Assembly: GCF_030733745.1 (NCBI RefSeq)
Contig: NZ_JASHIK010000006.1
Span: 62,001 to 126,000, forward strand
DNA: 64,000 bases
Source of the DNA: Stappia sp. MMSF_3263
Lineage (GTDB): Bacteria; Pseudomonadota; Alphaproteobacteria; Rhizobiales; Stappiaceae
Direction: 5' to 3'
Shown here: in pieces, positions 1-64,000 of the stretch
How the letters are laid out: each line of letters opens with the position of its first letter
Numbering within the stretch: the first letter of the stretch is position 1
Translations under genes and position numbers: made by a program
Notes under the pieces: generated by a model
Seen by the model: only the letters and a program-made list of their open reading frames with translations
What the model was told of the DNA's origin: nothing
Database searches by the model: none

Positions 1-585
1 GGACACCGCGACGAAATCCTGGAGACGCTGATGGATATCGTTGAGCCGGCGGACCGCGTCGCTGCGTTCGGTCTGGTCGACGGAAACGCCGACGCCCCCG
101 ACAATCAACCCGTCCAGAACGATCGGCTCGATCGATGTCTCGGACACCACGCGGCCACGCGAGGTCACCATCTCGCGGCTGTAATGGACCCGTTCGCCGG
201 CGATGACCCGCAAATGCATCGCCGTCCAGTCGCGGCCCTCCTCCGGCCCCAGGCCGGCCTCGCTCGGCAGCAGGCCGGTCACGTCGCCATGGGTCTCCCG
301 ATCGATCCGGTTCTGGAAGACGTAGCGGCCCGACCTGTCGAAGATCCAGGCAGGCTGAGGAAGACAGTCGAGCGCTGCGATGAGCGTGCGGTTGCTTTCC
401 AGAATGCCGGTCCCGTTCGCGGGAGTGGCGTCCAGCCGATCCATCATCTCGCCCCGTGGGGATACGGTCTCGGCCGCCGGCCACGAACCGGCGAGGCGCA
501 GAGCCGTCTCCAGCTTGATCCTGTCATTCGTACGGCTTCCGAACCCGCCTGGTTCGCACGTTGCCCGCCACCCTTGTCCATCCAT
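1..585 (-). CDS. PAS-domain sensory protein, C-terminus beyond window edge
   Basis: An open minus-strand frame runs from an ATG at 585 off the left edge, about 195 codons visible. The segment around 300-360 reads PQPAWIFDRSGRYVFQNRID, which has the shape of a PAS-fold core (a W-x-x-D then a G and an aromatic before N). It is followed by TGLLPSEAGLGPE and a beta-rich stretch ending in VGVSVDQTERSDAVRRL, like a PAS domain running into the linker of a histidine kinase or cyclase. The output domain lies outside the window, so the protein class cannot be fixed. A stop at 628-630 bounds the frame upstream. No good ribosome-binding site precedes the 585 ATG, and a later start near 449 is possible. 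It probably belongs to the host chromosome beside the tRNA rather than to the element. Confidence 0.6.
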   Translation of the reverse strand, partial: MDGQGWRATCEPGGFGSRTNDRIKLETALRLAGSWPAAETVSPRGEMMDRLDATPANGTGILESNRTLIAALDCLPQPAWIFDRSGRYVFQNRIDRETHGDVTGLLPSEAGLGPEEGRDWTAMHLRVIAGERVHYSREMVTSRGRVVSETSIEPIVLDGLIVGGVGVSVDQTERSDAVRRLNDIHQRLQDFVAVS

Positions 586-933
586 CGCCCGGGCTTGCGG
601 CCATGTCCGGCTTCCGGTTCTCCCAGTCTACAACAACCGGATACGCCACTGCAGTCATCGAAAACAGGAAGGCATACTTGGGTGTCCGAAAGGTTACAGG
701 CTTGCATGGATTCGGAAAGCTTCAATACGGTGGAAACGTCCGTGAAATGATATCTCCAGACTGAATTTCCCTCATATCGCCGTAGCGGAAGGTTCGTGGC
801 GGGACGCGATCTTGTCAACATCGCGTCCCGCGAACAGCCATCCGCGCACCCGTCCTAATGAAATTGATTTTTCGCGCCAGTTTGCTATCAAGCGCGGACG
901 ACATGCAGGCCGGCCACGACCGGCACCGTCAAT
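586..933. other. Gene-free spacer with a long inverted repeat
   Basis: I see no supportable gene between the PAS gene and the tRNA. The stretch holds a perfect 11-bp inverted repeat, CGGGACGCGAT at 800-810 and ATCGCGTCCCG at 820-830, around a 9-nt loop. It has no T-run, so a terminator role is uncertain. The promoters of the PAS gene and of the tRNA should lie here. Confidence 0.5.
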
Positions 934-1010
934 GGTCCCGTAGCTCAGCAGGATAGAGCATCAGATTCCTAATCTGAGGGTCACAGGTTCGAATCCTGTC
1001 GGGGTCACCA
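934..1010 (+). tRNA. tRNA-Arg (anticodon CCT)
   Basis: A full 77-nt cloverleaf with encoded CCA is visible. The acceptor arm GGTCCCG pairs with CGGGGTC (two G-U pairs), the D arm contains AGCTCAGCAGGATAGAGC, the anticodon stem CAGAT/ATCTG encloses TTCCTAA giving anticodon CCT, and the T arm ACAGG/CCTGT encloses TTCGAAT. tRNA-Arg(CCT) is a frequent integration target for alphaproteobacterial islands. Mobile-element remnants begin just downstream, so its 3' half is the likely attachment site of the element filling the rest of the window. Confidence 0.96.
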
Positions 1011-1037
1011 ATCTTTTCAATGAGTTACGTACACTGC

Positions 1038-1081
1038 ACCGTTTCAATTGGAAGATTTGAAACGGTTTTTGAAACGGTTTT
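1038..1081 (+). terminator. Putative tRNA terminator with repeated TTGAAACGGTTTT arms
   Basis: ACCGTTTCAA (1038-1047) and TTGAAACGGT (1057-1066) form a perfect 10-bp stem with a 9-nt loop, followed by a T-run. That layout suits Rho-independent termination downstream of the tRNA. The right arm is repeated directly at 1069-1081 (TTGAAACGGTTTT). Repeats of this kind next to a tRNA could equally be integrase arm-binding sites, and the sequence alone does not decide. Confidence 0.5.
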
Positions 1082-1156
1082 CGCTAAACGAAAGCTCCGG
1101 TCGAGGCATGATCAACCGATTCGACGGTCACATGCTGATCAATGACACGTAGCTTT

Positions 1157-1330
1157 TGACCTGCTCCCCTGAAAAATCCTCGTTTTGAGGTTAGTCTGTT
1201 CCCAATTGAAGGAAACAGACGATGAAGCGATATCTGAATAGCCCCGCGTTTTCTAGACGCCTTCGGAGTTCATTTCCTGCTGCCGTTCAAACTCAACGGG
1301 TGACAGCATCCCGTTTCTGAGTGCGGACGG
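1157..1330 (-). mobile_element. IS3-family element, 3' end remnant
   Basis: Reading the minus strand from about 1330 to a TAG at 1253-1255 gives RNGMLSPVEFERQQEMNSEG followed by V and the stop. This is recognisable as the extreme C-terminus of an IS3-family OrfB transposase (the SPVEFE motif). The sequence then continues to an element-end-like TGACCTGCTCCCCT at 1157-1170. All upstream transposase sequence is missing, so this is a dead remnant, and its other terminal repeat is not visible. Confidence 0.6.
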
Positions 1331-1529
1331 TCAATTGCGATGGTCGACAATGGTGAGAATGTACAATGTCCCAGCAAGCCGCGTTAGATTACCAACTTCC
1401 GGAGATATCTGAGGCTGATCGGGCCACAACGGCAGGCGGCCCGCGGTGCGGAATTGTCGGTGAGACAGGCGAGGGTTTCAAGGTCTATGTCGCACAGTGC
1501 ATGGTACGCTCATCATCGGCCCCCATCAT

Positions 1530-2200
1530 CTATGCGCCAACTGGCCGGAGGATGGTTCCGCCGAGCTCCAGTAATTCGCGCAGGGCATCAAGCAGCCTGA
1601 GGCGGTTGTAGGCGGCCAGCTCGTGCGCCGCGCGTTGACGGTAAGGGCGCCCCGCGTTCTTGTCGAGCGAGCAGGTTTGCGCGTGTCTCGGCAAGTTCGT
1701 TCAGGACCATGGATCCACCGTCGATCTCGGCAAGGATGGCGAGAAGGCCGGTGCCTGCCGAAGGTTCGAGCACCAGATCGTCCGGCCCGACCGCCGCTGC
1801 CGTCAGAACCGCAAGGCCAAGCGGAATAGGCGTCGAGAATTGCTGAAAGGTCTGGCTTTCCTCCGATCCACCCGTTTGCGTTGGCAGGAGATCCGCAATC
1901 CTGGTGAGGGTGGAAAGCCGTAAATCCTGAGACCCGGCTTTACGGAAAAGCGCCTTTCCGTATTTGCGCAGGAAGAGAACGGTTGCCCCCTCGCAAGTCT
2001 CGTAGGCCATCTTCCAGTCCCAGGCGCCGCTGGCGTCGGAGGCATCGAAGGCGATTTCCATCGCAGAACGGAGCGGGGCGGTGCCGATGCGTTCGCCTCG
2101 GTCGATATGCGATGGAAGGAACTGCGCCGCCACGAAGATCGCGGAACGACGGAAACGGAGCGGCAGAAGGCGCCACTGCGGAAGGGAAAGTTATGTTCAT
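1530..2200 (-). pseudogene. Truncated, frameshifted strawberry-notch-family protein (methyltransferase-like N-terminus)
   Basis: The frame at 1588-2133 encodes WDWKMAYETCEGATVLFLRK, then LPTQTGGSEESQTFQQFSTP, LVLEPSAGTGLLAI and LNELAETR. This is the N-terminal methyltransferase-like domain of the large strawberry-notch helicase proteins common in Trb-type conjugative elements. An apparent original start at 2200 (MNITFPSAVAPSAAP) lies in a different frame, so there is a frameshift near 2145. After NLLAR (about 1645) the family sequence stops. A third frame from 1628 to a TAG at 1530-1532 reads AYNRLRLLDALRELLELGGT and may be a fused remnant of another region. The intact family is well over 1,000 residues, so more than 85% is gone. 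A TAG at 1530 makes it non-functional. Confidence 0.7.
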
Positions 2201-2490
2201 TGGGAAGACCTTGGGAGAGCGGGACGGGATCGAGCCGTGCAGTATTCTCTCAACCGCACCGACTCATATCCGTCCGGTCGCACTCTCCCTCTCACGCTCC
2301 GGGCGTGACGCATCGCCAACATGGGATCCGAGCCATGCGGCCGACTGTGGCGAGCTTGAAGAGTAATTGTCAAAGCAGGTAGGGCTGAACCCGTTGAACC
2401 CAATCGCATACCGGGCGCATCGAAGCATGCCAGATCAGCAGGTGAGATATATTCCCTCCCGGTTGCGATCGCTCATATCAATTCAATAAT
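2201..2490. other. Spacer upstream of the stress-protein gene
   Basis: This is the former upstream region of the broken strawberry-notch gene. I see no gene with a ribosome-binding site or recognisable product here. It ends in an AT-rich promoter-like segment leading to the palindrome at 2491. Confidence 0.4.
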
Positions 2491-2504
2491 CATAGACATC
2501 TATG
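2491..2504. promoter_or_regulatory. Palindromic operator candidate CATAGACATCTATG
   Basis: A perfect 6-bp inverted repeat, CATAGA-CA-TCTATG, sits in AT-rich sequence 49 bp before the stress-protein start. The flanks extend the symmetry (AATAAT on the left, TTATT on the right). A related, longer palindrome with the same CATAGACATCTA core lies at 18867-18894 before the TAXI-TRAP binding-protein gene. This suggests a shared regulator, which is not identified. Confidence 0.5.
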
Positions 2505-2552
2505 TTATTCTCTGCTACTGCGCCTTAAGCGTTCTGAAATCGTGAGGCAAAC

Positions 2553-3377
2553 ATGACTATCAAGAATATCTTGCTTGTACATTCAGGCACCTCCGGCTTC
2601 CCAAGCAGTCTTCGTCACGCCTCAAAAATCGCCGCCAAGCACAATGCATGGTTAACTGGAGTGTACGGAAGCGATATTTCTTTTTTCGACCAGGTATTGG
2701 GACTGACAGAAGATCTGGTCAAGAAACTGGGCGTGGTGAGAAATGCCAAAATTGAATCGTCACGCGAGCTATTCGAAGACGTTACCAATTCGTTAGGCCT
2801 GACAGATCGGGCTCAATTCCTCATGCCCGAAACAGTTGGCAATCTCTCGTTGCCTGAAATTGCCCGAAACTTCGACTTTGTCGTAACAGGGTGTCAACCC
2901 AAGTTGCCGACAGACGAATTTCGCGCCGTTAGCCCGGATCTGTTGGCGCTGCAGAGCGGCAGGCCTGTTCTTGTTGTTCCCGATCAATTCGAAGCAGAAC
3001 AGTTGGGCAGTCATACGCTTGTCGCCTGGGATGGCAAGCGAGCCGCCGCCAGAGCATTGAATGACGCAATGAATATCCTTGAAGAAAGGCCCCGAAAGGT
3101 CTCATTGCTGACGGTGGGTGACATATTGCCGAGCTTTCCTGAAGGAACGGACATTTTTACCCACTTGGAACGGCACGGCGTTAACGTTGAAAAAATAGCG
3201 TGCCCCAAACCTACCAACAGCGTTGCAAAAACGATCCAAAAAACAGCCGCCGAAATTGGCGCTAAATTGGTTGTGATGGGTGCCTATGAGCACAGCAAGT
3301 TCTCACAAGATCTGTTTGGCGGCGTGACCCATGAACTGATACGGTCAACCAAGGTACCGGTATTCATGTCGCACTAA
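2553..3377 (+). CDS. Universal stress protein, tandem UspA type
   Basis: A 274-aa protein with the length of a two-domain Usp. The N-terminal half starts MTIKNILLVHSG, and the second domain begins near residue 150 (LVAWDGKRAAARAL). The C-terminus carries the nucleotide-binding signature MGAYEHSKFSQDLFGGVTHE, followed by VPVFM, so ATP binding is expected. A GTGAGGC ribosome-binding site lies just before the ATG. Such cytosolic proteins support survival under stress and are often carried beside catabolic genes. The promoter has a palindrome shared with the TAXI-TRAP gene. It is monocistronic, with no gene for about 570 bp downstream. Confidence 0.88.
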   Translation: MTIKNILLVHSGTSGFPSSLRHASKIAAKHNAWLTGVYGSDISFFDQVLGLTEDLVKKLGVVRNAKIESSRELFEDVTNSLGLTDRAQFLMPETVGNLSLPEIARNFDFVVTGCQPKLPTDEFRAVSPDLLALQSGRPVLVVPDQFEAEQLGSHTLVAWDGKRAAARALNDAMNILEERPRKVSLLTVGDILPSFPEGTDIFTHLERHGVNVEKIACPKPTNSVAKTIQKTAAEIGAKLVVMGAYEHSKFSQDLFGGVTHELIRSTKVPVFMSH

Positions 3378-3950
3378 CCCGATTGATTTCGCAGGCATGT
3401 GCCAGATCCGTCTCGCAGTCTGCACCACGATGCCGGTGGGACCAAAGCCCGACAACCCAGACACCATGTATTTGATATCCCGGAAATACGCGACACTTCG
3501 GGCTCTTTTGTCCAGTAACCTCATTTAGCATATTAAAACGATGCTCATCCTGCAGCCAGCAGTAGCCGATGTGTCTTATGAGCCAGATGTCAAGCTGCCA
3601 ACGGCCGAACGCCGGCACTCCCAAGCCCCAGGGCAGAAGGTTTGATCGGCTGGATGGGCTCGGTGTTTCGAAGGCCCATGGAAATCCGGCGCCCGGCTTT
3701 ACTTGATTTGCCGGTGCGCGGCAGGCTCCAGCTTTGTTCACTCTTATGAATTGGCATACGCTTAGAGCATCGTGCGATAACCCTGCACTATGGCGGTCAG
3801 CTGCCTACCGTGGTTTACTTCAACCAAATCGAATCCCGCCGGAAGGGAAAAGTTGCTTAAATCATATCGTAAATTTTCCCGGCCTCGGCCAGTAGCTTAT
3901 ATCTGTACATGTTCGACTTGTGGCATCGGTGTGAAAAGGAGAAGTATTTG
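3378..3950. other. Gene-free 570-bp spacer with a dispersed 18-bp repeat
   Basis: No coding sequence is supported here. Positions 3763-3780 carry TAGAGCATCGTGCGATAA, found again at 37359-37376 downstream of pcaG, with a 15-bp version at 15011-15025. Short intergenic repeats of this look are common in Rhizobiales genomes. The last 100 bp are AT-rich and should hold the promoter of the IclR gene. Confidence 0.45.
3763..3780. repeat. Dispersed intergenic repeat copy 1
   Basis: TAGAGCATCGTGCGATAA is identical to 37359-37376. Its 15-base core AGAGCATCGTGCGAT also occurs at 15011-15025, where it extends into a perfect palindrome. All copies are intergenic. Confidence 0.6.
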
Positions 3951-4742
3951 GTGCAGAAGATAGCGGGTCGACAGAGAATCGAGTCTGTAGTCGTTGGATC
4001 AAGACTTCTGGAAGTTTTAATTCAAAGAAACGATGCTATATCTTTAACAGCATTGTCCAAGGCCGCTGAAATGGTGCCGGCAAAAGCGCATCGCTATCTC
4101 GCCAGCTTTGTCGCAACCGGTCTGATCGTCCAGGATGAAAACACGGGACTGTACGATCTTGGCCCTTTGGCGCTCGATCTTGGCCTGGCATCGATCCGAC
4201 GCCTGAACGTGTTGGAGATCGCCCATCCTCACATGATCGAACTTAGAGACGAAACGGGTGAAACCACCTCTTTGTCCGTATGGGGCAATTTCGGGCCGAC
4301 TCTCGTACGATGGGTGCCCAGTAACGCACCTGTCAGTATATCTGTAAATGTAGGCTCTGTGCTGCCGCTCCTGACCTCCTCCAACGGTCGAATATTTGCC
4401 GCATACTCCGAGCCTGAAAAGATCGAACCCATGATTGAAGCCGAGCTTCGTCAAAACATGGTTTCCCTGGAGAAAGCAGGCCTTGGGACGCGGAAAAAAA
4501 TTGACGAATTGCTGAAAAAAACGCGCGAGCGAGGCATTTCCGAGGCTGTCGGTTTAGTCGTTCCGTCAATTTCCTCGCTGAGTTGTCCTGTTTTTGATCG
4601 GGAAAACTCGATTACCGCTGCCCTGACGGTAGTCGGCGTCACCAAAACGATCTCTACCGAAACCGACAGTTCCGTCGCCGCAAAATTGCGCAAGACCGCT
4701 GCTACGGTATCAAAGAAACTTGGCGCCAAGTTAGAGAGCTGA
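3951..4742 (+). CDS. IclR-family transcriptional regulator
   Basis: About 263 aa from a GTG at 3951, chosen because AAGGAG (3936-3941) sits 9 nt upstream. An in-frame ATG at 3909 lacks such a site. The N-terminal winged helix covers roughly residues 10-75 (GSRLLEVLIQ, ALSKAAEMVPAKAHRYLASF). It is followed by the IclR ligand-binding domain (LALDLGLASIRRLNVLEIAH, ETGETTSLSVWG, ISEAVGLVVPSISSLSCPVF). IclR proteins typically sense aromatic or organic acids and control neighbouring catabolic genes. It lies alone between the stress-protein gene and the convergent amidohydrolase operon, so its target is not evident. Confidence 0.9.
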   Translation: MQKIAGRQRIESVVVGSRLLEVLIQRNDAISLTALSKAAEMVPAKAHRYLASFVATGLIVQDENTGLYDLGPLALDLGLASIRRLNVLEIAHPHMIELRDETGETTSLSVWGNFGPTLVRWVPSNAPVSISVNVGSVLPLLTSSNGRIFAAYSEPEKIEPMIEAELRQNMVSLEKAGLGTRKKIDELLKKTRERGISEAVGLVVPSISSLSCPVFDRENSITAALTVVGVTKTISTETDSSVAAKLRKTAATVSKKLGAKLES

Positions 4743-4998
4743 TTTTTTAGGCTTGCGCGCCGATAGAACGGCCACATCGGAGCCCGACCTCTTTCCGCAA
4801 GGGTCCCTGATCGTAACCTGCCCCTTTAGCCCTGGCAAACGGCCATTCAAGGAGACAGGTCACAGGCCTAGGTTTCCGCGCGGTTCATCGGTGCTGTTCC
4901 GCAGCATTCGAAACCACACAGCGTTCTTACCAGATCGACGGACATCCGACCGGACTCGGTTGAACGTCCGTCGATCCTAATATGTAAGAGCATCTTGT

Positions 4999-5018
4999 CT
5001 GCGTTCCTTCGAACGCAG
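4999..5018 (-). terminator. Hairpin between convergent IclR and amidohydrolase genes
   Basis: CTGCGTTC-CTTC-GAACGCAG forms a perfect 8-bp stem with a 4-nt loop, 16 bp past the amidohydrolase stop. No strong T-run follows on the minus strand, so termination efficiency is uncertain. Confidence 0.45.
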
Positions 5019-5033
5019 GATACGCTTGTTCTT

Positions 5034-6260
5034 TTACGCGTTTTGCTTCCACTCGGACATGACCGGATCCAGGTTAAACAACTTTTGCGCGTTTCCACCC
5101 AGAATATTGCGTTTTGCCGCCTCATCCAGAAAGGGAATGTCATAGATGGTGCTGGGCAAATCCATATCCCAATGCGGATAGTCAGAGGAATACAGCAATT
5201 GTGTTTCCGCATTCATCATCTTGAATGTGACCTCGAGGGCCTCTTTGTTGTCCACGAGTTCGATGGGTTGTGAGGAATAGAACATCTCACGCATGTAATC
5301 GCTTGGCTTCTTCTTGAGGAGCGGCGCATCCGATGTGCGCATCATGTATTCATTGTCCAATCTCTGCATAAGGAAAGGAATCCATGCAAGCCCGCTCTCA
5401 ATCCACATGGTGTTCAGCTTAGGAAAGCGCTCAGGCATACCATTCAACACCCAGTTCGTCATGTGAATAATATTACAAAAACTGAACCCAAGAGCATGAA
5501 CCGAGATGAACTTGTTGAGCTGAGCGAGAGATGTATCCGCCCAATGATAGGCCGCATGAAAACCGAGCGGCATACCGTGCTCTTCCAGCTTGGCATAGAT
5601 ACGCATATTCGCGTTGTCATGCACCGGGCGTTTCAAATAACCGGTTGACAGAAATCCTACGACTCCTTTCCGCTCGGCGAACTCGTCAATGATCTTTTCA
5701 GCTTCATGCGGTTCGTTCATTGGAAGGTAGACCATCGAGACGATGCGTTTATCTTCCTCCAGGATACGCTCACAAAGCCAGCGGTTATAGGCGCGGGCCA
5801 TCGCAACCTCGACTTCGACCTGCGGGTGGGTCGCAAGCAGCAACATCGGTGTTGGAAACAGGCAGGCCATATCGACCCCCATCGCATCCATCCAACGTCG
5901 CGCGAGGGTAATGTCGCGATGCGGCTTCTCGGGAACAATTTCCTTGTTACGCCCGGCATAGCGTGTCACGCGCCCCGCCATGTCCTGAGAGCCGATCGCT
6001 TGCGGGATCAGGCCTGCACGCCCCACATTTCCCGCGGACAGACCAAGGTGCCGCATGACAGGGTCGTCCATGTACTGCAGGATCTCGGGAAGAGCTTCCG
6101 TTTCATAGTGGTGGCTATCCACGTCACAAATGAAAAAATCTTTGTAATTCCGGTCCTCTGCTTGCTTTCTCGCATTTTTCAAAAGTTTGGTTGTATTGAA
6201 CTCCTTGATCGCGGGGTCGCTATCCGAACCGAAGCTCATGGTATTCGATGTAAGAGACAT
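5034..6260 (-). CDS. Amidohydrolase-2 (ACMSD-like) family metal-dependent hydrolase or decarboxylase
   Basis: A 408-aa TIM-barrel amidohydrolase of the PF04909 type. The first metal-binding strand reads ICDVDSHHYE (about residues 44-53). Later ligands are likely in GFHAAYHWAD and LLYSSDYPHWD, and the C-terminus NILGGNAQKLFNL is typical of the family. Relatives decarboxylate or hydrolyse aromatic acids and lactones (2-amino-3-carboxymuconate semialdehyde, resorcylate, vanillate-type substrates); the substrate here is unknown. A GGGAG site precedes the ATG. It is the last gene of a three-gene operon behind a Rieske ferredoxin and a 99-aa protein. Coupling to a redox protein is unusual for this fold, which suggests that the ferredoxin serves another enzyme or that the three form a complex. 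Confidence 0.85.
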   Translation of the reverse strand: MSLTSNTMSFGSDSDPAIKEFNTTKLLKNARKQAEDRNYKDFFICDVDSHHYETEALPEILQYMDDPVMRHLGLSAGNVGRAGLIPQAIGSQDMAGRVTRYAGRNKEIVPEKPHRDITLARRWMDAMGVDMACLFPTPMLLLATHPQVEVEVAMARAYNRWLCERILEEDKRIVSMVYLPMNEPHEAEKIIDEFAERKGVVGFLSTGYLKRPVHDNANMRIYAKLEEHGMPLGFHAAYHWADTSLAQLNKFISVHALGFSFCNIIHMTNWVLNGMPERFPKLNTMWIESGLAWIPFLMQRLDNEYMMRTSDAPLLKKKPSDYMREMFYSSQPIELVDNKEALEVTFKMMNAETQLLYSSDYPHWDMDLPSTIYDIPFLDEAAKRNILGGNAQKLFNLDPVMSEWKQNA

Positions 6261-6281
6261 ATTATCTCACTCCCATAAAAT

Positions 6282-6581
6282 TTATTGTTTCAGCGTCTGC
6301 CACATACCCAGCTCGAATACCGCCACATCGGCAGCCTCGAGAATTCCTGTCGCGGCAACCGCAACATCCGTCGCCGAAACGTCGTTGTTTTCCGGGAACG
6401 CAGAGAATTCCTTGTCATTTTCCCGCATTTTCGCAAACGCGGTCACGATTTCCGCAAATAGCGCCTGCAACTGCGCGGAGCTCAGTTGACTGGTTTCAAG
6501 CGCGCGAAGCGCGCCCAGGACTTCGTTGACCGATACGTTCAGCGCCGGGGTTTCCGGTGTTACTTTTTCAAATCTCGACAT
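6282..6581 (-). CDS. Small conserved-looking protein of unknown function (99 aa)
   Basis: The chosen ATG at 6581 (MSRFEKVTPE) has GGAGGT 4 nt upstream. An in-frame ATG four codons earlier overlaps that site and is less likely. The product is acidic and Ala-rich, probably mostly helical (ALETSQLSSAQLQALFAEIV, ATGILEAADVAVFELGMW), with no signal peptide, cysteines or membrane segment. I recognise no family. The gene overlaps the end of the ferredoxin gene by 14 bp and lies 21 bp before the amidohydrolase, so it is translationally coupled and may be an accessory subunit of that enzyme system. Confidence 0.7.
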   Translation of the reverse strand: MSRFEKVTPETPALNVSVNEVLGALRALETSQLSSAQLQALFAEIVTAFAKMRENDKEFSAFPENNDVSATDVAVAATGILEAADVAVFELGMWQTLKQ

Positions 6582-6933
6582 AGATACCTCCATCCCGTTC
6601 GGTCACTTTGTAGCGCTTAAGGCGAATTTTCGGATCGCCTACCGCTTCCCCTGTTTCCATTTTGAACTCCCAGCCGTGCCAGGGGCATACGAAGTGCATC
6701 TCGCTATCGTCGAAGTTCTGCCTGAGAGCGCGTTGCTGGTCGTCAAACTCGACACATACCTTGGGCATTTTGAGCCCTTCGCAGACGGGGCCACCCTGAT
6801 GCGGGCACACGTTTTTATATGCGACGACATTTCCTTTGTGGCGGATAACGCCGATCTCGACACCTTCGATCTCGCAGATCTTGGCGGTCGTGTCGTTGAG
6901 GTCCGACGATGCACACAACAGTTTTTCCGGCAT
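6568..6933 (-). CDS. Rieske-type [2Fe-2S] ferredoxin
   Basis: A 121-aa single-domain Rieske protein. The cluster ligands are clear: Cys43-Pro-His45 (NVCPHQGGPV) and Cys83-Pro-Trp-His86 (FVCPWHGWEF), with about 37 residues between the two boxes and a hydrophilic insertion (PKVCVEFDDQQRALRQ). It resembles the soluble ferredoxins that feed electrons to ring-hydroxylating oxygenases. The phthalate-type oxygenase in this window has its own reductase with a plant-type ferredoxin domain, so this protein probably serves the operon it leads. GGAGGAG precedes the ATG. It is transcribed away from the MarR gene across a perfect palindrome. Confidence 0.9.
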   Translation of the reverse strand: MPEKLLCASSDLNDTTAKICEIEGVEIGVIRHKGNVVAYKNVCPHQGGPVCEGLKMPKVCVEFDDQQRALRQNFDDSEMHFVCPWHGWEFKMETGEAVGDPKIRLKRYKVTERDGGIYVEI

Positions 6934-6974
6934 TAAGAGCTCCTCCGTTTATTGCCAGGCTGCCTCACCAAAAA

Positions 6975-6993
6975 TAGTAAGATTGTCTTACTA
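6975..6993. promoter_or_regulatory. MarR-type operator between divergent Rieske operon and MarR gene
   Basis: TAGTAAGATTGTCTTACTA is a perfect 8-bp inverted repeat around TTG, lying 42 bp upstream of the Rieske ferredoxin start. A second palindrome overlaps it (TCTTA-CTA-TAAGA, 6986-6998). The position between divergent genes, one encoding a MarR protein, makes it the probable binding site for that regulator. Confidence 0.65.
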
Positions 6994-7104
6994 TAAGACG
7001 CATGCTACCATTGTCAATAATATAAGAACTCTAAGTTAAGGCTCCGCGACATCGACCAGGTTCAGTCCCCCTCCCGCAAACGCGGCCTCGGAGCATCGCT
7101 TCGT

Positions 7105-7491
7105 TTGGCCTATCATCTCTATGGCAAGCTGTTGCAGAAGCAGCTGATCGATTCGAAACTGAGCATGGCGCAGTACATTCATCTCAGAGTTCTGCGGGAA
7201 GAAACTTGCCTTACCCAATCCGAGCTTTCTGCGATCCTGGGCATCGAAAAGGCTTCTTCGACGCGCGTTCTGGATGAACTTGACAAGAGAGATCTCTTGC
7301 TGCGCGAACGAAGTGCGAAAGATAGACGTGTCGTTGTCGTTCGCCTTTCGGATCAAGGCCGGGAGAAAATCGACCAGGTCATGAAATCCGCAAGGGTTGC
7401 GGCCGATCACGCATCGAAGGGCTTCGAAGAAGAGGAGCTTGCCCAGCTTTTCAAAGCAATGGACAAACTGATCGACAACCTCTCCTCGTGA
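7105..7491 (+). CDS. MarR-family transcriptional regulator (operon-facing)
   Basis: A winged-helix MarR protein of about 128 aa from a TTG at 7105. The DNA-binding region is ETCLTQSELSAILGIEKASSTRVLDELDKRDLL, followed by the wing RERSAKDRRVVVVRLSDQGR. Plausible coding sequence extends upstream in frame (IDQVQSPSRKRGLGASLR) to a stop near 7020, but contains no ATG or GTG, so the true start is uncertain. MarR proteins are usually repressors released by phenolic ligands. Divergence from the Rieske-ferredoxin operon across the 6975-6993 palindrome suggests local autorepression and control of that operon. Confidence 0.85.
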   Translation: MAYHLYGKLLQKQLIDSKLSMAQYIHLRVLREETCLTQSELSAILGIEKASSTRVLDELDKRDLLLRERSAKDRRVVVVRLSDQGREKIDQVMKSARVAADHASKGFEEEELAQLFKAMDKLIDNLSS

Positions 7492-7536
7492 TTGTCGTTG
7501 CCCCGATCCACAGGCAATTCAGGAACGCAAAATATA

Positions 7537-8463
7537 TTACGGGGCGACAGCCAATATTATCACGCCGGCTCCGGCCAGTATCGAAGCAAAGTAGAATCTG
7601 GAACCCGGCCGGTTCTCGGTTTTGAAAACGTGACCGGCCAGCCAGGCTGCGAAGAACATCTCGACCGAAGAAATTATCGCGACCACCGTTACATTGGTGA
7701 ACATCAACGAAAAGAACAATGCCACCTGACCCAGTGTCATCGAGCTGCCCGCAAGCAATTGCCAGCCGGTTGGCTTATGTATGCGCAACATGAATGTGGA
7801 CCAATTGCGGAAACGAAAGCCCGCGGAGGCGCCAAAGCAAACCAATCCGGTCACCGCTCCGATAAAAACGCCTGCAAGCGGGTCCGGAAGCGTCTGCATT
7901 GCCAGTTTTCGAGCGACGAATGATCCTCCGTAACCTGCTGCAGAGCTAAACGCCATTACACGCCCTTCGGTTTTTTCCTTGGTCGTGCGCTCTGGTACGG
8001 ACCTGACGGCAGTCGGTCTTGAAGAAGTGTTCGCCATCATGATCAGAACGCCTCCTGTGACAAGGAGAAAGGCAATCACGATTGTCGATGTGATGATTTC
8101 GCCGAGCAGCAGAAACGCAAAGATCGCAGCGAACACAGGGATCAGTCTCCGAATGAACCCTGTCTCAACCGCCCCGGCCAGCTCAACCGACCGGAAAAGA
8201 GTTAGCCGGCCCAGCACATTTCCCAGCAAGCCGGCAAGAACAAAATAGCCAACCCCGATGAGCGCCGCTTCTCCATAGGCTGGAAACGGCGACCCTATCG
8301 CCAGCCAAAGCAGGCCTGAAACCAGGGCCGTCATCAGAACCGACAGAAACACGTCGTTTCCCCGGCCCTGAACGGACTGTGAGCTCTTGGCGATGGCAAC
8401 GGAACTTAGCGCATAACAAAACGCCCCGAACGCGGCCAGCAAGCCGCCGAAACCAGCCGTCAT
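7537..8463 (-). CDS. EamA/DMT-superfamily membrane transporter
   Basis: A 308-aa protein with about ten hydrophobic helices in two repeats (1-145 and 160-308). Each has the EamA look: FCYALSSVAIAK, LAGAVETGFIRRLIPVFAAI and LLLGEIIT in the first half, FFSLMFTNVTVVAIISSVEM in the second. A charged linker (VRSVPERTTKEKTEG) separates the halves. DMT carriers move small metabolites across the inner membrane; direction and substrate are unknown. It is the last gene of the reductase-dehydrogenase-decarboxylase operon, so it probably exports or imports a phthalate-pathway compound. Confidence 0.85.
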   Translation of the reverse strand: MTAGFGGLLAAFGAFCYALSSVAIAKSSQSVQGRGNDVFLSVLMTALVSGLLWLAIGSPFPAYGEAALIGVGYFVLAGLLGNVLGRLTLFRSVELAGAVETGFIRRLIPVFAAIFAFLLLGEIITSTIVIAFLLVTGGVLIMMANTSSRPTAVRSVPERTTKEKTEGRVMAFSSAAGYGGSFVARKLAMQTLPDPLAGVFIGAVTGLVCFGASAGFRFRNWSTFMLRIHKPTGWQLLAGSSMTLGQVALFFSLMFTNVTVVAIISSVEMFFAAWLAGHVFKTENRPGSRFYFASILAGAGVIILAVAP

Positions 8464-8490
8464 CGGCTATAGTCGGACCGGGTTTCGGAG

Positions 8491-8934
8491 TTACCTGGCA
8501 TTTGTGACAAGTTGCTCCATGAAACGCTCGGACGACATGATCTCACGCAACGGCAGGTTCTCCTGAGCTTCCATGAGATCCGATGAAAACGTCAAACCCC
8601 GTCCATCCCAGAACCACCAGTAGATGATTTCACCCTTCTTTCCTCGAATGGGCATTCTAAAGATCGGAAATTTACGTTCGCTATGCGGGATTTCGGCATT
8701 GCCCACGCGAGAATGTTTCAATTCAAGCTTCTTCAGAACCGCCGACAATGGAACCATCGCCAAGGGTGCATTTTCGGCTGTCAGAACGGCGACATTCTCG
8801 GGCCGGCTCTCGTACGGACCCTTGAGAAACTTGACCACCGGAGGATAGCTTGGATGGATGTGCGTTAGCTGAATGTAGGCCAAACCATTGGGCGTTTCGA
8901 CCTCAACGATATCTCCAGGCAAATACTCTTCCAT
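8491..8934 (-). CDS. Uncharacterised 147-aa protein in the phthalate-type operon
   Basis: The product begins MEEYLPGDIVEVETPNGLAY, a small beta-barrel-like opening. It continues with a middle beta-rich part (PPVVKFLKGPYESRPENVAV), a Trp-rich segment (EIIYWWFWDGRGLTF) and a helical tail. The first 70 residues recall the Imm26-like fold (GDIVE-x-PNG-Y), but the match is weak and an immunity role makes no sense here. No signal peptide or membrane helix is seen. It lies 13 bp after the decarboxylase gene and 27 bp before the DMT transporter gene, so it is co-expressed. A role as an accessory or substrate-sensing protein is only a guess. Confidence 0.65.
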   Translation of the reverse strand: MEEYLPGDIVEVETPNGLAYIQLTHIHPSYPPVVKFLKGPYESRPENVAVLTAENAPLAMVPLSAVLKKLELKHSRVGNAEIPHSERKFPIFRMPIRGKKGEIIYWWFWDGRGLTFSSDLMEAQENLPLREIMSSERFMEQLVTNAR

Positions 8935-8947
8935 TTTGAAACTCCCG

Positions 8948-9940
8948 CTAAAGGCTGTAAGCTTCCAACGTCGAAGGATGAAACAGCTCCTCGATCTCGA
9001 CCCGGCGTGGCGAAAGCCCTTGGCTTGCGTGATAATCGAGAAACCGGTTCAGGACATGGGAGTTCTCGGCAACGCCGTAACTCCAGGGATCGTTCCCCAT
9101 CAGGGTGTGAACGCGGTTCAGGTTATCCTCGACGAACGGCATCGTAACTTTGGTCGCGGAGGTGTCCGAAAGCGCGTCTTCCGCCAGCCGCTTTGACTGG
9201 GTGAAAGCCTTGAGCAAGGCAGCCGGCAGGAATGGATATTCCTCCGCCAAGCTTCGCCGTACTCCCAGAACATGCATGATCGGGAAGATCCGAGTACGTT
9301 GGAAATAGGCTTCAGCCGCGGAGATACTGTCGGAAAACAAGCGCCCGACATGTGGATGACCTTCGGAGAAGCAACGAGGCCATCGCGGCCCGACGAAACC
9401 GTCGATCTCGCCCGCCGCGAGCATGCCGTTCAAGGTGCTGCCCTCCGGCGCCTCCTCCATCACGATATCGTCCGGCAACTGAACCTTGATCTTCTCAGGC
9501 CGGCCGGGCGTGTCCATCCCGCCTCGCACCCAGATGATATCGGACGGCTTCACGCCGTGTTCTTCTTCGAGAATACCACGCACCCACACATTGGCGGAAA
9601 GCTGGTATTCGGCAATGCCAATGCGCTTCCCCTTCAGGTCACCGGGCTTTTCTATACCCTTGTCCGTCCGGATATAAACCGACGTATGCCGGAAGGCACG
9701 GCTCAGGAAAACAGGGATCGCAACATAATGCGGATCGCCCCTGGCAACGGAGATCGAATAGGACGACAGCGAAAGCTCGCTGATATCGAACGCATGATGC
9801 CGGAAGGCCCGGAAGAACATCTCCTCCGGCGACAACAGCATCGGAATGGGGTCGACCCCGTCGATCTGCACTCGGCCATCCACGATCGCACGCGTCCGGT
9901 CATAGTTTCCCATTGCAAGAGAAAGTTTCAGATTGCTCAT
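8948..9940 (-). CDS. 4,5-dihydroxyphthalate decarboxylase family protein
   Basis: A 330-aa protein from the ATG at 9940 (MSNLKLSLAMGNYDRTRAI), which overlaps the preceding stop as ATGA. It belongs to the Pht5/OphC family, whose fold resembles periplasmic binding proteins although the enzyme is cytosolic; no signal peptide is present. Visible landmarks are DGVDPIPMLLSPEEMFFRAF, FDISELSLSSY, KRIGIAEYQLSANVWVRGIL and the C-terminal PWSYGVAENSHVLNRFLDYH. Family members convert 4,5-dihydroxyphthalate to protocatechuate and CO2. The neighbours are the dihydrodiol dehydrogenase and oxygenase components, which supports this role. A different diacid substrate cannot be excluded. Confidence 0.85.
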   Translation of the reverse strand: MSNLKLSLAMGNYDRTRAIVDGRVQIDGVDPIPMLLSPEEMFFRAFRHHAFDISELSLSSYSISVARGDPHYVAIPVFLSRAFRHTSVYIRTDKGIEKPGDLKGKRIGIAEYQLSANVWVRGILEEEHGVKPSDIIWVRGGMDTPGRPEKIKVQLPDDIVMEEAPEGSTLNGMLAAGEIDGFVGPRWPRCFSEGHPHVGRLFSDSISAAEAYFQRTRIFPIMHVLGVRRSLAEEYPFLPAALLKAFTQSKRLAEDALSDTSATKVTMPFVEDNLNRVHTLMGNDPWSYGVAENSHVLNRFLDYHASQGLSPRRVEIEELFHPSTLEAYSL

Positions 9941-11124
9941 CCTGTCGGCTTTCGATGTTTTGTGTTGCGTTGATGCTGAAGTTCGACCGGCTGGCCGGAT
10001 CTGGCGGAGCGCAGGATTGCATGGCAAACCTCGAGGCTCGCCAATCCCCACTCCCCGCTCTGGACGGGGGGGACATCCTCTCGAACGGCCGCGACCAGCG
10101 CATCAATGACCGTTCTGCGCGGCGCAGGACCGAATTGCGCCTCAATGAAGCTACGCCTGGTATCGCCAAAGACCTCGATACCGTCCGGCATCAGCTTAAG
10201 ATCCGCTCGATCGCAAAGGGCGATCACCGGACCGAAATGTTCGTTGTGTTTGGCTTGAATCGTCGTTCCATTGCCAAAAGTTCGGGTCGTCTTAAGGCGA
10301 ACCTCGTCTTCCGGCGTAAGGTCCATCAGGGCTCGGCGCGCCCCTCCATATGATCCGGGGGTCTTGGGTTGCCCCAACTCACCGACATTATTCATCCAGA
10401 TATCGCTGTCGAAATGGGCATAACCTGAATAGGTCAAATTGGCGATGCAGCCTGTCTCGAAGGTCATGAGCGCGCTGAACGCGCCTTCGGTCGGTCGCTT
10501 GGAATCCCAAGCTCCAGTCATTGCATAGATCTTTTCGGCTATCCCGCCAGCCAGTCTCCGGACCACATCGATCTGGTGGATTGCCTGACTGAAGAGAACG
10601 CCTCCCCCCTCGTCCGTGCGCAGTTCTTCAGGTCGTCGCGGCCGATAGAGAAAATCGGTATAGTTCAGCGCCTGGATCATACGCAGTCGACCAAATTCGC
10701 CGCTTTCGATCAGCCGCGCGGCAAGCTCAACAGGAGGGTCGAAACTGTGACTGGGACCAACGATCAAATGCACACCTGCCTGGCGAGTGGCAGTTATCAT
10801 CTTTTCGGCATCTGCCATGGAGATCGCCAACGGCTTTTCGACAAGAACATGCTTACCGGCACTCGCCGCCGCCAAGACATGGTCCACATGCATCTGATGA
10901 GGGGTGGCGATGTAAATCGCTTCGACAGACGGATCGGCGCATAGCTCTTCAACGGTCTCATAGCTCTTGCCGCCATATTCTGTTTCGAAGGCGGCACGGC
11001 TTTGCTCTCTGGGCGCGGCGGCGGCGATGAGCTTTACACGGGGATCGACATCGAACGTCGGCACCATGAGCATGAACGCACGCCCAAGGCCGGCGACGCC
11101 GAGGCGAACCGGATCACAGGTCAA
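9937..11124 (-). CDS. Gfo/Idh/MocA-family dehydrogenase, likely phthalate dihydrodiol dehydrogenase
   Basis: An NAD(P)-dependent oxidoreductase of about 395 aa. The N-terminal Rossmann motif is LGVAGLGRAF, followed by YIATPHQMHVDHVLAAASAG, the family EKP motif (VLVEKPLAIS) and the C-terminal beta-sheet domain with GGGVLFSQAIHQIDVVRRLA. This family supplies the Pht4/OphB enzyme that rearomatises 4,5-dihydro-4,5-dihydroxyphthalate. The start is taken as the TTG at 11124, just upstream of the Rossmann strand and overlapping the reductase gene by 11 bp. Its stop overlaps the decarboxylase start. Its position between the reductase and decarboxylase genes matches known phthalate operons. Confidence 0.85.
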   Translation of the reverse strand: MTCDPVRLGVAGLGRAFMLMVPTFDVDPRVKLIAAAAPREQSRAAFETEYGGKSYETVEELCADPSVEAIYIATPHQMHVDHVLAAASAGKHVLVEKPLAISMADAEKMITATRQAGVHLIVGPSHSFDPPVELAARLIESGEFGRLRMIQALNYTDFLYRPRRPEELRTDEGGGVLFSQAIHQIDVVRRLAGGIAEKIYAMTGAWDSKRPTEGAFSALMTFETGCIANLTYSGYAHFDSDIWMNNVGELGQPKTPGSYGGARRALMDLTPEDEVRLKTTRTFGNGTTIQAKHNEHFGPVIALCDRADLKLMPDGIEVFGDTRRSFIEAQFGPAPRRTVIDALVAAVREDVPPVQSGEWGLASLEVCHAILRSARSGQPVELQHQRNTKHRKPTG

Positions 11125-12052
11125 GAACCAGCCTCCCCGATTTCGCCCGCGACACACAGATCATGATGTAATCGTCTTTTTCCTCGTCCATCAAAACCAT
11201 GTCGCGATGGTCGGCTTCCCCCGCCAGGAGACGGGTCTTGCACGTTCCGCATGTTCCGCTTTCACATGAACTGCTCGTCGCATAGCCGGCATCCCGAAGC
11301 GCTTCCAAGATTGAGCGATCTTCAGGAACGGTGACTGTTTCCCCGCTCTTTTTCAGTTCCACCTCGAAGGCGACGTCGTCCTGACGCACCACATCGACCG
11401 GTTTGAAGTCCTCAAAATGGATCCGCCCCTCCGGCCAATGGCCGGAAACCGCCTTGATCTCGTCCATCAAAGGCTTTGGACCACAGCAAAAGACATGTGT
11501 CGCTCTTGGCGTGATCAGATCGTCCCAGAAATCATAAACCGCGTCAGGATCACCGTTGTCGTGATGAACTATGATCCTGCCCTCGAAGGCTTCGTTGAGC
11601 TCCGCAAGATAGGCAGCCTCCTCAGCGCTTCGACTGACGTATATGATGCGTAGCGCCTTGCCTTTTTTGTCGAGATAGCGCGCCATGGAATAAATCGGCG
11701 TAATACCGATGCCGCCTGCTATCAGCAGATACTTCTGAACATCCGTCAGCGGGAAATCGTTCTCCGGCGCTTCAATATTCAGCTCGGAACCAACATGCGC
11801 ATCGTCATGCATCGATGCGGACCCGCCTCGAGATTGAGGCTCACGTTTGATGGCAACGACGTATTCAGTCGGCTCGAAACCGTCGTTCACGAGCGAGTAA
11901 CGGCGCATGGCACCTGACGGCGTTTCGACTGTGATATGCGCGCCGGGATCGAAACTGGGAAGCTTACAGTCGCCGACCGGAACCAGCGTGAATTCCACGA
12001 TGCTCGGTGTCAAAACGCGTCTGCTTGCAACGCGCATTCTCATTTGCTGCAT
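11114..12052 (-). CDS. Phthalate-dioxygenase-reductase-type flavoprotein with C-terminal [2Fe-2S] ferredoxin domain
   Basis: A 312-aa electron-transfer protein in class IA reductase order. A flavin domain carries RRYSLVND, the NAD domain carries LLIAGGIGITPIYSMARYL and VFCCGPKPLMDEI, and a plant-type ferredoxin domain carries SSCESGTCGTCKTRLLAG with the last cysteine in YIMICVSRA. It passes electrons from NADH to the oxygenase encoded at 13487-14767. The ATG at 12052 is preceded by GGGAGGA; an earlier in-frame ATG at 12076 is not. It is the first gene of a five-gene operon ending at 7537, and its promoter holds the CTAAG-type operator at 12086. Confidence 0.92.
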   Translation of the reverse strand: MQQMRMRVASRRVLTPSIVEFTLVPVGDCKLPSFDPGAHITVETPSGAMRRYSLVNDGFEPTEYVVAIKREPQSRGGSASMHDDAHVGSELNIEAPENDFPLTDVQKYLLIAGGIGITPIYSMARYLDKKGKALRIIYVSRSAEEAAYLAELNEAFEGRIIVHHDNGDPDAVYDFWDDLITPRATHVFCCGPKPLMDEIKAVSGHWPEGRIHFEDFKPVDVVRQDDVAFEVELKKSGETVTVPEDRSILEALRDAGYATSSSCESGTCGTCKTRLLAGEADHRDMVLMDEEKDDYIMICVSRAKSGRLVLDL

Positions 12053-12080
12053 GAATTCCTCCCAGTCGGATCGCAATAGA

Positions 12081-12100
12081 ACTTATTAGATAGCTAAGTT
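12081..12100. promoter_or_regulatory. TTAG-N4-CTAA operator, reductase operon
   Basis: TTAG-ATAG-CTAA at 12086-12097 lies 34 bp upstream of the reductase start. An outer inverted repeat AACTTA/TAAGTT spans 12080-12100. The core matches the elements at 14838, 18921, 30871 and 33511, and is proposed as a MarR binding site. Confidence 0.6.
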
Positions 12101-12164
12101 GGTGAAGTCAACCGCTTGGCGATCTGCTGAAACGTTACGTGTTTTCCGTGGCCTAACGAGTTAT

Positions 12165-13337
12165 CTAGGTATTCCGTCCAGGCAGTGCCGCGGCGTTTCT
12201 TCTACCCGCGATATGATGCTGTCCGAGCTGTTGAACCGATTTGCAACCAATGAAAATCAGTGTTCTGCGCACTTCGTCCTCCAGTATCGACAGGGCTTGC
12301 GCCGCCCCATCGCGGCCACCGGCCGCCAGGCCGTATAATGTCGCCCGGCCGAGAAGTACGCCGTGTGCCCCCAAAGCAAGCGCCTTTACGATATCGCTGC
12401 CCCGCCGAATGCCGCCGTCCAGCAGAACGGTTGCATCGCGGTCTAGCTGTCCGGCAATGTCCTCAATGACTTCGATGGTCGCGGGCGCACCATCGAGTTG
12501 GCGGCCCCCGTGATTTGACACGATGACCCCGTCAGCGCCCTCCTTGCGGGCGCGTAACGCGTCCTCTCCGCACATTATGCCTTTGATCAGCAGCGGTCCG
12601 TTCCATTGTTTGCGAATACGGCGGACATCGTCCCAGGAAAAATGAGGATTCCGTTGGGAACGGGTGAAATCCGCCAGCGCTGCGTCGCTTACCCCCTCCC
12701 CCAGGAACGCCACAAGATTCTGTAATCGTGGCCTGTTTCTGCCAAGCCAAACCGAACCCAGCCATCTAGGATGCATCAGCCCGTCCAGGATTATGGGAGC
12801 GCTCATTTTGATTTCATGTGAGAAACCGTGCCGTAAATCACGCTCGCGTTTCCCCCCAACCAAAGAGTCGACCGTGACGATCAGCGCCGCATAGCCGGCT
12901 TTGGCGGCACGCTCTATGAGCGCCTCGGAAAACCCCGGTTTTCCCCACGGATAAAGCTGGAACCAAAGAGGACTATCCGTTTGTTGCGCAATCGCTTCCA
13001 TTGATGTGTTGGACGCCGTGGAAACCGCGAAACCGACACCCGCGCCTTGGGCGGCACTTGCCAGATGCAAATCCCCTTTCGGCCAATAGATCCCGTTCAA
13101 ACCCGTCGGGCCAATAATGAAAGGTGCAGAGAATTTCTGGCCAAATAGATTGACCGAGAGATCGACCATGCCACCGTTAAGAATTCTGGGTCTTAACTGA
13201 ATATCCTCATATGCCTGCCTGTTTCTCTGCAGAGTAACTTCGTCTTCAGCCCCGCCATCAAGAAAATCGAACACGACCCGAGGCAAGCGAATGCGGGCCA
13301 ATCGGCGCAAGTCGTCAATGTTGATGGGTTGGCTCAT
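12165..13337 (-). CDS. FMN-dependent 2-hydroxyacid dehydrogenase (L-lactate/mandelate dehydrogenase family)
   Basis: A protein of about 390 aa from the ATG at 13337 (MSQPINIDDLRRLARIRLPR). It is a classic (beta/alpha)8 FMN oxidoreductase: DFLDGGAEDE near the N-terminus, FGQKFSAPFIIGPTGLNGIY, the WFQLYPW strand, VTVDSLVGGKRERDLRHGF, the active-site SNHGGRQLDGAPATIEVIED and the phosphate-binding LLDGGIRRGSDIVKALALGA. It oxidises a 2-hydroxy acid to the 2-oxo acid and probably passes electrons to the respiratory chain. Its place between the oxygenase and reductase genes suggests an aromatic hydroxy acid as substrate rather than lactate (inference). It ends 113 bp before the reductase start, with an operator between. 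Confidence 0.88.
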   Translation of the reverse strand: MSQPINIDDLRRLARIRLPRVVFDFLDGGAEDEVTLQRNRQAYEDIQLRPRILNGGMVDLSVNLFGQKFSAPFIIGPTGLNGIYWPKGDLHLASAAQGAGVGFAVSTASNTSMEAIAQQTDSPLWFQLYPWGKPGFSEALIERAAKAGYAALIVTVDSLVGGKRERDLRHGFSHEIKMSAPIILDGLMHPRWLGSVWLGRNRPRLQNLVAFLGEGVSDAALADFTRSQRNPHFSWDDVRRIRKQWNGPLLIKGIMCGEDALRARKEGADGVIVSNHGGRQLDGAPATIEVIEDIAGQLDRDATVLLDGGIRRGSDIVKALALGAHGVLLGRATLYGLAAGGRDGAAQALSILEDEVRRTLIFIGCKSVQQLGQHHIAGRRNAAALPGRNT

Positions 13338-13486
13338 CTTACTTGCCGATTTGCTTCGCCACAGCCCGCGACACCCCGAGATCACACCCTTGCGGCGACG
13401 ACACATCGCCCCCCCTCCGCTCACGAAAGATCCGCCCAAGACCACATGCGGCCTCAGGCGGATCCGGGAGGAAGTTTCAGCGGAAC

Positions 13487-14767
13487 CTATTCTGCAGCGA
13501 CAGTTTTTCCCGAAGTGTTGAGAAGTGTTCGCCAGTCGGTTTCTTTCGGGTAGACCCCCTCGTGGGAGTTGATCAAAACCTGCGGGATCTCGGAATCCGT
13601 TCCGATTGCCTGGCCACCTTCGGCTACTTTTTTAGCCGCATCCGCCATCAGGCGGCGGAATTCGACAATGGCCAGGTCCGACGCACCGAGGACATCGGTG
13701 TGGCGCTGGACGCGCGCGCCCATCGACACCCACATCGCAATATCCTGGTTGGGAATGCCCTTGATACCAGTAAAATTGCCTTCCTTCATCGCATCACGAT
13801 CCTGAAGGAAATCGTTGTCCAAGGTGCGCAGGCAACGCCATTTGTCATCGACATCCACACCCGGCACCGCATGCGTGAACCGGCGCCACTCTTCCGTTGT
13901 CGGGACGTTCGGCCCATCCCAAGCAATGAAGTGGAAAGCGGTTTCCTCATCATTGATTGGCACGATCACCGCGGCCACCCTGTAATTGTTGTTGGGCGGT
14001 ATCAGCGAGTAGTAGGGCGCAACGAATTCGGTAACCCGAATGTAATTGTGCGTAGCCGCGTTCTTGATGGGAGTACGGATCGCGGCATAGTGAAACCCAT
14101 AACTTGTCGTTTCCGTTTGCATGCGAGGCGATTTGTCGGTCGAGGGCCGATACCATGACTTTTCGTCCGCCGCCGCGCCTTCGACTTTGGCTGGAACCAT
14201 GTCAGATGAATGCAGCGAAGACGAGTGCGCGCTGTCGATCTGGCCTTCGTGGATCTGCGCCCAATTCGCGGGGATTCGGATCTTTAGGATTGCGATCGGA
14301 GAATCCGCGCGCGGCGCAAATGCCGGCGGTTGGAACTCCGGCATTTCGTCTTTGTCGCCAAGCCAAGCCCAGACGAAACCGCCCCACTCGCGAACGGGGT
14401 AGGAACGGTGCTTCACCTTGTCCATCAGAGGACTGCCTTCCGGCTCCGACGACATAGCGACAACGTTGCCGTCAACGTCCATTTTCCAGCCATGATAGAG
14501 GCAGCGAAGCCCGCATTCCTCATTTCGGCCAAAGACCAGCGAAGCCTTGCGGTGCGGGCAAAGCTCATCCAACAGGCCCAGGCGCCCCTTTGAATCGCGA
14601 AATGCCACATAGCTTTCGCCGAGAACTTCAACGCGAAGCGGCTTGCCGTCCGGCTCTTCCACCTCTTCGATCAGGCAAACAGGAGTCCAATGCTGACGCA
14701 TCAGCCGCGCCATCGGGGCGTCGCCGGTCACACGGGTCAGCAGTTCATTCTCTTCGGGTGTAAGCAT
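13487..14767 (-). CDS. Rieske aromatic-ring oxygenase, phthalate 4,5-dioxygenase type
   Basis: An oxygenase subunit of 426 aa from the ATG at 14767 (MLTPEENELLTRVTGDAPMA), which has GGAGG upstream. The Rieske ligands are Cys70-Pro-His72 and Cys89-Leu-Tyr-His92. The mononuclear-iron segment WAQIHEGQIDSAHSSSLH carries the two histidines. The N-terminal sequence and the FGRNEECGLRCLYHGW box are typical of phthalate 4,5-dioxygenase and relatives, which are alpha-only oxygenases fed by a class IA reductase. The expected reaction is cis-4,5-dihydroxylation of a phthalate-like acid. It heads its own transcript, with an operator at 14838. Confidence 0.9.
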   Translation of the reverse strand: MLTPEENELLTRVTGDAPMARLMRQHWTPVCLIEEVEEPDGKPLRVEVLGESYVAFRDSKGRLGLLDELCPHRKASLVFGRNEECGLRCLYHGWKMDVDGNVVAMSSEPEGSPLMDKVKHRSYPVREWGGFVWAWLGDKDEMPEFQPPAFAPRADSPIAILKIRIPANWAQIHEGQIDSAHSSSLHSSDMVPAKVEGAAADEKSWYRPSTDKSPRMQTETTSYGFHYAAIRTPIKNAATHNYIRVTEFVAPYYSLIPPNNNYRVAAVIVPINDEETAFHFIAWDGPNVPTTEEWRRFTHAVPGVDVDDKWRCLRTLDNDFLQDRDAMKEGNFTGIKGIPNQDIAMWVSMGARVQRHTDVLGASDLAIVEFRRLMADAAKKVAEGGQAIGTDSEIPQVLINSHEGVYPKETDWRTLLNTSGKTVAAE

Positions 14768-14837
14768 TTGATCTCCCTCCTCCACGGACCGCCACGTCAA
14801 AAAACACCATCGGGCGGCTTATGGCTTCTCCAGTATT

Positions 14838-14851
14838 CTTAGCTTTCTAAG
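14838..14851. promoter_or_regulatory. CTTAG-N4-CTAAG operator, oxygenase promoter
   Basis: CTTAG-CTTT-CTAAG is a perfect 5-bp inverted repeat 71 bp upstream of the oxygenase start. It is one of five similar elements in the window. Confidence 0.65.
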
Positions 14852-15114
14852 TTTAAGCTGTCAACTGGAGGGCAGAATTTTTTCGCCTGCTATTGCAGGA
14901 TCCCGAAACCCTGACTTCGGAGTGTCCCGCTGCCGTGAAATCCGGCCTCCCCTCGTCCAACGCGAAGGCCGCACAACGGCTGTTGTTGGAGATGAAAACT
15001 CTATGAATTCAGAGCATCGTGCGATGCTTTTATGGGAGGTTCCGGCAACTGACCTAAGCGTGAAAGGTTCATGGCCGATGCACGATCTATTTGCGCCTTT
15101 TGAGAAAAATCTTG
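14852..15114. other. Intergenic region with palindromic repeat
   Basis: I see no gene between the oxygenase promoter and the 184-aa gene. A perfect palindrome AGCATCGTGCGATGCT (15013-15028) followed by TTTT occurs here and includes the dispersed AGAGCATCGTGCGAT repeat (15011-15025). It may act as a weak terminator. Confidence 0.4.
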
Positions 15115-15669
15115 CTAGAGTTCCAACCACGAATGCATTTTTCTCATGAGAAACGGCATTACGTAACGCGTATTCAAACCTGTCAGAACGAATGCCACCA
15201 AAAACAAAGAAATCGGTGCAGATACGTTTTCGGTTAGCGGCTTTAACGCGTGGTATATTATGATCAGCAACGGATAGACACCCAGCATACTGACCACCCA
15301 GCGTTTCCAAAAAAGCGGTTGCTTTTGCACATCCTCAATCGGCTCGCTGACGACAGCGTCGCAGCGAATCTTTGCGGAAGAATTGCTCAGTTGGTGTCGG
15401 AGTTCTCGACCGATGTAGCCGGGCAAATCCCGACCATCTGATTTGAGCTGGGCGACGTCGAATCTCAAGGAAAATAAAACTTCGCCACCATGGGCGCTTC
15501 GCATTTGCCCGCTGCTTTCCGCGTTCCTGTCCGCAGAAACGATATCGACGGTTAAATCATGAATAGCTTGCGTTACGCGCGCCAGATCTTCCGGCAGAGC
15601 TGTAATTGTAAGTATCAAGCCCGACCCGTTGCCTACCGGTGCCGGTTGACCTGCCTGAATTTTTGACAT
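15115..15669 (-). CDS. Membrane-anchored protein of unknown function (184 aa)
   Basis: The start is taken at the ATG at 15669 (MSKIQAGQPAPVGN). The first ~120 residues are soluble, with an alpha/beta ABM-like opening (GLILTITALPEDLARVTQAI). The last ~60 form two membrane helices (WVVSMLGVYPLLIIIYHAL and ISLFLVAFVLTGLNTRYVMP). The C-terminal membrane part resembles the tail of antibiotic-biosynthesis-monooxygenase (ABM)-type membrane proteins, so a small sensory or degradative function at the membrane is possible. It lies downstream of the TAXI-TRAP permease and may be co-transcribed with it. Confidence 0.65.
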   Translation of the reverse strand: MSKIQAGQPAPVGNGSGLILTITALPEDLARVTQAIHDLTVDIVSADRNAESSGQMRSAHGGEVLFSLRFDVAQLKSDGRDLPGYIGRELRHQLSNSSAKIRCDAVVSEPIEDVQKQPLFWKRWVVSMLGVYPLLIIIYHALKPLTENVSAPISLFLVAFVLTGLNTRYVMPFLMRKMHSWLEL

Positions 15670-15814
15670 GTGTAGACTACCCGTTGGTATCAGCAAGTCC
15701 AATCAAGCGGTCGAACTGATCGTAATTCTTCAAAACGCAGGTGCCGTCCGGTCGAGTGAATGTTTTCCATATTCCATTCGCACGTCGACCGGGACTAAGG
15801 ATTTTCGACGTTTC

Positions 15815-17698
15815 TCACCCTCGCAGAAACACGAACTGTCGCACGATCAACCCGGCAATCAGCAAGATGCACAAGCCGGATACGACAGGATAAGGGCTTA
15901 CAGCCCCCACCGCCGCAACCGTTAGGAGGACTCTTTCCCAGGTGAGCAGTTCGGTCTTGATCAATCCCTCTATCGAGGCTGCGACGGCGAGCGCGCCAAA
16001 GAACGCACCGACCACTGCGAGAGTGTTTGCCAAAGGCCCGAGCTCCAGAAGTATTCCCGGATTCCAGACGAAGGCGAAAGGTAACAAAAATCCAACGATT
16101 GCAAGCCTTACGGCCGAGAAAGCAATCTTGAAAGGATCCTCGTCGGCGATCGCAGACGCGGCAATGGCTGCAACGGCGATCGGAGGAGTTAGCGCAGACA
16201 AGATCGCATAGTAGAGCAAGAACATTTGGCTCGGAAGGATCGGGAAACCGAGCTTGGATAGCGCCGGTCCCACGAGCACGGCCGCCAGAATATAGGCGCT
16301 CGGGGTCGGCATCCCCAGACCGAGAACGATCGTGACGGCTGCGGCAATCACGAGCGTCAGTATTGGCTGCGCATCGCTAACGGTTAGAATCACATTCGCT
16401 GATTTCATCCCAAGGCCGGTCATGGACAATCCGCCAATCACCAGGCCCGCAGCAGCACATGCACCGGCAACCGGCAAAATCTGCAGAGTGGTTGTTCCAA
16501 GACCTTCCACGATTTGCCAAGGCGAAAGCCGCGTTTCTTTCAGGATAAATGAAGCGACAATCGTGACAAGGACGCCGACACCAGCCGTAAGCGTCGGCGA
16601 ATAACCGAGTATCAGCGCAACGATAATACCGATGATAGGCAGCAAAAAGACCCAGCCGGTTTTGAACGTTTCCGCAGCGGTTGGAACCTCGTCTTCCGAC
16701 GGGCGCAGGTCGTATTTGACCGAGCGCAAGTGCACCTGGGCGAAAACGCCGGTATAATAAAGCAGAGCTGGTACCAGGGCCGCGAGCACGATCGAGTTAT
16801 AGGAAATACCCGAGTACTCGGCCATGATGAAGGCCGCCGACCCCATGATCGGGGGCATCGCGCTACCACCGGTGGATGCCGCAACCTCCACCGCTCCTGC
16901 AAATCGGGCGCGATATCCAAGCCGTTTCATCACAGGGATAGTGATCGAACCGGTTGCGACGACATCGGAAGTGGGGCTGCCGGACATCGTTCCATATAAT
17001 CCAGACGAGATGATCGCGATCTTGGCAGGCCCTCCTCTTGCGCGCCCGGTGACCAGAGCCGCAAGGTTAAAGAAGAAATCGCCGCCTCCTGCCTTTGAAA
17101 GAAATGTTCCGAACATCACGAAAAGGAAAACGTAGCTGGCCACCACCTGAATCGGGACGCCAAACAAGCCGTCGGTCGTGAAAACGAGGATATCGAGCAG
17201 ATACGTAAACTCGCTAACCCGATGACCGAAGGGAGGTGGCAGCAGATAGCCAAAAAGATTGTAGAACAGAAAGAGCAAGACAACCCCGGTGAGCCCCAAG
17301 CCGGTAGTACGCCGGGTCGCTTCGAGCGTCAGAAACAGGAGCGAGGAACCGAAGAACAACTGATCGATCGTGAACTCATCCAGAATACTTATTCGGTTCG
17401 CTATCGCTCCCGAATTCATGAAGAAATAGACGCCGCAAGCAAGACTGAGAGCCGCCAGAATCCAGTCGTAGAAAGGAATCCGATCCGGCGCTCTGGAGGT
17501 CGCTCCAATCGCCAGAAAAAGAATGGTGAATATCCCCGAAATAAAGAGAATACCCTGAATAAGCGGGTCAGCGATAATGAACAGATTTGAATGAACCACC
17601 CATATGGCGAAGGCCGCCGACAGTACCTTGACAACGGTACTCATGGTAGGTGCGAGTTTTCTACGGCGGCCAGTTTCAGTCAGCGAAGGGAAGTCCAT
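15815..17698 (-). CDS. TAXI-type TRAP transporter, fused small and large permease
   Basis: A 627-aa polytopic membrane protein. The first ~150 residues hold four helices equivalent to the DctQ part, and the rest is a DctM-like body. Family landmarks are GGGDFFFNLAALVTGRARGGPAKIAIISSGLYGTMSGSPTSDVVATGSITIPVMKRLGY (1st substrate-gate region; about residues 205-265) and GLGMPTPSAYILAAVLVGPAL with LSALTPPIAVAAIAASAIA near 465-520. It uses an ion gradient to import a solute delivered by the TAXI binding protein encoded upstream. The start is uncertain: a later ATG at 17644 is also plausible and neither has a strong ribosome site. Confidence 0.9.
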   Translation of the reverse strand: MDFPSLTETGRRRKLAPTMSTVVKVLSAAFAIWVVHSNLFIIADPLIQGILFISGIFTILFLAIGATSRAPDRIPFYDWILAALSLACGVYFFMNSGAIANRISILDEFTIDQLFFGSSLLFLTLEATRRTTGLGLTGVVLLFLFYNLFGYLLPPPFGHRVSEFTYLLDILVFTTDGLFGVPIQVVASYVFLFVMFGTFLSKAGGGDFFFNLAALVTGRARGGPAKIAIISSGLYGTMSGSPTSDVVATGSITIPVMKRLGYRARFAGAVEVAASTGGSAMPPIMGSAAFIMAEYSGISYNSIVLAALVPALLYYTGVFAQVHLRSVKYDLRPSEDEVPTAAETFKTGWVFLLPIIGIIVALILGYSPTLTAGVGVLVTIVASFILKETRLSPWQIVEGLGTTTLQILPVAGACAAAGLVIGGLSMTGLGMKSANVILTVSDAQPILTLVIAAAVTIVLGLGMPTPSAYILAAVLVGPALSKLGFPILPSQMFLLYYAILSALTPPIAVAAIAASAIADEDPFKIAFSAVRLAIVGFLLPFAFVWNPGILLELGPLANTLAVVGAFFGALAVAASIEGLIKTELLTWERVLLTVAAVGAVSPYPVVSGLCILLIAGLIVRQFVFLRG

Positions 17699-17805
17699 GC
17701 CTATACCGTTTCACGATTGTTTGTTTGAAAGTAAATTGCCCATACTGAACGTGCCTTGCCTGTGTTTACACATGCAAAGTCCGCAGCAGTGCACTTGGCA
17801 GCAGT

Positions 17806-17842
17806 ATGCAGCCGGCGCGCTGTTTTTGCGGGCCGGCTGCAT
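17806..17842 (-). terminator. Strong hairpin between TAXI binding-protein and permease genes
   Basis: ATGCAGCCGGC (17806-17816) and GCCGGCTGCAT (17832-17842) form a perfect 11-bp GC-rich stem around a 15-nt loop in the 157-bp gap. It has no T-run past the stem on the minus strand. Such intercistronic hairpins commonly stabilise or partly terminate the mRNA, so that the binding protein is made in excess over the permease. Confidence 0.6.
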
Positions 17843-17855
17843 TATCTGAAAGGTG

Positions 17856-18845
17856 TTACTTAATAAGACCCAATTCCATGTAAGCGCGCTTTGCACCGGC
17901 ATGGAACGGAAGTGTGGTCTGAGAAACAAGCAGTTCTGGCGTCAACTGCTTCATCGCGTTGTGCACGCCGCGAATTTCATCGATATTTTCTGCGATATCT
18001 TTTGCGAGCATATAGCCGGTTTCTTCGGGCAGGCTCTCGGTCGTGATCACCATTGCACCCAGTGCGACCGTAACAACGTCATCAGATTGGTTGGCGTAAC
18101 TTTCGCCGGGAATTGTATAGATTCCCGTTCCAAATTTTTCGTTCGTCTTCTCAATGATTTCCTGAGGAACACTCAGAAGTACGACTTCATTACTTTTGTC
18201 AACTTTTCGGAACGACGAATGTCCTACAAAGATACCGTTAATAACCATGTCGGTCCGACCGTCGGTTATCAGGTCCGCTTGCTGAGCAGAGCCGCCCCGA
18301 ACCAGAACCCCGCCGTTCGCTTCGATAGTAGCCTCATCATAGCCGGCTTCTTCGAGCATGAACGTCGTGATATTGGCCACGATGTTGCCCGCATTGTTGT
18401 TCGCAACGCGTATAGCCGCACCTGATTTCGCGAGATCGTCAATACTGTCGATCCCGTATTCATCGGCAATGGATTTTCTAAGGAAAAAATGCATCGGCGC
18501 CCAATTGTACATATACCCGATGGCCTGAAGATTGTTGATGGGTGCCTTGAACGGTTCTTCTCCGGCGAGCGCCAACTTGATCTCGGCGTCGTGGGCCAAA
18601 CCTAAGTCCGTCCGACCTGCGCCCAGCAAAGCAATGTTTGCAAACCCGCCTCCGGTTGCTTGGTATGTAACGACACCACTGGGATCGTCAGCCTTAACTG
18701 CTCGGTCAATGCCAGCACCAAGCAGAGACCAAAGACCGGACGGGTTTCCTCCCGAAAGTGTGACGGTGACGCTTTCCGCAACTGCGCTGCCTGCAATTGC
18801 ACACATTCCGATGGCAGCAATAACGGCTTTAAAACTCTTTTTCAC
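17856..18845 (-). CDS. TAXI-family TRAP transporter periplasmic binding protein
   Basis: A protein of about 329 aa from the GTG at 18845, which follows GGGAGGA. A signal peptide (MKKSFKAVIAAIGMCAIAGSAVAES, read with fMet) exports it to the periplasm. The TAXI signature appears as VTLSGGNPSGLWSLLGAGID near the mature N-terminus. A substrate-binding middle region includes ATGGGFANIALLGAGRTDLGLAH, and the C-terminal half contains GGSAQQADLITDGRTDMVIN. TAXI proteins bind small organic acids such as glutamate or aromatic acids. Context with the phthalate-type enzymes suggests an aromatic or dicarboxylic acid. Two palindromes lie in its promoter. Confidence 0.9.
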   Translation of the reverse strand: MKKSFKAVIAAIGMCAIAGSAVAESVTVTLSGGNPSGLWSLLGAGIDRAVKADDPSGVVTYQATGGGFANIALLGAGRTDLGLAHDAEIKLALAGEEPFKAPINNLQAIGYMYNWAPMHFFLRKSIADEYGIDSIDDLAKSGAAIRVANNNAGNIVANITTFMLEEAGYDEATIEANGGVLVRGGSAQQADLITDGRTDMVINGIFVGHSSFRKVDKSNEVVLLSVPQEIIEKTNEKFGTGIYTIPGESYANQSDDVVTVALGAMVITTESLPEETGYMLAKDIAENIDEIRGVHNAMKQLTPELLVSQTTLPFHAGAKRAYMELGLIK

Positions 18846-18866
18846 AGGTTCCTCCCTCTCCATCCT

Positions 18867-18894
18867 CATAGACATCTAATGTTAGATATCTATG
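18867..18894. promoter_or_regulatory. Long palindrome in TAXI-TRAP promoter
   Basis: The left arm CATAGACATCTAA and right arm TTAGATATCTATG are 13-bp inverted repeats with one mismatch and a 2-bp centre, 22 bp before the GTG. The core is shared with the stress-protein promoter palindrome (2491-2504). It probably overlaps the core promoter, so repression is the simplest model. Confidence 0.6.
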
Positions 18895-18920
18895 TTATAT
18901 AGGAATAATGGATTGCCGCT

Positions 18921-18936
18921 TCTTAGTCAACTAAGA
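18921..18936. promoter_or_regulatory. TCTTAG-N4-CTAAGA operator, TAXI-TRAP promoter
   Basis: TCTTAG-TCAA-CTAAGA is a perfect 6-bp inverted repeat, the most symmetric copy of the element seen at 12086, 14838, 30871 and 33511. It lies 76 bp upstream of the TAXI start. Confidence 0.65.
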
Positions 18937-18949
18937 TCAGGGTTTTTGG

Positions 18950-19283
18950 GTGGAGCTGATTTGCAGAGTTCTGCCGATTGCCCCATCGGCTCGTCACGAG
19001 AATGTCGCCAAGCGACAGGGCGCGGAGCGGCTTTCGGTCCACCCCCGCCGCGGTATCGCTCTGAAGATCGAGGCGCCGTGTCTTCGAGGAAAACTTCCGC
19101 GTCTATGGTAGGCGTAAGATCCGGCGGCAATTGCAGCGGGAGGGCTTCAATATCGCCCGTTGCACGTGGCCAGGCTTATGAAGGCCATTGGGCTTCAGGG
19201 GAAAATTCGGGGCAAGCGGCTCAAAACGACGTTTCCGGACAAATCCGCGCCAAACCCGCTCGACCGTATGAACCGCCCGTTCG
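18950..19283 (+). pseudogene. IS3-family transposase OrfB fragment with frameshifts
   Basis: Reading across three frames gives VELICRVLPIAPSARHENVA, then VFEENFRVYGRRKIRRQLQR, then VARLMKAIGLQGKIRGKRLK and FPDKSAPNPLDRMNRPF. This is the N-terminal third of an IS3-family (IS407-like) OrfB. Frameshifts lie near 19072 and 19165, and the catalytic DDE part is absent. It is a decayed insertion between the TAXI promoter and the MarR gene. Confidence 0.75.
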
Positions 19284-19314
19284 ACAATGCTGTCGGCTCA
19301 CTGGCCTACGATAG

Positions 19315-19833
19315 CTAAGAGGAAGCGTGGCCCTTGGTTGGCGGCATCCGAACCCCACGCGATGCGGCACGTCGTTCATCTTCCTCAAGATTTCGGATCA
19401 TGACAGTCAGCGCTTTTCGCAACGTGGTTTGCTCGTCCTTGGTGAGGCTGGAAAGGGCGATATCATTGGCTTCGAGCGCGAGCGGTTCAAGCAGTTCACG
19501 AAGTTCCCAACCTTTCGCGGTCAGGAACGCATGCAGACGACGCTTATTGCCCTCGACATTGCGCCGAACAATGTAGCCCAATTCCTCCATGCGAATAAGT
19601 GCGGTATGTGCGGTCGGTTCCGTGAGATGCGCTCTATCGCTCAGTTCGCGTTGAGACAGCCCATCCTCTTGCCAGAGAATGCGGAGGAATATCCACTGTC
19701 CAAAGGTAACATTTTGGGTTTGAAGGCGGATCTGTAGAGAACGGTTGAAACCGCGCGCAGCCAGGCGCACCAGCCTCGCTATACGTTCAACGCCCGCCTC
19801 ATCTGCCGCGCTATACTCAATTTGTTCGCTCAT
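19315..19833 (-). CDS. MarR-family regulator, candidate master repressor of the catabolic blocks
   Basis: A 172-aa MarR protein. An N-terminal dimerisation helix (AGVERIARLVRLAARGFNRS) is followed by FGQWIFLRILWQEDGLSQRE, the recognition region LTEPTAHTALIRMEELGYIV, the wing RRNVEGNKRRLHAFLTAKGW and C-terminal dimer helices. MarR repressors bind 16-20-bp palindromes, usually relieved by aromatic ligands. It sits between the two catabolic blocks that share the CTTAG-N4-CTAAG element, and is the nearest regulator to four of the five sites. No copy lies before its own start, so no autoregulation is visible. It may be transcribed with the 20020-30844 operon. Confidence 0.88.
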   Translation of the reverse strand: MSEQIEYSAADEAGVERIARLVRLAARGFNRSLQIRLQTQNVTFGQWIFLRILWQEDGLSQRELSDRAHLTEPTAHTALIRMEELGYIVRRNVEGNKRRLHAFLTAKGWELRELLEPLALEANDIALSSLTKDEQTTLRKALTVMIRNLEEDERRAASRGVRMPPTKGHASS

Positions 19834-20019
19834 GGCCTCATAAGATCAGCACGACGAGCTATTGCCAAGTCCCTGAAAAGCACCGCAGCCACTTACAGCA
19901 CAACAAACTGCATCGCTGCACAGCCGGGTGCTCTTTTTCGCAGGGAGATCGCCTCGGGGTTTGCAGTTTACATGGAGCGGACTCTCATTAAGCATCAAGC
20001 GAAGTCCGGCCAGTTCACG

Positions 20020-21063
20020 TCAACCCTCCTGCATGTTCGCCAACCGCTCTCTCCAAACAGGTTCGACTTCGAGATTGCGGGTGTATTTCGGCAGATCGCC
20101 ATCCATGAGGCGGGTGGCGTTTTCCACCAGAACCTCCGGCATGATCGAATAAAGATCGATCGTATGACCCAGGATGTGCGGCGTAAGGACGACACGATCA
20201 AGCCCGCGCAGCGGGTGATCCGCCGGTAGCGGTTCGGTCTCAGTCACATCGAGGCCAACTCCCGAAAGATGGCCTTCGGACATGACCTCGACCAAAGCGT
20301 CTTCGTCGATCAGTCCGCCACGGGATGTGTTCACCAGGATCGCGTCACGTTTCATTTTCCGCAGTTCGGCCTCCCCGATCATTCCGCGAGTTTGTGCATT
20401 GAGAGGCACATGCAGGCTGATCACGTCGGACTGCACCAGTAACGCGTCGCGATCGACCAGACATACGCCTTCAGGTGCGGTCTCCGGCGTCAGGAAGGGA
20501 TCGTGAACCAAGATCTCAGCCGGTTCGAATGCCCGGAGGCGGTCGATCACCCCGCCGCCGATCCGGCCCGAACCAACTAACCCGACAGTCCTGCCGCGCA
20601 GCATACGGGCATACATCTGCTGCGGACGTTTGGCGTTTTCATGCAAGAGACGCTCAGATGTGTGCAGCTTGTAGAGAAGCACGAGCATCAGCATCACGGT
20701 TGCCTCGGACATCGCGAGAAAATTCTCGGGGGTCGCTCCGTTCCCCACGATTAGCCCGCGCATTCCGCAGGCCTCGAGATCGACCGCGTCGACCCCGATC
20801 GTGGGAAACACCAGCGCCCGCAAGCGCGAAGACGCATCGAGATCTTCTTCGCTGAGCCGAGAGCGGGAGCTGGCCACGATGATATCCACGTCCGACAATA
20901 GTGTCTGCCGCTGCTCTGCAGACAGGCGTAAAGGCACACCTGGAACTATTGCCGGCCCCCGCACCACATCCCAGCCAAGATCGGAAAGCTTGGTCGAAGC
21001 GCTTTCGAGTACGTCCGCGAGCACAGGATCCTGTGCTATATAGATCTTGGGTTTCATCTTCAT
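20020..21063 (-). CDS. D-isomer-specific 2-hydroxyacid dehydrogenase
   Basis: An NAD(P)-dependent oxidoreductase of 347 aa. The nucleotide-binding motif is GLVGSGRIGGGV (about residue 160). The catalytic triad is visible as Arg in ILVNTSRGGLIDEDAL, Glu in LDVTETEPLP and His in VVLTPHILGHT. It interconverts a 2-oxo acid and its D-2-hydroxy acid in the cytosol. Its start overlaps the end of the ThDP-enzyme gene as ATGA, so the two act together, probably on the same oxo acid. It is the last enzyme gene of an eight-gene operon. The exact substrate cannot be read from the sequence. Confidence 0.88.
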   Translation of the reverse strand: MKMKPKIYIAQDPVLADVLESASTKLSDLGWDVVRGPAIVPGVPLRLSAEQRQTLLSDVDIIVASSRSRLSEEDLDASSRLRALVFPTIGVDAVDLEACGMRGLIVGNGATPENFLAMSEATVMLMLVLLYKLHTSERLLHENAKRPQQMYARMLRGRTVGLVGSGRIGGGVIDRLRAFEPAEILVHDPFLTPETAPEGVCLVDRDALLVQSDVISLHVPLNAQTRGMIGEAELRKMKRDAILVNTSRGGLIDEDALVEVMSEGHLSGVGLDVTETEPLPADHPLRGLDRVVLTPHILGHTIDLYSIMPEVLVENATRLMDGDLPKYTRNLEVEPVWRERLANMQEG

Positions 21064-22829
21064 TCGCTCCGGGTCAGGCCAGCAACCATGTTGGGGTTGT
21101 AACCAGGCTGAACGCGCGCATCGATCACAACGCTCTTACCTTCACGAACCAACTCGATGCCTTTCTTGACCGCTTCGACCAGTTCGCCCGCGGTAAAGAC
21201 AGGCCCGATCCCCTCGCATCCCTGTGCACGAGCAACGCCTGCGATGTCGATGTCCGGATCGCCGATACGCTGACCGATCCACTTGTTCTCCACCGGACGG
21301 TTGCGAGCGACGGCAACACGCTCCTGGTGAACCTCGTCATTGTAGAAAGAGCGGTTGTTCGACACCACCGCCAGAAACGGTGCTCCATAGTGCGCCGCGG
21401 TCCAGAACGCCGAGGCCGCCATCATGAAGTCGCCATCCCCGAGAACCGCGACCGGTATACGCTCGCTGCCTTTCAATGCCAGCGCGGCACCGATCAGCAT
21501 ACCCGGACCGGAGCCGATCCCGGCACCGCCATCGGAGCCAAGGAAATCGAGTGGGTGGCGGAAATGCCACGCCTCGCCCGCCCAACCGAGCGGCAAGCGC
21601 ACCATGCTGGCGCAAATTCCGTCCAGCCCTTCGCCAAGTGCCCCGGCCAGCGTCATGATATCCAGCTGCGCTTCCGGAGCGGGAGCATTCAGGGCGGGTT
21701 TCACCGGCAGGTTTTCGGGCTCGTCGCCAGCGCCAACACCCAGCAAATCCGCAATGGCATGCATCGCGCGATCCGGCGAACTGGCCAGGTGGAGATCGAG
21801 TGCCGACAGCCCCTGATGCTCCATGCCCCAGCCATTGTGCAACTGATAATCGAGAGAGGCCTGGATAATCTTGGCTTCAACCTTGCCTGCCAGCTTGAGC
21901 GTTCCGGCAACGTCAAGCCAGTCGAGGCTGAGGATCACATCGGCTTCCCGCAGAACTTCGCCCGCCGCATCGTCGATAAAGAATGCAGGTTTGCCACGGT
22001 GCAGAGGATGGTTCGTCGGGAAAGAAGCGCCGATCCGGATGTCGGTCAGAACCTTCGCTCCCAAAGCTTCGACCAATGCCACACGCCGTGCCCAGTCAGC
22101 CGGATCGCGCGACACCCGCCCCGCCAGGACAACCGGATTTTTGGCGTTTTTCAGCAACTCGGCGGCACGCGCCACCCCCTCAGCGGAAGGGTCCGCCGGC
22201 AGTGGCGACCGGTAACGCGAAAAGTCGGGCAATGCCGGCGCTTCGGCATGCTGTTTTTCCTGGATCGACACATCAAAATTTACATAAGTCGGGCCGTGCG
22301 GTTCCGCCCGGGCAATCAGATTTGCCCTCAGCATGGATTCGATCGCTGCCTCCATCGAAGCAGGCTGGTCATCCCATTTCACATAGTTGCGTATCATTGA
22401 AGCTTGGTCGCGGCAGGTATGCAACCAGTCGATCCATGGACGGCGCAACGCCGCATCCACAGGTCCGGTCGCACCGTAGATCAACACAGGCACGCGGTCG
22501 CACCAGGCGTTGAAAATTGCCATCGTTCCATGCATCAGCCCGACATTGCTGTGCAGGATCACAGCAAGAGGTTCACCTGTAACCTTGGCATATCCGTGCG
22601 CGATTGCCACTGCATGTTCCTCATGCAGGCAAAGCAACATCTGTGGGTCTTCGTTGCCCAGGTGGTTCACCAGGCTGTCATGTAGCCCACGAAAGCTCGA
22701 TCCTGGATTAAGGGTGACGTATTTAACGCGAAGACCCCTAAGCATCTCCGCAAAAACGTCGCTCCCCCAAACTCCGTCGCTGTCAGAGGCAACCGGCCGT
22801 TCAACTCCCGAAGGTCTTTGATCAGTCAT
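21060..22829 (-). CDS. ThDP-dependent enzyme (2-oxoacid decarboxylase/acetolactate-synthase superfamily)
   Basis: A 589-aa protein in three-domain order. The N-terminal Pyr domain has NPGSSFRGLHDSL and the cofactor-activating glutamate in LCLHEEHAVAIAHGYAKVTG. The central domain has AKNPVVLAGRVSRD. The C-terminal PP domain has VAVLGDGDFMMAASAFWTAA and VVSNNRSFYND, the GDGD-N-N metal-diphosphate motif. The superfamily includes benzoylformate decarboxylase, oxalyl-CoA decarboxylase and carboligases; the sequence does not pick one. Decarboxylation of an aromatic 2-oxo acid would fit the neighbouring hydroxyacid and aldehyde dehydrogenases (inference). It overlaps the D-2-hydroxyacid dehydrogenase gene by 4 bp. 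Confidence 0.87.
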   Translation of the reverse strand: MTDQRPSGVERPVASDSDGVWGSDVFAEMLRGLRVKYVTLNPGSSFRGLHDSLVNHLGNEDPQMLLCLHEEHAVAIAHGYAKVTGEPLAVILHSNVGLMHGTMAIFNAWCDRVPVLIYGATGPVDAALRRPWIDWLHTCRDQASMIRNYVKWDDQPASMEAAIESMLRANLIARAEPHGPTYVNFDVSIQEKQHAEAPALPDFSRYRSPLPADPSAEGVARAAELLKNAKNPVVLAGRVSRDPADWARRVALVEALGAKVLTDIRIGASFPTNHPLHRGKPAFFIDDAAGEVLREADVILSLDWLDVAGTLKLAGKVEAKIIQASLDYQLHNGWGMEHQGLSALDLHLASSPDRAMHAIADLLGVGAGDEPENLPVKPALNAPAPEAQLDIMTLAGALGEGLDGICASMVRLPLGWAGEAWHFRHPLDFLGSDGGAGIGSGPGMLIGAALALKGSERIPVAVLGDGDFMMAASAFWTAAHYGAPFLAVVSNNRSFYNDEVHQERVAVARNRPVENKWIGQRIGDPDIDIAGVARAQGCEGIGPVFTAGELVEAVKKGIELVREGKSVVIDARVQPGYNPNMVAGLTRSE

Positions 22830-22854
22830 GCGATAAGTCCATGTTATTGAGGTT

Positions 22855-23628
22855 TCAGTGGTGGCTCAGCAGATGGCCGAAACCATGTGGTTGATCGTTG
22901 AACCCGGCTGTTCTCAGCAGATGCCAAGCCATAACCTGATTGCTTGTGATCACGGGTTTGCCAAGCTGCTCCTCGAGGAGGCTGACGACCTCGAGCGAAC
23001 GGATCGCCGTGCAGCTGACAAAATATGCATCGGTTTTTTGGGCGTAATGTTCTTTCGTTAACGCAAGCCAGTCTTCCGGCGGCAAGGCGGCCATATCCCT
23101 TGGATGGTCTATTCCGAGACCATGGGCATCGATGACGTCAAATCCATGCCGATTGAGAAATGCGACTTCGCTTTTGACGATGTGGTCGACATAGGGGGTA
23201 ATCAAGACCAGCGTTCGCGCCGTCAGTGCATTTAGAGCGCTTACGATCGCTTCAGACGTAGCGACGACCCGTCTGCCGGAGGCTGAACACGCGCGCGCCA
23301 GAATATCTCTCTCCAGTTGCTCGCTCAGCGTGGAAACAGCAGTACAATGAAATCCGACGACCGCAGGATCGACATCGCCCACAAGCGAAGCCGCAGTTTC
23401 GACATCTTCTGCCATGGCGTTTAGTTGTTCGCGCGAACTGCCGGTCAGTCGCAGGCGCGTCACATGCAAAGAGATATCCCGCGGTAACAATGCGGCCAAA
23501 TCTCCCTCAGCCACAATGTTGCCGGACGGCAAGATCACTCCGAAACGCGCGCGCCCGCCAAAACGGAACCCACACGCAAGACTGTTCAACCGGGGCGGCG
23601 CTACGAGATCGCGATTATCGCTCATCAT
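22855..23628 (-). CDS. Asp/Glu racemase superfamily protein, maleate isomerase/arylmalonate decarboxylase-like
   Basis: A 257-aa protein. The N-terminal strand is RARFGVILPSGNIVAEGDLA, as in maleate cis-trans isomerases. Two catalytic-type cysteines are present, in VGFHCTAVST and YFVSCTAIRS. A second helix-strand region, EAIVSALNALTARTLVLITP, is typical of the fold. Two cysteines argue for an isomerase or racemase rather than a one-cysteine arylmalonate decarboxylase. It lies between the TRAP binding-protein and ThDP-enzyme genes, so it probably prepares the imported substrate for cleavage. Confidence 0.82.
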   Translation of the reverse strand: MMSDNRDLVAPPRLNSLACGFRFGGRARFGVILPSGNIVAEGDLAALLPRDISLHVTRLRLTGSSREQLNAMAEDVETAASLVGDVDPAVVGFHCTAVSTLSEQLERDILARACSASGRRVVATSEAIVSALNALTARTLVLITPYVDHIVKSEVAFLNRHGFDVIDAHGLGIDHPRDMAALPPEDWLALTKEHYAQKTDAYFVSCTAIRSLEVVSLLEEQLGKPVITSNQVMAWHLLRTAGFNDQPHGFGHLLSHH

Positions 23629-23695
23629 TTGTACAGATGGTTCAAGGGTTGTCCGGGCTCGGTGACACGACGGATGTCACCGAACCCAATGCCAT

Positions 23696-24802
23696 TTATT
23701 GCTTGACCTTGGAGAAGACTTCTCTTTCCAGCAGTGCGGTGAATGCATCGACATCGCCCTCGACGCCCTGAACGAGGCCGTCCCAGCGCTGCAATGTCTC
23801 GATATGTTGCTGAACAATCGCCTTGGCGTCAGACGACCCACCCAATTTGACGATGTCGTTCGCTACCGCCTCAAGCTCGCTGGCGCGAAAATCTTCCATC
23901 GCTTCGTTGAACGCGTCATCAGGTTTCCAGAAGACCACGCCCTTTTCGTCGGCCTCCATGCGCGCAGCAGCCTCCTGGTCGGCGTAGGTCTTGCTGATCT
24001 TCGCAATCCGTCCGGGGATTGCCGAAATCAGCGCCGAGCGGTTCGCTTCGTCCAGATTTGCAACAGCATCACGGTTGAAGATGAATTCACCCAGGCCGTG
24101 ATAGCTTCCGATCGGTTGATCGACGATACCGCGCACGGAGTCGATCAAACCCAGCGTTTGAAGCCAGGCGAGATTACCTACCGCGCAGTCGACCTGGCCC
24201 TGCTGCAAAGCAGGCCCGACTTCACTCGCCGGCAGCGACACAGGTACAGCTCCCAGGGCATTTATGAGGCGCACAGCAAATCCACCCGTCACACGAATTT
24301 TCTTCCCGGCAATATCGTCCGAGCTAGAAATCGGTTGCGCGCACATCAGATACCATGGCGAAGCTGCATGCCCTCCCAACCAGACCGCGTTTTGCTTTTC
24401 AAGATCGGCGATGCATTCGTCGCAGTTCAGCAACATCGTTTCGTTGGTCGCGCCTGCGGCAGCCCAGAAGTTGGCCGCAAACGGCAGAAGCTCCGGCAGC
24501 ATTGCAACATGTGGGATTTCGCTGGAATTCAGCGTAGGCACGATAAATCCGGCGTCCATGACGCCGGCGCGAATTCCGCCCAGGCTGGCTTGGCCACCCA
24601 ACATCTGGCCTCCGACGAAAACCTGCGTTTCGAGGGCACCGTCCGTGGCAGCCGCGAGTTCATCGAAGAATTCTTGCGCCTGCACGGCTTCAATGGCCAG
24701 CGGCGGCATGAATGTGTTGTACCTGAGTTCATCTGCATTTGCGCTGCAGGTCAACCCGAGAAAAGCTGCGACTGCGGCAGTTTTTATCACTCTATTCTTC
24801 AT
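23696..24802 (-). CDS. TRAP transporter periplasmic binding protein (DctP family), first system
   Basis: A protein of about 368 aa from the ATG at 24802, which follows GGGAGGAGG. The signal peptide KTAAVAAFLGLTCSANADE exports it. The mature protein shows DctP features: ELRYNTFMPPLAIEAVQAQEF, the receptor region SSDDIAGKKIRVTGGFAVRL with the conserved arginine that grips a carboxylate, and ALQQGQVDCAVGNLAWLQTL. It delivers an organic acid to the DctQ-DctM pair encoded just upstream. The gene order hyuA-hyuB-Q-M-P links uptake to the hydantoinase-like enzymes. Confidence 0.9.
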   Translation of the reverse strand: MKNRVIKTAAVAAFLGLTCSANADELRYNTFMPPLAIEAVQAQEFFDELAAATDGALETQVFVGGQMLGGQASLGGIRAGVMDAGFIVPTLNSSEIPHVAMLPELLPFAANFWAAAGATNETMLLNCDECIADLEKQNAVWLGGHAASPWYLMCAQPISSSDDIAGKKIRVTGGFAVRLINALGAVPVSLPASEVGPALQQGQVDCAVGNLAWLQTLGLIDSVRGIVDQPIGSYHGLGEFIFNRDAVANLDEANRSALISAIPGRIAKISKTYADQEAAARMEADEKGVVFWKPDDAFNEAMEDFRASELEAVANDIVKLGGSSDAKAIVQQHIETLQRWDGLVQGVEGDVDAFTALLEREVFSKVKQ

Positions 24803-24841
24803 ACTTCCTCCTCCCATTTTGGACTTACTGTTCGACTGTTT

Positions 24842-26152
24842 TCAAAGCCCCATCAGCCTCGGCAACAAAAGCGTTATGTCCGGAAATGCGATCAGCAGGC
24901 CTATGACCAGAAGGTCAACGACCAAGAACCACAGAACTCCGCGATAAATCATACTCAGCGGCACATCCGGCCCCACCAGCGATTTGACCGCAAAGACGTT
25001 CAACCCGACCGGTGGCGACATCAGCCCGATCTCTACAAATTTAACGATCAAGATGCCCATCAAGGTCATGTCGAGACCAACAGACTTGAACATCGGCAGC
25101 ATTATCGGGAGCGTGAGAAACAGCAGGCCCAGTGGGTCCAGGAACATGCCGAGCACGAGATAACAGGCGCCGGCGATCAGAATGATCCCGAGCGGCGAGA
25201 CATTCGCGTCGGTCATGATTTGCGCCAGAAACATCGGCAACCCGGAAAATGCCAAAAACCGGGTTAGAAGCACGGCTCCAAGCACAATGAAGAACAGGGT
25301 GGCGGTCCCAACCAGCGCATCCCAGAAACTGGATTTAACAACCGGCCAAGACAGCGCGCCGTTCAGTAGCGCAATGACAAATGTCAGTGCGGCGCCGAAC
25401 GCTCCCGCTTCGGTCGCCGTGACGACGCCGCTGTAGATGCCACCGATCACGCCGAGGACCAGTACCGGAAGCGGCCAAATCGCTGCGGTGACGGTTAGTT
25501 TCTCGCGCAGAGTCGGTTTTTCGACCATACGCGGCGCGGTATCAGGTTGAAGCTTGGCCCGCAGAATAACCATCAGGGCAAAGGCGAGCGCGGACAGAAG
25601 ACCCGGCGCAATACCGGCTGCAAAGAGCTTGAGTATCGAAGTCTGCGCAAAAACCCCAATCAGGATCATCATGACGCTGGGCGGGATCAATGATCCTAAG
25701 GTCCCTGCAGAGGCGACAACGCCGGTCGCAAGACCCATGTCATATCCGGCTTTCTTCATCTCGGGTAAGGCAATTCGGCCCATGGTAAGGGTCGTCGCCA
25801 GGCTGGAGCCCGAGGCGGCGGCGAACCCTGCACAGGCGAAGTTCGTGGCCACGGCAAGCCCGCCGGGTAACCAGCCCAGCCAAAGTCTGGCCGCGTCGAA
25901 AAGAGCGCTTGTCAGCCCCGACCGGAAGGCAAGCGCTCCCATGAGAAGAAACATCGGGATTGCCGAAAGTTCCCAACTGGCGGCCGTTTCGTAAGGTATC
26001 AGGCTGAGAATGCTGAAAGCCGCGCTCCAGCTCGACACAGCGGCTATCCCGACGAATGCCACAATCCCCAAAGCCAGCCCGATCGGCACCCGCAGCGCAA
26101 CAAGCACAAGCGCGATCCCCATACCCCAAAATCCGATGGCCAGTGGAGTCAT
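24842..26152 (-). CDS. TRAP transporter large permease (DctM), first system
   Basis: A 436-aa inner-membrane protein with about twelve helices. It has DctM landmarks: SAIPMFLLMGALAFRSGLTS, the GFAAASGSSLATTLTMGRIALPEM segment (about 105-130), GVVASAGTLGSLIPPSVMMI, and FLDPLGLLFLTLPIMLPMF with IGLMSPPVGLNVFAVK near the C-terminus. The start at 26152 overlaps the DctQ stop as ATGA, which excludes the longer in-frame extension. It forms the sodium-coupled uptake channel with DctQ. Confidence 0.92.
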   Translation of the reverse strand: MTPLAIGFWGMGIALVLVALRVPIGLALGIVAFVGIAAVSSWSAAFSILSLIPYETAASWELSAIPMFLLMGALAFRSGLTSALFDAARLWLGWLPGGLAVATNFACAGFAAASGSSLATTLTMGRIALPEMKKAGYDMGLATGVVASAGTLGSLIPPSVMMILIGVFAQTSILKLFAAGIAPGLLSALAFALMVILRAKLQPDTAPRMVEKPTLREKLTVTAAIWPLPVLVLGVIGGIYSGVVTATEAGAFGAALTFVIALLNGALSWPVVKSSFWDALVGTATLFFIVLGAVLLTRFLAFSGLPMFLAQIMTDANVSPLGIILIAGACYLVLGMFLDPLGLLFLTLPIMLPMFKSVGLDMTLMGILIVKFVEIGLMSPPVGLNVFAVKSLVGPDVPLSMIYRGVLWFLVVDLLVIGLLIAFPDITLLLPRLMGL

Positions 26153-26727
26153 TGGGACAGTACTTTCGCTTTGTCGGCCCCAGAAACGGTCGCCTTCGCG
26201 GATCCGTAGGTGATGAACCGAACCATCTGCATCACAAGGTTCAGGACCGAGACGATAACGACCAGCGATAACGCCAGAACCGGAATCCAGCGCGCGGGCC
26301 AAGTCGGCAAAAAATAGGATGGTGTCTGGATCTGTTCGGTGATTTCGGTTGCGCGCAATGCTTCGGCCCCCGCGCACCAAGCAAGCAACATCGCGAAGAC
26401 CGCCATCAATAGCGAAGTCAGACAGTCGAGCAAAAAGCGCGATCTTGTTGACAACATATCGCTGATCAGGCTTGCGCTGATGTGCTGGTCAGTGATCTGA
26501 ACAAAAGCGATCGGCAAAAAGATCAGCGTAACCATGTAATAGCGCGACACGATCTCGGTCGTGCCCGCCAGCGGAACGCCGATTACATAGCGCAAGCTTA
26601 CGTCTAGAACGACATGCGCCACCATCAGCGCCATTACGACACCGGAAATCATGACTGCGAGCTCGCTAAGCCAGCTCACACATTGCAGGGCGCGTCCGAA
26701 CAACGATTGAGAATTTGTCCCAGTCAC
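26149..26727 (-). CDS. TRAP transporter small permease (DctQ), first system
   Basis: A 192-aa protein with four membrane helices in DctQ order. It has the first-helix VVLDVSLRYVIGVPLAGTTE motif and a second-helix region ending FVQITDQHISASLI. The GTG start overlaps the HyuB stop as GTGA and its end overlaps DctM, so translation is coupled. It partners DctM and docks the DctP-loaded substrate. Confidence 0.9.
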   Translation of the reverse strand: MTGTNSQSLFGRALQCVSWLSELAVMISGVVMALMVAHVVLDVSLRYVIGVPLAGTTEIVSRYYMVTLIFLPIAFVQITDQHISASLISDMLSTRSRFLLDCLTSLLMAVFAMLLAWCAGAEALRATEITEQIQTPSYFLPTWPARWIPVLALSLVVIVSVLNLVMQMVRFITYGSAKATVSGADKAKVLSQ

Positions 26728-28787
26728 TCTGCCGGCACCTTTACTTCACAATTGCTGAAACCGGTAGCTGCGGCGCGCTCGTTGAGCAGACCTGCCGGGA
26801 CGGTTTCCAACCAGCAATCGTCGATATCGGCTGCGCTCAGCGATTTGCCGGTCTCTTCCGCACGCCGACGCGCGGCTGCCCAGACACGGCCACGAATAGA
26901 AGCGCGCAGAGGGATCGGAAGGGTGAAGATGTTGGTTATCAGGCGCGACCATGCTTCTTCGCTCCAGACAGCTTCATACGCCTCGCGTTCCGGCCCGAAA
27001 CTGAAAATGGCTGGAGCCTCCCGAGAACCCGGCTCGTTCCTCAGCCGTTCAGTCCCAGCCAGGTCGAGCGCCCCGTCCTCGATGACGACCTTGTATGTTT
27101 CCCTGGCCGCCTTCTCGGAGACCAGCCCGTTCCGTACGTCATGTAAAACCTTGGCCGGATCGCGGTCTTGCGGAGACCCGTACCCGCCGCCGCCAGGCGT
27201 AAGGACCCGAATAACGTCACCGCAATTCACGTTGAGCGAGTCGATCTTGGCAAGAGGCTGGAAATCCTTTGTTCCAGCTCGCCGGATGAATACGCCGGCC
27301 ATTTCGCCGCAGCAGCCGCCCAATAAACCCCATGGGCTGAACCGATGCCGCTCCTGCCCGCGAGCGGTTACGAGACAGTCATGCTGGAGAACCTCGAAAT
27401 CAAAGATGATGCCCATGCCGCCGCGATATTTGCCCGCGCCGCCTGAATCCGGCCGCAGCGCATAGTTCAGAATACGAACGCCCGAAGTGCTTTCGACCAC
27501 CTCGAGGGGACTGTTGCGCAAATTTGCGATGTCCACCACATCGCGCGCGTTCAACCCATCGCCATCCTCGTGTGCGCCTGTGCCACCAACCAGCGGCTCC
27601 AGCACATTCACCTTCAGGCCGCCTTCGGCCAAATTCGGCTCGGTGAAGACGATCGGCGCGATGTAGCCCGCACCCGCCGCCGGAATGACTTTCGGCAAGG
27701 CCTGCGCCAGCGCGCCGCGAATGGCGTCCTGCACCCGCACCCCGGTAGTCGTTCGCAGCCCGACCGCTGCAGGTGCCTGACAGTTCACAACCGACCCGGG
27801 CTGAGCAATCACGTTCACCGATCGCATCAGACCTGCGTTGACGGGAATGTCGCGATCGATCGTCAGCAATACGAACATTATCGTATACACCAACCAAGGA
27901 TGCGCCTTCCCGTCCGAATAGATATTGAAGGCGGTTCTTAACTGGGTATCGCTGCCGGTAAAATCTATTGTGATCTCGTCGCCGGCTACGGTTAACGCGA
28001 CACAGAATTTGATCGGAATTTCTGAGATGACATCGTCATCCAGATAGTCTGAAAAACGGTACGTACCGTCGGGAATACCTTCAATTACCGCACGGGCTCG
28101 CATTTCGCTGTAATTCAGCACATCTTCCATCGCGAGCACAACGCCGTCGACGCTGTATTTCTCGAAGCATTCAGTCATCCGGTGCTGGGCGACACGAAGC
28201 GCGGTAACCATCGCCTTCAGATCGCCCCAGTTGTCGTTCGGAACCCGGCAATTGCACAGGATCAGGTGCAAGAGTTCTTCGTTCAGCTTGCCTGCCTTGT
28301 AGAGATGGGATGGAGGGATCCGGATCCCTTCCTGATAGATCTCGTAACTCGACGGCGAAAGGCTCCCGGCAACACGCCCTCCCACATCGGTCGAATGGAC
28401 GTAGGCATAGGCAAAGCACTTCAGCTTTGTGCCAGCATAGATTGGAGCCAAAACGCTGATGTCGGGCAGATGTGAAGACAGGCCGCCGCTCGCGTATGGA
28501 TCGTTGCAGACGACGATATCGCCCGGTTCGAAACTGCCGATGCTGTCGATCGTCTTCTTGAAGTTCAGATTGGCAAACATCGTGATGCCAATGCTGTGAG
28601 GATAACCGAAAATCTCGCCATCGCGGGTTACCAGAGCAACACCTAGATCAGCGGTTTCATTTACAAACGCCGTGTGCCCGGTCCGTTGAAGCGAATATCC
28701 CATTTCTTCGGCGATTGATCGGAACCGCTGGACGAAGATATCAAGTTGGGCTGAATCGGTGCGCAGAGAAAACGTTTTTTCTTTCAT
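26724..28787 (-). CDS. HyuB-type hydantoinase B / acetone carboxylase alpha family subunit
   Basis: A 687-aa protein from the ATG at 28787 (MKEKTFSLRTDSAQLDIFVQ), with GAGG upstream. Family features are visible: FVNETADLGVALVTRDGEIF, DIVVCNDPYASGGLSSHLPD, AYVHSTDVGGRVAGSLSPSS, the GAHEDGDGLNARDV loop, and SGGAGKYRGGMGI with PGGGGYGSPQDRDP near the C-terminus. With HyuA it forms ATP-dependent lactam hydrolases (N-methylhydantoinase, 5-oxoprolinase) or carboxylases. The partner gene lies 11 bp upstream. No carbamoylase gene is nearby, so classical hydantoin use is not supported. Confidence 0.9.
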   Translation of the reverse strand: MKEKTFSLRTDSAQLDIFVQRFRSIAEEMGYSLQRTGHTAFVNETADLGVALVTRDGEIFGYPHSIGITMFANLNFKKTIDSIGSFEPGDIVVCNDPYASGGLSSHLPDISVLAPIYAGTKLKCFAYAYVHSTDVGGRVAGSLSPSSYEIYQEGIRIPPSHLYKAGKLNEELLHLILCNCRVPNDNWGDLKAMVTALRVAQHRMTECFEKYSVDGVVLAMEDVLNYSEMRARAVIEGIPDGTYRFSDYLDDDVISEIPIKFCVALTVAGDEITIDFTGSDTQLRTAFNIYSDGKAHPWLVYTIMFVLLTIDRDIPVNAGLMRSVNVIAQPGSVVNCQAPAAVGLRTTTGVRVQDAIRGALAQALPKVIPAAGAGYIAPIVFTEPNLAEGGLKVNVLEPLVGGTGAHEDGDGLNARDVVDIANLRNSPLEVVESTSGVRILNYALRPDSGGAGKYRGGMGIIFDFEVLQHDCLVTARGQERHRFSPWGLLGGCCGEMAGVFIRRAGTKDFQPLAKIDSLNVNCGDVIRVLTPGGGGYGSPQDRDPAKVLHDVRNGLVSEKAARETYKVVIEDGALDLAGTERLRNEPGSREAPAIFSFGPEREAYEAVWSEEAWSRLITNIFTLPIPLRASIRGRVWAAARRRAEETGKSLSAADIDDCWLETVPAGLLNERAAATGFSNCEVKVPAE

Positions 28788-28798
28788 TGTGTTATCCT

Positions 28799-30844
28799 CT
28801 ACGTAGCATGGATGAGAAGGTTGCCGGCGCCATCGCAACGCGCCGCAAAACCCGGCGTGACAATGGTGGTCGTGTCAGCCTGCTCGATTACGGCAGGTCC
28901 TTCGACACGGTCTCCATCGCGTATGTCGTCGCGACTGAAAACGGAAGCGACATGAGGCCGCCCGCCATGAAAGATCGGTCTTTGGCCGGTGGGCTCCAGT
29001 TTGGCGGAGTTGGTCCGTTCTCTTGCCGGTGGCAGCATGGGTTTCCACCTCCGCCCGACGACCTTGACCCGCAATGACACAAGTTCAACCGCCGACCCGG
29101 GATCGCTGTTGTGATACAGCGTCTCGTAGGTATCGTGAAAATTCTGCGCCAGCAGCTCTGGCGTCAGGGCGTCCACCTCCAGCGTTGCCGGCAACGTGAC
29201 GTCGACATCGAAAGATTGGCCGCGATACCGCATGTTTGCAGAACGCAAGACTTCGACACGTTCGATTATCGGGCTTTCCGAAGCGAGGCTGTTGCGTCCC
29301 TCCTGCTCTAGCTGGCGATAAACCTCGCGCAAGACCCCGGAATCCAGTTCCGCCAGCGGACGCCTCAAACTTCGGATGAAGTTATATTGATAGTCAGCAA
29401 TAGTCGCTCCCAGAGCGCACATGGTGCCTGGCGATCGCGGCACGAGAATTTGTTTTATGCCGACCTCTTCGGCCAAAAGGCAGGCATGCGTCGGCCCGGC
29501 ACCGCCAAAAGAGATCAACGTGAAATCGCGTGGATCCAAACCCCGCTTGGTCATCATCGGAAGAATTGCGCTGGTCATCGTGGCGGTAGCCAGACGCAGA
29601 ATGGCCTCGGATGCAGCTTCGACAGAGCAGTCCAGTCGGCTGGCAATGCGACCCACCGCCGCCAAAGCGTTCTCACGCTTCAATGGCAGGTTCCCCGCAG
29701 CGAATTTGTCGGGGTCAATGTAGCCGGCAACCAAGTAAGCGTCGGTGACTGTCGTCTCGGTGCCGCCACGGTCGTAACAGGCTGGCCCCGGATCGGCGCC
29801 TGCACTTTGCGGACCCAATTTAAGGATTCCAAACGGATCGAACCATGCGATGGAGCCGCCCCCGGCTCCCACTGCGAAAACATCGACCGTTGGCATGACG
29901 ATTGGAAAATCGCCGACCGCCGCATCGGTGGAGTAGACCGGCTCCCGGTCTCGAATGATTGAAAAATCGGCGCTGGTGCCGCCGATGTCCAGCGTCACCG
30001 CGTCGCAAATGCCGCTCAGCGCTGCGACATAGGCTGCTCCGACCACGCCTGACGCAGGTCCGGACAGCATGGTGTTCACGGGTTTTACCTTGGCGCTGGA
30101 CGCGCTGAGAATGCCGCCATTCGACTGAGTGATCTGCAAGGCGGTATCGAGCCCCACCCGCTGCGTGTCGATAGACAGGTCATCAACATAGCGGCTCATG
30201 ATCGGCTGAACGTATGCATTCAGCGAGGCTACACTTGCCCGCTCGAATTCACGGATTTCCGGCCAAAGGTCGGATGAGCACGAAATGTAAAGCTCAGGCC
30301 GCACCTCACGTAGCCGATCGGCGATCTTCTTTTCGACCGCCGGACCTCTGTAAGACCCCAAAAGGCAGATCGCGACGCTTTCTATCTCGGCGGGCAGGCT
30401 CGAGATCGTCGCCTCTATCGCGTCATCGGCAACCGAGAAGTCCTCGTCATCCCCACGCGCCGGGATCTCAAACACGTCCTGCCGCGCGACTATGGCATCC
30501 GGCAGCGTGGCCTTCAGATTAAAGATGTCAGGCTTTCGCAGCCTGGCAATTTCCAGGATATCTCGATTTCCCTGGCTGACGATCAGCGCACCTCGCGCGC
30601 CGCGCCGCTCCAGGACCGCGTTCAGCGCGATCGTCTGGCCGTGCACGAAATAGGTGATCGCATCCGCCGGCCGGCCGATCGAAGCCATCAATTCGCTGAT
30701 GCCGCGTGCCACGGCTTTCGACGGAGAACTCGGCGTGCTTGCGACCTTGTGAGAGTGCGATGCGCTGCCGTCATGAGACAACAGGCTGAGGTCCGTAAAG
30801 GTACCACCGATATCGATTCCGAGCTGGAAACAGTCTTCGCTCAC
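28799..30844 (-). CDS. HyuA-type hydantoinase A / acetone carboxylase beta family subunit
   Basis: A 681-aa protein of the ASKHA nucleotide-binding fold. It begins FQLGIDIGGTFTDLSLLSHD, with FVHGQTIALNAVLERRGARG and the central DAVTLDIGGTSADFSIIRD. TLISFGGAGPTHACLLAEEVG and ILVPRSPGTMCALGATIADY complete the ATP site. It activates the substrate with ATP for the HyuB partner. The GTG start at 30844 has GGGAGG upstream. It is the first gene of an eight-gene operon that also encodes a TRAP system, a racemase-like protein, a ThDP enzyme and a hydroxyacid dehydrogenase. An operator-like element lies 27 bp upstream. Confidence 0.9.
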   Translation of the reverse strand: MSEDCFQLGIDIGGTFTDLSLLSHDGSASHSHKVASTPSSPSKAVARGISELMASIGRPADAITYFVHGQTIALNAVLERRGARGALIVSQGNRDILEIARLRKPDIFNLKATLPDAIVARQDVFEIPARGDDEDFSVADDAIEATISSLPAEIESVAICLLGSYRGPAVEKKIADRLREVRPELYISCSSDLWPEIREFERASVASLNAYVQPIMSRYVDDLSIDTQRVGLDTALQITQSNGGILSASSAKVKPVNTMLSGPASGVVGAAYVAALSGICDAVTLDIGGTSADFSIIRDREPVYSTDAAVGDFPIVMPTVDVFAVGAGGGSIAWFDPFGILKLGPQSAGADPGPACYDRGGTETTVTDAYLVAGYIDPDKFAAGNLPLKRENALAAVGRIASRLDCSVEAASEAILRLATATMTSAILPMMTKRGLDPRDFTLISFGGAGPTHACLLAEEVGIKQILVPRSPGTMCALGATIADYQYNFIRSLRRPLAELDSGVLREVYRQLEQEGRNSLASESPIIERVEVLRSANMRYRGQSFDVDVTLPATLEVDALTPELLAQNFHDTYETLYHNSDPGSAVELVSLRVKVVGRRWKPMLPPARERTNSAKLEPTGQRPIFHGGRPHVASVFSRDDIRDGDRVEGPAVIEQADTTTIVTPGFAARCDGAGNLLIHAT

Positions 30845-30870
30845 ATCGTCCTCCCAAACTCAGGCGAATT

Positions 30871-30885
30871 ACTTATTAAATAACT
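30871..30885. promoter_or_regulatory. Degenerate copy of the TTAG-N4-CTAA operator, hyu operon
   Basis: ACTTATTAAATAACT matches 13 of 15 bases of the element at 12082-12096 (ACTTATTAGATAGCT on the same strand, starting at 12081). It is a weaker match than the other four sites, but its place 27 bp before hyuA makes it a credible regulator target. Confidence 0.45.
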
Positions 30886-30935
30886 CAATCACATATTACG
30901 TAAATCAAGTCAACTGACGGTCCGGGCGCTGGACG

Positions 30936-30962
30936 AAAAAAAAGCGGCGAATTTTCGCCGCT
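30936..30962 (-). terminator. Rho-independent terminator after nadC
   Basis: AGCGGCGAA / TTCGCCGCT forms a 9-bp stem (30943-30962) with a 2-nt loop. On the minus strand it is followed by a run of eight T (30936-30943), the classic terminator form. It lies 23 bp past the nadC stop and separates that transcript from the hyu operon. Confidence 0.85.
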
Positions 30963-30984
30963 ACGCGCTTTTTTGTCTGTGAGA

Positions 30985-31836
30985 TCAGAAATCCAGTCCG
31001 AAATCGACCGTGCCAGCCGAATGGGTCAACGCTCCCGATGATATGTAATCAACTCCCGTTGCAGCGATCTCTTGCAGCCGGTCGATGCGTACATTGCCGC
31101 TCGCTTCGGTCTTCATCCGACCGTCTATCCGGCGCACGGCCTCTGCCATGTCCTGGGTCGACATGTTGTCAAACAGAATGACATCGGCGCCTCTTGCCTC
31201 TAACACTTCATCCAATTGCCCAAGCCCGTCGATTTCGATCTCGACAACGACCATATGCCCCGCAGAACGCTTGACCGCTTCCAGAACCGGCCTGATTCCT
31301 CCGGCCGCGGCGATGTGATTATCCTTGATCAGGATGGCGTCCGATAATGAGAACCGGTGATTATGGCCTCCACCGTGAAGAACAGCGAGCTTCTCGACAA
31401 GCTTCATGCCTGGCGTCGTTTTTCGGGTGCACGTTATTCTGGCTCCGGTCCCTTCGAGAGCCTGCGCGTATGCAGCTGTAAGCGTTGCCGTCCCTGAAAG
31501 TCGGCCCGCGAAGTTCAGCGCCACACGCTCGGCAGCGAGAATCGACGACGCCAGTCCCTCGACTTTCAAAAGCGTATCGCCGGCCTTGCAAGCGGAACCG
31601 TCCGCAACGACCGTTTCAATCTTCAAGGTGGGATCGATCAGACGAAACGTCAGGGCTGCAACTTGCATACCGGAAACAACCGCGGCCTGCCTGGCTTTCA
31701 GTTCGGCCCGATAACGCGTGGTTTCCGGAAGAACGGCACGCGTCGTAACGTCGCCGGCGCCTCCTAGATCCTCCATGATGGCGTTTCGGACCATAGGCTC
31801 CAATATGATGTCCGGGACCCTAGCAAAGCTGTTCAC
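30985..31836 (-). CDS. nadC: Nicotinate-nucleotide diphosphorylase (quinolinate phosphoribosyltransferase)
   Basis: A protein of about 283 aa from the GTG at 31836, with AAGGAG upstream. It is a textbook NadC: EDLGGAGDVTTRAVLPETTR at the N-terminus, NFAGRLSGTATLTAAYAQAL, RKTTPGMKLVEKLAVLHGGG with HNHRFSLSDAILIKDNHI, VVEIEIDGLGQLDEVLEA and the C-terminal GVDYISSGALTHSAGTVDFG. It joins quinolinate and PRPP to give nicotinate mononucleotide. It stands alone, without nadA or nadB, 163 bp after the aldehyde dehydrogenase gene and probably in its transcript. Its presence in a catabolic block is unexpected. Confidence 0.94.
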   Translation of the reverse strand: MNSFARVPDIILEPMVRNAIMEDLGGAGDVTTRAVLPETTRYRAELKARQAAVVSGMQVAALTFRLIDPTLKIETVVADGSACKAGDTLLKVEGLASSILAAERVALNFAGRLSGTATLTAAYAQALEGTGARITCTRKTTPGMKLVEKLAVLHGGGHNHRFSLSDAILIKDNHIAAAGGIRPVLEAVKRSAGHMVVVEIEIDGLGQLDEVLEARGADVILFDNMSTQDMAEAVRRIDGRMKTEASGNVRIDRLQEIAATGVDYISSGALTHSAGTVDFGLDF

Positions 31837-31999
31837 TGTGTTTGCTCCTTCTCGGTTGTCAACGCGCACTCGCCGGTCTCACAACGAGGGGCGCCTGCCT
31901 GCAGGATCGCGGATGCCCTCGCCGGCTGCTGTCAAATGAATACAATCGACGGCAAACCCATGGAGTGGCGCCGTGCCGGGACGCCACCCGGCCGCAAAT
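31837..31999. other. Intergenic gap between aldehyde dehydrogenase and nadC
   Basis: A 163-bp stretch without a recognisable gene, promoter or operator copy. The two flanking genes are probably co-transcribed. Confidence 0.4.
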
Positions 32000-33478
32000 T
32001 TATTGGCCCTGCAAATTGATGTGGATGTTCTTTTCGTGAGTGAAGGAAATCAGCTCTCCGATCCCTTCTTCCCGTCCGATACCGGATTGCTTCACCCCAC
32101 CGAAGGGAGCCCCCAGGAAATGGCGGCCGACCTCGTTGACCCAGACAAAGCCTGCCTCGACGCGTGCAGCGGTTCGATGCGCGGTAGCGAGATCGCGTGT
32201 CCATATTGCGCAGGTCAGGCCAAGCTCGAGCGCATTGACCTCTCTCAGCATTTCGTCTTCGTCGCTCCACTTCCGAATAGCCAGTACAGGACCAAATATT
32301 TCTTCGCGAGCGATCCTCATGTCCGGTGTCACATCGGCGAAGATCGTCGGCGCGATGAAACAGCCCTCGGCCAAAGCGCCATCGGTCACCGCGTGCCCGC
32401 CCGTCACCGTACGCGCGCCCTCGCTCACGGCCGACTCGATGAAGCTCAGCACGCGATCGAATTGAGTTCGGCTGACAATAGCTCCCATGGTTGTCGTCGG
32501 ATCGGTCGGGACGCCCGGCTTGTAACGCTCGACTGCTTTAGCCAGGAGAGAAACGACCTCGTCGTGAATGTCTTCATGAACAAAGGCTCTGCTGGTCGAA
32601 CCGCATGACTGTCCGCACCAGCCAAAGTTCATTCCGGCAACGATCGCATCGGCGATCTTCTTGGGATCGCTGTCCGGATAGGCGATCAAGGCATTCTTGC
32701 CGCCCAATTCCAGCAGGACAGGTTTAACTGTGGCGCTCGCACTGCGCATCACCGCGCGCCCGGCCGGCACCGAACCAATCAGCGTTACCTTGGCCACGCC
32801 TGGATGCTCGGCCAAACCCGCACCGGCTTCAACACCGCCAGGCAAAACGCTGAAGGTGCCCTTCGGCAACAACCCTTCAACGATTTCGGCGAGGCGAAGA
32901 GCCGAGAGAGGCGCTTGCACCGGCGGCTTGATGATTACGGCATTGCCCGCCGCAAGGGGCGCAGCCATCTTACCGCCGCAGAACATGAAAGGATGATTGA
33001 AGGCAAGGATACGTGCGACCACGCCGAGCGGCTGGCGCGATGTCATGTTGACGCGGTCCGGCCCCATCGGAATCGTGTCGCCTTTCATCTCGGTCACGAG
33101 GCCTGCAAAAAAGTCCATTTGAGCCGCCGCAATCGCGGCATCCCCGCGCATTTCCGTATAGGGATTCCCGCAATTCGCGGCGTCGATCAGTGCGAGTTCG
33201 TCTCCATGCTTACGGAGAAGGGCAGCAATTTCCTTCAGTATCCGTGCCCGCTCCAGGGGCAAAACATCACGCCATTCATGGAACCCTTTGAGCGCTTCCG
33301 CCACCGCTCTATCGACATCGGCACGACTCGCGGTGGCGACCATGCCAATCGGCTGGCCGGTTCCCGGATTCAGCGTTTGTTCGTAGCTGCCTTCGACCGG
33401 TGGAACCCATGCGCCACCGTAATAAAGATCGGCCTGTTTCGAGAGCTTCAGGTTCGCGTCAAGGTTCAAGGTGTCCAT
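32000..33478 (-). CDS. NAD(P)-dependent aldehyde dehydrogenase
   Basis: A 492-aa ALDH-superfamily enzyme. The nucleotide-binding GSVPAGRAVMRSA segment (near 230) leads to the active-site LLELGGKNAL glutamate and the catalytic cysteine in the atypical MNFGWCGQSCGSTSRAFVH motif. C-terminal markers are EEIFGPVLAIRKW and PFGGVKQSGIGREEG. The substrate is unknown; in this block it could oxidise an aromatic aldehyde released by the ThDP enzyme (inference). GGAGGAC lies upstream of the ATG. Its promoter holds the element at 33511 and nadC follows. Confidence 0.9.
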   Translation of the reverse strand: MDTLNLDANLKLSKQADLYYGGAWVPPVEGSYEQTLNPGTGQPIGMVATASRADVDRAVAEALKGFHEWRDVLPLERARILKEIAALLRKHGDELALIDAANCGNPYTEMRGDAAIAAAQMDFFAGLVTEMKGDTIPMGPDRVNMTSRQPLGVVARILAFNHPFMFCGGKMAAPLAAGNAVIIKPPVQAPLSALRLAEIVEGLLPKGTFSVLPGGVEAGAGLAEHPGVAKVTLIGSVPAGRAVMRSASATVKPVLLELGGKNALIAYPDSDPKKIADAIVAGMNFGWCGQSCGSTSRAFVHEDIHDEVVSLLAKAVERYKPGVPTDPTTTMGAIVSRTQFDRVLSFIESAVSEGARTVTGGHAVTDGALAEGCFIAPTIFADVTPDMRIAREEIFGPVLAIRKWSDEDEMLREVNALELGLTCAIWTRDLATAHRTAARVEAGFVWVNEVGRHFLGAPFGGVKQSGIGREEGIGELISFTHEKNIHINLQGQ

Positions 33479-33510
33479 CAGATTTGTCCTCCTGCATGCA
33501 CACCTGTTAT

Positions 33511-33524
33511 CTTAGAGCTCTAAT
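33511..33524. promoter_or_regulatory. TTAG-N4-CTAA operator, aldehyde dehydrogenase-nadC promoter
   Basis: CTTAG-AGCT-CTAAT, with a perfectly symmetric TTAGAGCTCTAA core (33512-33523), lies 33 bp before the aldehyde dehydrogenase start. It matches the elements at 12086, 14838 and 18921. Confidence 0.65.
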
Positions 33525-33872
33525 TACTGTCAATCGGAGAACGCATCTGTCGCCAACCGGAGGCGCCGCAGATGGGACAAATGTTCAATGACCTTTGCGT
33601 CTGGGGCTCGTCTACCGCTGCCAATCCGATGCCGAACGCCGCACCGGCGGTACCGCACCGACCGATCAGCTGGACGCAGCCGATCCTGGCCGAGTTCTGT
33701 TTCCAAGGGCCAGGCATGGCGGCGCCATCGCTCGGGGGCATTTGCCGGAAATGTCCGGCGCGCGCCACGAGCAGCACCATGTTCGACCTGAAACTCGGAG
33801 AGAAGGACCCCTCGAAAATGGCACCCGATTTGACCAGGGAACGAAATCGCTCCCAAAGTGGCCCGAGACCCC
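33525..33872. other. Unassigned spacer between operator and pcaQ
   Basis: This 350-bp stretch is open in several frames. One minus frame reads ICPICGASGWRQM near 33540-33600, suggestive of a small metal-binding motif, but has no start with a ribosome site and matches nothing I recognise. It may be a remnant; no gene is called. Confidence 0.35.
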
Positions 33873-34784
33873 TCAGCCGACCATTTCCTCGGCACGCTTG
33901 TGCAACAGCCTCGCCAATAAATCGGCGGGGCTGTCTTCGTTGAAGGTGAACCTGCGCGTAATCCCTACCGAACCAGCCATATAGTCCGACCTGAGTTCGA
34001 TTGCCGCTAGCGTGCCTCGCCGCAATTCGCGCTCAACGACCCCGCGCGAGATAAACCACAGCATGTCGGATTGTTCGACCAGAGACAGCGCCACGGGAAG
34101 GGCTACCGTCTCGAATGCCGGAACAAGGCCGCTCAGTCCCTGCGCGACCAGATACTGATCCACGATCTGTCGGATGATCGCTCCGGGGTTCGGGGCTATC
34201 AGCGGAAAAGTGGTCAGCGCCTTTGGCGCGGGCATTGCCAGCGCGGGATGATCGGCCCGCGCCACGAGGAGTACCGGCTCGTCATAAAGATGTTCGAAGG
34301 TCAGGCCCGGCATGTTCTTGGCTGACGGCATTCGCCCAACCATGAAGTCAATCCCCCCCGATCGCAGCATCTCCAGCAAATAGCGGTTGGGGCCGGTGAT
34401 GATTCCAACCCGCGCATCCCGGTGCGTGCGATGATAATCCAGCGCAACCGATGGGAAAAATCCCCCCGCAACGGTGGGCAACACCCCGACTTTAACCAAT
34501 CCGACCGGAACTTTTCCCGAAAGATCGCGCACCCCCGCCTCAAGACTCTGCAGCGCGGCCAATGCATGCGCGCGAAAGCCCTCGCCCGACGGCGTCAGGA
34601 CCGCGCGCCTTCCGGTCCGTTCGAATAGCGCTGTCCCCAAAATGGTTTCGAGCTCGTTGACGGTTTTGGACAATGCGGGCTGCGAGACATTGCGCACCCG
34701 CGCAGCGGCTGAAATCGTGCCGCTCCGTGCGACCGCTAGAAACGCCTCGATATGGCGCAGTTTCAAACCGGCTGGTATATTCAT
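33873..34784 (-). CDS. pcaQ: LysR-family regulator, PcaQ
   Basis: A 303-aa LysR protein. The helix-turn-helix lies at about residues 20-60 (AARVRNVSQPALSKTVNELE), and the C-terminal effector domain includes VKVGVLPTVAGGFFPSVALD and TFPLIAPNPGAIIRQIVDQY. It is divergent from pcaD with a 75-bp gap, the arrangement known in Agrobacterium and Sinorhizobium. There PcaQ activates pcaDCHGB in response to beta-carboxy-cis,cis-muconate or its lactone. The tail FNEDSPADLLARLLHKRAEE ends the conserved domain. Confidence 0.9.
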   Translation of the reverse strand: MNIPAGLKLRHIEAFLAVARSGTISAAARVRNVSQPALSKTVNELETILGTALFERTGRRAVLTPSGEGFRAHALAALQSLEAGVRDLSGKVPVGLVKVGVLPTVAGGFFPSVALDYHRTHRDARVGIITGPNRYLLEMLRSGGIDFMVGRMPSAKNMPGLTFEHLYDEPVLLVARADHPALAMPAPKALTTFPLIAPNPGAIIRQIVDQYLVAQGLSGLVPAFETVALPVALSLVEQSDMLWFISRGVVERELRRGTLAAIELRSDYMAGSVGITRRFTFNEDSPADLLARLLHKRAEEMVG

Positions 34785-34859
34785 TTGGTTATACTTTTGG
34801 CACGATTTTGTATTTTTCGGAACTTAAAAATTATGTGAAGGATTGCTCGGGAGAGACCG
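34785..34859. promoter_or_regulatory. pcaQ-pcaD divergent promoter region
   Basis: A 75-bp AT-rich gap. A GGTTAT half-site (34787-34792) resembles one arm of the PcaQ box reported in rhizobia (ATAACC-N4-GGTT type). A complete box is not visible, so the site is provisional. Confidence 0.4.
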
Positions 34860-35642
34860 ATGCAAGCACTGACGCGCGACTGGGGAACAATGCACACCGA
34901 TCACCGTTCCGGTGAGGGCAGTCGGCTGGTTTTCGTCAACTCGCTCGGTACGGATCTGCGGATGTGGGACGCGGTGGTAGCAGCCCTGCCGACCGATTGG
35001 GCCTGTTTGCGCATGGACAAGCGCGGTCACGGGCTGTCCGAAACCGCCCCTCCCGGCTATGGCATTCCCGAACTGGCCAGCGATGTTTTGGCCGCGATGG
35101 ATCAGGCGGCCATGGATCGCGCGGTCATCGTCGGTTGCTCGGTCGGGGGGCTGATCGCACAACACATCGCGTTAATGGCTCCCGAGCGCGTGGACGGCCT
35201 GGTCTTGTCCAACACCGCATCGATGCTGGGTGCCGCCGAGGGCTGGCACACGCGCATCGCGGGTGTGCGCGAACACGGCATGGCAGCGATGGCCGAGGGA
35301 ATTCTGCCGCGGTGGTTTGGACCCAAAATGCTTGCGGACAACAAAGCGCTCTTGTGGCGCACGCTTCTGGCACGCACATGCCAAGAAGGGTACATCGCCA
35401 CCTGTGCCGCGATTGCCGGCACGGACATTACCGATCGTCTGGGCGAAATCACACAGCCCACGCTGGTACTCGGCGGCAAGTACGATCTGGCAACCCCACC
35501 TGAAGCGGTCGAAGCGCTGGCCGTCAACCTTCCTTGCGCCCGTTTGGAGATGTTCGAGGACACCGGGCATTTGCCCGCGATTGAAGCGCCCGGCGCTTTT
35601 GCCGAGGCGCTGACGAAGTTTGTGGAAAGGATTAGCGCATGA
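34860..35642 (+). CDS. pcaD: 3-oxoadipate enol-lactonase
   Basis: A 260-aa alpha/beta hydrolase. The nucleophile elbow is VGCSVGGLIA (Ser94), with the acid in GGKYDLATPP and the base in EDTGHLPAIE. The oxyanion region VNSLGTDLRMW and CLRMDKRGHGLS are typical of PcaD. It hydrolyses 3-oxoadipate enol-lactone to 3-oxoadipate. It leads the pcaDCHGB operon and overlaps pcaC by 4 bp. GGGAGAG lies just upstream. Confidence 0.94.
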   Translation: MQALTRDWGTMHTDHRSGEGSRLVFVNSLGTDLRMWDAVVAALPTDWACLRMDKRGHGLSETAPPGYGIPELASDVLAAMDQAAMDRAVIVGCSVGGLIAQHIALMAPERVDGLVLSNTASMLGAAEGWHTRIAGVREHGMAAMAEGILPRWFGPKMLADNKALLWRTLLARTCQEGYIATCAAIAGTDITDRLGEITQPTLVLGGKYDLATPPEAVEALAVNLPCARLEMFEDTGHLPAIEAPGAFAEALTKFVERISA

Positions 35643-36019
35643 ACAAGAAATTCGATCAGGGCATGAAGACCCGGCGCGAGGTTTTGGGCGATGCCCACGT
35701 GGATCGCGCCGAGGCAAAGAAGACTGAATTCGACCTGCCGTTTCAAACCCTCATCACCGAGGGTGCCTGGGGTGCAGTGTGGTCCTCGGATAGAATCTCG
35801 CGCCGAGAGCGGTCCATGCTGACCATCGCACTTCTGGCGGCGACGGGCAATTTCGAAGAGATTCCGATGCATATCCGGGCCACCGCGCGCACGGGCGCGT
35901 CGAAAGACGATGTCGCGGAAGCGCTGCAACATGTGGCTATCTATGCGGGAGTTCCAAAAGCAAACCATGCCCTGAAACTTGCCAAGGAAACCTTTGCGGA
36001 AATGGAGGAGAGAGAATGA
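35639..36019 (+). CDS. pcaC: 4-carboxymuconolactone decarboxylase
   Basis: A 126-aa small all-helical protein of the CMD/AhpD fold. It has the family pattern GMKTRREVLGDAHVDRA at the N-terminus, then SRRERSMLTIALLAATGNFE, EEIPMHIRATARTGASKDDV and LQHVAIYAGVPKANHALKLA. It decarboxylates 4-carboxymuconolactone to the enol-lactone acted on by PcaD. Its start overlaps pcaD as ATGA and its end overlaps pcaH. Confidence 0.95.
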   Translation: MNKKFDQGMKTRREVLGDAHVDRAEAKKTEFDLPFQTLITEGAWGAVWSSDRISRRERSMLTIALLAATGNFEEIPMHIRATARTGASKDDVAEALQHVAIYAGVPKANHALKLAKETFAEMEERE

Positions 36020-36759
36020 CTGACCTATCGAACCGGGATCAAGGACCATTGATCCCGCGCAATCGTGCAATCCATCCCAACCCTTACGATGTCGGTTACA
36101 AAACGAGCGTGACACGCTCGCCCAACCTGCCGCTTCTGTCGATGGAAAGTTCGCCGTCGGAAGAGACGGGCCCGACCTTCGGTCACAGCAAGCTGGGTCC
36201 ATTGGACAACAATCTGGTTCTGAACTGGACCAAGGGTGCAGCTCCGGCTGTGGGGGAGCGTATCCTGATGCACGGTCGCGTGCTGGACGAGATGGGCCGG
36301 CCCGTACGCAATACGCTGATCGAGATCTGGCAGGCCAACGCGGGCGGGCGTTACCGCCACAAGAAAGACACTTACTTTGCTCCGCTCGATCCAAATTTCG
36401 GTGGCTGCGGCCGGACCGTCACAGACGAAAACGGCTATTACGAATTCCTTACTGTGCGTCCGGGAGCTTACCCTTGGCCGAACGGCGGCAATGACTGGCG
36501 TCCGATGCATATCCACATATCGATTTATGGCAACAGCTTCGGCCAACGCCTGATCACCCAGATGTATTTCGAGGGCGATCCGCTCATCAATCATTGTCCG
36601 ATTGCCGCTACGATCAAGGATCGCAGTCAGCTTGACCGTCTCGTCGCACCGCTCGACTTCTCGAAATCCCGGCCGCTCGATTTCCTCGCCTATAAATTTG
36701 ACATCGTGTTGCGCGGTCGCCGCCAAACCATGTTTGAGAATAGACTGGAGGGCATGTGA
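36016..36759 (+). CDS. pcaH: Protocatechuate 3,4-dioxygenase beta subunit
   Basis: A 247-aa iron(III) intradiol dioxygenase subunit. The Fe ligands are visible: Tyr in GGRYRHKKDTY, Tyr in VRPGAYPWPNGGNDW, and the two histidines in RPMHIHISIYG. It cleaves protocatechuate ortho to give 3-carboxy-cis,cis-muconate and needs the alpha subunit PcaG. It overlaps pcaC at its start. The upstream phthalate-type block would supply its substrate. Confidence 0.96.
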   Translation: MTDLSNRDQGPLIPRNRAIHPNPYDVGYKTSVTRSPNLPLLSMESSPSEETGPTFGHSKLGPLDNNLVLNWTKGAAPAVGERILMHGRVLDEMGRPVRNTLIEIWQANAGGRYRHKKDTYFAPLDPNFGGCGRTVTDENGYYEFLTVRPGAYPWPNGGNDWRPMHIHISIYGNSFGQRLITQMYFEGDPLINHCPIAATIKDRSQLDRLVAPLDFSKSRPLDFLAYKFDIVLRGRRQTMFENRLEGM

Positions 36760-36761
36760 TA

Positions 36762-37361
36762 ATGGTACAGAAACTCGACATCTTGATCGAAACTCCGTCC
36801 CAAACGGCTGGACCTTATGTTCATATCGGCTTGATGCCGACCTATGCGGGCAATGCCGGCTATTATGACGAAGAGATCGGCACCACCCCCATACAGGGCG
36901 ACGTCAAGGGCGATATCATTGAGATCGTAGGCTCGGTCTACGACGGCACGGGTTGGGCAATGCGGGACGCACTGATCGAAAGCTGGCAGTGCGACGCGGG
37001 AGGTATTTTCCCGGGCACCGAAGGAGCCGATCCCGCCTTTACCGGCCATTGCCGTTTTGCCGCGGATGCGGACTCTGGTGAGTTCACGCTGCGCACGGTC
37101 AAACCCGGTCGTTACAAAGGCCGTGGCGGTGTCGAAAGTGCGCCGCATATCTCTCTTTGGGTGGTGTCCCGCGGGATCAACATCGGCCTCAACACTCGGC
37201 TTTACTTAGAGGATGAGGACAATTCGAAAGACCCGCTGCTAAACCGGATCGAACAGCGCCATCGCGTGGAAACGCTCGTCGCAAAGAAAACCGGCGAGGG
37301 CAAATACCGCTTCGACATTCGCCTCCAGGGCGAGGGAGAAACCGTCTTTCTCGATATCTAG
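36762..37361 (+). CDS. pcaG: Protocatechuate 3,4-dioxygenase alpha subunit
   Basis: About 199 aa from the ATG at 36762, with GGAGGG 9 nt upstream. A GTG at 36756 would overlap the pcaH stop but is too close to that site. The intradiol dioxygenase fold is clear: ETPSQTAGPYVHIGLMP, ALIESWQCDAGGIFPG, FTLRTVKPGRYKGRGG and HISLWVVSRGINIGLNTRLY. The alpha subunit lacks the iron ligands and completes the active-site pocket with PcaH. A repeat copy (37359-37376) directly follows the stop. Confidence 0.95.
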   Translation: MVQKLDILIETPSQTAGPYVHIGLMPTYAGNAGYYDEEIGTTPIQGDVKGDIIEIVGSVYDGTGWAMRDALIESWQCDAGGIFPGTEGADPAFTGHCRFAADADSGEFTLRTVKPGRYKGRGGVESAPHISLWVVSRGINIGLNTRLYLEDEDNSKDPLLNRIEQRHRVETLVAKKTGEGKYRFDIRLQGEGETVFLDI

Positions 37362-37376
37362 AGCATCGTGCGATAA
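37359..37376. repeat. Dispersed intergenic repeat copy 2
   Basis: TAGAGCATCGTGCGATAA, identical over 18 bp to 3763-3780, begins on the pcaG stop codon and lies within the pcaG-pcaB gap. Confidence 0.6.
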
Positions 37377-37432
37377 TTCCGTTTGTTTTGAGGGGGCGGC
37401 ATGGATCGCCCCTTTTATTCAGGGCCTCTTTT

Positions 37433-38491
37433 GTGAGCTTATCTGTTTTCGACCACCCTTGGCTTTCCGGTCTTTTTGGCGATGCGGAGATGGCCAGGAT
37501 ATTGTCGCCGGAACGCCAGATTAGACATATGCTGGCATTCGAGGCAGCGTGGTCGCGCGCTTGCGCAAAGGTCGGGTTGTTTGATGCGGATACGGCCGAG
37601 ACGGCGGCGGAGGCAATCGAAACAGCGGAAATTGACCTGGACGACATTGCCAGGGGCATGAGTCAAGACGGGGTTCCGGTCCCGCGGCTTGTAGATCAGC
37701 TGAAAGCCGTCGCCCCGGATAACGTGGTGCACAAGGGCGCGACCTCACAAGATGTGATGGACACCGCGCTGGCACTGACGCTGCGCGAAGCATCCGACCT
37801 ATTATCTCAGCGCCTGGTAGCGCTTTATCGCAGTTTCGAGGACGTGGAGAAACGTTTTGGCGACGAGCCTCTTATGGGGCGTACCAGGATGCAGGCGGCC
37901 ACCAAGATCAAGGTACGCGATCGGGTTCAAACGTGGAGATTGCCGTTGAACGACCACTTGGCGCGGCTGTCCGAACTGCGGCCCCGCGTGGAGAAGGTTC
38001 AGATCGGAGGCGCTTCCGGCGATCGGAAAGCACTGGGTCAAAAAGCCGATAGAGTAGTTGCGGAGATTGCCGCCGCACTCAGGCTAGCCCCGACTGATAA
38101 AGCATGGCACGCGACACGCGACGGGGTGGCGGAATATGCAGGCTACCTGTCGCTTGTCTCCGGTACGCTCGGTAAATTCGGCCAGGACGTGGCATTGATG
38201 ACGCAGCAGGGCATCGAAGAAATAACGCTGTCTGGAGGAGGAGGCTCCTCAGCAATGCCGCATAAGAAAAACCCTGTCGGCGCAGAGTTGCTGGTGACGT
38301 TGGCTCAGTTCAACGCTGTGCAGGTCTCAGCCATGCACCATTCGGTGGTGCATGAGCAGGAACGATCGGGCAAGGCCTGGACGCTTGAGTGGATGGTGTT
38401 GCCGCAGATGCTGATGGCAACCGCAAGGGCCATTGCTGTCGCCCATACCATCTGCGAAAGTATTGATCATATCGGATCCGTGCAAAGCTGA
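37433..38491 (+). CDS. pcaB: 3-carboxy-cis,cis-muconate cycloisomerase
   Basis: About 352 aa from the GTG at 37433 (SLSVFDHPWLSGLFGDAEMA). A fumarase/aspartase-superfamily enzyme, it shows SPERQIRHMLAFEAAWSRAC, the VVHKGATSQDVMDTALALTL loop, MGRTRMQAATKIKVRDR, and the signature SGGGGSSAMPHKKNPVGAEL. It converts 3-carboxymuconate to 4-carboxymuconolactone for PcaC. It is separated from pcaG by a 71-bp gap holding the repeat, but is likely the last gene of the operon. Confidence 0.93.
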   Translation: MSLSVFDHPWLSGLFGDAEMARILSPERQIRHMLAFEAAWSRACAKVGLFDADTAETAAEAIETAEIDLDDIARGMSQDGVPVPRLVDQLKAVAPDNVVHKGATSQDVMDTALALTLREASDLLSQRLVALYRSFEDVEKRFGDEPLMGRTRMQAATKIKVRDRVQTWRLPLNDHLARLSELRPRVEKVQIGGASGDRKALGQKADRVVAEIAAALRLAPTDKAWHATRDGVAEYAGYLSLVSGTLGKFGQDVALMTQQGIEEITLSGGGGSSAMPHKKNPVGAELLVTLAQFNAVQVSAMHHSVVHEQERSGKAWTLEWMVLPQMLMATARAIAVAHTICESIDHIGSVQS

Positions 38492-38665
38492 GCTGAGTTT
38501 CCGGGGTTTTCTCGACTGAATGAGACGTTTACAGCTCAGCCAGCATCGGGACTGTCAGACGAGTTGACCTGAGGTCCCTTTTCCCTCACATCAGCGCGGA
38601 GTCCTTTGGTCGATGCGCTGAGACCGAAGTCTGGAGCGCTGGAAGCCGGCGTTTTCCGACTTCGA
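38492..38665. other. Gap between convergent pcaB and LysR genes
   Basis: I see no gene and no clear T-tailed hairpin in this 174-bp stretch, where both transcripts end. Confidence 0.35.
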
Positions 38666-39676
38666 TCACGATGACGGGCTGGTTGCCTCAACGGGATTTT
38701 GCAACGCGGCGCTCGAGTTCCTGGCAAACGCAGCTCTGATCCGCTCCATCAATTGAATTTGCGCTTCAGTGAATACGGCCTGGCTGTTGTAAACAAGATA
38801 GAGTGGCATTGATAAACTGATTTCGGGAGTTTTCACGAAGCGCAGCCCGTATTGGTTCATGTCAAGCGGGAGCGCGCTCTCGAAAACGAAACCCACTCCT
38901 ACGTCAGCTCGAATAGCCTTCAGAATCGGTTCCGGATGACCGAATGCCATTACGCTATTCGTTCTGAACAGTCCCACTGTCCGAAGCGCTTCATCGATTA
39001 GTTCTCGGGCAATCTGACCTCGGGGAGGCGTTACGAGAGGTAAGGACGAAAGCTCTTGAAGCCCGGCCACGTCTTGGACCAGGTCGCTTTCGATAGCCGC
39101 GACCAGGTAGAGAGGCTCTCTCCAAAGCAACTCAATTTCAAGCTTGGACGTGTCCTTGTTTGGATTGATCAGCGTCACCCCAAAATCGCATTCGCCGTTC
39201 AAGACCGCCTCAGTCGCCAAATAGGGTGTCAGGACCGACACAGAAACCTTGTGCGATGGGTTTGATCTATGATTTTCGAGTATTATATCCGGTAGCTTAT
39301 AAGTCCCCGCGACCATCGACGCTGCGATCTTCGTTCTCTCCAGACCGCCATTGTTGATGTCCACAAGATCGAGAAACATCTCAGAGCTGCGATGCAAGAT
39401 CTCGGATGCCCAGGTATATATCCGCTTTCCGGCCTGGGTCAGCTCTATGTTACGACCGACTTTCTGCACCAACTGAGCGCCAACACTTTCCTCCAGACCG
39501 CGCAGATGTGCCGTCACCGCAGGCTGAGCAATATTAAGTTGCTCTGCCGCGCGCGTTACACTGTTGAGTTGAGCGACCTTGCAGAAAACGTTGAGTTTGT
39601 GGAGTGTCAAATTCCTTGAACGCAGAAAGCTGTTTGACAACTGCAAATCTACGTTTTGCAAAAGCGACTTAGACAT
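38666..39676 (-). CDS. LysR-family transcriptional regulator
   Basis: About 336 aa from the ATG at 39676 (MSKSLLQNVDLQLS). The N-terminal helix-turn-helix includes LHKLNVFCKVAQLNSVTRAAEQLNIAQPAVTAHLRGLEE (positions ~30-70). The periplasmic-binding-like effector domain ends with FGHPEPILKAIRADVGVGFV. LysR proteins are usually activators of divergent genes. It faces the zinc-dehydrogenase/TRAP/aldehyde-dehydrogenase operon across 513 bp, so it probably controls that block. Confidence 0.9.
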   Translation of the reverse strand: MSKSLLQNVDLQLSNSFLRSRNLTLHKLNVFCKVAQLNSVTRAAEQLNIAQPAVTAHLRGLEESVGAQLVQKVGRNIELTQAGKRIYTWASEILHRSSEMFLDLVDINNGGLERTKIAASMVAGTYKLPDIILENHRSNPSHKVSVSVLTPYLATEAVLNGECDFGVTLINPNKDTSKLEIELLWREPLYLVAAIESDLVQDVAGLQELSSLPLVTPPRGQIARELIDEALRTVGLFRTNSVMAFGHPEPILKAIRADVGVGFVFESALPLDMNQYGLRFVKTPEISLSMPLYLVYNSQAVFTEAQIQLMERIRAAFARNSSAALQNPVEATSPSS

Positions 39677-40189
39677 ACCAGCTCTTCCCCTCAACCTGCA
39701 CGCTATCGAAATCGACGCTGCGAAAACGCTTTATCTGACAGCAGGGCGACACCGGACAACAGCTTATTCTTATCACTCAATACATAACCTAAACAATATA
39801 AATCATCGCCAAATTCATATTGGACAATCATCGTCGCGGTACACCACGATTTCGCAGATCAAGGCGCGCCGCCAGGCACGTCATATCGAGAAAAAAGCAA
39901 AGAAACCCGCTGTTCGGCTCAGGCGACTGGCTCTGAGCCTTACCAGTTACAGGGGTTGGACGTGAAGGAGAGACCCAAGGTGACCATGCATGGCTTTGGA
40001 AGAAAATTCCCGGCGGGCGGAAGCAGTTGCGCAGCTGGCTTGACTTCAAGGGCTGTGTGACTGGCTCGCGGAGACCAGGCCGGCCGGCCAAATGAATGCT
40101 CGCTAGAAAATGCAGGAAAACGACGCGCCAAGCGGATGCGCACGTCTGCGGAATTGCCAATTCAAGCATGGCGCAAAGGGGAGAATAAC
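39677..40189. other. Divergent promoter region between LysR and zinc dehydrogenase genes
   Basis: A 513-bp gap without a supportable gene. The left half (39700-39850) is AT-rich and probably holds the divergent promoters; the right half is GC-rich. I do not see a clear T-N11-A LysR box with symmetry. Confidence 0.4.
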
Positions 40190-41263
40190 ATGCGAGGCGT
40201 AACGTTTCCCGGAGATCGCAAGGTCGAGATCATGACATTCGATGATCCGACTCCAGGGCCGGGAGAGGTCGTGATCGAAGTTAAGGCGTCAGGTCTGTGC
40301 GGGAGCGATCTGCACGCCTATCGGGCACCGTCAGACGATCAGGCATTTCGTGAGCTGGCCAAGGGAAAACCTTATGAGACCATGCGCGACAACGGGCCGA
40401 TGATCGGAGGCCATGAACCTTCCGGTGTTGTGGTTGCGGTCGGTCCGGGAGTGAGCGAGCGTGTCGCCCGCCTCGGCCAGCGCGTCATGATACATCACTA
40501 TTCCGGCTGTCACATATGCGACCAATGCCGGACGGGATGGCCTCAAATCTGCGAGACCATGGTTCCCGATATCTATGGTTGGACCGCACATGGCGCGCAT
40601 GCCAAATACATGAAATGCGCAGCTCATACGCTGGTTACGCTCCCGGACAGCCTTTCGTTCGAAGCCGGTGCGGCGATCGCATGCGGCTCGGGCACTTCTT
40701 ATTCAGCTCTTCGCAAGGTCCAGCCGAATTCGAGCCATACGGTTGCAATATTCGGCCAGGGTCCGGTCGGATTATCCGGCACCCAGTTCGCTGCCGCAAT
40801 GGGCGCACGGGTTATCGCACTCGACGTTAACGCAGAACGTCTCGAGATGGCCAATCGCTTTGGCGCCGCCGAAACGATTAACCCTGCGGATACAAATGCG
40901 GTCGAGGCGATCAGGGATCTGACACACGGCAAAGGCGCACATTTCTCGGTCGAAACATCGGGGGCGCAGCAGGCGATAACCGATGCAATAAAGTGCCTTC
41001 GGCTGTGGGGAACCGCTGTGTTTGTCGGGCTGGGCAGGTCGGCGTCAGTCGATTTTTCCGCCGACGTGATTTTCAGGCAGATCAATGTGGTCGGGTCTTT
41101 CACCTTCTCAACGAACATCATGGAGGAATGCGGAACGTTCTCGGTGGATCGCGGCGTCGACGTCGAGGCAATTTTCTCCAATCGCTGGACGCTCGATCAG
41201 GCCGGAAAAGCTTATGAGCTTTTGGACAAACAAGCGTCTGGAAAAGGAGTGATCGTTTTCTAG
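40190..41263 (+). CDS. Zinc-dependent medium-chain alcohol dehydrogenase
   Basis: A protein of about 357 aa from the ATG at 40190, with GGGGAG upstream. The catalytic zinc region shows ASGLCGSDLHAYR and GGHEPSGVVVAVG. The structural-zinc cysteines are YSGCHICDQCRTGWPQICET, and the Rossmann segment is VAIFGQGPVGLSGTQFAAAM, then DVNAERLEMANRFGA. It oxidises a secondary alcohol or polyol with NAD(P). It heads an operon with a TRAP system and an aldehyde dehydrogenase, so it probably acts on the imported substrate. Confidence 0.9.
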   Translation: MRGVTFPGDRKVEIMTFDDPTPGPGEVVIEVKASGLCGSDLHAYRAPSDDQAFRELAKGKPYETMRDNGPMIGGHEPSGVVVAVGPGVSERVARLGQRVMIHHYSGCHICDQCRTGWPQICETMVPDIYGWTAHGAHAKYMKCAAHTLVTLPDSLSFEAGAAIACGSGTSYSALRKVQPNSSHTVAIFGQGPVGLSGTQFAAAMGARVIALDVNAERLEMANRFGAAETINPADTNAVEAIRDLTHGKGAHFSVETSGAQQAITDAIKCLRLWGTAVFVGLGRSASVDFSADVIFRQINVVGSFTFSTNIMEECGTFSVDRGVDVEAIFSNRWTLDQAGKAYELLDKQASGKGVIVF

Positions 41264-41379
41264 GGAACCGAATGGATCGGAAAGAGAACCAACCGAATTC
41301 AGGAATTCTATTCGGTCGGTTTGGGGACGGACAAAGTATCCATCAGCCATGTGCTGAAAATAAAACAGGAGGAGAGCAG

Positions 41380-42357
41380 ATGAAAAACATAATATACGGC
41401 CTTGTCGCGTCAATTGTACTGCCACATGTCGCGACGAACCATGCGATGGCGGCCGATCTGAAAATCCTTTCAAGCTGGGATCAGAGCTATGCCGCCGTCG
41501 GTGAGGTTTTGATGCCATTTATGGAGTATCTCGAGAACGAGACCACCGAAAATCTGAACTTATCCAGGTTCGGTCCCGAAACGGTACCGCCTTTCGAACA
41601 GTTCAATCCGGTCGCGCAAGGTGTATTCAATTTGCTCTATACAAATGGAGGATATCACTACAACGATATTGCCGTTGGTATGTCTTTAGACGCATTAAGC
41701 GGTTCCAGCGAAGAACTTCATGACTCCGGCATTTGGGATTTCGCCGACCAAGAATACCAGAAAGTCGGACTGAAACTGATCGCCGTGTTCTATGATCGCA
41801 ACGGCTTCCACATGCTCCTGAAAGAGCCTCTGGGCGAAGACGCACTGAATGGCCGTCGCATCCGGGGAACTCCACTTTATCATCCCGTGATCGAGAAACT
41901 CGGCGGCTCTCCGGTTGTTCTGCCTGGGCCGGAAATCTACCCTGCGCTCGAACGTGGGGTAGTCGATGGCGCCGCATGGCCGACCGTCGGTGCGGTGAAC
42001 TATCGCTGGTTCGAGGTTGCCGATTATTTCGTGCGGCCGACCTTTGGCCAAGTCAGCCATATGCTTTTGATGAATCTCGATACATGGAACAGCCTAGATG
42101 AAACAACCCAGGCTGAGATCGAGGCTGCAGCACTGGCCTATGAGAAAGAAAGCTCGACAATTTTCGATGGTCTTGCGACGACCGAAATGGAGACGCTGAT
42201 CGCCGAAGGAATGGAAGCCACCGATTTCCAGCCCGAATTTGCGGCCACGCTCAAAAGCGCCTGGTTCAACGGCGTGACGGAGTTGGCGAGTACCGTCAAC
42301 CCCGAAGCGATTGCCGAAATTCGGACCATGGCAAGCAAAGCCAATATCTCAGACTGA
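41380..42357 (+). CDS. TRAP transporter periplasmic binding protein (DctP family), second system
   Basis: About 325 aa from the ATG at 41380, preceded by GGAGGAGAG. The signal peptide IYGLVASIVLPHVATNHAMA precedes ADLKILSSWDQSYAAVG. The carboxylate-binding region is ALNGRRIRGTPLYHPVIEKL with the conserved arginine, followed by LERGVVDGAAWPTVGAVNYR. It captures an organic acid for the DctQ/DctM pair encoded downstream. The substrate is unknown. Confidence 0.9.
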   Translation: MKNIIYGLVASIVLPHVATNHAMAADLKILSSWDQSYAAVGEVLMPFMEYLENETTENLNLSRFGPETVPPFEQFNPVAQGVFNLLYTNGGYHYNDIAVGMSLDALSGSSEELHDSGIWDFADQEYQKVGLKLIAVFYDRNGFHMLLKEPLGEDALNGRRIRGTPLYHPVIEKLGGSPVVLPGPEIYPALERGVVDGAAWPTVGAVNYRWFEVADYFVRPTFGQVSHMLLMNLDTWNSLDETTQAEIEAAALAYEKESSTIFDGLATTEMETLIAEGMEATDFQPEFAATLKSAWFNGVTELASTVNPEAIAEIRTMASKANISD

Positions 42358-42421
42358 CCGCAGATGCAGATGGTTGCCCCTCCGGGGGCAACCATCTTTC
42401 TCGCCAACAACGGAGTCATGG

Positions 42422-42946
42422 ATGAGGGCTTTGTTCCACCGTTCGTTCAGGACGCTTTTGCGCCTTCACGACGTTATTATCAGTATCGGCTACCAACTCG
42501 GATCTATGGCACTTGCTGTTATCGTTGCTATTTTTGCCTATGAAGTCGTGATGCGGTATTTCCTAGGCGCACCAACAAAATGGGCAAGCGATTCAGTCTC
42601 TTTTCTTCTGCTGATTTCCGTTTTTCTTGTCATTCCCCATGTCACCCGAATCCATGGGAACGTTTCGGTTTCTATTTTTCTTGACGTGCTCGACGAACGC
42701 AAAGCCCGGATATTGCGACGGTTCGGTTTTCTCGTCGGTGCCGGGGTTTGTCTTTGGACAGCGTATATTTTCTTTGGTGAAACCCAACGATTGTACATGC
42801 GGGGGACCGTCACGCTCACAACAATCCAGTTTCCAAAATGGATCTTATTCTCATTTGTTTTCCTGGGCATGTTGAATACCGGCCTGAGTTTTCTGCGCAT
42901 GGCGTTCGGGCAAAGCTTTCAAGGCTCAAAGGGGCAGTTCCAATGA
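42422..42946 (+). CDS. TRAP transporter small permease (DctQ), second system
   Basis: About 174 aa from the ATG at 42422 (MRALFHRSFRTLLRLHDVII), with GGAG 7 nt upstream. It has four membrane helices, with FAYEVVMRYFLGAPTKWASD at the end of helix one and FLVIPHVTRIHGNVSVSIFL in helix two, both DctQ hallmarks. Its stop overlaps the DctM start as ATGA. Confidence 0.88.
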   Translation: MRALFHRSFRTLLRLHDVIISIGYQLGSMALAVIVAIFAYEVVMRYFLGAPTKWASDSVSFLLLISVFLVIPHVTRIHGNVSVSIFLDVLDERKARILRRFGFLVGAGVCLWTAYIFFGETQRLYMRGTVTLTTIQFPKWILFSFVFLGMLNTGLSFLRMAFGQSFQGSKGQFQ

Positions 42947-44253
42947 TCGAGGGAATTCCAGCTGTTCTGGTTGGCGTGGGACTGCTATTGCTGGCGATGG
43001 GCAGCGGCATGCCGGTCTTCGTGGCTTTTCTCGTTGTCAATCTCGGGGCTTCGATGCTGCTGCTGGGACCGGCTGGTTTCGGCATGTTCTCGGGTAGTTT
43101 CTTCGAAACGGCGACCAGTTCCTCCCTGGTGACAATCCCGTTATTCATTCTTATGGGCGAGTTGCTTTTCAGGAGCCGAGCCGTCGAGGTTCTTTTCCAG
43201 TCGATCGATACGCTGGTTGGGCGCGTCCGCGGCCGGCAGTTTATTTTGTCCATAGTGCTCGCCACAGTCTTCAGCACATTGTCAGGGGCCGCCATGGGCG
43301 TTGCGGCAATGCTCGGTCGCTCTTTGTTGCCGGGCATGGTTTCCAGGGGGTATGACGCGCGTCTTTCTATCGGCACGATCCTCGCGGGAGCCAGCCTCGC
43401 GCCGCTGATACCGCCCAGTGTGCTGGTCATCATAATCGGCACCCTGGCCGGCGTGTCCATCGCGGGTCTCCTTATTGCCGGGATTATTCCGGGGCTGGTT
43501 TTCTCTTCGCTATTTGCGGCCTACGTGTTCATCAGAATTTGGCGCAATCCGACCCTCGCCCCTGCGGATGAGGATGCTAAAAGCCGACCCAGTCTCCTTG
43601 AGGCGGCGACGGCGCTGATAAAACTTCTGCCGTTTACAATTATTATCGCACTGGTGATGGGGCTGATCCTGATGGGCGTCGCCACGCCGACCGAAGCGGG
43701 AGCAATGGGGGTGTTGGGCTCGCTGATGACCGCTGCCATTTACCGGAACCTCAGCATTCGAATGATCGTGGAGGCGGTAGGAGAGTCAGCCAAGATCTCG
43801 GCCATGATCCTCATCATCATGGCAAGTTCCAAGCTGTTCAGCCAACTGCTTGCATTTTCGGGAGGGGCTTCGGCCCTGACGCAGTGGATCGTCGAATTGC
43901 AGGTATCGTCGTGGGTCATGCTCTTCATGCTGATGCTCCTGCCATTTATACTGTGCATGTTTATCGACCAGATCGCGCTGATGCTTATCGTGATCCCGAT
44001 CTACCTGCCGATCATCGACAGGTTCGAATATGATCCGATCTGGTTCTGGCTCCTGTTTTTGGTCAACATCACGGTCGGTGGCATAACCCCGCCATTCGGT
44101 TACACCCTTTTCGCCCTCAAGAGCGCCTGGAACGAGGGATCCATGTCATCGGTGTTCGCTGCGGCCTGGCCTTTTGTCGGGTTGTTCGTGATCGGCATGG
44201 TGCTTCTTGCGCTGGTTCCGGAGTTGACGACACTTTTGCCGTCAATGCTCTGA
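42943..44253 (+). CDS. TRAP transporter large permease (DctM), second system
   Basis: A 436-aa membrane protein of about twelve helices from the ATG at 42943 (MIEGIPAVLVGVGLLLLAMG). It has DctM markers: LVTIPLFILMGELLFRSRAV, the STLSGAAMGVAAMLGRSLLP gate, IGTILAGASLAPLIPPSVLV, and MFIDQIALMLIVIPIYLPII with VGGITPPFGYTLFALKSAW near the end. It forms the translocating unit of the second TRAP carrier. Confidence 0.92.
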   Translation: MIEGIPAVLVGVGLLLLAMGSGMPVFVAFLVVNLGASMLLLGPAGFGMFSGSFFETATSSSLVTIPLFILMGELLFRSRAVEVLFQSIDTLVGRVRGRQFILSIVLATVFSTLSGAAMGVAAMLGRSLLPGMVSRGYDARLSIGTILAGASLAPLIPPSVLVIIIGTLAGVSIAGLLIAGIIPGLVFSSLFAAYVFIRIWRNPTLAPADEDAKSRPSLLEAATALIKLLPFTIIIALVMGLILMGVATPTEAGAMGVLGSLMTAAIYRNLSIRMIVEAVGESAKISAMILIIMASSKLFSQLLAFSGGASALTQWIVELQVSSWVMLFMLMLLPFILCMFIDQIALMLIVIPIYLPIIDRFEYDPIWFWLLFLVNITVGGITPPFGYTLFALKSAWNEGSMSSVFAAAWPFVGLFVIGMVLLALVPELTTLLPSML

Positions 44254-44374
44254 TCGGCTCCGGAATGAATGCCGGGATTTGAACCGCGACATGCTGAGCG
44301 GTTGAGGCGACGGTGAAATCGTCATGCCGGTTTAGCTTTCTTGCAAAACATGACGGATATGCTGAGAGAGAAAA

Positions 44375-45865
44375 ATGAAAAGCGAACTTAAGAAATATCA
44401 AGTATTTATTAGTAATGGCTGGCGTGACAGCGCGTCAAAAGAAACATTTCTGAGCTATAATCCGTATTCCGGAGAACCGTGGGCGGAAATTCCGCGCTGC
44501 GATGAACGCGATGTCAACGATGCCATCGAAGCTGCGCATCGTGCGCTCTACGCCGGGGCTTGGGGTAAAATGTCACCGACCGAGCGCGGAGCACTGATGA
44601 GAAAACTCGCCGGTCTCATCGAACGCGACGCCGATCGTCTTTCAGCGGTGGAAGTGCGCGACAACGGAAAGCTTTTGGCCGAGGTAGGCGGTCAGATCCG
44701 CTATATTCCCCAGTGGCTGTATTTTTATGGTGGGCTGGCCGACAAGATCAACGGAGCGGTGGTTCCGATCGATAAGCCGGATATGTTTGCATACACGCTT
44801 CGCGAGCCGGTGGGCGTCGTTGCGGCAATCGTACCGTGGAATTCGCCGCTCATGCTGATGATGTGGAAGCTGGCTCCGGCTTTGGCCGCAGGCTGCACGC
44901 TAGTGATCAAACCATCAGAGCACACGTCGGCTTCGGCACTTGAATTCGCCGCCCTGGTTAAAGAGGCGGGCTTCCCGGAGGGGGTGATCAATATCGTTAC
45001 GGGGTTTGGGCAGGATGTCGGAGATCCGTTGACCTCGCATCCGAAAATTTCCAAGGTCGCGTTCACGGGTGGCGAACTGGCAGGCCAGAAGATAATGCAG
45101 AATGCCGCTCCGGCCTTCAAAAGACTAACGTTGGAGCTGGGCGGAAAATCAGCGCAGATTGTCTTTCCCGATGCGGATCTGGAGGCGGCTGTCGCGGGTG
45201 GAATCGCGGGAATTTTCGCGGCCACGGGACAAACCTGCATCGCGGGTTCTCGCCTGCTCGTACATGAAAGCATCTATGACGATTATCTGGAAAGATTTGT
45301 AGGGCTGGCAAAAAAAACGAGGATGGGCGATCCAATGGACCTGACAACCCAAGTCGGTCCGGTGACGACAAAGCCACAATACGAACGGATTCTCTCCTAC
45401 ATCGATATTGCCAAATCCGAAGGTGCGAGATGCGTCTTGGGCGGCGCTCCAGCCGAGCGTCCGGAATGCGGGAACGGTTGGTTCGTCGAGCCGACGGTTT
45501 TCGCCGATGTGGACAACAAGATGCGTATTGCACAGGAGGAAGTATTTGGTCCTGTGGTGTCGGTCATCCCGTTCAAGAATGACGAAGAAGCTTATCAATT
45601 GGCGAATGACACCGCCTATGGTCTGGCGGCCGGCGTTTGGACAAGCAGTATTAAACGCGCGACCGTCGCGCCCAAACGTCTGCAGGCGGGAACTGTTTGG
45701 GTAAATACATATCGTGCCGCCAGTTTCCTCATGCCGTTTGGCGGCGTAAAAACGTCGGGTCTTGGCCGCGAGAACGGGATTGAGGCCATCGATCCCTATC
45801 TTGAAACCAAATCGGTCTGGCTTTCCTATAGTACTGAGATTAGCAATCCATTCGTCATGCGTTAG
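44375..45865 (+). CDS. NAD(P)-dependent aldehyde dehydrogenase (second)
   Basis: A 496-aa ALDH. It shows VVAAIVPWNSPLMLMMWKLA, the coenzyme loop FTGGELAGQKIMQNAAP, LELGGKSAQIVF with the general-base glutamate, the catalytic cysteine in FAATGQTCIAGSRLLVH, and QEEVFGPVVSVIPF then FLMPFGGVKTSGLGRENG at the C-terminus. It oxidises an aldehyde to the acid, perhaps the product of the alcohol dehydrogenase at 40190. It ends this operon and is followed by a repeat element. Confidence 0.92.
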   Translation: MKSELKKYQVFISNGWRDSASKETFLSYNPYSGEPWAEIPRCDERDVNDAIEAAHRALYAGAWGKMSPTERGALMRKLAGLIERDADRLSAVEVRDNGKLLAEVGGQIRYIPQWLYFYGGLADKINGAVVPIDKPDMFAYTLREPVGVVAAIVPWNSPLMLMMWKLAPALAAGCTLVIKPSEHTSASALEFAALVKEAGFPEGVINIVTGFGQDVGDPLTSHPKISKVAFTGGELAGQKIMQNAAPAFKRLTLELGGKSAQIVFPDADLEAAVAGGIAGIFAATGQTCIAGSRLLVHESIYDDYLERFVGLAKKTRMGDPMDLTTQVGPVTTKPQYERILSYIDIAKSEGARCVLGGAPAERPECGNGWFVEPTVFADVDNKMRIAQEEVFGPVVSVIPFKNDEEAYQLANDTAYGLAAGVWTSSIKRATVAPKRLQAGTVWVNTYRAASFLMPFGGVKTSGLGRENGIEAIDPYLETKSVWLSYSTEISNPFVMR

Positions 45866-45867
45866 GT

Positions 45868-46037
45868 CGTTTTCCGATCATATTGAGCCATTTGACCGAG
45901 ACAAAATTGGTCCCTGACGTAGTTGGATCGTGCGTAGCGTTGTGCCGCTTGCACGATGCACCGCATCGCGCTTCGCGACACGCCTTGCCGAATGAACCAT
46001 TTGGAGCCATCAAATGGTTCAATATGATCGGAAAACG
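45868..46037. repeat. 170-bp imperfect inverted-repeat element
   Basis: The outer arms 45868-45895 and 46010-46037 are 28-bp inverted repeats with a single mismatch (CGTTTTCCGATCATATTG start of the left arm, matched by the right). Inside are ATCGTGC...GCACGAT and ACCATTTG-N7-CAAATGGT hairpins. No coding capacity is present. It looks like a MITE or composite intergenic repeat, and fills the gap between the convergent aldehyde-dehydrogenase and 3-hydroxyacyl-CoA-dehydrogenase-family genes. Confidence 0.7.
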
Positions 46038-46080
46038 CTCTAGGCGTCTCCAGCCCATGGGAGGAGCCGGAAACCAGGCG

Positions 46081-47061
46081 CTACTCTACCTTGAGGCGGT
46101 CGACGGCGTTGGCTTCGCGCAGCCAGTCGAGAAGTGCCGTAAGCTGCCGGTCTCGTTCCATGATGGTCTCGCTCCGATCACCCTCGAATGCATACCAACC
46201 CCGCCCCGTCATCAGGCCGAGATCGCCCCGTTCCACTAGGTCCCGAAGCGCTTTTCGCCCCTTGTAGTTTTCGTCACCCGTCTGCTCGTAAAGAGAATCC
46301 GTCACCGCCAGAGCGGTTTTCTTCGAAACGATCAGATCCTCCGTCAACAGCGGCCCCCAAAGGGCAAGCCGGGGCCCGAGGCTCAGGCGCACGGCAGCGT
46401 CGATATCGTCGCGGCTGGCAAGACCCTCGTCGACTAGCCGGTAGATTTCGGTCAGCATCGCGAACTGGATCTTGTTGATCAGAAAGCCGGGCCGTTCGGG
46501 ACAGGCCACCCCCACATGATCGATGGAATGGATAAACGCGCGCGCCCAGTCGATCAGCTCGGGCGGCGTGAAGCTGCTGTGGATGATCTCGATCACCGGG
46601 ATGATGTGGCCTGGCGTGATATAGTGAATTCCGAGAACACGCTCACGACTGGAGACACGTTCGGCGATGTCGGAAATGAGAAACGAGGACGTGTTCGAGG
46701 CCAGGACAACATCCGGCGGACACAGCCGATCCAGTTCCTCGAAGACAGCCTGCTTCGTCTCCAGCACCTCCTGCACCGCCTCATGCACCATAAAGGCGCC
46801 GGCAACCGCATCCTTCAGGGAAGACACGGTGGCGACGCGGTTCACCATCGCCTCGACTTCGGTGCTGTCATCGGAAAAGCTCGCAGCGATGGGCCGCGCA
46901 CGTTCGGCATAACTTTCGAGCATGGCTGCCTGACTGTCGCAGATGACCACGTCATAGCCGTGGCGCGCATAAAGCGTTGCGATCACGCACCCCATGAAAC
47001 CCGCACCGACAACGCAGACGCGACCACCCGAAGGCGGCGCAGAAGCAATCCTCCCGGCCAT
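46081..47061 (-). CDS. 3-hydroxyacyl-CoA dehydrogenase-family NAD-dependent oxidoreductase
   Basis: About 326 aa from the ATG at 47061 (MAGRIASAPPSGGRVCVVGA). The N-terminal Rossmann motif is VCVVGAGFMGCVIATLYARH. The family segment VVLASNTSSFLISDIAERVS, the catalytic His region LGIHYITPGHIIPVIEIIHS and the C-terminal helical domain with PGFLINKIQFAMLTEIYRLV follow. The family contains both 3-hydroxyacyl-CoA dehydrogenases and L-gulonate 3-dehydrogenase / carnitine dehydrogenase. Beside a sugar ABC transporter and lactonase-like proteins the gulonate-type reading is more likely (inference). Its start overlaps the ABC ATPase stop by one base. Confidence 0.85.
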   Translation of the reverse strand: MAGRIASAPPSGGRVCVVGAGFMGCVIATLYARHGYDVVICDSQAAMLESYAERARPIAASFSDDSTEVEAMVNRVATVSSLKDAVAGAFMVHEAVQEVLETKQAVFEELDRLCPPDVVLASNTSSFLISDIAERVSSRERVLGIHYITPGHIIPVIEIIHSSFTPPELIDWARAFIHSIDHVGVACPERPGFLINKIQFAMLTEIYRLVDEGLASRDDIDAAVRLSLGPRLALWGPLLTEDLIVSKKTALAVTDSLYEQTGDENYKGRKALRDLVERGDLGLMTGRGWYAFEGDRSETIMERDRQLTALLDWLREANAVDRLKVE

Positions 47062-48563
47062 CAGTGCACCGCCGCATACATGATGCGTTCCTCTGTGGCA
47101 TCTTCGGGTGTGAATTCTTCGACGATACGCCCGGCCCGGCAAACGAGGATGCGGTCGGATATATTCATGATTTCAGGTAGGTAAGACGAGATTACCACGA
47201 CGGCGATTCCTTCTTCTGCCAGCGTATTGATCAGATGGTGGATTTCCGAGATCGCCCCCACGTCGACACCGCGCGTCGGCTCATCGAAGAAGATCACCTT
47301 CGGCTTCTGAACCAGCGACCGCGCGATCACGACCTTCTGCTGATTACCTCCAGACAGCTCGATGACGCGCGCATTGGAATTGATGGCCCTGATGTTGAGT
47401 TTCCGCGTCCATTCGGCGGCCATCTCCTTGATCTCGGAATAGTTGAGGAAGAGGCTCGAACTGACATTGGCAGCCTGTGCAGCACGATGAATGTTGTCGG
47501 CGATCGACATGCTTTCATAGAACCCCTCGACCTTTCGATCTTCGGTCACATAGACGATTCCATCCTGTACGGCCGGGCGCGGGGTCCGGTAGCGAATGGG
47601 CTTGTTCTCGAGCCTGACCTCGCCGCCATGAAAGAAGTCGCGCTTGTAGATGCCGGAGATCACCTTGGCGGCTTCGGTGCGCCCGGAGCCGATCAGGCCG
47701 AATATGCCGGTCACCTGGCCGCCATAGATCGAAAACGACGTGTTCTTGACGACCCGCGACATGGAGAGGTTCTGCACCGACAGGATTTTCCGGCCCGGCC
47801 GGCGGATCTTGTCTTCCCCGTGGCTGTGATAAAGATCGTCCGACAAGGTGCGGCCCACCATGGCCTGAACGATCTTTTCCCGGTCGAACTTGTCGACGGT
47901 ATCGCTCACCACCAGTTCACCATCCCTGAGAACGGTGATCCGATCGGCGATGCTCAGCGCCTCCTCGAGGGCGTGACTGATAAAGATCACCGCGACACCC
48001 CGCTGCCTGAGGTCCTTGACCAGCGCAAAGAAATGCCGCTTTTCCTCGGGCGTGAGCGTGGCCGTGGGCTCGTCGAAAATGATCACCCGGGCGTTCTGCC
48101 GCACCGCCCTTGCGATCTCCACCATCTGCTTCTGGGCGGCGCCGAGCGTCCCGACATCGGCCCAGGGGTTCACCTGGAAGTTCAGCGATTGCATGAACTG
48201 CTGGGCGCTGATGTAGATGCCGCGAAGACGGTTGAAGAGTTTCTCCTCGCCCAGGAAGAGGTTCTGGGCGACCGTCATGCTGGGAACGAGGCTGGTTTCC
48301 TGAAACACCATGGCCACACCATGCGACAAGGCTTCGCCGGGCGTCATAAAGGTAACCGGCCGGCCGTCGAGCAGCATCATGCCCTCGGTCAGTTGGGTGA
48401 CCCCCGCCATCATCTTCGTCAATGTGGACTTGCCCGCCCCGTTCTCGCCCAAGAGGGCGTGAACCTCACCGGGCATGAGCGTGAAATCGACGTTTCGGAC
48501 CGCTGCAACCCCGCGATACTCCTTGGTCACGGACCGCATTTCGATCAGTTTGGATGTCTCCAT
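47061..48563 (-). CDS. Sugar-type ABC transporter ATP-binding protein (RbsA/MglA type)
   Basis: About 500 aa with two ATPase domains. The first has Walker A GENGAGKSTL, signature region GAAQKQMVEIARA and Walker B VIIFDEPTATL. The second has the degenerate GLIGSGRTEAAKV in place of Walker A, signature LSGGNQQKVVIARSL and VIFFDEPTRGVDVG, which is usual for sugar importers of this class. It drives import with the two permeases and the binding protein encoded upstream. The ATG at 48563 is preceded by GGGAGAGG. Confidence 0.93.
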   Translation of the reverse strand: METSKLIEMRSVTKEYRGVAAVRNVDFTLMPGEVHALLGENGAGKSTLTKMMAGVTQLTEGMMLLDGRPVTFMTPGEALSHGVAMVFQETSLVPSMTVAQNLFLGEEKLFNRLRGIYISAQQFMQSLNFQVNPWADVGTLGAAQKQMVEIARAVRQNARVIIFDEPTATLTPEEKRHFFALVKDLRQRGVAVIFISHALEEALSIADRITVLRDGELVVSDTVDKFDREKIVQAMVGRTLSDDLYHSHGEDKIRRPGRKILSVQNLSMSRVVKNTSFSIYGGQVTGIFGLIGSGRTEAAKVISGIYKRDFFHGGEVRLENKPIRYRTPRPAVQDGIVYVTEDRKVEGFYESMSIADNIHRAAQAANVSSSLFLNYSEIKEMAAEWTRKLNIRAINSNARVIELSGGNQQKVVIARSLVQKPKVIFFDEPTRGVDVGAISEIHHLINTLAEEGIAVVVISSYLPEIMNISDRILVCRAGRIVEEFTPEDATEERIMYAAVH

Positions 48564-48573
48564 GATCCTCTCC

Positions 48574-49653
48574 CTATATCTTCGCTCGCACGACGATATC
48601 GCCACCCCTGCACGTCATCAGCAGGCCATCGCCGGTGGGGAGGCAACTGGTGACGCCGTGACGCACTCCGTCCGCTCGGGAGTGCAGGCTCTCGACGGGA
48701 TGCCCGTTGCCATCCAGACGCACCGCAATCCCCAGCGATCGCGATGGCGCCCAGGGCTTGAGTTCCCCGAGCTGCTTGAGGCTGCCGCCCTGCATGGGCT
48801 CGAGATAGGACTGCGGGTGATGCAGGGAGGGCGCGATCCAGTATTCAGGGTCGATCGTATCCACCATGCGACGACGGTATTCGTCTTCGCGCAGGACGAA
48901 TTCGATAAGTTGCGTGCGCGGAGCAAAGATTGAAAGCCAAAAGTCTCCGCCCTCGCGCTCGTGTGCCATGCGTGCCGGATACCCCGGCAGTTCATCGACA
49001 ACGACCCCGATTTTCCCATCCGGAGAGATCCGCAGCAGGCGATGACGCCAGCTTTCCGAAACGACGATATTGCCGTTTTCGGTCACGTGGACGCCATATG
49101 GGAAAGCGAGTTCTTGCGCCATACAGGCCGCTGCGCCACTGCCAAGGTCGATTTTCCAGACAGACCCGCTGGCGCCGTGTGTCATCAGATCGACCTTCCA
49201 GTCGCTCATTCCGTGATCCTGGCTGCCCAGACAGACGAACAGGGTATTGTCATCGGCAAAGGCAAGGGCGGAAGGGGACACGATGGGCAGATCTCCCAGT
49301 TTGGTGAACTCGCGTCCTTCATGCGCTCCGCCCCGGATGACGAGACGCCCCTCGTCAAGCCCCAGGGCCAGCATGCCCGACGGATGAGCCGCCAGACACA
49401 CGATGTCGCTTGACGCCGTCCAGAGAGTATCGATGGTTTTCGATGGGCTCAGGCCCAGCAACCGGGCGCCGGACGACAGCAGGATGCCATCCGCTCCTAA
49501 CGCGATATTGTCCGGAGCCGTCACGGCGGCCATTTCCTCGGCTTCATCGATGCGGGTGTTGGGACGCAATGCCCCGTCCATCGGTGGCAGGGTGATGGCG
49601 GCGCTGCCGCTGCCGCGGAAGCGGTCGAACATACGGGCAAAGAGGTTACTCAC
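48574..49653 (-). CDS. SMP-30/strictosidine-synthase-like beta-propeller protein
   Basis: About 359 aa starting at the GTG at 49653, with GGGGAGG upstream and overlapping the fusion gene stop. It has repeated blades with the family patterns LAAHPSGMLALGLDEGRLVI, SALAFADDNTLFVCLGSQDH, FPYGVHVTENGNIVVSESWR and DELPGYPARMAHEREGGDFW. These match the Str_synth/gluconolactonase type (metal-dependent lactonases). It lies between the ABC permease fusion and the ATPase genes, so it may hydrolyse a sugar lactone after import. The last ~100 residues (SLHHPQSYLEPMQGGSLKQL) are less typical. Confidence 0.75.
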   Translation of the reverse strand: MSNLFARMFDRFRGSGSAAITLPPMDGALRPNTRIDEAEEMAAVTAPDNIALGADGILLSSGARLLGLSPSKTIDTLWTASSDIVCLAAHPSGMLALGLDEGRLVIRGGAHEGREFTKLGDLPIVSPSALAFADDNTLFVCLGSQDHGMSDWKVDLMTHGASGSVWKIDLGSGAAACMAQELAFPYGVHVTENGNIVVSESWRHRLLRISPDGKIGVVVDELPGYPARMAHEREGGDFWLSIFAPRTQLIEFVLREDEYRRRMVDTIDPEYWIAPSLHHPQSYLEPMQGGSLKQLGELKPWAPSRSLGIAVRLDGNGHPVESLHSRADGVRHGVTSCLPTGDGLLMTCRGGDIVVRAKI

Positions 49654-51775
49654 CGGACTTGCCTCCCCAGTAATGGCTGATGCCTGTCCATTCCATGTCG
49701 GCTCCGGGAATGTCGTAGACACCGATCCGGTCGTTGAAGAGCCCTCCCAGGAACAGACGTCCCTTGTGCTCCCGGATCGACGTGATCGAAGGATGCTTGA
49801 TGCCGTCGCGATCCCAGAGCACGTCGAGCACCTGACCGGTCAGATCGAATTTGAAGACGCATCCTGAATTCATGTTCGGATACATCCATTCGTCGCTTGC
49901 CACGCGGTAGACCATGCGCCGGCGGAGCTGCGGCATTCGCTGGGCGAGGTCGAAGGTGGGCGATCTCATGCCGATGATGGCGCACCAGAAGGTGCCGTCG
50001 GAGGCCTTGTTGATATTGTCGGGGTAACCTGGAAGATCCGGTATCACGACTTCTCTTTGTCCCTTGCGGGGGCCGTCGAACCAGTATCGGCTGATCCGAC
50101 AGCCCCAGGTCTCCGCGAAGAGGAAGGATTCGCCGTCACCCGCCATCGTGATTCCGTTTGGAAACTGCAGCTTGGGCAAAATAGTGCGCGATGACCCGTC
50201 ACGCGGGTCGTAGCAAATGATGCGGCCATTGCCCCGCGATTCCAGTGCGTCGAGCACCCAGTCGTGAATCTCGTAGCGGATCGTGGCTTCCGAAAAGAAG
50301 ATCCGGCCGTCCGGCGCGATGTCGAGATCGTCGGCGAGCCGCATGCGCGAGTCGTCGATGATCGAAAACATGGACCGGTTCGTCTCGTCCGAGAGCTTTA
50401 CGGGCTTGCGATCCTTCGTAACCTTGTAGAGCCCCATCCCGCCGACACAGACGACAAGTTCCCGGTCCCGGTTGAACGCCATTCCCAACGGATGGCCGCC
50501 GATATGTACGTAGACCTCATGTCGTTGGTAGTCGGGCGCAAAGAACCGGATGATGTCGCCATGCCGGCTGCCGCAGTAAAGATTGTCGTCCTCGTCGAGG
50601 ATGATGTCCTCGGGCCCGTCGAGCTCCCCCTTGCCGATCGGTTGCGCAGAGGCGAGCTTGTTGTTGACCTCATAGGGCGAACCGGACCCTTCGGCGGTGG
50701 GCGGGCACGGCGGCAGGGCAAAATAGGTGGGTGAGACATAAGCGCGATTGAGGATCTTGAGGCGGTTCTTCATCCACTTCACGTCTATGGCCACGGCCAC
50801 GAGCAGAATGAGACCCAACACGAGGTCGCCGGCGCCGGTGCGCAAGCCCATGCGCACCAAGGCATTGGTGACCATGACCACTATGACGGTTCCGATAATC
50901 GCCTTCGCGACCGACCCGCGCCCGCCGCCCAGACTGTTACCTCCGAGGACCGCGGCAGTCAGGATAACAATCTCCAGCCCGACGCCGACGGAGCCGCCTA
51001 TGCTGCCGAGTCGCGAGGCATAGAACAAGGCGGCTGCCGCTGTGAAGACCCCCGACAGGATGTAGGTCTGGGCCACGATCCACTTGACCGGCAGGCCGAT
51101 ATTGTAGGCGGAACGGCGCGACCCGCCGACAGCGCTCAGATGCCAGCCGAACCGCATGCGAGTCATCAATATATGGGTCAGGATCGCCACAATGACGGCA
51201 ACGAACAGCGAGAGCGGCATTCCCAGGATCCGGGCTGAGCCCAGATAGTCCCACATTGGCACCGGCGTTTCCGAGTAAGAGGCATCGACACCGTAGTTCA
51301 GGGACAGCAGCTCCACTATGGCGCGTACGAGGATGAGCGTGACCAAGGTGGTCAGAAACGCGCGAAGCCCGAGGAATCCGACGAGGACTCCGTTCAACGC
51401 CCCGACGAGACCGCCAAGTGCCAGAACGGCCGGGATGACGACGATCAGCGGCATTCCCAGGGCATTGACCAGATAAAGCGCGCAGAAATTGCACAGGGCG
51501 AAGACCGATCCGACGCTGAGATCGATGCCGCCGGCTTTCAGAACCAGCGTCATACCGATGGCGACGAACAGATATTCCGCCAGGAGTTCGCCCATCGTGC
51601 CGAGGCTTCCTATCGCCAGGAAGTTCGGGATGATGAAGGAAAAGACGGCGACGGCGATGGCAAGGAACATGAACGGGATCGCATTGTCGATCCAGTTCTT
51701 CGACAGGATCTCGCCCATGACGTGGTCGGGAAACAAGCGATATCGCCAGCGCAAATAGGCTTCGCGCGCACTCAT
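49646..51775 (-). CDS. ABC sugar permease fused to a C-terminal APMAP-like beta-propeller
   Basis: A 709-aa protein. Residues 1-340 are a RbsC-type permease with eight or nine helices (GGIDLSVGSVFALCNFCALY, AVGGSRRSAYNIGLPVKWIV, ILTAAVLGGNSLGGGRGSVA). After a linker, residues ~370-700 form a strictosidine-synthase/APMAP-like propeller: GPEDIILDEDDNLYCGSRHG, HIGGHPLGMAFNRDRELVVC, YEIHDWVLDALE, GRIICYDPRDGSSRTILPKL, FLFAETWGCRISRYW and DLPGYPDNINKASDGTFWCA. The frame is continuous, so the fusion is real at the sequence level. Which side of the membrane the propeller occupies cannot be read with certainty; the permease topology would decide. Confidence 0.85.
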   Translation of the reverse strand: MSAREAYLRWRYRLFPDHVMGEILSKNWIDNAIPFMFLAIAVAVFSFIIPNFLAIGSLGTMGELLAEYLFVAIGMTLVLKAGGIDLSVGSVFALCNFCALYLVNALGMPLIVVIPAVLALGGLVGALNGVLVGFLGLRAFLTTLVTLILVRAIVELLSLNYGVDASYSETPVPMWDYLGSARILGMPLSLFVAVIVAILTHILMTRMRFGWHLSAVGGSRRSAYNIGLPVKWIVAQTYILSGVFTAAAALFYASRLGSIGGSVGVGLEIVILTAAVLGGNSLGGGRGSVAKAIIGTVIVVMVTNALVRMGLRTGAGDLVLGLILLVAVAIDVKWMKNRLKILNRAYVSPTYFALPPCPPTAEGSGSPYEVNNKLASAQPIGKGELDGPEDIILDEDDNLYCGSRHGDIIRFFAPDYQRHEVYVHIGGHPLGMAFNRDRELVVCVGGMGLYKVTKDRKPVKLSDETNRSMFSIIDDSRMRLADDLDIAPDGRIFFSEATIRYEIHDWVLDALESRGNGRIICYDPRDGSSRTILPKLQFPNGITMAGDGESFLFAETWGCRISRYWFDGPRKGQREVVIPDLPGYPDNINKASDGTFWCAIIGMRSPTFDLAQRMPQLRRRMVYRVASDEWMYPNMNSGCVFKFDLTGQVLDVLWDRDGIKHPSITSIREHKGRLFLGGLFNDRIGVYDIPGADMEWTGISHYWGGKSGE

Positions 51776-51843
51776 ACGTATACTCCGGGGGTTTTGGCTT
51801 CGGACGATCGTCGCCAGATAGGTCGATCGCCCGTGCCTGGAGA

Positions 51844-52869
51844 TCAGTTGCCGAGTTTGATCTGGTCAACGGTCCAGCAGGACGTCGGAGCTACCGTATC
51901 CGGTGTCAGGATCTGGTTCTCCGTATAGACGGCAAAGGGCTGCGTGCCGGGTTCCGGCTGCGTCTGCAACAACATCTGGATCGCGGAGGCAAGCACCTTG
52001 GCCTGATCGCGCGTATCGACCTTCACATACGACGAGAACGCCCCGCTTTCGACATTGGTGCAGCCGAGATCCTTGTTTCCGCCGCCAGTCGAGACAAGTT
52101 TGATTTGGTCCTGCTTGCCGGATTCCCGGATGGCCGCGGCAATTCCCACGTCCATGTTGTCCCACAGCCCGATAAAGCCGCACAAATCGTCGTGCTGCTT
52201 GATGATCGTGGAGGCGATGGAATGCGCTTTCGAGGCATCCCAATCCGCGGCCTGAGTGGCCACAAGTGTCGCATCCGGGTAATCCACCAAGGTATCTTCG
52301 ACCCCGGCAACGCCGAGCTGGTTGGGCGGTGCGGTCACCGGGCCCTGAATCAGGGCAATTTTTCCGGATGTTCCAGAACCACAAAGACGGGCCGCTTCTT
52401 TCGCGGTTTCCACGCCCACGCCATACCAGTCTCCTCCGACGAAAGCATCCGAGTTGACCGGTGTCTTCATGTTCATCTGGATGACGTTGATGCCGGCGTC
52501 CATTGCGCGTCGGATAAGCTTGACGTAGGCCTGCATGTCTGCGTTCTGAATTATTATTATGTCCGGCTTCTCGTTGATAAGTTGCGAGATAGCCTGTGCG
52601 CCTGCATCGACGCTATAGTTGGCATCCCTGATCGTCAGCTCGTAGCCAAGCCTATCGGCATCCCGCTGCACTGCGGCCATCCAGCCTTGTGTCAGGTCCC
52701 ATCCCATCGTGACCGGAACGAAAGCGACGGTCTTGCCTTCAAACGCCTTCTGGTACTTCAGGATCAGGCCGTCATCCGGGCGCTCCGCCGAGGCCGGCGC
52801 GACCTGACCCAGGACACCCAGCATTACGGCTGCGACCGCACCTATCCTCTTGAACATAGAAAGTTTCAT
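51844..52869 (-). CDS. Sugar ABC transporter periplasmic binding protein
   Basis: A 341-aa protein with a signal peptide (KRIGAVAAVMLGVLGQVAPASA). A two-lobe periplasmic-binding-protein-1-type body follows: KTVAFVPVTMGWDLTQGWMA, QLINEKPDIIIIQNADMQAY, GINVIQMNMKTPVNSDAFVG, and KIALIQGPVTAPPNQLGVAG. GGGAGGAAG precedes the ATG. It captures a sugar or sugar-derived acid for the ABC permeases encoded on both sides. It lies between the fusion permease and the second permease. Confidence 0.92.
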   Translation of the reverse strand: MKLSMFKRIGAVAAVMLGVLGQVAPASAERPDDGLILKYQKAFEGKTVAFVPVTMGWDLTQGWMAAVQRDADRLGYELTIRDANYSVDAGAQAISQLINEKPDIIIIQNADMQAYVKLIRRAMDAGINVIQMNMKTPVNSDAFVGGDWYGVGVETAKEAARLCGSGTSGKIALIQGPVTAPPNQLGVAGVEDTLVDYPDATLVATQAADWDASKAHSIASTIIKQHDDLCGFIGLWDNMDVGIAAAIRESGKQDQIKLVSTGGGNKDLGCTNVESGAFSSYVKVDTRDQAKVLASAIQMLLQTQPEPGTQPFAVYTENQILTPDTVAPTSCWTVDQIKLGN

Positions 52870-52929
52870 GTCTTCCTCCCTAGAAATGTGGTTCTTTTTC
52901 CGGATCGCCCGTCTGGACCACCCGGAATT

Positions 52930-53916
52930 CTAGATGTCGCCTTGCTGCGATGTCTGTTCGTCGCGGGGGTTGAGCAGCGAGTCCACGATGATGGCCAGCA
53001 GCAAGATCAGACTCTTGATGATATTTTGAGCCGAATAATCCACGTTCATGATCGTCAGACCGTTCAACAGCAGTCCGATGAGAACCGTGCCCGAAATGAC
53101 ATTCCGGATACTGCCCTTGCCGCCCGCCAGACCGATCCCTCCGATCACCACGACCAGGATGATGTCGTAGATCATCGTCGAGCTGGCCAGCTTGGTGTTT
53201 ACCGATGACACGGTCATCGCCATGATCAGGCCCGCGCAGAAAGCGACGAGGGATGCGAAGCTGTACATCAGGACCGTCATGGGCCGGATAGACATTCCGC
53301 TGTTGCGCGAAGCGAGCGGATTGTCACCGATCGCGTAGACGAAGGCGCCATAACGCGTCAGGCGCAAGGCCACGAACGCGAGACAGGAGATGATGAGGAA
53401 CAGCAGAACCGGCATGGGAACCGCCGCGAGCGCACCGGTTCCGAGAGACGCAAACCAGCCCACATCGCCGCTGATGAAGATGTTCTCGCTCGACACAAGG
53501 GCAAAGCGTCCCAGCCCGGAAATCACGGTCGCCATCGCAAGCGTGGCGAAGATGGCCGGAATCTCGACATAGGCGATCAGGAATCCGTTGACCGCGCCGA
53601 AGGCCACCGCCAGCAGCAGACCCAAAAGAAGGGCCGTCTCCACCTGCATTCCTCCGGAGAAAAGCGTGAAGCTCCAGCCAGTCGAGAACACCATCACTGC
53701 GACCATCGTAAGGTCGATGCCGCGACCGATCACGACGACCGCCATTCCGATCGCCAGAATTCCCAGGATCGAGACGCTCTGCAAAAGAGAGAGCAAGTTC
53801 GATATCCGGAAAAACCCATCGAGAAAAATCGAAAACAGGACGAACAGAACCGCCGAGATGGCCATAACCATCTGTTCCTGATTCAGCGACAGAACGGCAT
53901 TCCGGTCAAACTTCAA
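52930..53916 (-). CDS. Sugar ABC transporter permease (RbsC type)
   Basis: About 328 aa from the TTG at 53916, with GGGGAGG upstream. An ATG at 53940 lies upstream of that ribosome site. The membrane protein has the family segments GRGIDLTMVAVMVFSTGWSF, AIGDNPLASRNSGMSIRPMT (the EAA-like loop) and DIILVVVIGGIGLAGGKGSI. It pairs with the fusion permease as a heterodimer. It is the first gene of a six-gene operon, permease-SBP-fusion-propeller-ATPase-dehydrogenase, running leftward. Confidence 0.92.
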   Translation of the reverse strand: MKFDRNAVLSLNQEQMVMAISAVLFVLFSIFLDGFFRISNLLSLLQSVSILGILAIGMAVVVIGRGIDLTMVAVMVFSTGWSFTLFSGGMQVETALLLGLLLAVAFGAVNGFLIAYVEIPAIFATLAMATVISGLGRFALVSSENIFISGDVGWFASLGTGALAAVPMPVLLFLIISCLAFVALRLTRYGAFVYAIGDNPLASRNSGMSIRPMTVLMYSFASLVAFCAGLIMAMTVSSVNTKLASSTMIYDIILVVVIGGIGLAGGKGSIRNVISGTVLIGLLLNGLTIMNVDYSAQNIIKSLILLLAIIVDSLLNPRDEQTSQQGDI

Positions 53917-54625
53917 TGTATTTTCCTCCCCATGACCCAAGCCGAATTCCCCGGGGTTGGTCCCAGCGATCCGACACAGGCCCGCCGCCTGGTGCGTGTT
54001 CCATTATGCACTGAAGGCAGCCTCACGCTGGCGAAGCGATCCGCGTTTGTCCAATATTGAGAAACGAGAAATATATAACCTTATCCTTATGAAAAGAGCA
54101 GGCGGCCGGTGTGTAGGCCGGTATTAAATTATGTCCGGACCCCCGGATTTCCTGGGTTTGCACGGAGATTTTGGGGATTTTCCGGAAATTGGAGCATCGG
54201 GCGAAAACTCCACTCGATGGTGGGTCGATGCCAACCCGCTCGCGGGAAACAGCCAGAATCATAACTGAAAAGCGTAATTACGACACCGGGACTTTGTTGA
54301 ATGAATTATCCGACAGGTACCTTCGCCTAAGAAGTCTGACAGGGCACAAGCTTGACATCTCCCGGTTTCGTTCAGACACGAAGCGTAGTGGAATTCGGCC
54401 ATCCGGAGCCAGTGGCACGCGCCGTGCGCACCGGGCTTGGAGGCAAGCGGATTGAGGAGGATGCCGACCCTTCAGATGAAGATGGCGATATCTCTTTTTG
54501 CTTTTCCACTGATGTCGAATTTTCTCAACCGCAAGACGATCTCACAAGCAGGACATTAATACTTTATCAAAAAAAGGCTTACTGGCGACAAAGAAATAAA
54601 ATTATGAACAAATCTAATTTATTAC
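53917..54625. other. Gene-free promoter region and debris
   Basis: The first ~150 bp hold the promoter of the ABC operon, with AT-rich sequence at 54045-54095. No intact gene is supported. The stretch 54352-54450 looks like a LysR remnant (listed separately). The last 80 bp are AT-rich. Confidence 0.45.
54352..54450 (+). pseudogene. Possible LysR effector-domain fragment
   Basis: A short frame reads FVQTRSVVEFGHPEPVARAV followed by RTGLGG. It closely parallels the LysR at 38666-39676 (FRTNSVMAFGHPEPILKAIRADVG), including the FGHPEP motif. The rest of a regulator is absent, so this would be a decayed copy. The match covers only about 27 residues. Confidence 0.4.
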
Positions 54626-55393
54626 TTAGGCGATCCCTAATTCGGACGGCAACAGCGCCATGTCGCCAAATTGCCGTGCACCGAAAAGATCTGGGGTCGA
54701 CTTCGTTTCTTTCGGCACATAAGCGAGACACGACATGCCCGCTCTTGCGGCGGCTTCAAAACCACTGGAGCTGTCTTCTACAACCAGGCAATGCTCAGGC
54801 AGGATACGATTTGCTTGCGCAGCGTGGAGAAACACGTCCGGGGCAGGCTTGCTTGCTCCAACTTCATGCGCCGAGAACATATTGCCTTCAAACCAAGGAA
54901 GCATACCCGTTGTCTCCAACGTTGCGCACATCTTTTCCATCAATCCATTTGAAGCAACGCAAAATTTTACTTCATGATTCTTTAGTACTTTCAGCGCCTT
55001 TTTTGCACCTTTAATTGGCTTTATTTCGCTCTTCAACGAAGCTATCAATTCCTTCGAGAACGGAACCAACCAATTTTCGGGCACTTTCAAGCCTTGTTCC
55101 GATAAATACCTTTCGACATCATGCCTGCTTTTTCCTATGAACCTGTCGCAACATTCGGAAAAGGATATGTCAGCGCCGCGTGAAAGCAGAAATCTATGAA
55201 GATGCCGATTGGAGATCGTTTCGGAATCCACAAGCACACCATCGCAATCAAATATAATAAGCTGCGGAATGCGATCTGGATGCTGCACCGCAATATGTCT
55301 CTTACCTGGAATCATAGCCACATAGAGCCTTTCAAAGATATTAGCGTCGTCAACGATCAGAGAACTAACTAAATCTATAGTGCCCCTGAGCAC
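54626..55393 (-). CDS. HAD-superfamily hydrolase (beta-phosphoglucomutase/phosphatase-like)
   Basis: A 255-aa protein if the GTG at 55393 is used; the ATG at 55315 gives a shorter, more family-typical 229 aa. It has the HAD motif I LIIFDCDGVLVDSETISNRH, motif II VASNGL, motif III lysine in EVGASKPAPDVFLHAAQ and motif IV VVEDSSSGFEAAARAGM. It probably dephosphorylates a sugar phosphate or phosphoglycolate-like metabolite. The gene and its surroundings are clearly AT-richer than the catabolic blocks, a sign of separate acquisition. It has no obvious operon partner. Confidence 0.88.
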   Translation of the reverse strand: MLRGTIDLVSSLIVDDANIFERLYVAMIPGKRHIAVQHPDRIPQLIIFDCDGVLVDSETISNRHLHRFLLSRGADISFSECCDRFIGKSRHDVERYLSEQGLKVPENWLVPFSKELIASLKSEIKPIKGAKKALKVLKNHEVKFCVASNGLMEKMCATLETTGMLPWFEGNMFSAHEVGASKPAPDVFLHAAQANRILPEHCLVVEDSSSGFEAAARAGMSCLAYVPKETKSTPDLFGARQFGDMALLPSELGIA

Positions 55394-56269
55394 GCACTCA
55401 GCAACCGGCTCCAGCGCCGAACCATCAACTTAACTGGAATCTGAAGCAGTTGTGACGACGTTCACAGTGTAAGCCGTAAGGACGCCACCATAAGCGTTTC
55501 CTTCTGGAATTACGGGACGTGGTATGGTTAGCCTAACTTGCTGCACCAAATTTAAAAAAATCTCTCCATCTATTCTTCGCTCTCTGGAATGAGATGTTTT
55601 TAGCAATAAGCTACGATCAACTGGGAGGTGAGGGGGAAGTTTGTGCATTACGCTTAAGATAGAATTGAATTAACGGAAGCACTCAACTAGAGACGCGATG
55701 AATAGGTTCTTACCTGACCAGTGCTCCAATCCCCAAGTAGGAACCTCAGGATCATGGAGTTCTCCATCTAGTATCACGGTTCCGGGCTGGAGATGACTGG
55801 GATAATACAGCGCATTCGGAACATTGATTCTGATCGCAAAGCGAGGCTGATCCTCATAGTAATGTCTACGCCAATCCTCCAAATTTTCGCGGGAGTCCGC
55901 AAGGGTCAGAACCAATACAAGCCCAGGAACTCTGTTCGAACCATCCATTTACCGCCTATATGCAGGCATTATCCATCGGTTTCTCAGGTCTAGAGAAGTC
56001 CAGTGCGATCCCCTTGGTAGGATCAAAAATCCAGCTTCAGTGGGTTGAACTCCGAGCTCTGATCAACACTCATGCGCTAATCGGAGCCAATATGGATATT
56101 ACCAGCGGTGGCTTTCCTGAAAGTAGCAAGCAGCAGATCATCGCCGAACTGCTGTGCATAACGGGCATCCGCATCAACGCTGCTGTCGAACTCGCTGGCC
56201 GGCCCGCCCCGAACTCTCGCCGGAAAGCGTAATGCTCAAACAGGAACCGGACGACAAGGACTGAAAGAC
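55394..56269. other. Low-information region with one possible small gene
   Basis: About 875 bp downstream of the pcaR stop and upstream of the HAD gene. One short minus-strand frame (55670-55948) is listed separately; others (55430-55648 minus, 55960-56232 plus) lack recognisable products or good ribosome sites. The region is probably a decayed insertion. Confidence 0.4.
55670..55948 (-). CDS. Hypothetical 92-aa protein
   Basis: It starts MDGSNRVPGLVLVLTLADSR with only a weak AGG-type site upstream. The sequence (EDQPRFAIRINVPNALYYPS, GTVILDGELHDPEVPTWG) looks like a beta-rich soluble fragment, but I recognise no family. It may be a remnant of a longer gene. Confidence 0.3.
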   Translation of the reverse strand: MDGSNRVPGLVLVLTLADSRENLEDWRRHYYEDQPRFAIRINVPNALYYPSHLQPGTVILDGELHDPEVPTWGLEHWSGKNLFIASLVECFR

Positions 56270-57031
56270 CTAGTGCAGCACCCGCCGCACGCCCGACTGC
56301 ACCTTGAGGAGCGCCGGCAGGTAGATGGCGACGAGGTCGTCCAGGCTCGCCTGCGCGGCGGCCATGCCCGTGTTGAGCGCCGCCACCACCCGGTCGCGGC
56401 TATCGTAGACCGGCACGGCGAGCGACCTGAGGCCGATCTCCACTTCCTGATCGATGACGGCAAAGCCTTGCGTGCGCGTTTCACCGATACGGTTCATGAT
56501 CTCGTCCGGATCGGTCAGGCTCAGCGCCGTGCGCGGGGTCAGGTCCGAGCGCTCCACGAGTGCCCGGGCCTCTTCTTCCGGCAGCGCCGCCAGCAGCACG
56601 CGGCCCATCGACGTGCAATGCGCGGGCAGCCGTGAGCCGGGCGTCAGTCCGATGGACATCACCCGTTTCTGCGCGGCCCGCGCCAGATAGACGATTTCCG
56701 TGCCGTCGAGGATCGATACCGAGCAGGACTGGCAGATCTGCTCGGTAAGCTGGTCGAGCCACGGCTGCACCACCTGCGGCAGCGGCAGCGAGGCGAGCGC
56801 CCCGAGACCCAGCCGGAGCGCGCGTGGCGTCAAAGTGAAGAACTTGCCGTCGTAGTCCGCATACCCCTCGTGATGAAGGGTGAGCAGGCAGCGGCGCGCG
56901 GTCGCCCGGTCCAGCCCCGTGGCGTCGGCGACATCGGATATCGACAGACGGGGGGTGTCGGCCCCGAAACACTCGATCACCCTCAGTCCCTTGGCGAGCG
57001 AAGCGATGTGATCCGTCGGTTTGTTCAACAT
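56270..57031 (-). CDS. pcaR: IclR-family regulator PcaR
   Basis: About 253 aa from the ATG at 57031 (MLNKPTDHIASLAKGLRVIE), preferred over an upstream ATG at 57070 because family members begin this way. The N-terminal winged helix is SISDVADATGLDRATARRCL, followed by the effector domain with GTEIVYLARAAQKRVMSIGL, GSRLPAHCTSMGRVLLAALP and QGFAVIDQEVEIGLRSLAVP, all typical of PcaR/PobR/PcaU. These proteins sense 3-oxoadipate or protocatechuate and control pcaIJF. It is divergent from pcaI over a repeat-rich region. Confidence 0.9.
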   Translation of the reverse strand: MLNKPTDHIASLAKGLRVIECFGADTPRLSISDVADATGLDRATARRCLLTLHHEGYADYDGKFFTLTPRALRLGLGALASLPLPQVVQPWLDQLTEQICQSCSVSILDGTEIVYLARAAQKRVMSIGLTPGSRLPAHCTSMGRVLLAALPEEEARALVERSDLTPRTALSLTDPDEIMNRIGETRTQGFAVIDQEVEIGLRSLAVPVYDSRDRVVAALNTGMAAAQASLDDLVAIYLPALLKVQSGVRRVLH

Positions 57032-57080
57032 GCGCACAAAATTCAGTTCTATTTGAACAAATGTCAACATGCGAACAAAT
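57020..57080. promoter_or_regulatory. PcaR operator repeats between pcaR and pcaI
   Basis: TCAACATGCGCACAAA (57025-57040) and TCAACATGCGAACAAA (57064-57079) are direct repeats with one mismatch, 39 bp apart. Three TTTGTTC-type half-sites lie in the same stretch, two on opposite strands. The layout resembles IclR-type PcaU/PobR operators. The left repeat covers the pcaR start codon, so PcaR binding would shut off its own gene. Confidence 0.65.
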
Positions 57081-57135
57081 TGACTGGCCGAACCGAAGCA
57101 GCGGGCCTAGACAATCCTCAACCGAGGAGGTTTCC

Positions 57136-57855
57136 ATGGATAAGACAATAACGTCCCTTACGGCTGCGGTCGCGGACATAAAGGACGGTTCCCGACTGAT
57201 GATCGGCGGCTTCGGCGGCTCCGGCGCGCCGATCGAGTTGATCCACGCCCTGATCGACCGTTTCCGCGAAACCGGCAGCCCCAGGGACCTGACGGTGATC
57301 AATAACAATGCGGGCAACGGCGGCATCGGCATCGCCGCGATGATCAAGGCCGGCATGGTCCGCAAGATGATCTGCTCCTTCCCGCGCTCGTCGAATGCGG
57401 AAGCCTTCAACGAAAAATATCTGGCCGGTGAAATCGAGCTGGAGCTCGTTCCCCAAGGCACACTCGCGGAACGCATCCGCGCAGCCGGTGCCGGCATCCC
57501 CGCCTTCTACACGCCGAGCTCCTTCGGCACCGAGCTGGCGGAAGGCAAGCCCACGGAAGAATTCGACGGCAAGATGTATGTGCGCGAACGCTGGCTGAAA
57601 GCCGACTTTGCGATCATCAAGGCGCAGGTCGGCGACACGCTCGGCAACCTCACCTACCGGTGTGCGGGCCGCAACTTCAGCCCTTTGATGGCCATGGCCG
57701 CGGACCGCACCATCGTCCAGGTCAGCCATCTGGTCGCACCCGGCGGCATCGACCCCGAAACCGTCGTCACGCCCGGCATCTTCGTCGACGGACTGGTCGC
57801 AGTTCCGGAACCTGAACAGGAAGAAATGCTCGTCCGCGCGGGAGTGGTTTACTGA
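57136..57855 (+). CDS. pcaI: 3-oxoadipate CoA-transferase subunit A
   Basis: About 239 aa from the ATG at 57136, with GAGGAGG upstream. The family N-terminus is GSRLMIGGFGGSGAPIELIH, then NNAGNGGIGIAAMIKAGMVR and SFGTELAEGKPTEEFDGKMY. It pairs with PcaJ to transfer CoA from succinyl-CoA to 3-oxoadipate. It overlaps pcaJ by one base (TGATG). Confidence 0.95.
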   Translation: MDKTITSLTAAVADIKDGSRLMIGGFGGSGAPIELIHALIDRFRETGSPRDLTVINNNAGNGGIGIAAMIKAGMVRKMICSFPRSSNAEAFNEKYLAGEIELELVPQGTLAERIRAAGAGIPAFYTPSSFGTELAEGKPTEEFDGKMYVRERWLKADFAIIKAQVGDTLGNLTYRCAGRNFSPLMAMAADRTIVQVSHLVAPGGIDPETVVTPGIFVDGLVAVPEPEQEEMLVRAGVVY

Positions 57856-58532
57856 TGGCCTATACGAAACTCACCAACGCCCAGATCGCCTGGCGCGCCG
57901 CCCAGGACATCGAGGACGGCGCCTATGTCAACCTCGGCATCGGCTTTCCCGAAATGATCGCCAAGTTCCAGCCCGAAGGCCGGGACGTGATCTATCACAC
58001 CGAAAACGGCGTGCTCGGGTTCGGCGGAGCTCCGAAAGAGGGCGAAGAGGACTGGGACCTGATCAATGCCGGCAAGAAGGCGATCACGCTGAAACCGGGT
58101 GCCTCCTTCTTTCACCATGCCGACAGCTTCTCCATGGTGCGCGGCGGCCATCTCGACCTTGCGGTCCTCGGCGCTTACCAGGTGGCCCAGAACGGCGATC
58201 TGGCGAACTGGCGTGTCGGCTCGAAGGGCGTGCCCGCCGTCGGCGGCGCGATGGACCTCGTCCACGGCGCCAAGCGGGTCGCGGTCGTCACCGACCACGT
58301 CACCAAGGACGGCAAGCCGAAGCTGGTCGAAACCTGCACCTTCCCGCTCACCGGCGTCGGCTGCGTCACCCGCGTCTACACCTCCCTTGCCGTGGTCGAC
58401 ATCGTCGACGGTCATTTCGTCCTGCGCGAAAAGCTTTCCGGAATGACACTGGAAAATTTGCAGGACGTGACCGGAGCACCGCTGCATCTCGAGGGCGACC
58501 CCACCGACCTGACCGTACCCGCTCTAGACTGA
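57855..58532 (+). CDS. pcaJ: 3-oxoadipate CoA-transferase subunit B
   Basis: A 225-aa protein with the catalytic glutamate (Glu50) in VIYHTENGVLGFGGAP, and NLGIGFPEMIAKFQPEGRD upstream of it. SMVRGGHLDLAVLGAYQVAQ and GAMDLVHGAKRVAVVTDHVT complete the family pattern. It forms the active site with PcaI. It is 10 bp upstream of pcaF. Confidence 0.95.
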   Translation: MAYTKLTNAQIAWRAAQDIEDGAYVNLGIGFPEMIAKFQPEGRDVIYHTENGVLGFGGAPKEGEEDWDLINAGKKAITLKPGASFFHHADSFSMVRGGHLDLAVLGAYQVAQNGDLANWRVGSKGVPAVGGAMDLVHGAKRVAVVTDHVTKDGKPKLVETCTFPLTGVGCVTRVYTSLAVVDIVDGHFVLREKLSGMTLENLQDVTGAPLHLEGDPTDLTVPALD

Positions 58533-58542
58533 GGAAAGACCT

Positions 58543-59751
58543 GTGCAAGACGTATTTATCTGCGACTACATCCGCACACCCATTGGCCGCTTCGGCGGTG
58601 CCCTCGCCCCGGTGCGCACCGACGACCTCGGCGCGATCCCCCTCAAGGCGCTCGCGGCCCGCAACCCGGACCTGGATCTCGCGGCGATCGACGAAGTGAT
58701 CTTCGGCTGTGCCAACCAGGCGGGCGAAGACAACCGCAACGTGGCGCGCATGTCTCTTCTGCTCGCCGGCTACCCGGAGACGGTCCCCGGTACCACGATG
58801 AACCGCCTGTGCGGCTCGGGCATGGATGCCGTCATCACCGCCGCCCGTGCGATCAAGGCCGGCGAGGCCGAGCTGATCGTCGCCGGTGGCGTGGAGAGCA
58901 TGTCGCGCGCGCCCTTCGTCATGCCCAAGGCCGAAAGTGCCTTTTCCCGCACCAGCGAAATCCACGACACCACCATCGGCTGGCGCTTCGTCAACCCGCT
59001 GATGAAAGCCCAATACGGCGTCGACAGCATGCCGGAAACCGGCGAAAACGTCGCCGAGGATTTCAACGTCTCCCGGACCGATCAGGACGCCTTCGCCTTC
59101 CGCTCCCAGCAGAAAGCCAAGGCCGCGATGGACAATGGCAGGCTCGCCCGCGAAATCACGCCCGTCTCGATCCCGAGGCGCAAGGGCGACCCCGTCATCA
59201 TCGATATCGACGAGCATCCGCGCCCGGAAACGACGCTCGAAGGTCTCGCCAAGCTGCGCGCACCCTTCCGGGACGGCGGCTCGGTTACGGCCGGCAATGC
59301 CTCCGGCGTCAATGACGGTGCCGCCGCCTTGATCGTGGCCTCCGGCGAAGCGGCAGCAAAATACGGCCTCAAGCCGATTGTCCAGGTGCTCGGCGGCGCG
59401 ACCGCCGGCGTGGCGCCCCGGATCATGGGCTTCGGTCCGGCGATCGCCTCCAAAAAGCTCATGGCGCGGCTCGGCCTGGCGCAGGCGGACTTCGACGTGA
59501 TCGAACTGAACGAGGCTTTCGCTTCCCAAGGGCTTGCCACCTTGCGCGATCTCGGCATCGCCGACGACGATCCGCGGGTGAACCCCAATGGCGGCGCCAT
59601 CGCCCTCGGCCACCCGCTCGGCATGTCCGGCGCCCGGATCACCGGCACGGCGGCTCTGGAACTGTCGGAGAAAAACGGCCGTTATGCCCTCTCGACCATG
59701 TGCATCGGAGTTGGCCAAGGAATTGCAATTGCACTGGGAGCTTGCAACTAG
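58543..59751 (+). CDS. pcaF: 3-oxoadipyl-CoA thiolase
   Basis: A 402-aa thiolase from the GTG at 58543, with GAGGAAAG upstream. The active-site cysteine is Cys90 in TTMNRLCGSGMDAV, the His is in NGGAIALGHPLGMSGARITG, and the second Cys is in STMCIGVGQGIAIALG. It cleaves 3-oxoadipyl-CoA to succinyl-CoA and acetyl-CoA, ending the beta-ketoadipate pathway. It is the last gene of pcaIJF. Confidence 0.95.
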   Translation: MQDVFICDYIRTPIGRFGGALAPVRTDDLGAIPLKALAARNPDLDLAAIDEVIFGCANQAGEDNRNVARMSLLLAGYPETVPGTTMNRLCGSGMDAVITAARAIKAGEAELIVAGGVESMSRAPFVMPKAESAFSRTSEIHDTTIGWRFVNPLMKAQYGVDSMPETGENVAEDFNVSRTDQDAFAFRSQQKAKAAMDNGRLAREITPVSIPRRKGDPVIIDIDEHPRPETTLEGLAKLRAPFRDGGSVTAGNASGVNDGAAALIVASGEAAAKYGLKPIVQVLGGATAGVAPRIMGFGPAIASKKLMARLGLAQADFDVIELNEAFASQGLATLRDLGIADDDPRVNPNGGAIALGHPLGMSGARITGTAALELSEKNGRYALSTMCIGVGQGIAIALGACN

Positions 59752-60179
59752 TTTCGTGAACCTGAGCTGCACGTCTTTCAAAACACGAACCAAGACTAGA
59801 TGATGGATTTATTAAAATTGATCCAAGGTCGATCTGATATCATATTGAAAGGTGCAGGTATATTTTTGACCTTTTCCACTACATCTATCATTTCTGAAGG
59901 CATATGGAGAAAGTTTATTTACGTCGGCGATGGGGCACATGAGGTATGTTTTGGAAAAGCACCCAAGACTATACTCAGCTCTCGAATTGCATCGGCATCA
60001 TGTGCCGGTCCGCCAAAACAATTGAGCCTGAGAGGAGGTCACATGAAAGGGACATCAACATGGCTTTTTGAGCATCATAGACCTACTCGGAAGAGAACGT
60101 AGTCGATGAGTTGCGTTCGGGTGGTAGGTTTCCGTTTGCCGAACTTACGCGGTGAACCGGCTTGACCCAACGAACAAAC
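59752..60179. other. Gene-free spacer after pcaF
   Basis: AT-rich for the first 300 bp. Short frames here (for example 59800-60102) have no recognisable product and no ribosome site. No clear terminator hairpin follows pcaF. Confidence 0.4.
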
Positions 60180-60585
60180 GTTACAGATCCCGTCGGCCCG
60201 GTCAGGCCGCTTTGGAACAGCGGATCAGAGAGATTTGTCAGAGGCATATCCGGTTCGGATAGCAATGCTTGGATGTATTGCTGTGCCGAGAGTGCTGGAT
60301 GATCAGTCAGAAGAAAACCCGTCAGATCTACAACGAGTTGGGCCTCCAATGAGGAACAAGTTTCTGGAGCGCCGGATGAAAGCAACGCTTCAGGAAGATC
60401 GCCAATCGGCCGTCGGGCCGAATGACGTTGGGCTATGGACTTCATGCATGACCAGCACGCAACTGATCGAAAATCCGCGTTTTGACCGTGTTCGATACGT
60501 TCTCTCGCTATGTGCCGGGGCTTGATCCACGGCCAAGTGATCGGGGAGAGGATGTTGCGAGAACCCTGAGCAGGGTGTGTTCTCG
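60180..60585 (+). pseudogene. IS3-family transposase OrfB fragment
   Basis: Reading across frames gives RRPGQAALEQRIREICQRHI, TRQIYNELGLQ, MRNKFLERRMKATLQEDRQS, AVGPNDV, KIRVLTVFDTFSRYVPGLDP and RGEDVARTLSRVCSR. This is the middle of an IS3-family OrfB, with several frameshifts and stops (a TAG near 60260 among them). It is distinct from the 18950-19283 remnant. Confidence 0.75.
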
Positions 60586-60690
60586 ATTTCACGCAGTCGC
60601 CGACTCTAATCTTCCAAATCCCCGATTGAGCTAACGATGTTCCAGAGCATTCACAATTAACAGGAGCGACATGGAAAACTGGGCAAGAAA

Positions 60691-61644
60691 TTGAAGTCGG
60701 TTGATTCTTTGAAACACAAAAGACGCCTCGCAGGGCCGATAGAAATAAGACACCTGCGCCACGCTGTGGCGGTCGAAAGTCATGGAAGTTTCAGAAAAGC
60801 CGCACTCGCGCTCAGAGTGAAGCAATCGACACTCAGTCGGACCATTTCTCAGATGGAAGCTCGTCTGGGTCTGATCCTTTTCGAACGAACGAGTGGCGGT
60901 GCGCGCTTAACAGAGGCGGGTGCCGAGATCGTGAAGACTTCCCGCTATCTCATCCAGTCATTGGACCAAATGACACTAAACGCCCAGGAGCTAAGCCGAG
61001 GCAATACGGGACAGTTTCGTCTTGGATTTTATACGTCCCTCTCGATGGGCAAATTACGCGCAAGGCTCACAGAATTTGCAACAAGGTTTCCCAATGTGGA
61101 ACTCCTCACGATTGAAGCTTCGCGTTCGCGTCTTTTGTCTGATCTTGCCGGTGGTTTCCTGGACATAGCCATAGTCACCGGCGATCCTTCTCCTGCAGAA
61201 GTTGGCGCAAAGTCCCTCTGGACCGAACGTATTATGGTCGTCTTGCCTGAGTCGCATCCACTCGCTGACAAAAAAGTTCTCCATTGGACCGACCTGAAAG
61301 ACGAAACATTCCTCTTAAGCGATCACGATCCTGGACCTGAATTGCGAGATGTCCTTGTTTCCAAGCTCGCGCCGCTCGGCGGACAACCAAAGTTAGTGGC
61401 CCACAATATCAGCCACGAAAATATCAAAGGTCTGGTTTCCGCCGGGTTCGGCGTAAGCCTCATTCTCGAAGCAAGCCTGGGGTCAAGCATTCCCGACGTT
61501 GCTTATCTTGAGGTTCGTGACGGGAATGGTCCAAGCCGTCTCAGCTTTGCTGCTCACTGGCGCAGCGACAACCATAACCCCGTTCTGGCCAACTTCATCG
61601 CTCTGCTGAAGGAACGATATCCCTCGCCTACCGATCTTGACTAA
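60691..61644 (+). CDS. LysR-family regulator at the conjugation-module border
   Basis: 317 aa from the TTG at 60691. The HTH region is SFRKAALALRVKQSTLSRTISQMEARLGLILF (about 33-64), followed by TEAGAEIVKTSRYLIQ, the effector domain and LSFAAHWRSDNHNPVLANFI. LysR genes commonly sit next to DUF2274 and the trb genes in Trb-type elements of this group. It converges with DUF2274, overlapping it by 17 bp. Its target is unknown; control of transfer genes is possible (inference). Confidence 0.88.
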   Translation: MKSVDSLKHKRRLAGPIEIRHLRHAVAVESHGSFRKAALALRVKQSTLSRTISQMEARLGLILFERTSGGARLTEAGAEIVKTSRYLIQSLDQMTLNAQELSRGNTGQFRLGFYTSLSMGKLRARLTEFATRFPNVELLTIEASRSRLLSDLAGGFLDIAIVTGDPSPAEVGAKSLWTERIMVVLPESHPLADKKVLHWTDLKDETFLLSDHDPGPELRDVLVSKLAPLGGQPKLVAHNISHENIKGLVSAGFGVSLILEASLGSSIPDVAYLEVRDGNGPSRLSFAAHWRSDNHNPVLANFIALLKERYPSPTDLD

Positions 61645-61864
61645 CGCTCCGCCGCGCCTTCGCAAACCCACGATCCGTCGCAATGAACCGTTCCAGCATC
61701 GGAACGATCAGCCTGGCAGGATCCTCGACGGTCTGCCCGCTCTGCCGCCCAAGAATCTCGGCATAGACCACCAGATCCCGATGCAGCTTTGCGGGCAATT
61801 CCACACTCACCTTGACGGGCTTGTCGTCCGGCAACGGCCCCAGTTTCAGCTTCACCACAGTCAA
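61628..61864 (-). CDS. DUF2274 protein of the Trb conjugation module
   Basis: A 78-aa protein, MTVVKLKLGPLPDDKPVKVS then VELPAKLHRDLVVYAEILGR and LIVPMLERFIATDRGFAKAR. It matches the DUF2274 family, found almost only immediately downstream of trbI in conjugative elements. A ribbon-helix-helix-like role has been suggested by its strand-helix pattern (inference). Its start overlaps the trbI stop as ATGA. Confidence 0.88.
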   Translation of the reverse strand: MTVVKLKLGPLPDDKPVKVSVELPAKLHRDLVVYAEILGRQSGQTVEDPARLIVPMLERFIATDRGFAKARRSVSQDR

Positions 61865-63027
61865 CCTCCGTAAGGCTCAAGCACGAGATCACGGGTGACG
61901 ATCACCCGCACCGGGAAGCCCGGCCGGATAGTCAGCGTGGGCGCGACCTGCAACTGGCGCTGAACGATCTGCAGCCCGGCATCGCCGATCGTGTCCTGGG
62001 CACCTTCGCGGATAGCCTGAACCAGGCGATCGTCGTCACTTGCGGCCAGTTCCGCACCGACGCTGAGCAGCGTCGACAGCCCGGCCGCCTTGGCGAGATC
62101 CCACCAGTGGTAATCGACACCGTCTTCCAGGCCAGCGAACCCAAGCGTGTCCGCTCCCGGCTGGCGCTCAAGCACGATGGACCGGCCGTTCGGAAGGATC
62201 AGCCGGTTCCAGACGAGCAGGACACGGCGCTGGCCAAAGCCGACATCGTTGGAATATTCGCCGATGATGCGGGTGCCTTGCGGGATGAGAAGCAGTCTCC
62301 CTGTTGGACTGTCATAGACATGCTGCGTGACCTGGGCGGTGATCTGCCCGGGCAGATCGGAGCGGATCCCGGTGACGAGCGCCGCCGGGATGACGGACCC
62401 GGCCTGCAGCACATAAGGCGATGCCGGCGCCATGACACGATCGGATGCCGTGGTCCTGCGATCCACGGAGGCATTCAGGAATGCGGTATTGCCGTCTTGT
62501 GCGCTAACCCCACTTGGAACACTACCGCCGATCGACGGCACTGCGCCAAGCCCTGCAGTGTCAGATGTGGCCTGTCCCGTCTGGAAAAAGACGCGGCTGG
62601 TGCGGGCGGCCTCTTCTTCGGCAAGACGGCGCTGTTCCTGCTCGTTGAGCTTGGGCGCCTGGATTGCAGGAGGCACAACCGGCTGGCCGCGCTCCTGCGC
62701 CTTGAGGATCGGCCGACCAAGATCTCCCGGCAGGGGTGGTCCCAGCACCGGACCGGTATAGTCACTCGGCAGGGTGCTCAGCCCGTCAGCGGTGTTGCGG
62801 TTTTCCGTCGAGAACAGCTCCTCACCTCCACCGCTCCGGTCTGGTGCCTGGAGCGCATAGATCAAGGCTCCTCCGATACCGAGCAGGGCGACGAACCCGA
62901 CCCCCGCCAGCACCTTGCGCGAGAGGCGCGTCACGCGTGGTGGATCTGGCCGCAGCCGCATTGCCGCTTTGACATCAGCGTTCGCGTACGGATCGCCGTC
63001 TTCCTGTTTTTGCTCCGGACCGCTCAT
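61861..63027 (-). CDS. trbI: TrbI/VirB10-family conjugal transfer protein
   Basis: A 388-aa protein of the type IV secretion core complex. A short cytosolic tail ends in an inner-membrane helix (LAGVGFVALLGIGGALIYAL, about 46-65). A Pro-rich periplasmic linker (AIQAPKLNEQEQRRLAEEEA) leads to the VirB10 beta-barrel with SPYVLQAGSVIPAALVTGIR, GRLLLIPQGTRIIGEYSNDV and RLILPNGRSIVLERQPGADT. It spans both membranes with TrbG and links ATP energy to pore opening. Its ATG overlaps the trbG stop. Confidence 0.95.
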   Translation of the reverse strand: MSGPEQKQEDGDPYANADVKAAMRLRPDPPRVTRLSRKVLAGVGFVALLGIGGALIYALQAPDRSGGGEELFSTENRNTADGLSTLPSDYTGPVLGPPLPGDLGRPILKAQERGQPVVPPAIQAPKLNEQEQRRLAEEEAARTSRVFFQTGQATSDTAGLGAVPSIGGSVPSGVSAQDGNTAFLNASVDRRTTASDRVMAPASPYVLQAGSVIPAALVTGIRSDLPGQITAQVTQHVYDSPTGRLLLIPQGTRIIGEYSNDVGFGQRRVLLVWNRLILPNGRSIVLERQPGADTLGFAGLEDGVDYHWWDLAKAAGLSTLLSVGAELAASDDDRLVQAIREGAQDTIGDAGLQIVQRQLQVAPTLTIRPGFPVRVIVTRDLVLEPYGG

Positions 63028-64000
63028 GCCCCCTCACCTCCATTGCCGAACTTTGGTTGCTCTGAAGGATCACCAGCGCCATACCCCTTTGTCAGGCCGT
63101 TGTGCTTTCCATCCGTCCGAACGATCCTGACCGTCTGCTGGTGTTTGCCGCTGCCAAGGCGCAGTTCGGCTGCTCCGAAAATCCGGTCGACGATCAGGAA
63201 GTTCCTGTAGACGCGGCTGTTGACGATCTCCGGTTTTCCCTCAGGTCCGAGCACGAAGATCGGCGGCATCTCCCCTTGAACAATGCCACCCGGGAACTCG
63301 ACATAGAACCGCCTGCCATCGTCATAGACGGAGACCGGACGCCAGGGCGGGGTGTCGCCGGTGAGACCATAGCGATAGTTCCGTGCCGCGACCGCCGGAA
63401 TACGCGGCGTTGCCGGCAGGACGGGACGCTGTGAAGACGAGGACCGGGGATAGTTCCAGGCGACCGCGGCCATATAGGAGCCTTCGCCTGAGCGCAGCTC
63501 GATCCTGTAGACTCGCCGATCCGTGGTGACGACCAGATTGGTCTCTATGTCCGGGCGCGCCGGTTTGACGAGGATGTGGACCTGCGGCTCTTCGCCAGAG
63601 CCGCTGGTGGTGTCGCCGATAATCCAGCGGGCGGTGTCACCGGCTGCGATCGGACCGGCACCGGTCAGCGCTTCCCCCGGTTCCAGGGCAATGTCGGTGA
63701 TCTTTCCCGGCGCGGTATAGACCTGATAGAGCGCGCCTTCCGACCAGGGATAGATCTGGATGGCATTGTAATAGCCTTCGCGGCGCGGCTCGATGCGCGC
63801 GGCCGCATTGGCATTCTCGATCTTGCCGGCTGACGTTTTTGCCGCCTTACCTCCTTTTGCGGGTGTCCAGGCCGGCGGCGTATGCAGCGGTTTGGGCCGA
63901 TCGTCGCCCACCTTTCTGGGTACCGCCGGCAGCGGCGGCACAGTCTGATCGTAACTGATCTGCGGAGGCGTGTAGGTCGCGCAGCCCGCCAAAACCGTTG
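63024..64000 (-). CDS. trbG: TrbG/VirB9-family conjugal transfer protein, N-terminus beyond window edge
   Basis: The visible ~325 codons carry a lipobox-like TVLAGC at the right edge, so a lipoprotein signal peptide begins outside the window. The mature part has a Pro-rich segment (TVPPLPAVPRKVGDDRPKPL), EGALYQVYTAPGKITDIALE, WIIGDTTSGSGEEPQVHILV and the C-terminal VirB9 domain with YGLTGDTPPWRPVSVYDDGR, PPIFVLGPEGKPEIVNSRVY and NFLIVDRIFGAAELRLG. TrbG anchors the secretion channel to the outer membrane with TrbI. Confidence 0.93.
   Translation of the reverse strand, partial: TVLAGCATYTPPQISYDQTVPPLPAVPRKVGDDRPKPLHTPPAWTPAKGGKAAKTSAGKIENANAAARIEPRREGYYNAIQIYPWSEGALYQVYTAPGKITDIALEPGEALTGAGPIAAGDTARWIIGDTTSGSGEEPQVHILVKPARPDIETNLVVTTDRRVYRIELRSGEGSYMAAVAWNYPRSSSSQRPVLPATPRIPAVAARNYRYGLTGDTPPWRPVSVYDDGRRFYVEFPGGIVQGEMPPIFVLGPEGKPEIVNSRVYRNFLIVDRIFGAAELRLGSGKHQQTVRIVRTDGKHNGLTKGYGAGDPSEQPKFGNGGEGA

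Follow-up and report, generated by a model that had tools for sequence, protein, structure and literature searches.

A 64,000-nucleotide stretch of the Stappia sp. MMSF_3263 genome (hereafter the window) carries copies of the palindrome CTTAG-N4-CTAAG ahead of several separate catabolic and transport operons. This raises the questions of which pathway these operons encode and whether one MarR-family regulator encoded among them (19315-19833) controls them. An initial annotation of the DNA had proposed that this protein represses five units, thereby joining phthalate-type genes and the hyu/ThDP genes into one pathway.

Gene content of the locus

Judged by similarity, the cluster is of the o-phthalate 4,5-dioxygenase type (Pht3/2/4/5-like), leading from o-phthalate to protocatechuate and accompanied by a TAXI-TRAP system, a PhdK-like aldehyde dehydrogenase and an extra nadC (Table 1). 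The pathway set is complete by this measure (oxygenase, reductase, dihydrodiol dehydrogenase and 4,5-dihydroxyphthalate decarboxylase), and protocatechuate ring-cleavage (pca) genes are present nearby. The best solved matches of the Rieske oxygenase were 7fjl/7v25/7v28 (E 5e-179), followed by 7fhr, named as a putative phthalate 4,5-dioxygenase (E 1e-59). A mandelate/vanillate pathway ending in O-demethylation, suggested by the Rieske/VanB pair, was also considered and was replaced by phthalate after inspection of homologue annotations and solved-structure matches. The specific assignment as an o-phthalate to protocatechuate cluster was absent from the initial annotation. Among the pca products, PcaD, C, H and G scored above their NCBIfam cut-offs, and PcaB scored above the cut-off for PRK05975 and below that for TIGR02426. 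The second nadC of the genome is only 48% identical to the copy in the cluster. The 19315-19833 protein matched PF01047 with 38.2 bits against a cut-off of 24.6, corresponding to a winged-helix MarR DNA-binding domain.

Table 1. Putative operators and genes of the phthalate locus, in window coordinates.
Feature	Position	Strand	Description
Possible weaker operator	2491..2504	.	~55 bp upstream of universal stress protein gene; two mismatches, 11.7 bits
Possible operator	7022..7035	.	Upstream of second MarR gene; one mismatch, 16.3 bits; binder uncertain
Putative operator A	12085..12098	.	Upstream of reductase gene (Pht2-like); exact 12-mer
Putative operator B	14838..14851	.	Upstream of Rieske oxygenase gene (Pht3-like); exact 14-mer
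Putative operators C2/C3	18867..18894	.	TAXI leader; two 1-mismatch sites (18868/18882), 14 bp apart, together one long palindrome
Putative operator C1	18922..18935	.	Upstream of TAXI binding-protein gene; exact 14-mer; contains TTGAC
Fifth site of initial annotation	30875..30888	.	Upstream of hyuA; rejected as regulon member
Putative operator D	33511..33524	.	Upstream of aldehyde dehydrogenase and nadC; exact 12-mer
IclR gene	3909-4742
Second MarR gene	7105-7491
4,5-dihydroxyphthalate decarboxylase-like (Pht5)	8948..9940	-	Homologues annotated pht5 / 4,5-dihydroxyphthalate decarboxylase
Gfo/Idh/MocA dehydrogenase, Pht4-like	9937..11157	-	7wzd 4,5-dihydroxyphthalate dehydrogenase, E 1e-124
Reductase, phthalate dioxygenase reductase-like (Pht2)	11114..12076	-	2pia phthalate dioxygenase reductase, E 1e-92
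FMN-dependent alpha-hydroxy-acid oxidase	12165..13445	-	FMN_dh, E 2e-131
Rieske oxygenase, phthalate 4,5-dioxygenase-like (Pht3)	13487..14800	-	LigXa_C domain
TAXI-TRAP uptake system (binding protein and fused permease)	15815..18875	-	TIGR02122, TIGR02123 above cut-off
MarR-family regulator, 172 aa, proposed phthalate repressor	19315..19833	-	Pfam MarR E 1.4e-9; homologues adjoin phthalate genes and palindrome
ThDP enzyme (benzoylformate-decarboxylase-like) and D-2-hydroxyacid dehydrogenase	20020..22829	-	No own site in window
Aldehyde dehydrogenase (PhdK-like by position) and extra nadC	30985..33478	-
pcaQ-like LysR gene and pcaDCHGB, protocatechuate branch	33873..38491	LysR -, pca +	NCBIfam

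The palindrome in the Stappia genome

All five strings reported by the initial annotation are present in the window. Four of them (12085, 14838, 18922 and 33511) contain the exact 12-mer TTAG-N4-CTAA and the fifth, at 30875, carries 2 mismatches. The 12-mer occurs four times in the genome of 5,024,014 bases (5.02 Mb), in each case at one of these promoters, versus 16 matches for the reversed control pattern. With up to one mismatch, 60 places were found genome-wide against 585 for the control. Among palindromes with 4-bp arms and gaps of 0–12 in the region 2553-34900, TTAG/N4 ranked first by intergenic count, with 4 intergenic and 0 coding occurrences according to our own gene list. The chance that four random sites fall within one 21.4 kb span is ~3e-7. 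The four sites are real, well beyond chance, and the palindrome marks the start of four gene groups for phthalate uptake and breakdown. A stricter pattern, WTTAGNWNNCTAAW, had no match in the genome and was set aside, as it is incompatible with the outer C/G present at the window sites.

The initial annotation had noticed no copies elsewhere in the window, which proved incorrect: a window scan allowing one mismatch returned 10 further matches, including 18868, 18882 and 7023, and 2492 scored 11.7 bits. The tandem pair in the TAXI leader and the matches at 2492 and 7023 are new observations. Overall, the looser pattern (≤1 mismatch) is only mildly enriched in the window (14 found, 6.9 expected). 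The same scan found no exact site at the pca genes.

Conservation of the sites and promoter geometry

We examined upstream regions of homologous genes in 28 loci, comprising the main set with L071 and three Stappiaceae copies added; homologues were excluded if their match lay entirely past residue 60 or if fewer than 165 upstream bases were available. Exact sites were found upstream of 20 of 24 reductase and 20 of 25 Rieske oxygenase homologues, and 15 of 16 TAXI homologues had an upstream site with 0–1 mismatch. For the aldehyde dehydrogenase the proportion was 6/17 (exact sites), the remaining genes lying inside longer runs or having no site. Universal stress protein homologues showed a 1-mismatch site 52–55 bp upstream in 4 of 5 cases, and all three homologues of the second MarR gene have a 1-mismatch site, two of these three being near-identical to the window. 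Bit scores were derived from a matrix built on other genomes (46 sites from 19 of the 24 non-window loci counted below).

A TTGAC -35 box often lies 8 bp before the operator. Among chosen sites, one per promoter rather than all sites, the first base of TTGAC lies 14 bp ahead of the 12-mer in window sites A and B. The same holds for 14 of 23 homologous promoters, and one more has TTGCC. Operator B overlaps the promoter-like TTGACA-18-AAGAAT. Operators placed between or over the core promoter boxes are typical of repression, and the position of the sites therefore fits a repressor.

Co-occurrence of the regulator and the palindrome in other bacteria

Homologues of the 19315-19833 MarR (36–99% identical) co-occur with the palindrome and phthalate genes in alpha-, beta- and gammaproteobacteria, including across gene rearrangements; in Thioclava, Limimaricola and Thalassospira, for example, the sites remain with the genes. 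In 24 loci outside the window we counted 55 exact sites where 0.2 were expected, rank 1 of 2816 arm/gap pairs. This count omitted near-identical Stappiaceae copies (L025, L047, L048, L053-L056) and roseobacter loci (L027, L033-L035, L037), as well as L040 and the short L036, L049 and L050; two retained pairs have some common 40-mers (L029/L039, L032/L038). In 13 complete plasmid records totalling 4.14 Mb, the studied loci make up 329,144 bases or 8% yet contain 27 of the 36 exact sites; the underlying scan was given 23 of the loci. Another 4 exact sites occur on a gammaproteobacterial plasmid whose MarR is 38% identical, and the recognition-helix residues PT are present in 26/26 aligned members of the MarR group. 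At E 1e-5, homologues were present on 66 plasmid records, of which 23 are predicted to be conjugative, and homologues are also found on chromosomes. Since related regulator genes in many further bacteria are likewise found together with the palindrome, it is very probably the docking site of this regulator. The 19315-19833 protein, which the initial annotation had put forward as the binder, is thus the best candidate on grounds of this shared distribution and the repressor-like geometry.

No exact site was found in six loci that encode a decarboxylase homologue and lack a PT-type MarR. Three of them have no MarR match at E 1e-3; in the other three the MarR is 22% identical (one locus) or 33% identical (two loci, L067 among them) and has no PT. 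These loci are weak controls because only that of Novosphingobium KA1 holds most phthalate genes; its 33% identical MarR occurs without a site, so the pairing is not universal. The Variovorax locus L059 encodes a PT-type MarR, yet has only 1-mismatch sites. Large genomes hold many exact sites outside the studied loci (for example 5 of 9 in G085), and the word is common in the gammaproteobacterial MAG G088 (41 in 2.7 Mb). The regulator's own gene has no good site in the window, and 8 of 26 homologues have one with 0–1 mismatch.

Proposed mechanism and alternatives

The sequence shows the motif, where it is placed, that it is enriched and that it co-occurs with the regulator gene; binding by the MarR, repression and release by a ligand are inferred. 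The palindromes would be operators of the 19315-19833 MarR, whose dimer would keep the genes for phthalate uptake and catabolism repressed until it is released by phthalate or a metabolite; we assign this reading a probability of about 0.83. At the reductase, Rieske, TAXI and aldehyde dehydrogenase promoters, the dimer is predicted to bind CTTAG-N4-CTAAG, which overlaps the -35 and -10 boxes or lies between them, and so to block RNA polymerase. Its release by phthalate or a pathway metabolite would allow o-phthalate to be taken up and converted to protocatechuate, which may then be consumed via the site-free pca genes.

The broader proposal of the initial annotation, in which all five units including hyuAB, and hence the ThDP gene, are direct targets of this MarR, appears unlikely. 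Site 30875 resembles site A by eye, the hyuA upstream region is separate, lying behind a terminator-like hairpin, and the ThDP gene, at the end of the hyuA run, is a regulon member in relatives. However, on the minus strand 30875 reads TGAG-TTAT-TTAA and scores 2.9 bits (rank 14 in the window), compared with 15.9–26.7 bits for the four exact sites, and an equally good match is present in 22% of random 265-bp chunks, a background that contains real sites. In Salipiger abyssi (L029), the region ahead of hyuA contains a stretch that looks similar to that of the window but lacks the arms, and the best match in this region is a different 2-mismatch site 172 bp upstream. With its mismatches, low score and arms not kept in Salipiger abyssi, 30875 was ruled out as a regulon member, and hyuAB is therefore not supported as a direct target. 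The linkage of ThDP and phthalate genes was borne out elsewhere: in Roseivivax and Sulfitobacter, ThDP and aldehyde dehydrogenase genes stand in an operon-like run with phthalate genes behind one exact site, whereas in the window, of these, only aldehyde dehydrogenase-nadC has a site and the hyuA promoter has no convincing one. Predicted control of the ThDP gene by the regulon is thus clear in relatives and not in the window.

Slightly less probable still is binding of the palindromes by a different regulator of the cluster, the second MarR or the IclR protein. The second MarR gene has its one-mismatch site 76 bp upstream, all three of its homologues have a one-mismatch site as well, and several loci also encode IclR, LysR or a second MarR. 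Against this, exact sites are present in the loci of Roseivivax, Sulfitobacter dubius and Massilia, yet within ~12 kb no IclR, second MarR or other catabolic-type regulator is annotated in PLSDB gene tables, which are incomplete. The second MarR is further disfavoured by a different perfect palindrome upstream of its own gene, ATAGTAAGA-N3-TCTTACTAT, and by a recognition helix without PT.

We consider it improbable, a little more so than binding by another regulator, that the 19315-19833 MarR binds these sites as an activator. Some MarR proteins activate, and the sequence is compatible with this, but the operators lie between or over core promoter boxes, and the distance to a near-consensus -35 box is often constant. 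A chance or non-regulatory repeat, favoured by nothing except the shortness of the motif, is barely credible given that all four genomic exact sites lie at these promoters, that TTAG/N4 tops the intergenic ranking, and that the 55 sites observed in other loci, with 0.2 expected, contradict it.

Implications

Repression by the 19315-19833 MarR would provide a specific putative operator for a presumed phthalate-responsive repressor, useful for finding phthalate genes and for o-phthalate biosensors, for which the diversity of o-phthalate clusters is described as a large parts resource (review PMC13040137). The tie between a benzoylformate-decarboxylase-like enzyme and phthalate catabolism suggests a natural precursor worth seeking. 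Tentatively, and with the odds somewhat against it, one may picture a widely transferred phthalate regulon, defined across three proteobacterial classes by a single MarR and a single operator, in which the ThDP decarboxylase and hydroxy-acid oxidase feed 2-carboxybenzaldehyde, made from 2-carboxymandelate/phthalonate-like acids, to the PhdK-like dehydrogenase. Such an undescribed upstream route would suggest a larger phthalyl compound, and not a plasticiser or phenanthrene, as the natural substrate in the sea.

Comparison with known systems

The proposed switch is of an ordinary kind. Like CouR, HpaR and DesR, MarR-type repressors of aromatic catabolism, the MarR is encoded inside its catabolic cluster. 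Repressors of this type use palindromic operators of 16–20 bp (review PMC10458429), and CouR is released by a catabolite. The window differs from these systems in its pathway, and its MarR has NCBIfam matches below cut-off and weak PDB matches. The urate regulators HucR and UrtR have a similar operator box. The window MarR matches chain 2fbk, presumably HucR, only distantly (E 4.5e-6). Within open-licence literature, consulted mostly as listings, we found neither the HucR operator sequence nor a MarR operator for phthalate genes or a description of this palindrome.

In Sphingobium yanoikuyae SHJ, the phthalate 4,5-dioxygenase (pht) cluster includes a nadC-like gene and the MarR gene phtR, whose role is stated without data in the available text (PMC6051330); the window likewise combines MarR, phthalate 4,5-dioxygenase genes and nadC, which aids growth on phthalate (Chang and Zylstra 1999, as cited in PMC6051330). 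On another Sphingobium plasmid (L064), with 4 exact sites, the MarR in the phtR-like position (9987-10466) has NT, not PT, in its recognition helix, and a MarR with PT is also encoded. TAXI-TRAP transport has been reported for phthalate in denitrifiers (PMC13040137).

The phdK-pht cluster itself is already known from Thalassospira, where the 2-carboxybenzaldehyde dehydrogenase gene adjoins pht2-5 and the cluster also encodes a TRAP transporter and a MarR family protein (PMC9604089); a Thalassospira locus of this content in our set (L045) has one exact site. The accessible part of that account lists the MarR gene with no operator or regulon and shows no ThDP gene in its table rows. Relative to it, the window adds the hydroxy-acid oxidase, nadC and D-2-hydroxyacid dehydrogenase. 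With pht/oph o-phthalate 4,5-dioxygenase clusters in general the window shares the oxygenase, reductase, dehydrogenase and decarboxylase, and it differs from them in its extra hydroxy-acid oxidase, ThDP enzyme and D-2-hydroxyacid dehydrogenase.

Distribution of the palindrome in the window and its genome

Sequence comparison indicates that the TTAG-N4-CTAA palindromes mark a real, compact and conserved regulon of a known kind, whose operators are putative. The initial annotation had placed five transcription units under one MarR protein (MarR2); it was probably right about the regulator and right about four of the five sites, whereas control of the hyu genes is unsupported. All five of its strings are present where it located them. 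Four carry a mismatch-free TTAG-N4-CTAA (candidate operators A, B, C1 and D), whereas the fifth, site E, has two mismatches and failed in later comparisons. With a matrix derived from 46 sites in other genomes, the mismatch-free four scored 15.9 to 26.7, compared with 2.9 bits and rank 14 in the window for site E, which leaves hyu unsupported as a MarR2 target.

In the whole genome (5,024,014 bases), the exact 12-mer was found four times, always at these four sites, compared with 16 matches for the reversed control pattern. With up to one mismatch, the genome-wide counts were 60 and 585, respectively. The one-mismatch pattern occurred at 14 places in the window versus 6.9 expected, so the strength of the motif rests on its exact matches. 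When all palindromes with 4-bp arms and gaps of 0–12 in 2553–34900 were ranked by intergenic count, TTAG/N4 came first (four intergenic, none coding).

Features of the window, with the exact sites of one Sphingobium plasmid locus in the last row
Feature	Position	Remark
Inverted repeat, 9 bp, perfect: ATAGTAAGA-N3-TCTTACTAT	6974–6994	5' of second MarR gene
Second MarR gene	7105–7491	
Candidate operator A	12085	reductase
Candidate operator B	14838	Rieske oxygenase
One-mismatch tandem pair C2/C3	18867–18894	
Transposase-like remnant, decayed	18892–19314	between MarR2 and TAXI genes
Candidate operator C1	18922	TAXI
MarR2 gene	19315–19833	
Arylmalonate-decarboxylase/EutA-like gene	22855–23628	within hyu-TRAP-ThDP run
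Site E	30875	before hyuA
Terminator-like hairpin and T run	30943–30962	separates nadC from hyuA
Extra nadC	30985–31869	in regulon
Candidate operator D	33511	aldehyde dehydrogenase-nadC
pcaDCHGB and PcaQ-like regulator gene	33873–38491	no exact site
Exact sites of L064	94, 2712, 11579, 14197	locus coordinates

Conservation in other genomes

MarR2 homologues were identified at 13 genome loci and in 66 plasmid records (E up to 1e-5). At E up to 1e-20, five of 87 genomes of the family have the protein, its own genome counted and three at 99–100% identity, and none of 13 other same-genus genomes does; this distribution points to horizontal transfer. In 24 loci outside the window (537,888 bases), TTAG/N4 occurred 55 times versus 0.2 expected and ranked first of 2816 arm/gap combinations, with the second and third (TAGA/N2 and CTTA/N6) mostly representing the same sites again. 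The 13 plasmid records scanned in full carry 36 exact sites, 27 of which fall inside the retrieved loci. Among the larger genomes, the fraction in or near the cluster was 4/9 in each of G085, G045 and G087; it was 4/6 in G089, 3/5 in G091, 1/5 in G092 and 0/2 in G094, and four of the five sites of G090 lie within 21 kb. The gammaproteobacterial MAG G088 contains 41 exact matches, the word being plainly common in that genome. Seven of eight sites in Maritimibacter alkaliphilus (G093, locus L032) share one contig in two groups about 40–50 kb apart, which suggests that part of the regulon is present in two copies. On the Sphingobium plasmid (L064, 116–14186), two MarR and two hydrolase genes form inverted copies flanking the phthalate genes.

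We surveyed upstream regions in 28 loci; 265-bp stretches drawn at random from these loci, real sites included, gave a background of 2.6% (exact) and 4.9% (0–1 mismatch). Exact sites preceded 20/25 Rieske, 20/24 reductase, 6/17 aldehyde dehydrogenase and 6/16 TAXI homologues (15/16 for TAXI with 0–1 mismatch), as well as 3/26 MarR2, 2/9 EamA and 1/4 IclR genes. None was found upstream of 24 dehydrogenase, 15 fused permease, 12 nadC or 12 ThDP genes, with one-mismatch sites at three of the nadC and one of the ThDP genes. Some site-less aldehyde dehydrogenase genes, for example those of Roseivivax and Sulfitobacter, are internal to longer co-directional runs. A universal stress protein gene has a one-mismatch site 52–55 bp upstream in four of five homologues, and two mismatches in the window copy.

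A proline-threonine (PT) pair in the recognition helix is conserved in all 26 aligned group members, one of which (L059) has one-mismatch sites only. Six loci with a decarboxylase homologue and no PT-helix MarR contained no exact site, and one of them (L073) a single one-mismatch site; these are weak controls because most are incomplete phthalate clusters. MarR2 matches were absent from L068, L069 and L073 at E 1e-3, 22% identical in L070, and 33% identical in L067 and L072 (Novosphingobium KA1), with helices AATT and ENTT. The Neptuniibacter locus L071 encodes a MarR of 38% identity with helix GPTT and has four exact sites. The Antarctobacter plasmid locus (L068, 10001–16669), which is without sites, has a 4,5-dihydroxyphthalate decarboxylase homologue whose neighbours include ThDP and aldehyde dehydrogenase genes; the regulators there are of the LysR type.

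Promoter geometry

At A and B, TTGAC begins 14 bases 5' of the 12-mer, so that the operator would occupy the spacer and border the -10 region. The same offset was found in 6/12 Rieske-type and 8/11 reductase promoters chosen from other genomes; one more of the 11 has TTGCC. For the aldehyde dehydrogenase promoter, the offset is 10 bases both here and in three of four others, and at C1 TTGAC lies within the operator itself. A consensus promoter scan returned TTGACA-18-AAGAAT spanning B and no match over A or D, where the -10 boxes were assigned by eye. This position relative to the -35 and -10 boxes suits repression by polymerase blocking; by analogy with the family, a ligand would free MarR2 from the operator.

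The hyuA and ThDP genes

Since the hairpin and T run lie between nadC and hyuA, hyuA probably needs a promoter of its own. Its upstream stretch is similar to that of Salipiger abyssi, yet differs in pattern. The window ThDP gene is the last of the hyuA-led run beyond this hairpin, and its direct control by a putative operator is therefore unproven. The proposal that phthalate and ThDP genes form one regulon fares better in relatives: in Roseivivax and Sulfitobacter, one exact site is followed by reductase, dehydrogenase, decarboxylase, small protein, aldehyde dehydrogenase, ThDP enzyme and MarR genes, an arrangement that provides the strongest case for counting the ThDP and aldehyde dehydrogenase genes as regulon members there.

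Regions adjoining the MarR genes

The inverted repeat is perhaps the second MarR's own operator. The transposase-like remnant, presumably IS3-type, matches HTH_21 in two frames, one hit (E 2.7e-6) falling slightly short of the curated cut-off and the other having E 0.014. C1 is at the margin of this remnant; it was found together with the tandem pair only in Stappiaceae copies.

Phthalate pathway genes

The closest solved relatives of the oxygenase are 7fjl, 7v25 and 7v28 (E 5e-179), which we take to be Comamonas phthalate dioxygenase; the next is named putative phthalate 4,5-dioxygenase. For the reductase the match is phthalate dioxygenase reductase (2pia), and for the dehydrogenase it is 4,5-dihydroxyphthalate dehydrogenase (7wzd); the NMT1-type protein is a homologue of annotated 4,5-dihydroxyphthalate decarboxylases. 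The PcaQ-like regulator scored 280 bits, below the cut-off of 303.8. The extra nadC, 48% identical to the other copy in the genome, is frequent in phthalate clusters of other bacteria too, and a passage of PMC6051330 describes improved growth on phthalate with quinolinate phosphoribosyltransferase.

The nearest solved structures to the ThDP enzyme are benzoylformate decarboxylases (E 1.5e-27). Speculatively, it could, with the hydroxy-acid oxidase, convert a 2-carboxyphenyl hydroxy or keto acid into 2-carboxybenzaldehyde. In Thalassospira, as described in PMC9604089, phdK (2-carboxybenzaldehyde dehydrogenase) adjoins pht genes, a TRAP transporter and a MarR gene also being present, and 2-carboxybenzaldehyde supported growth of strain GO-4. 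The window aldehyde dehydrogenase, 50% identical to the copy in Thalassospira locus L045, is likely the counterpart of phdK from this phdK-pht cluster, and both proteins are 492 aa long.
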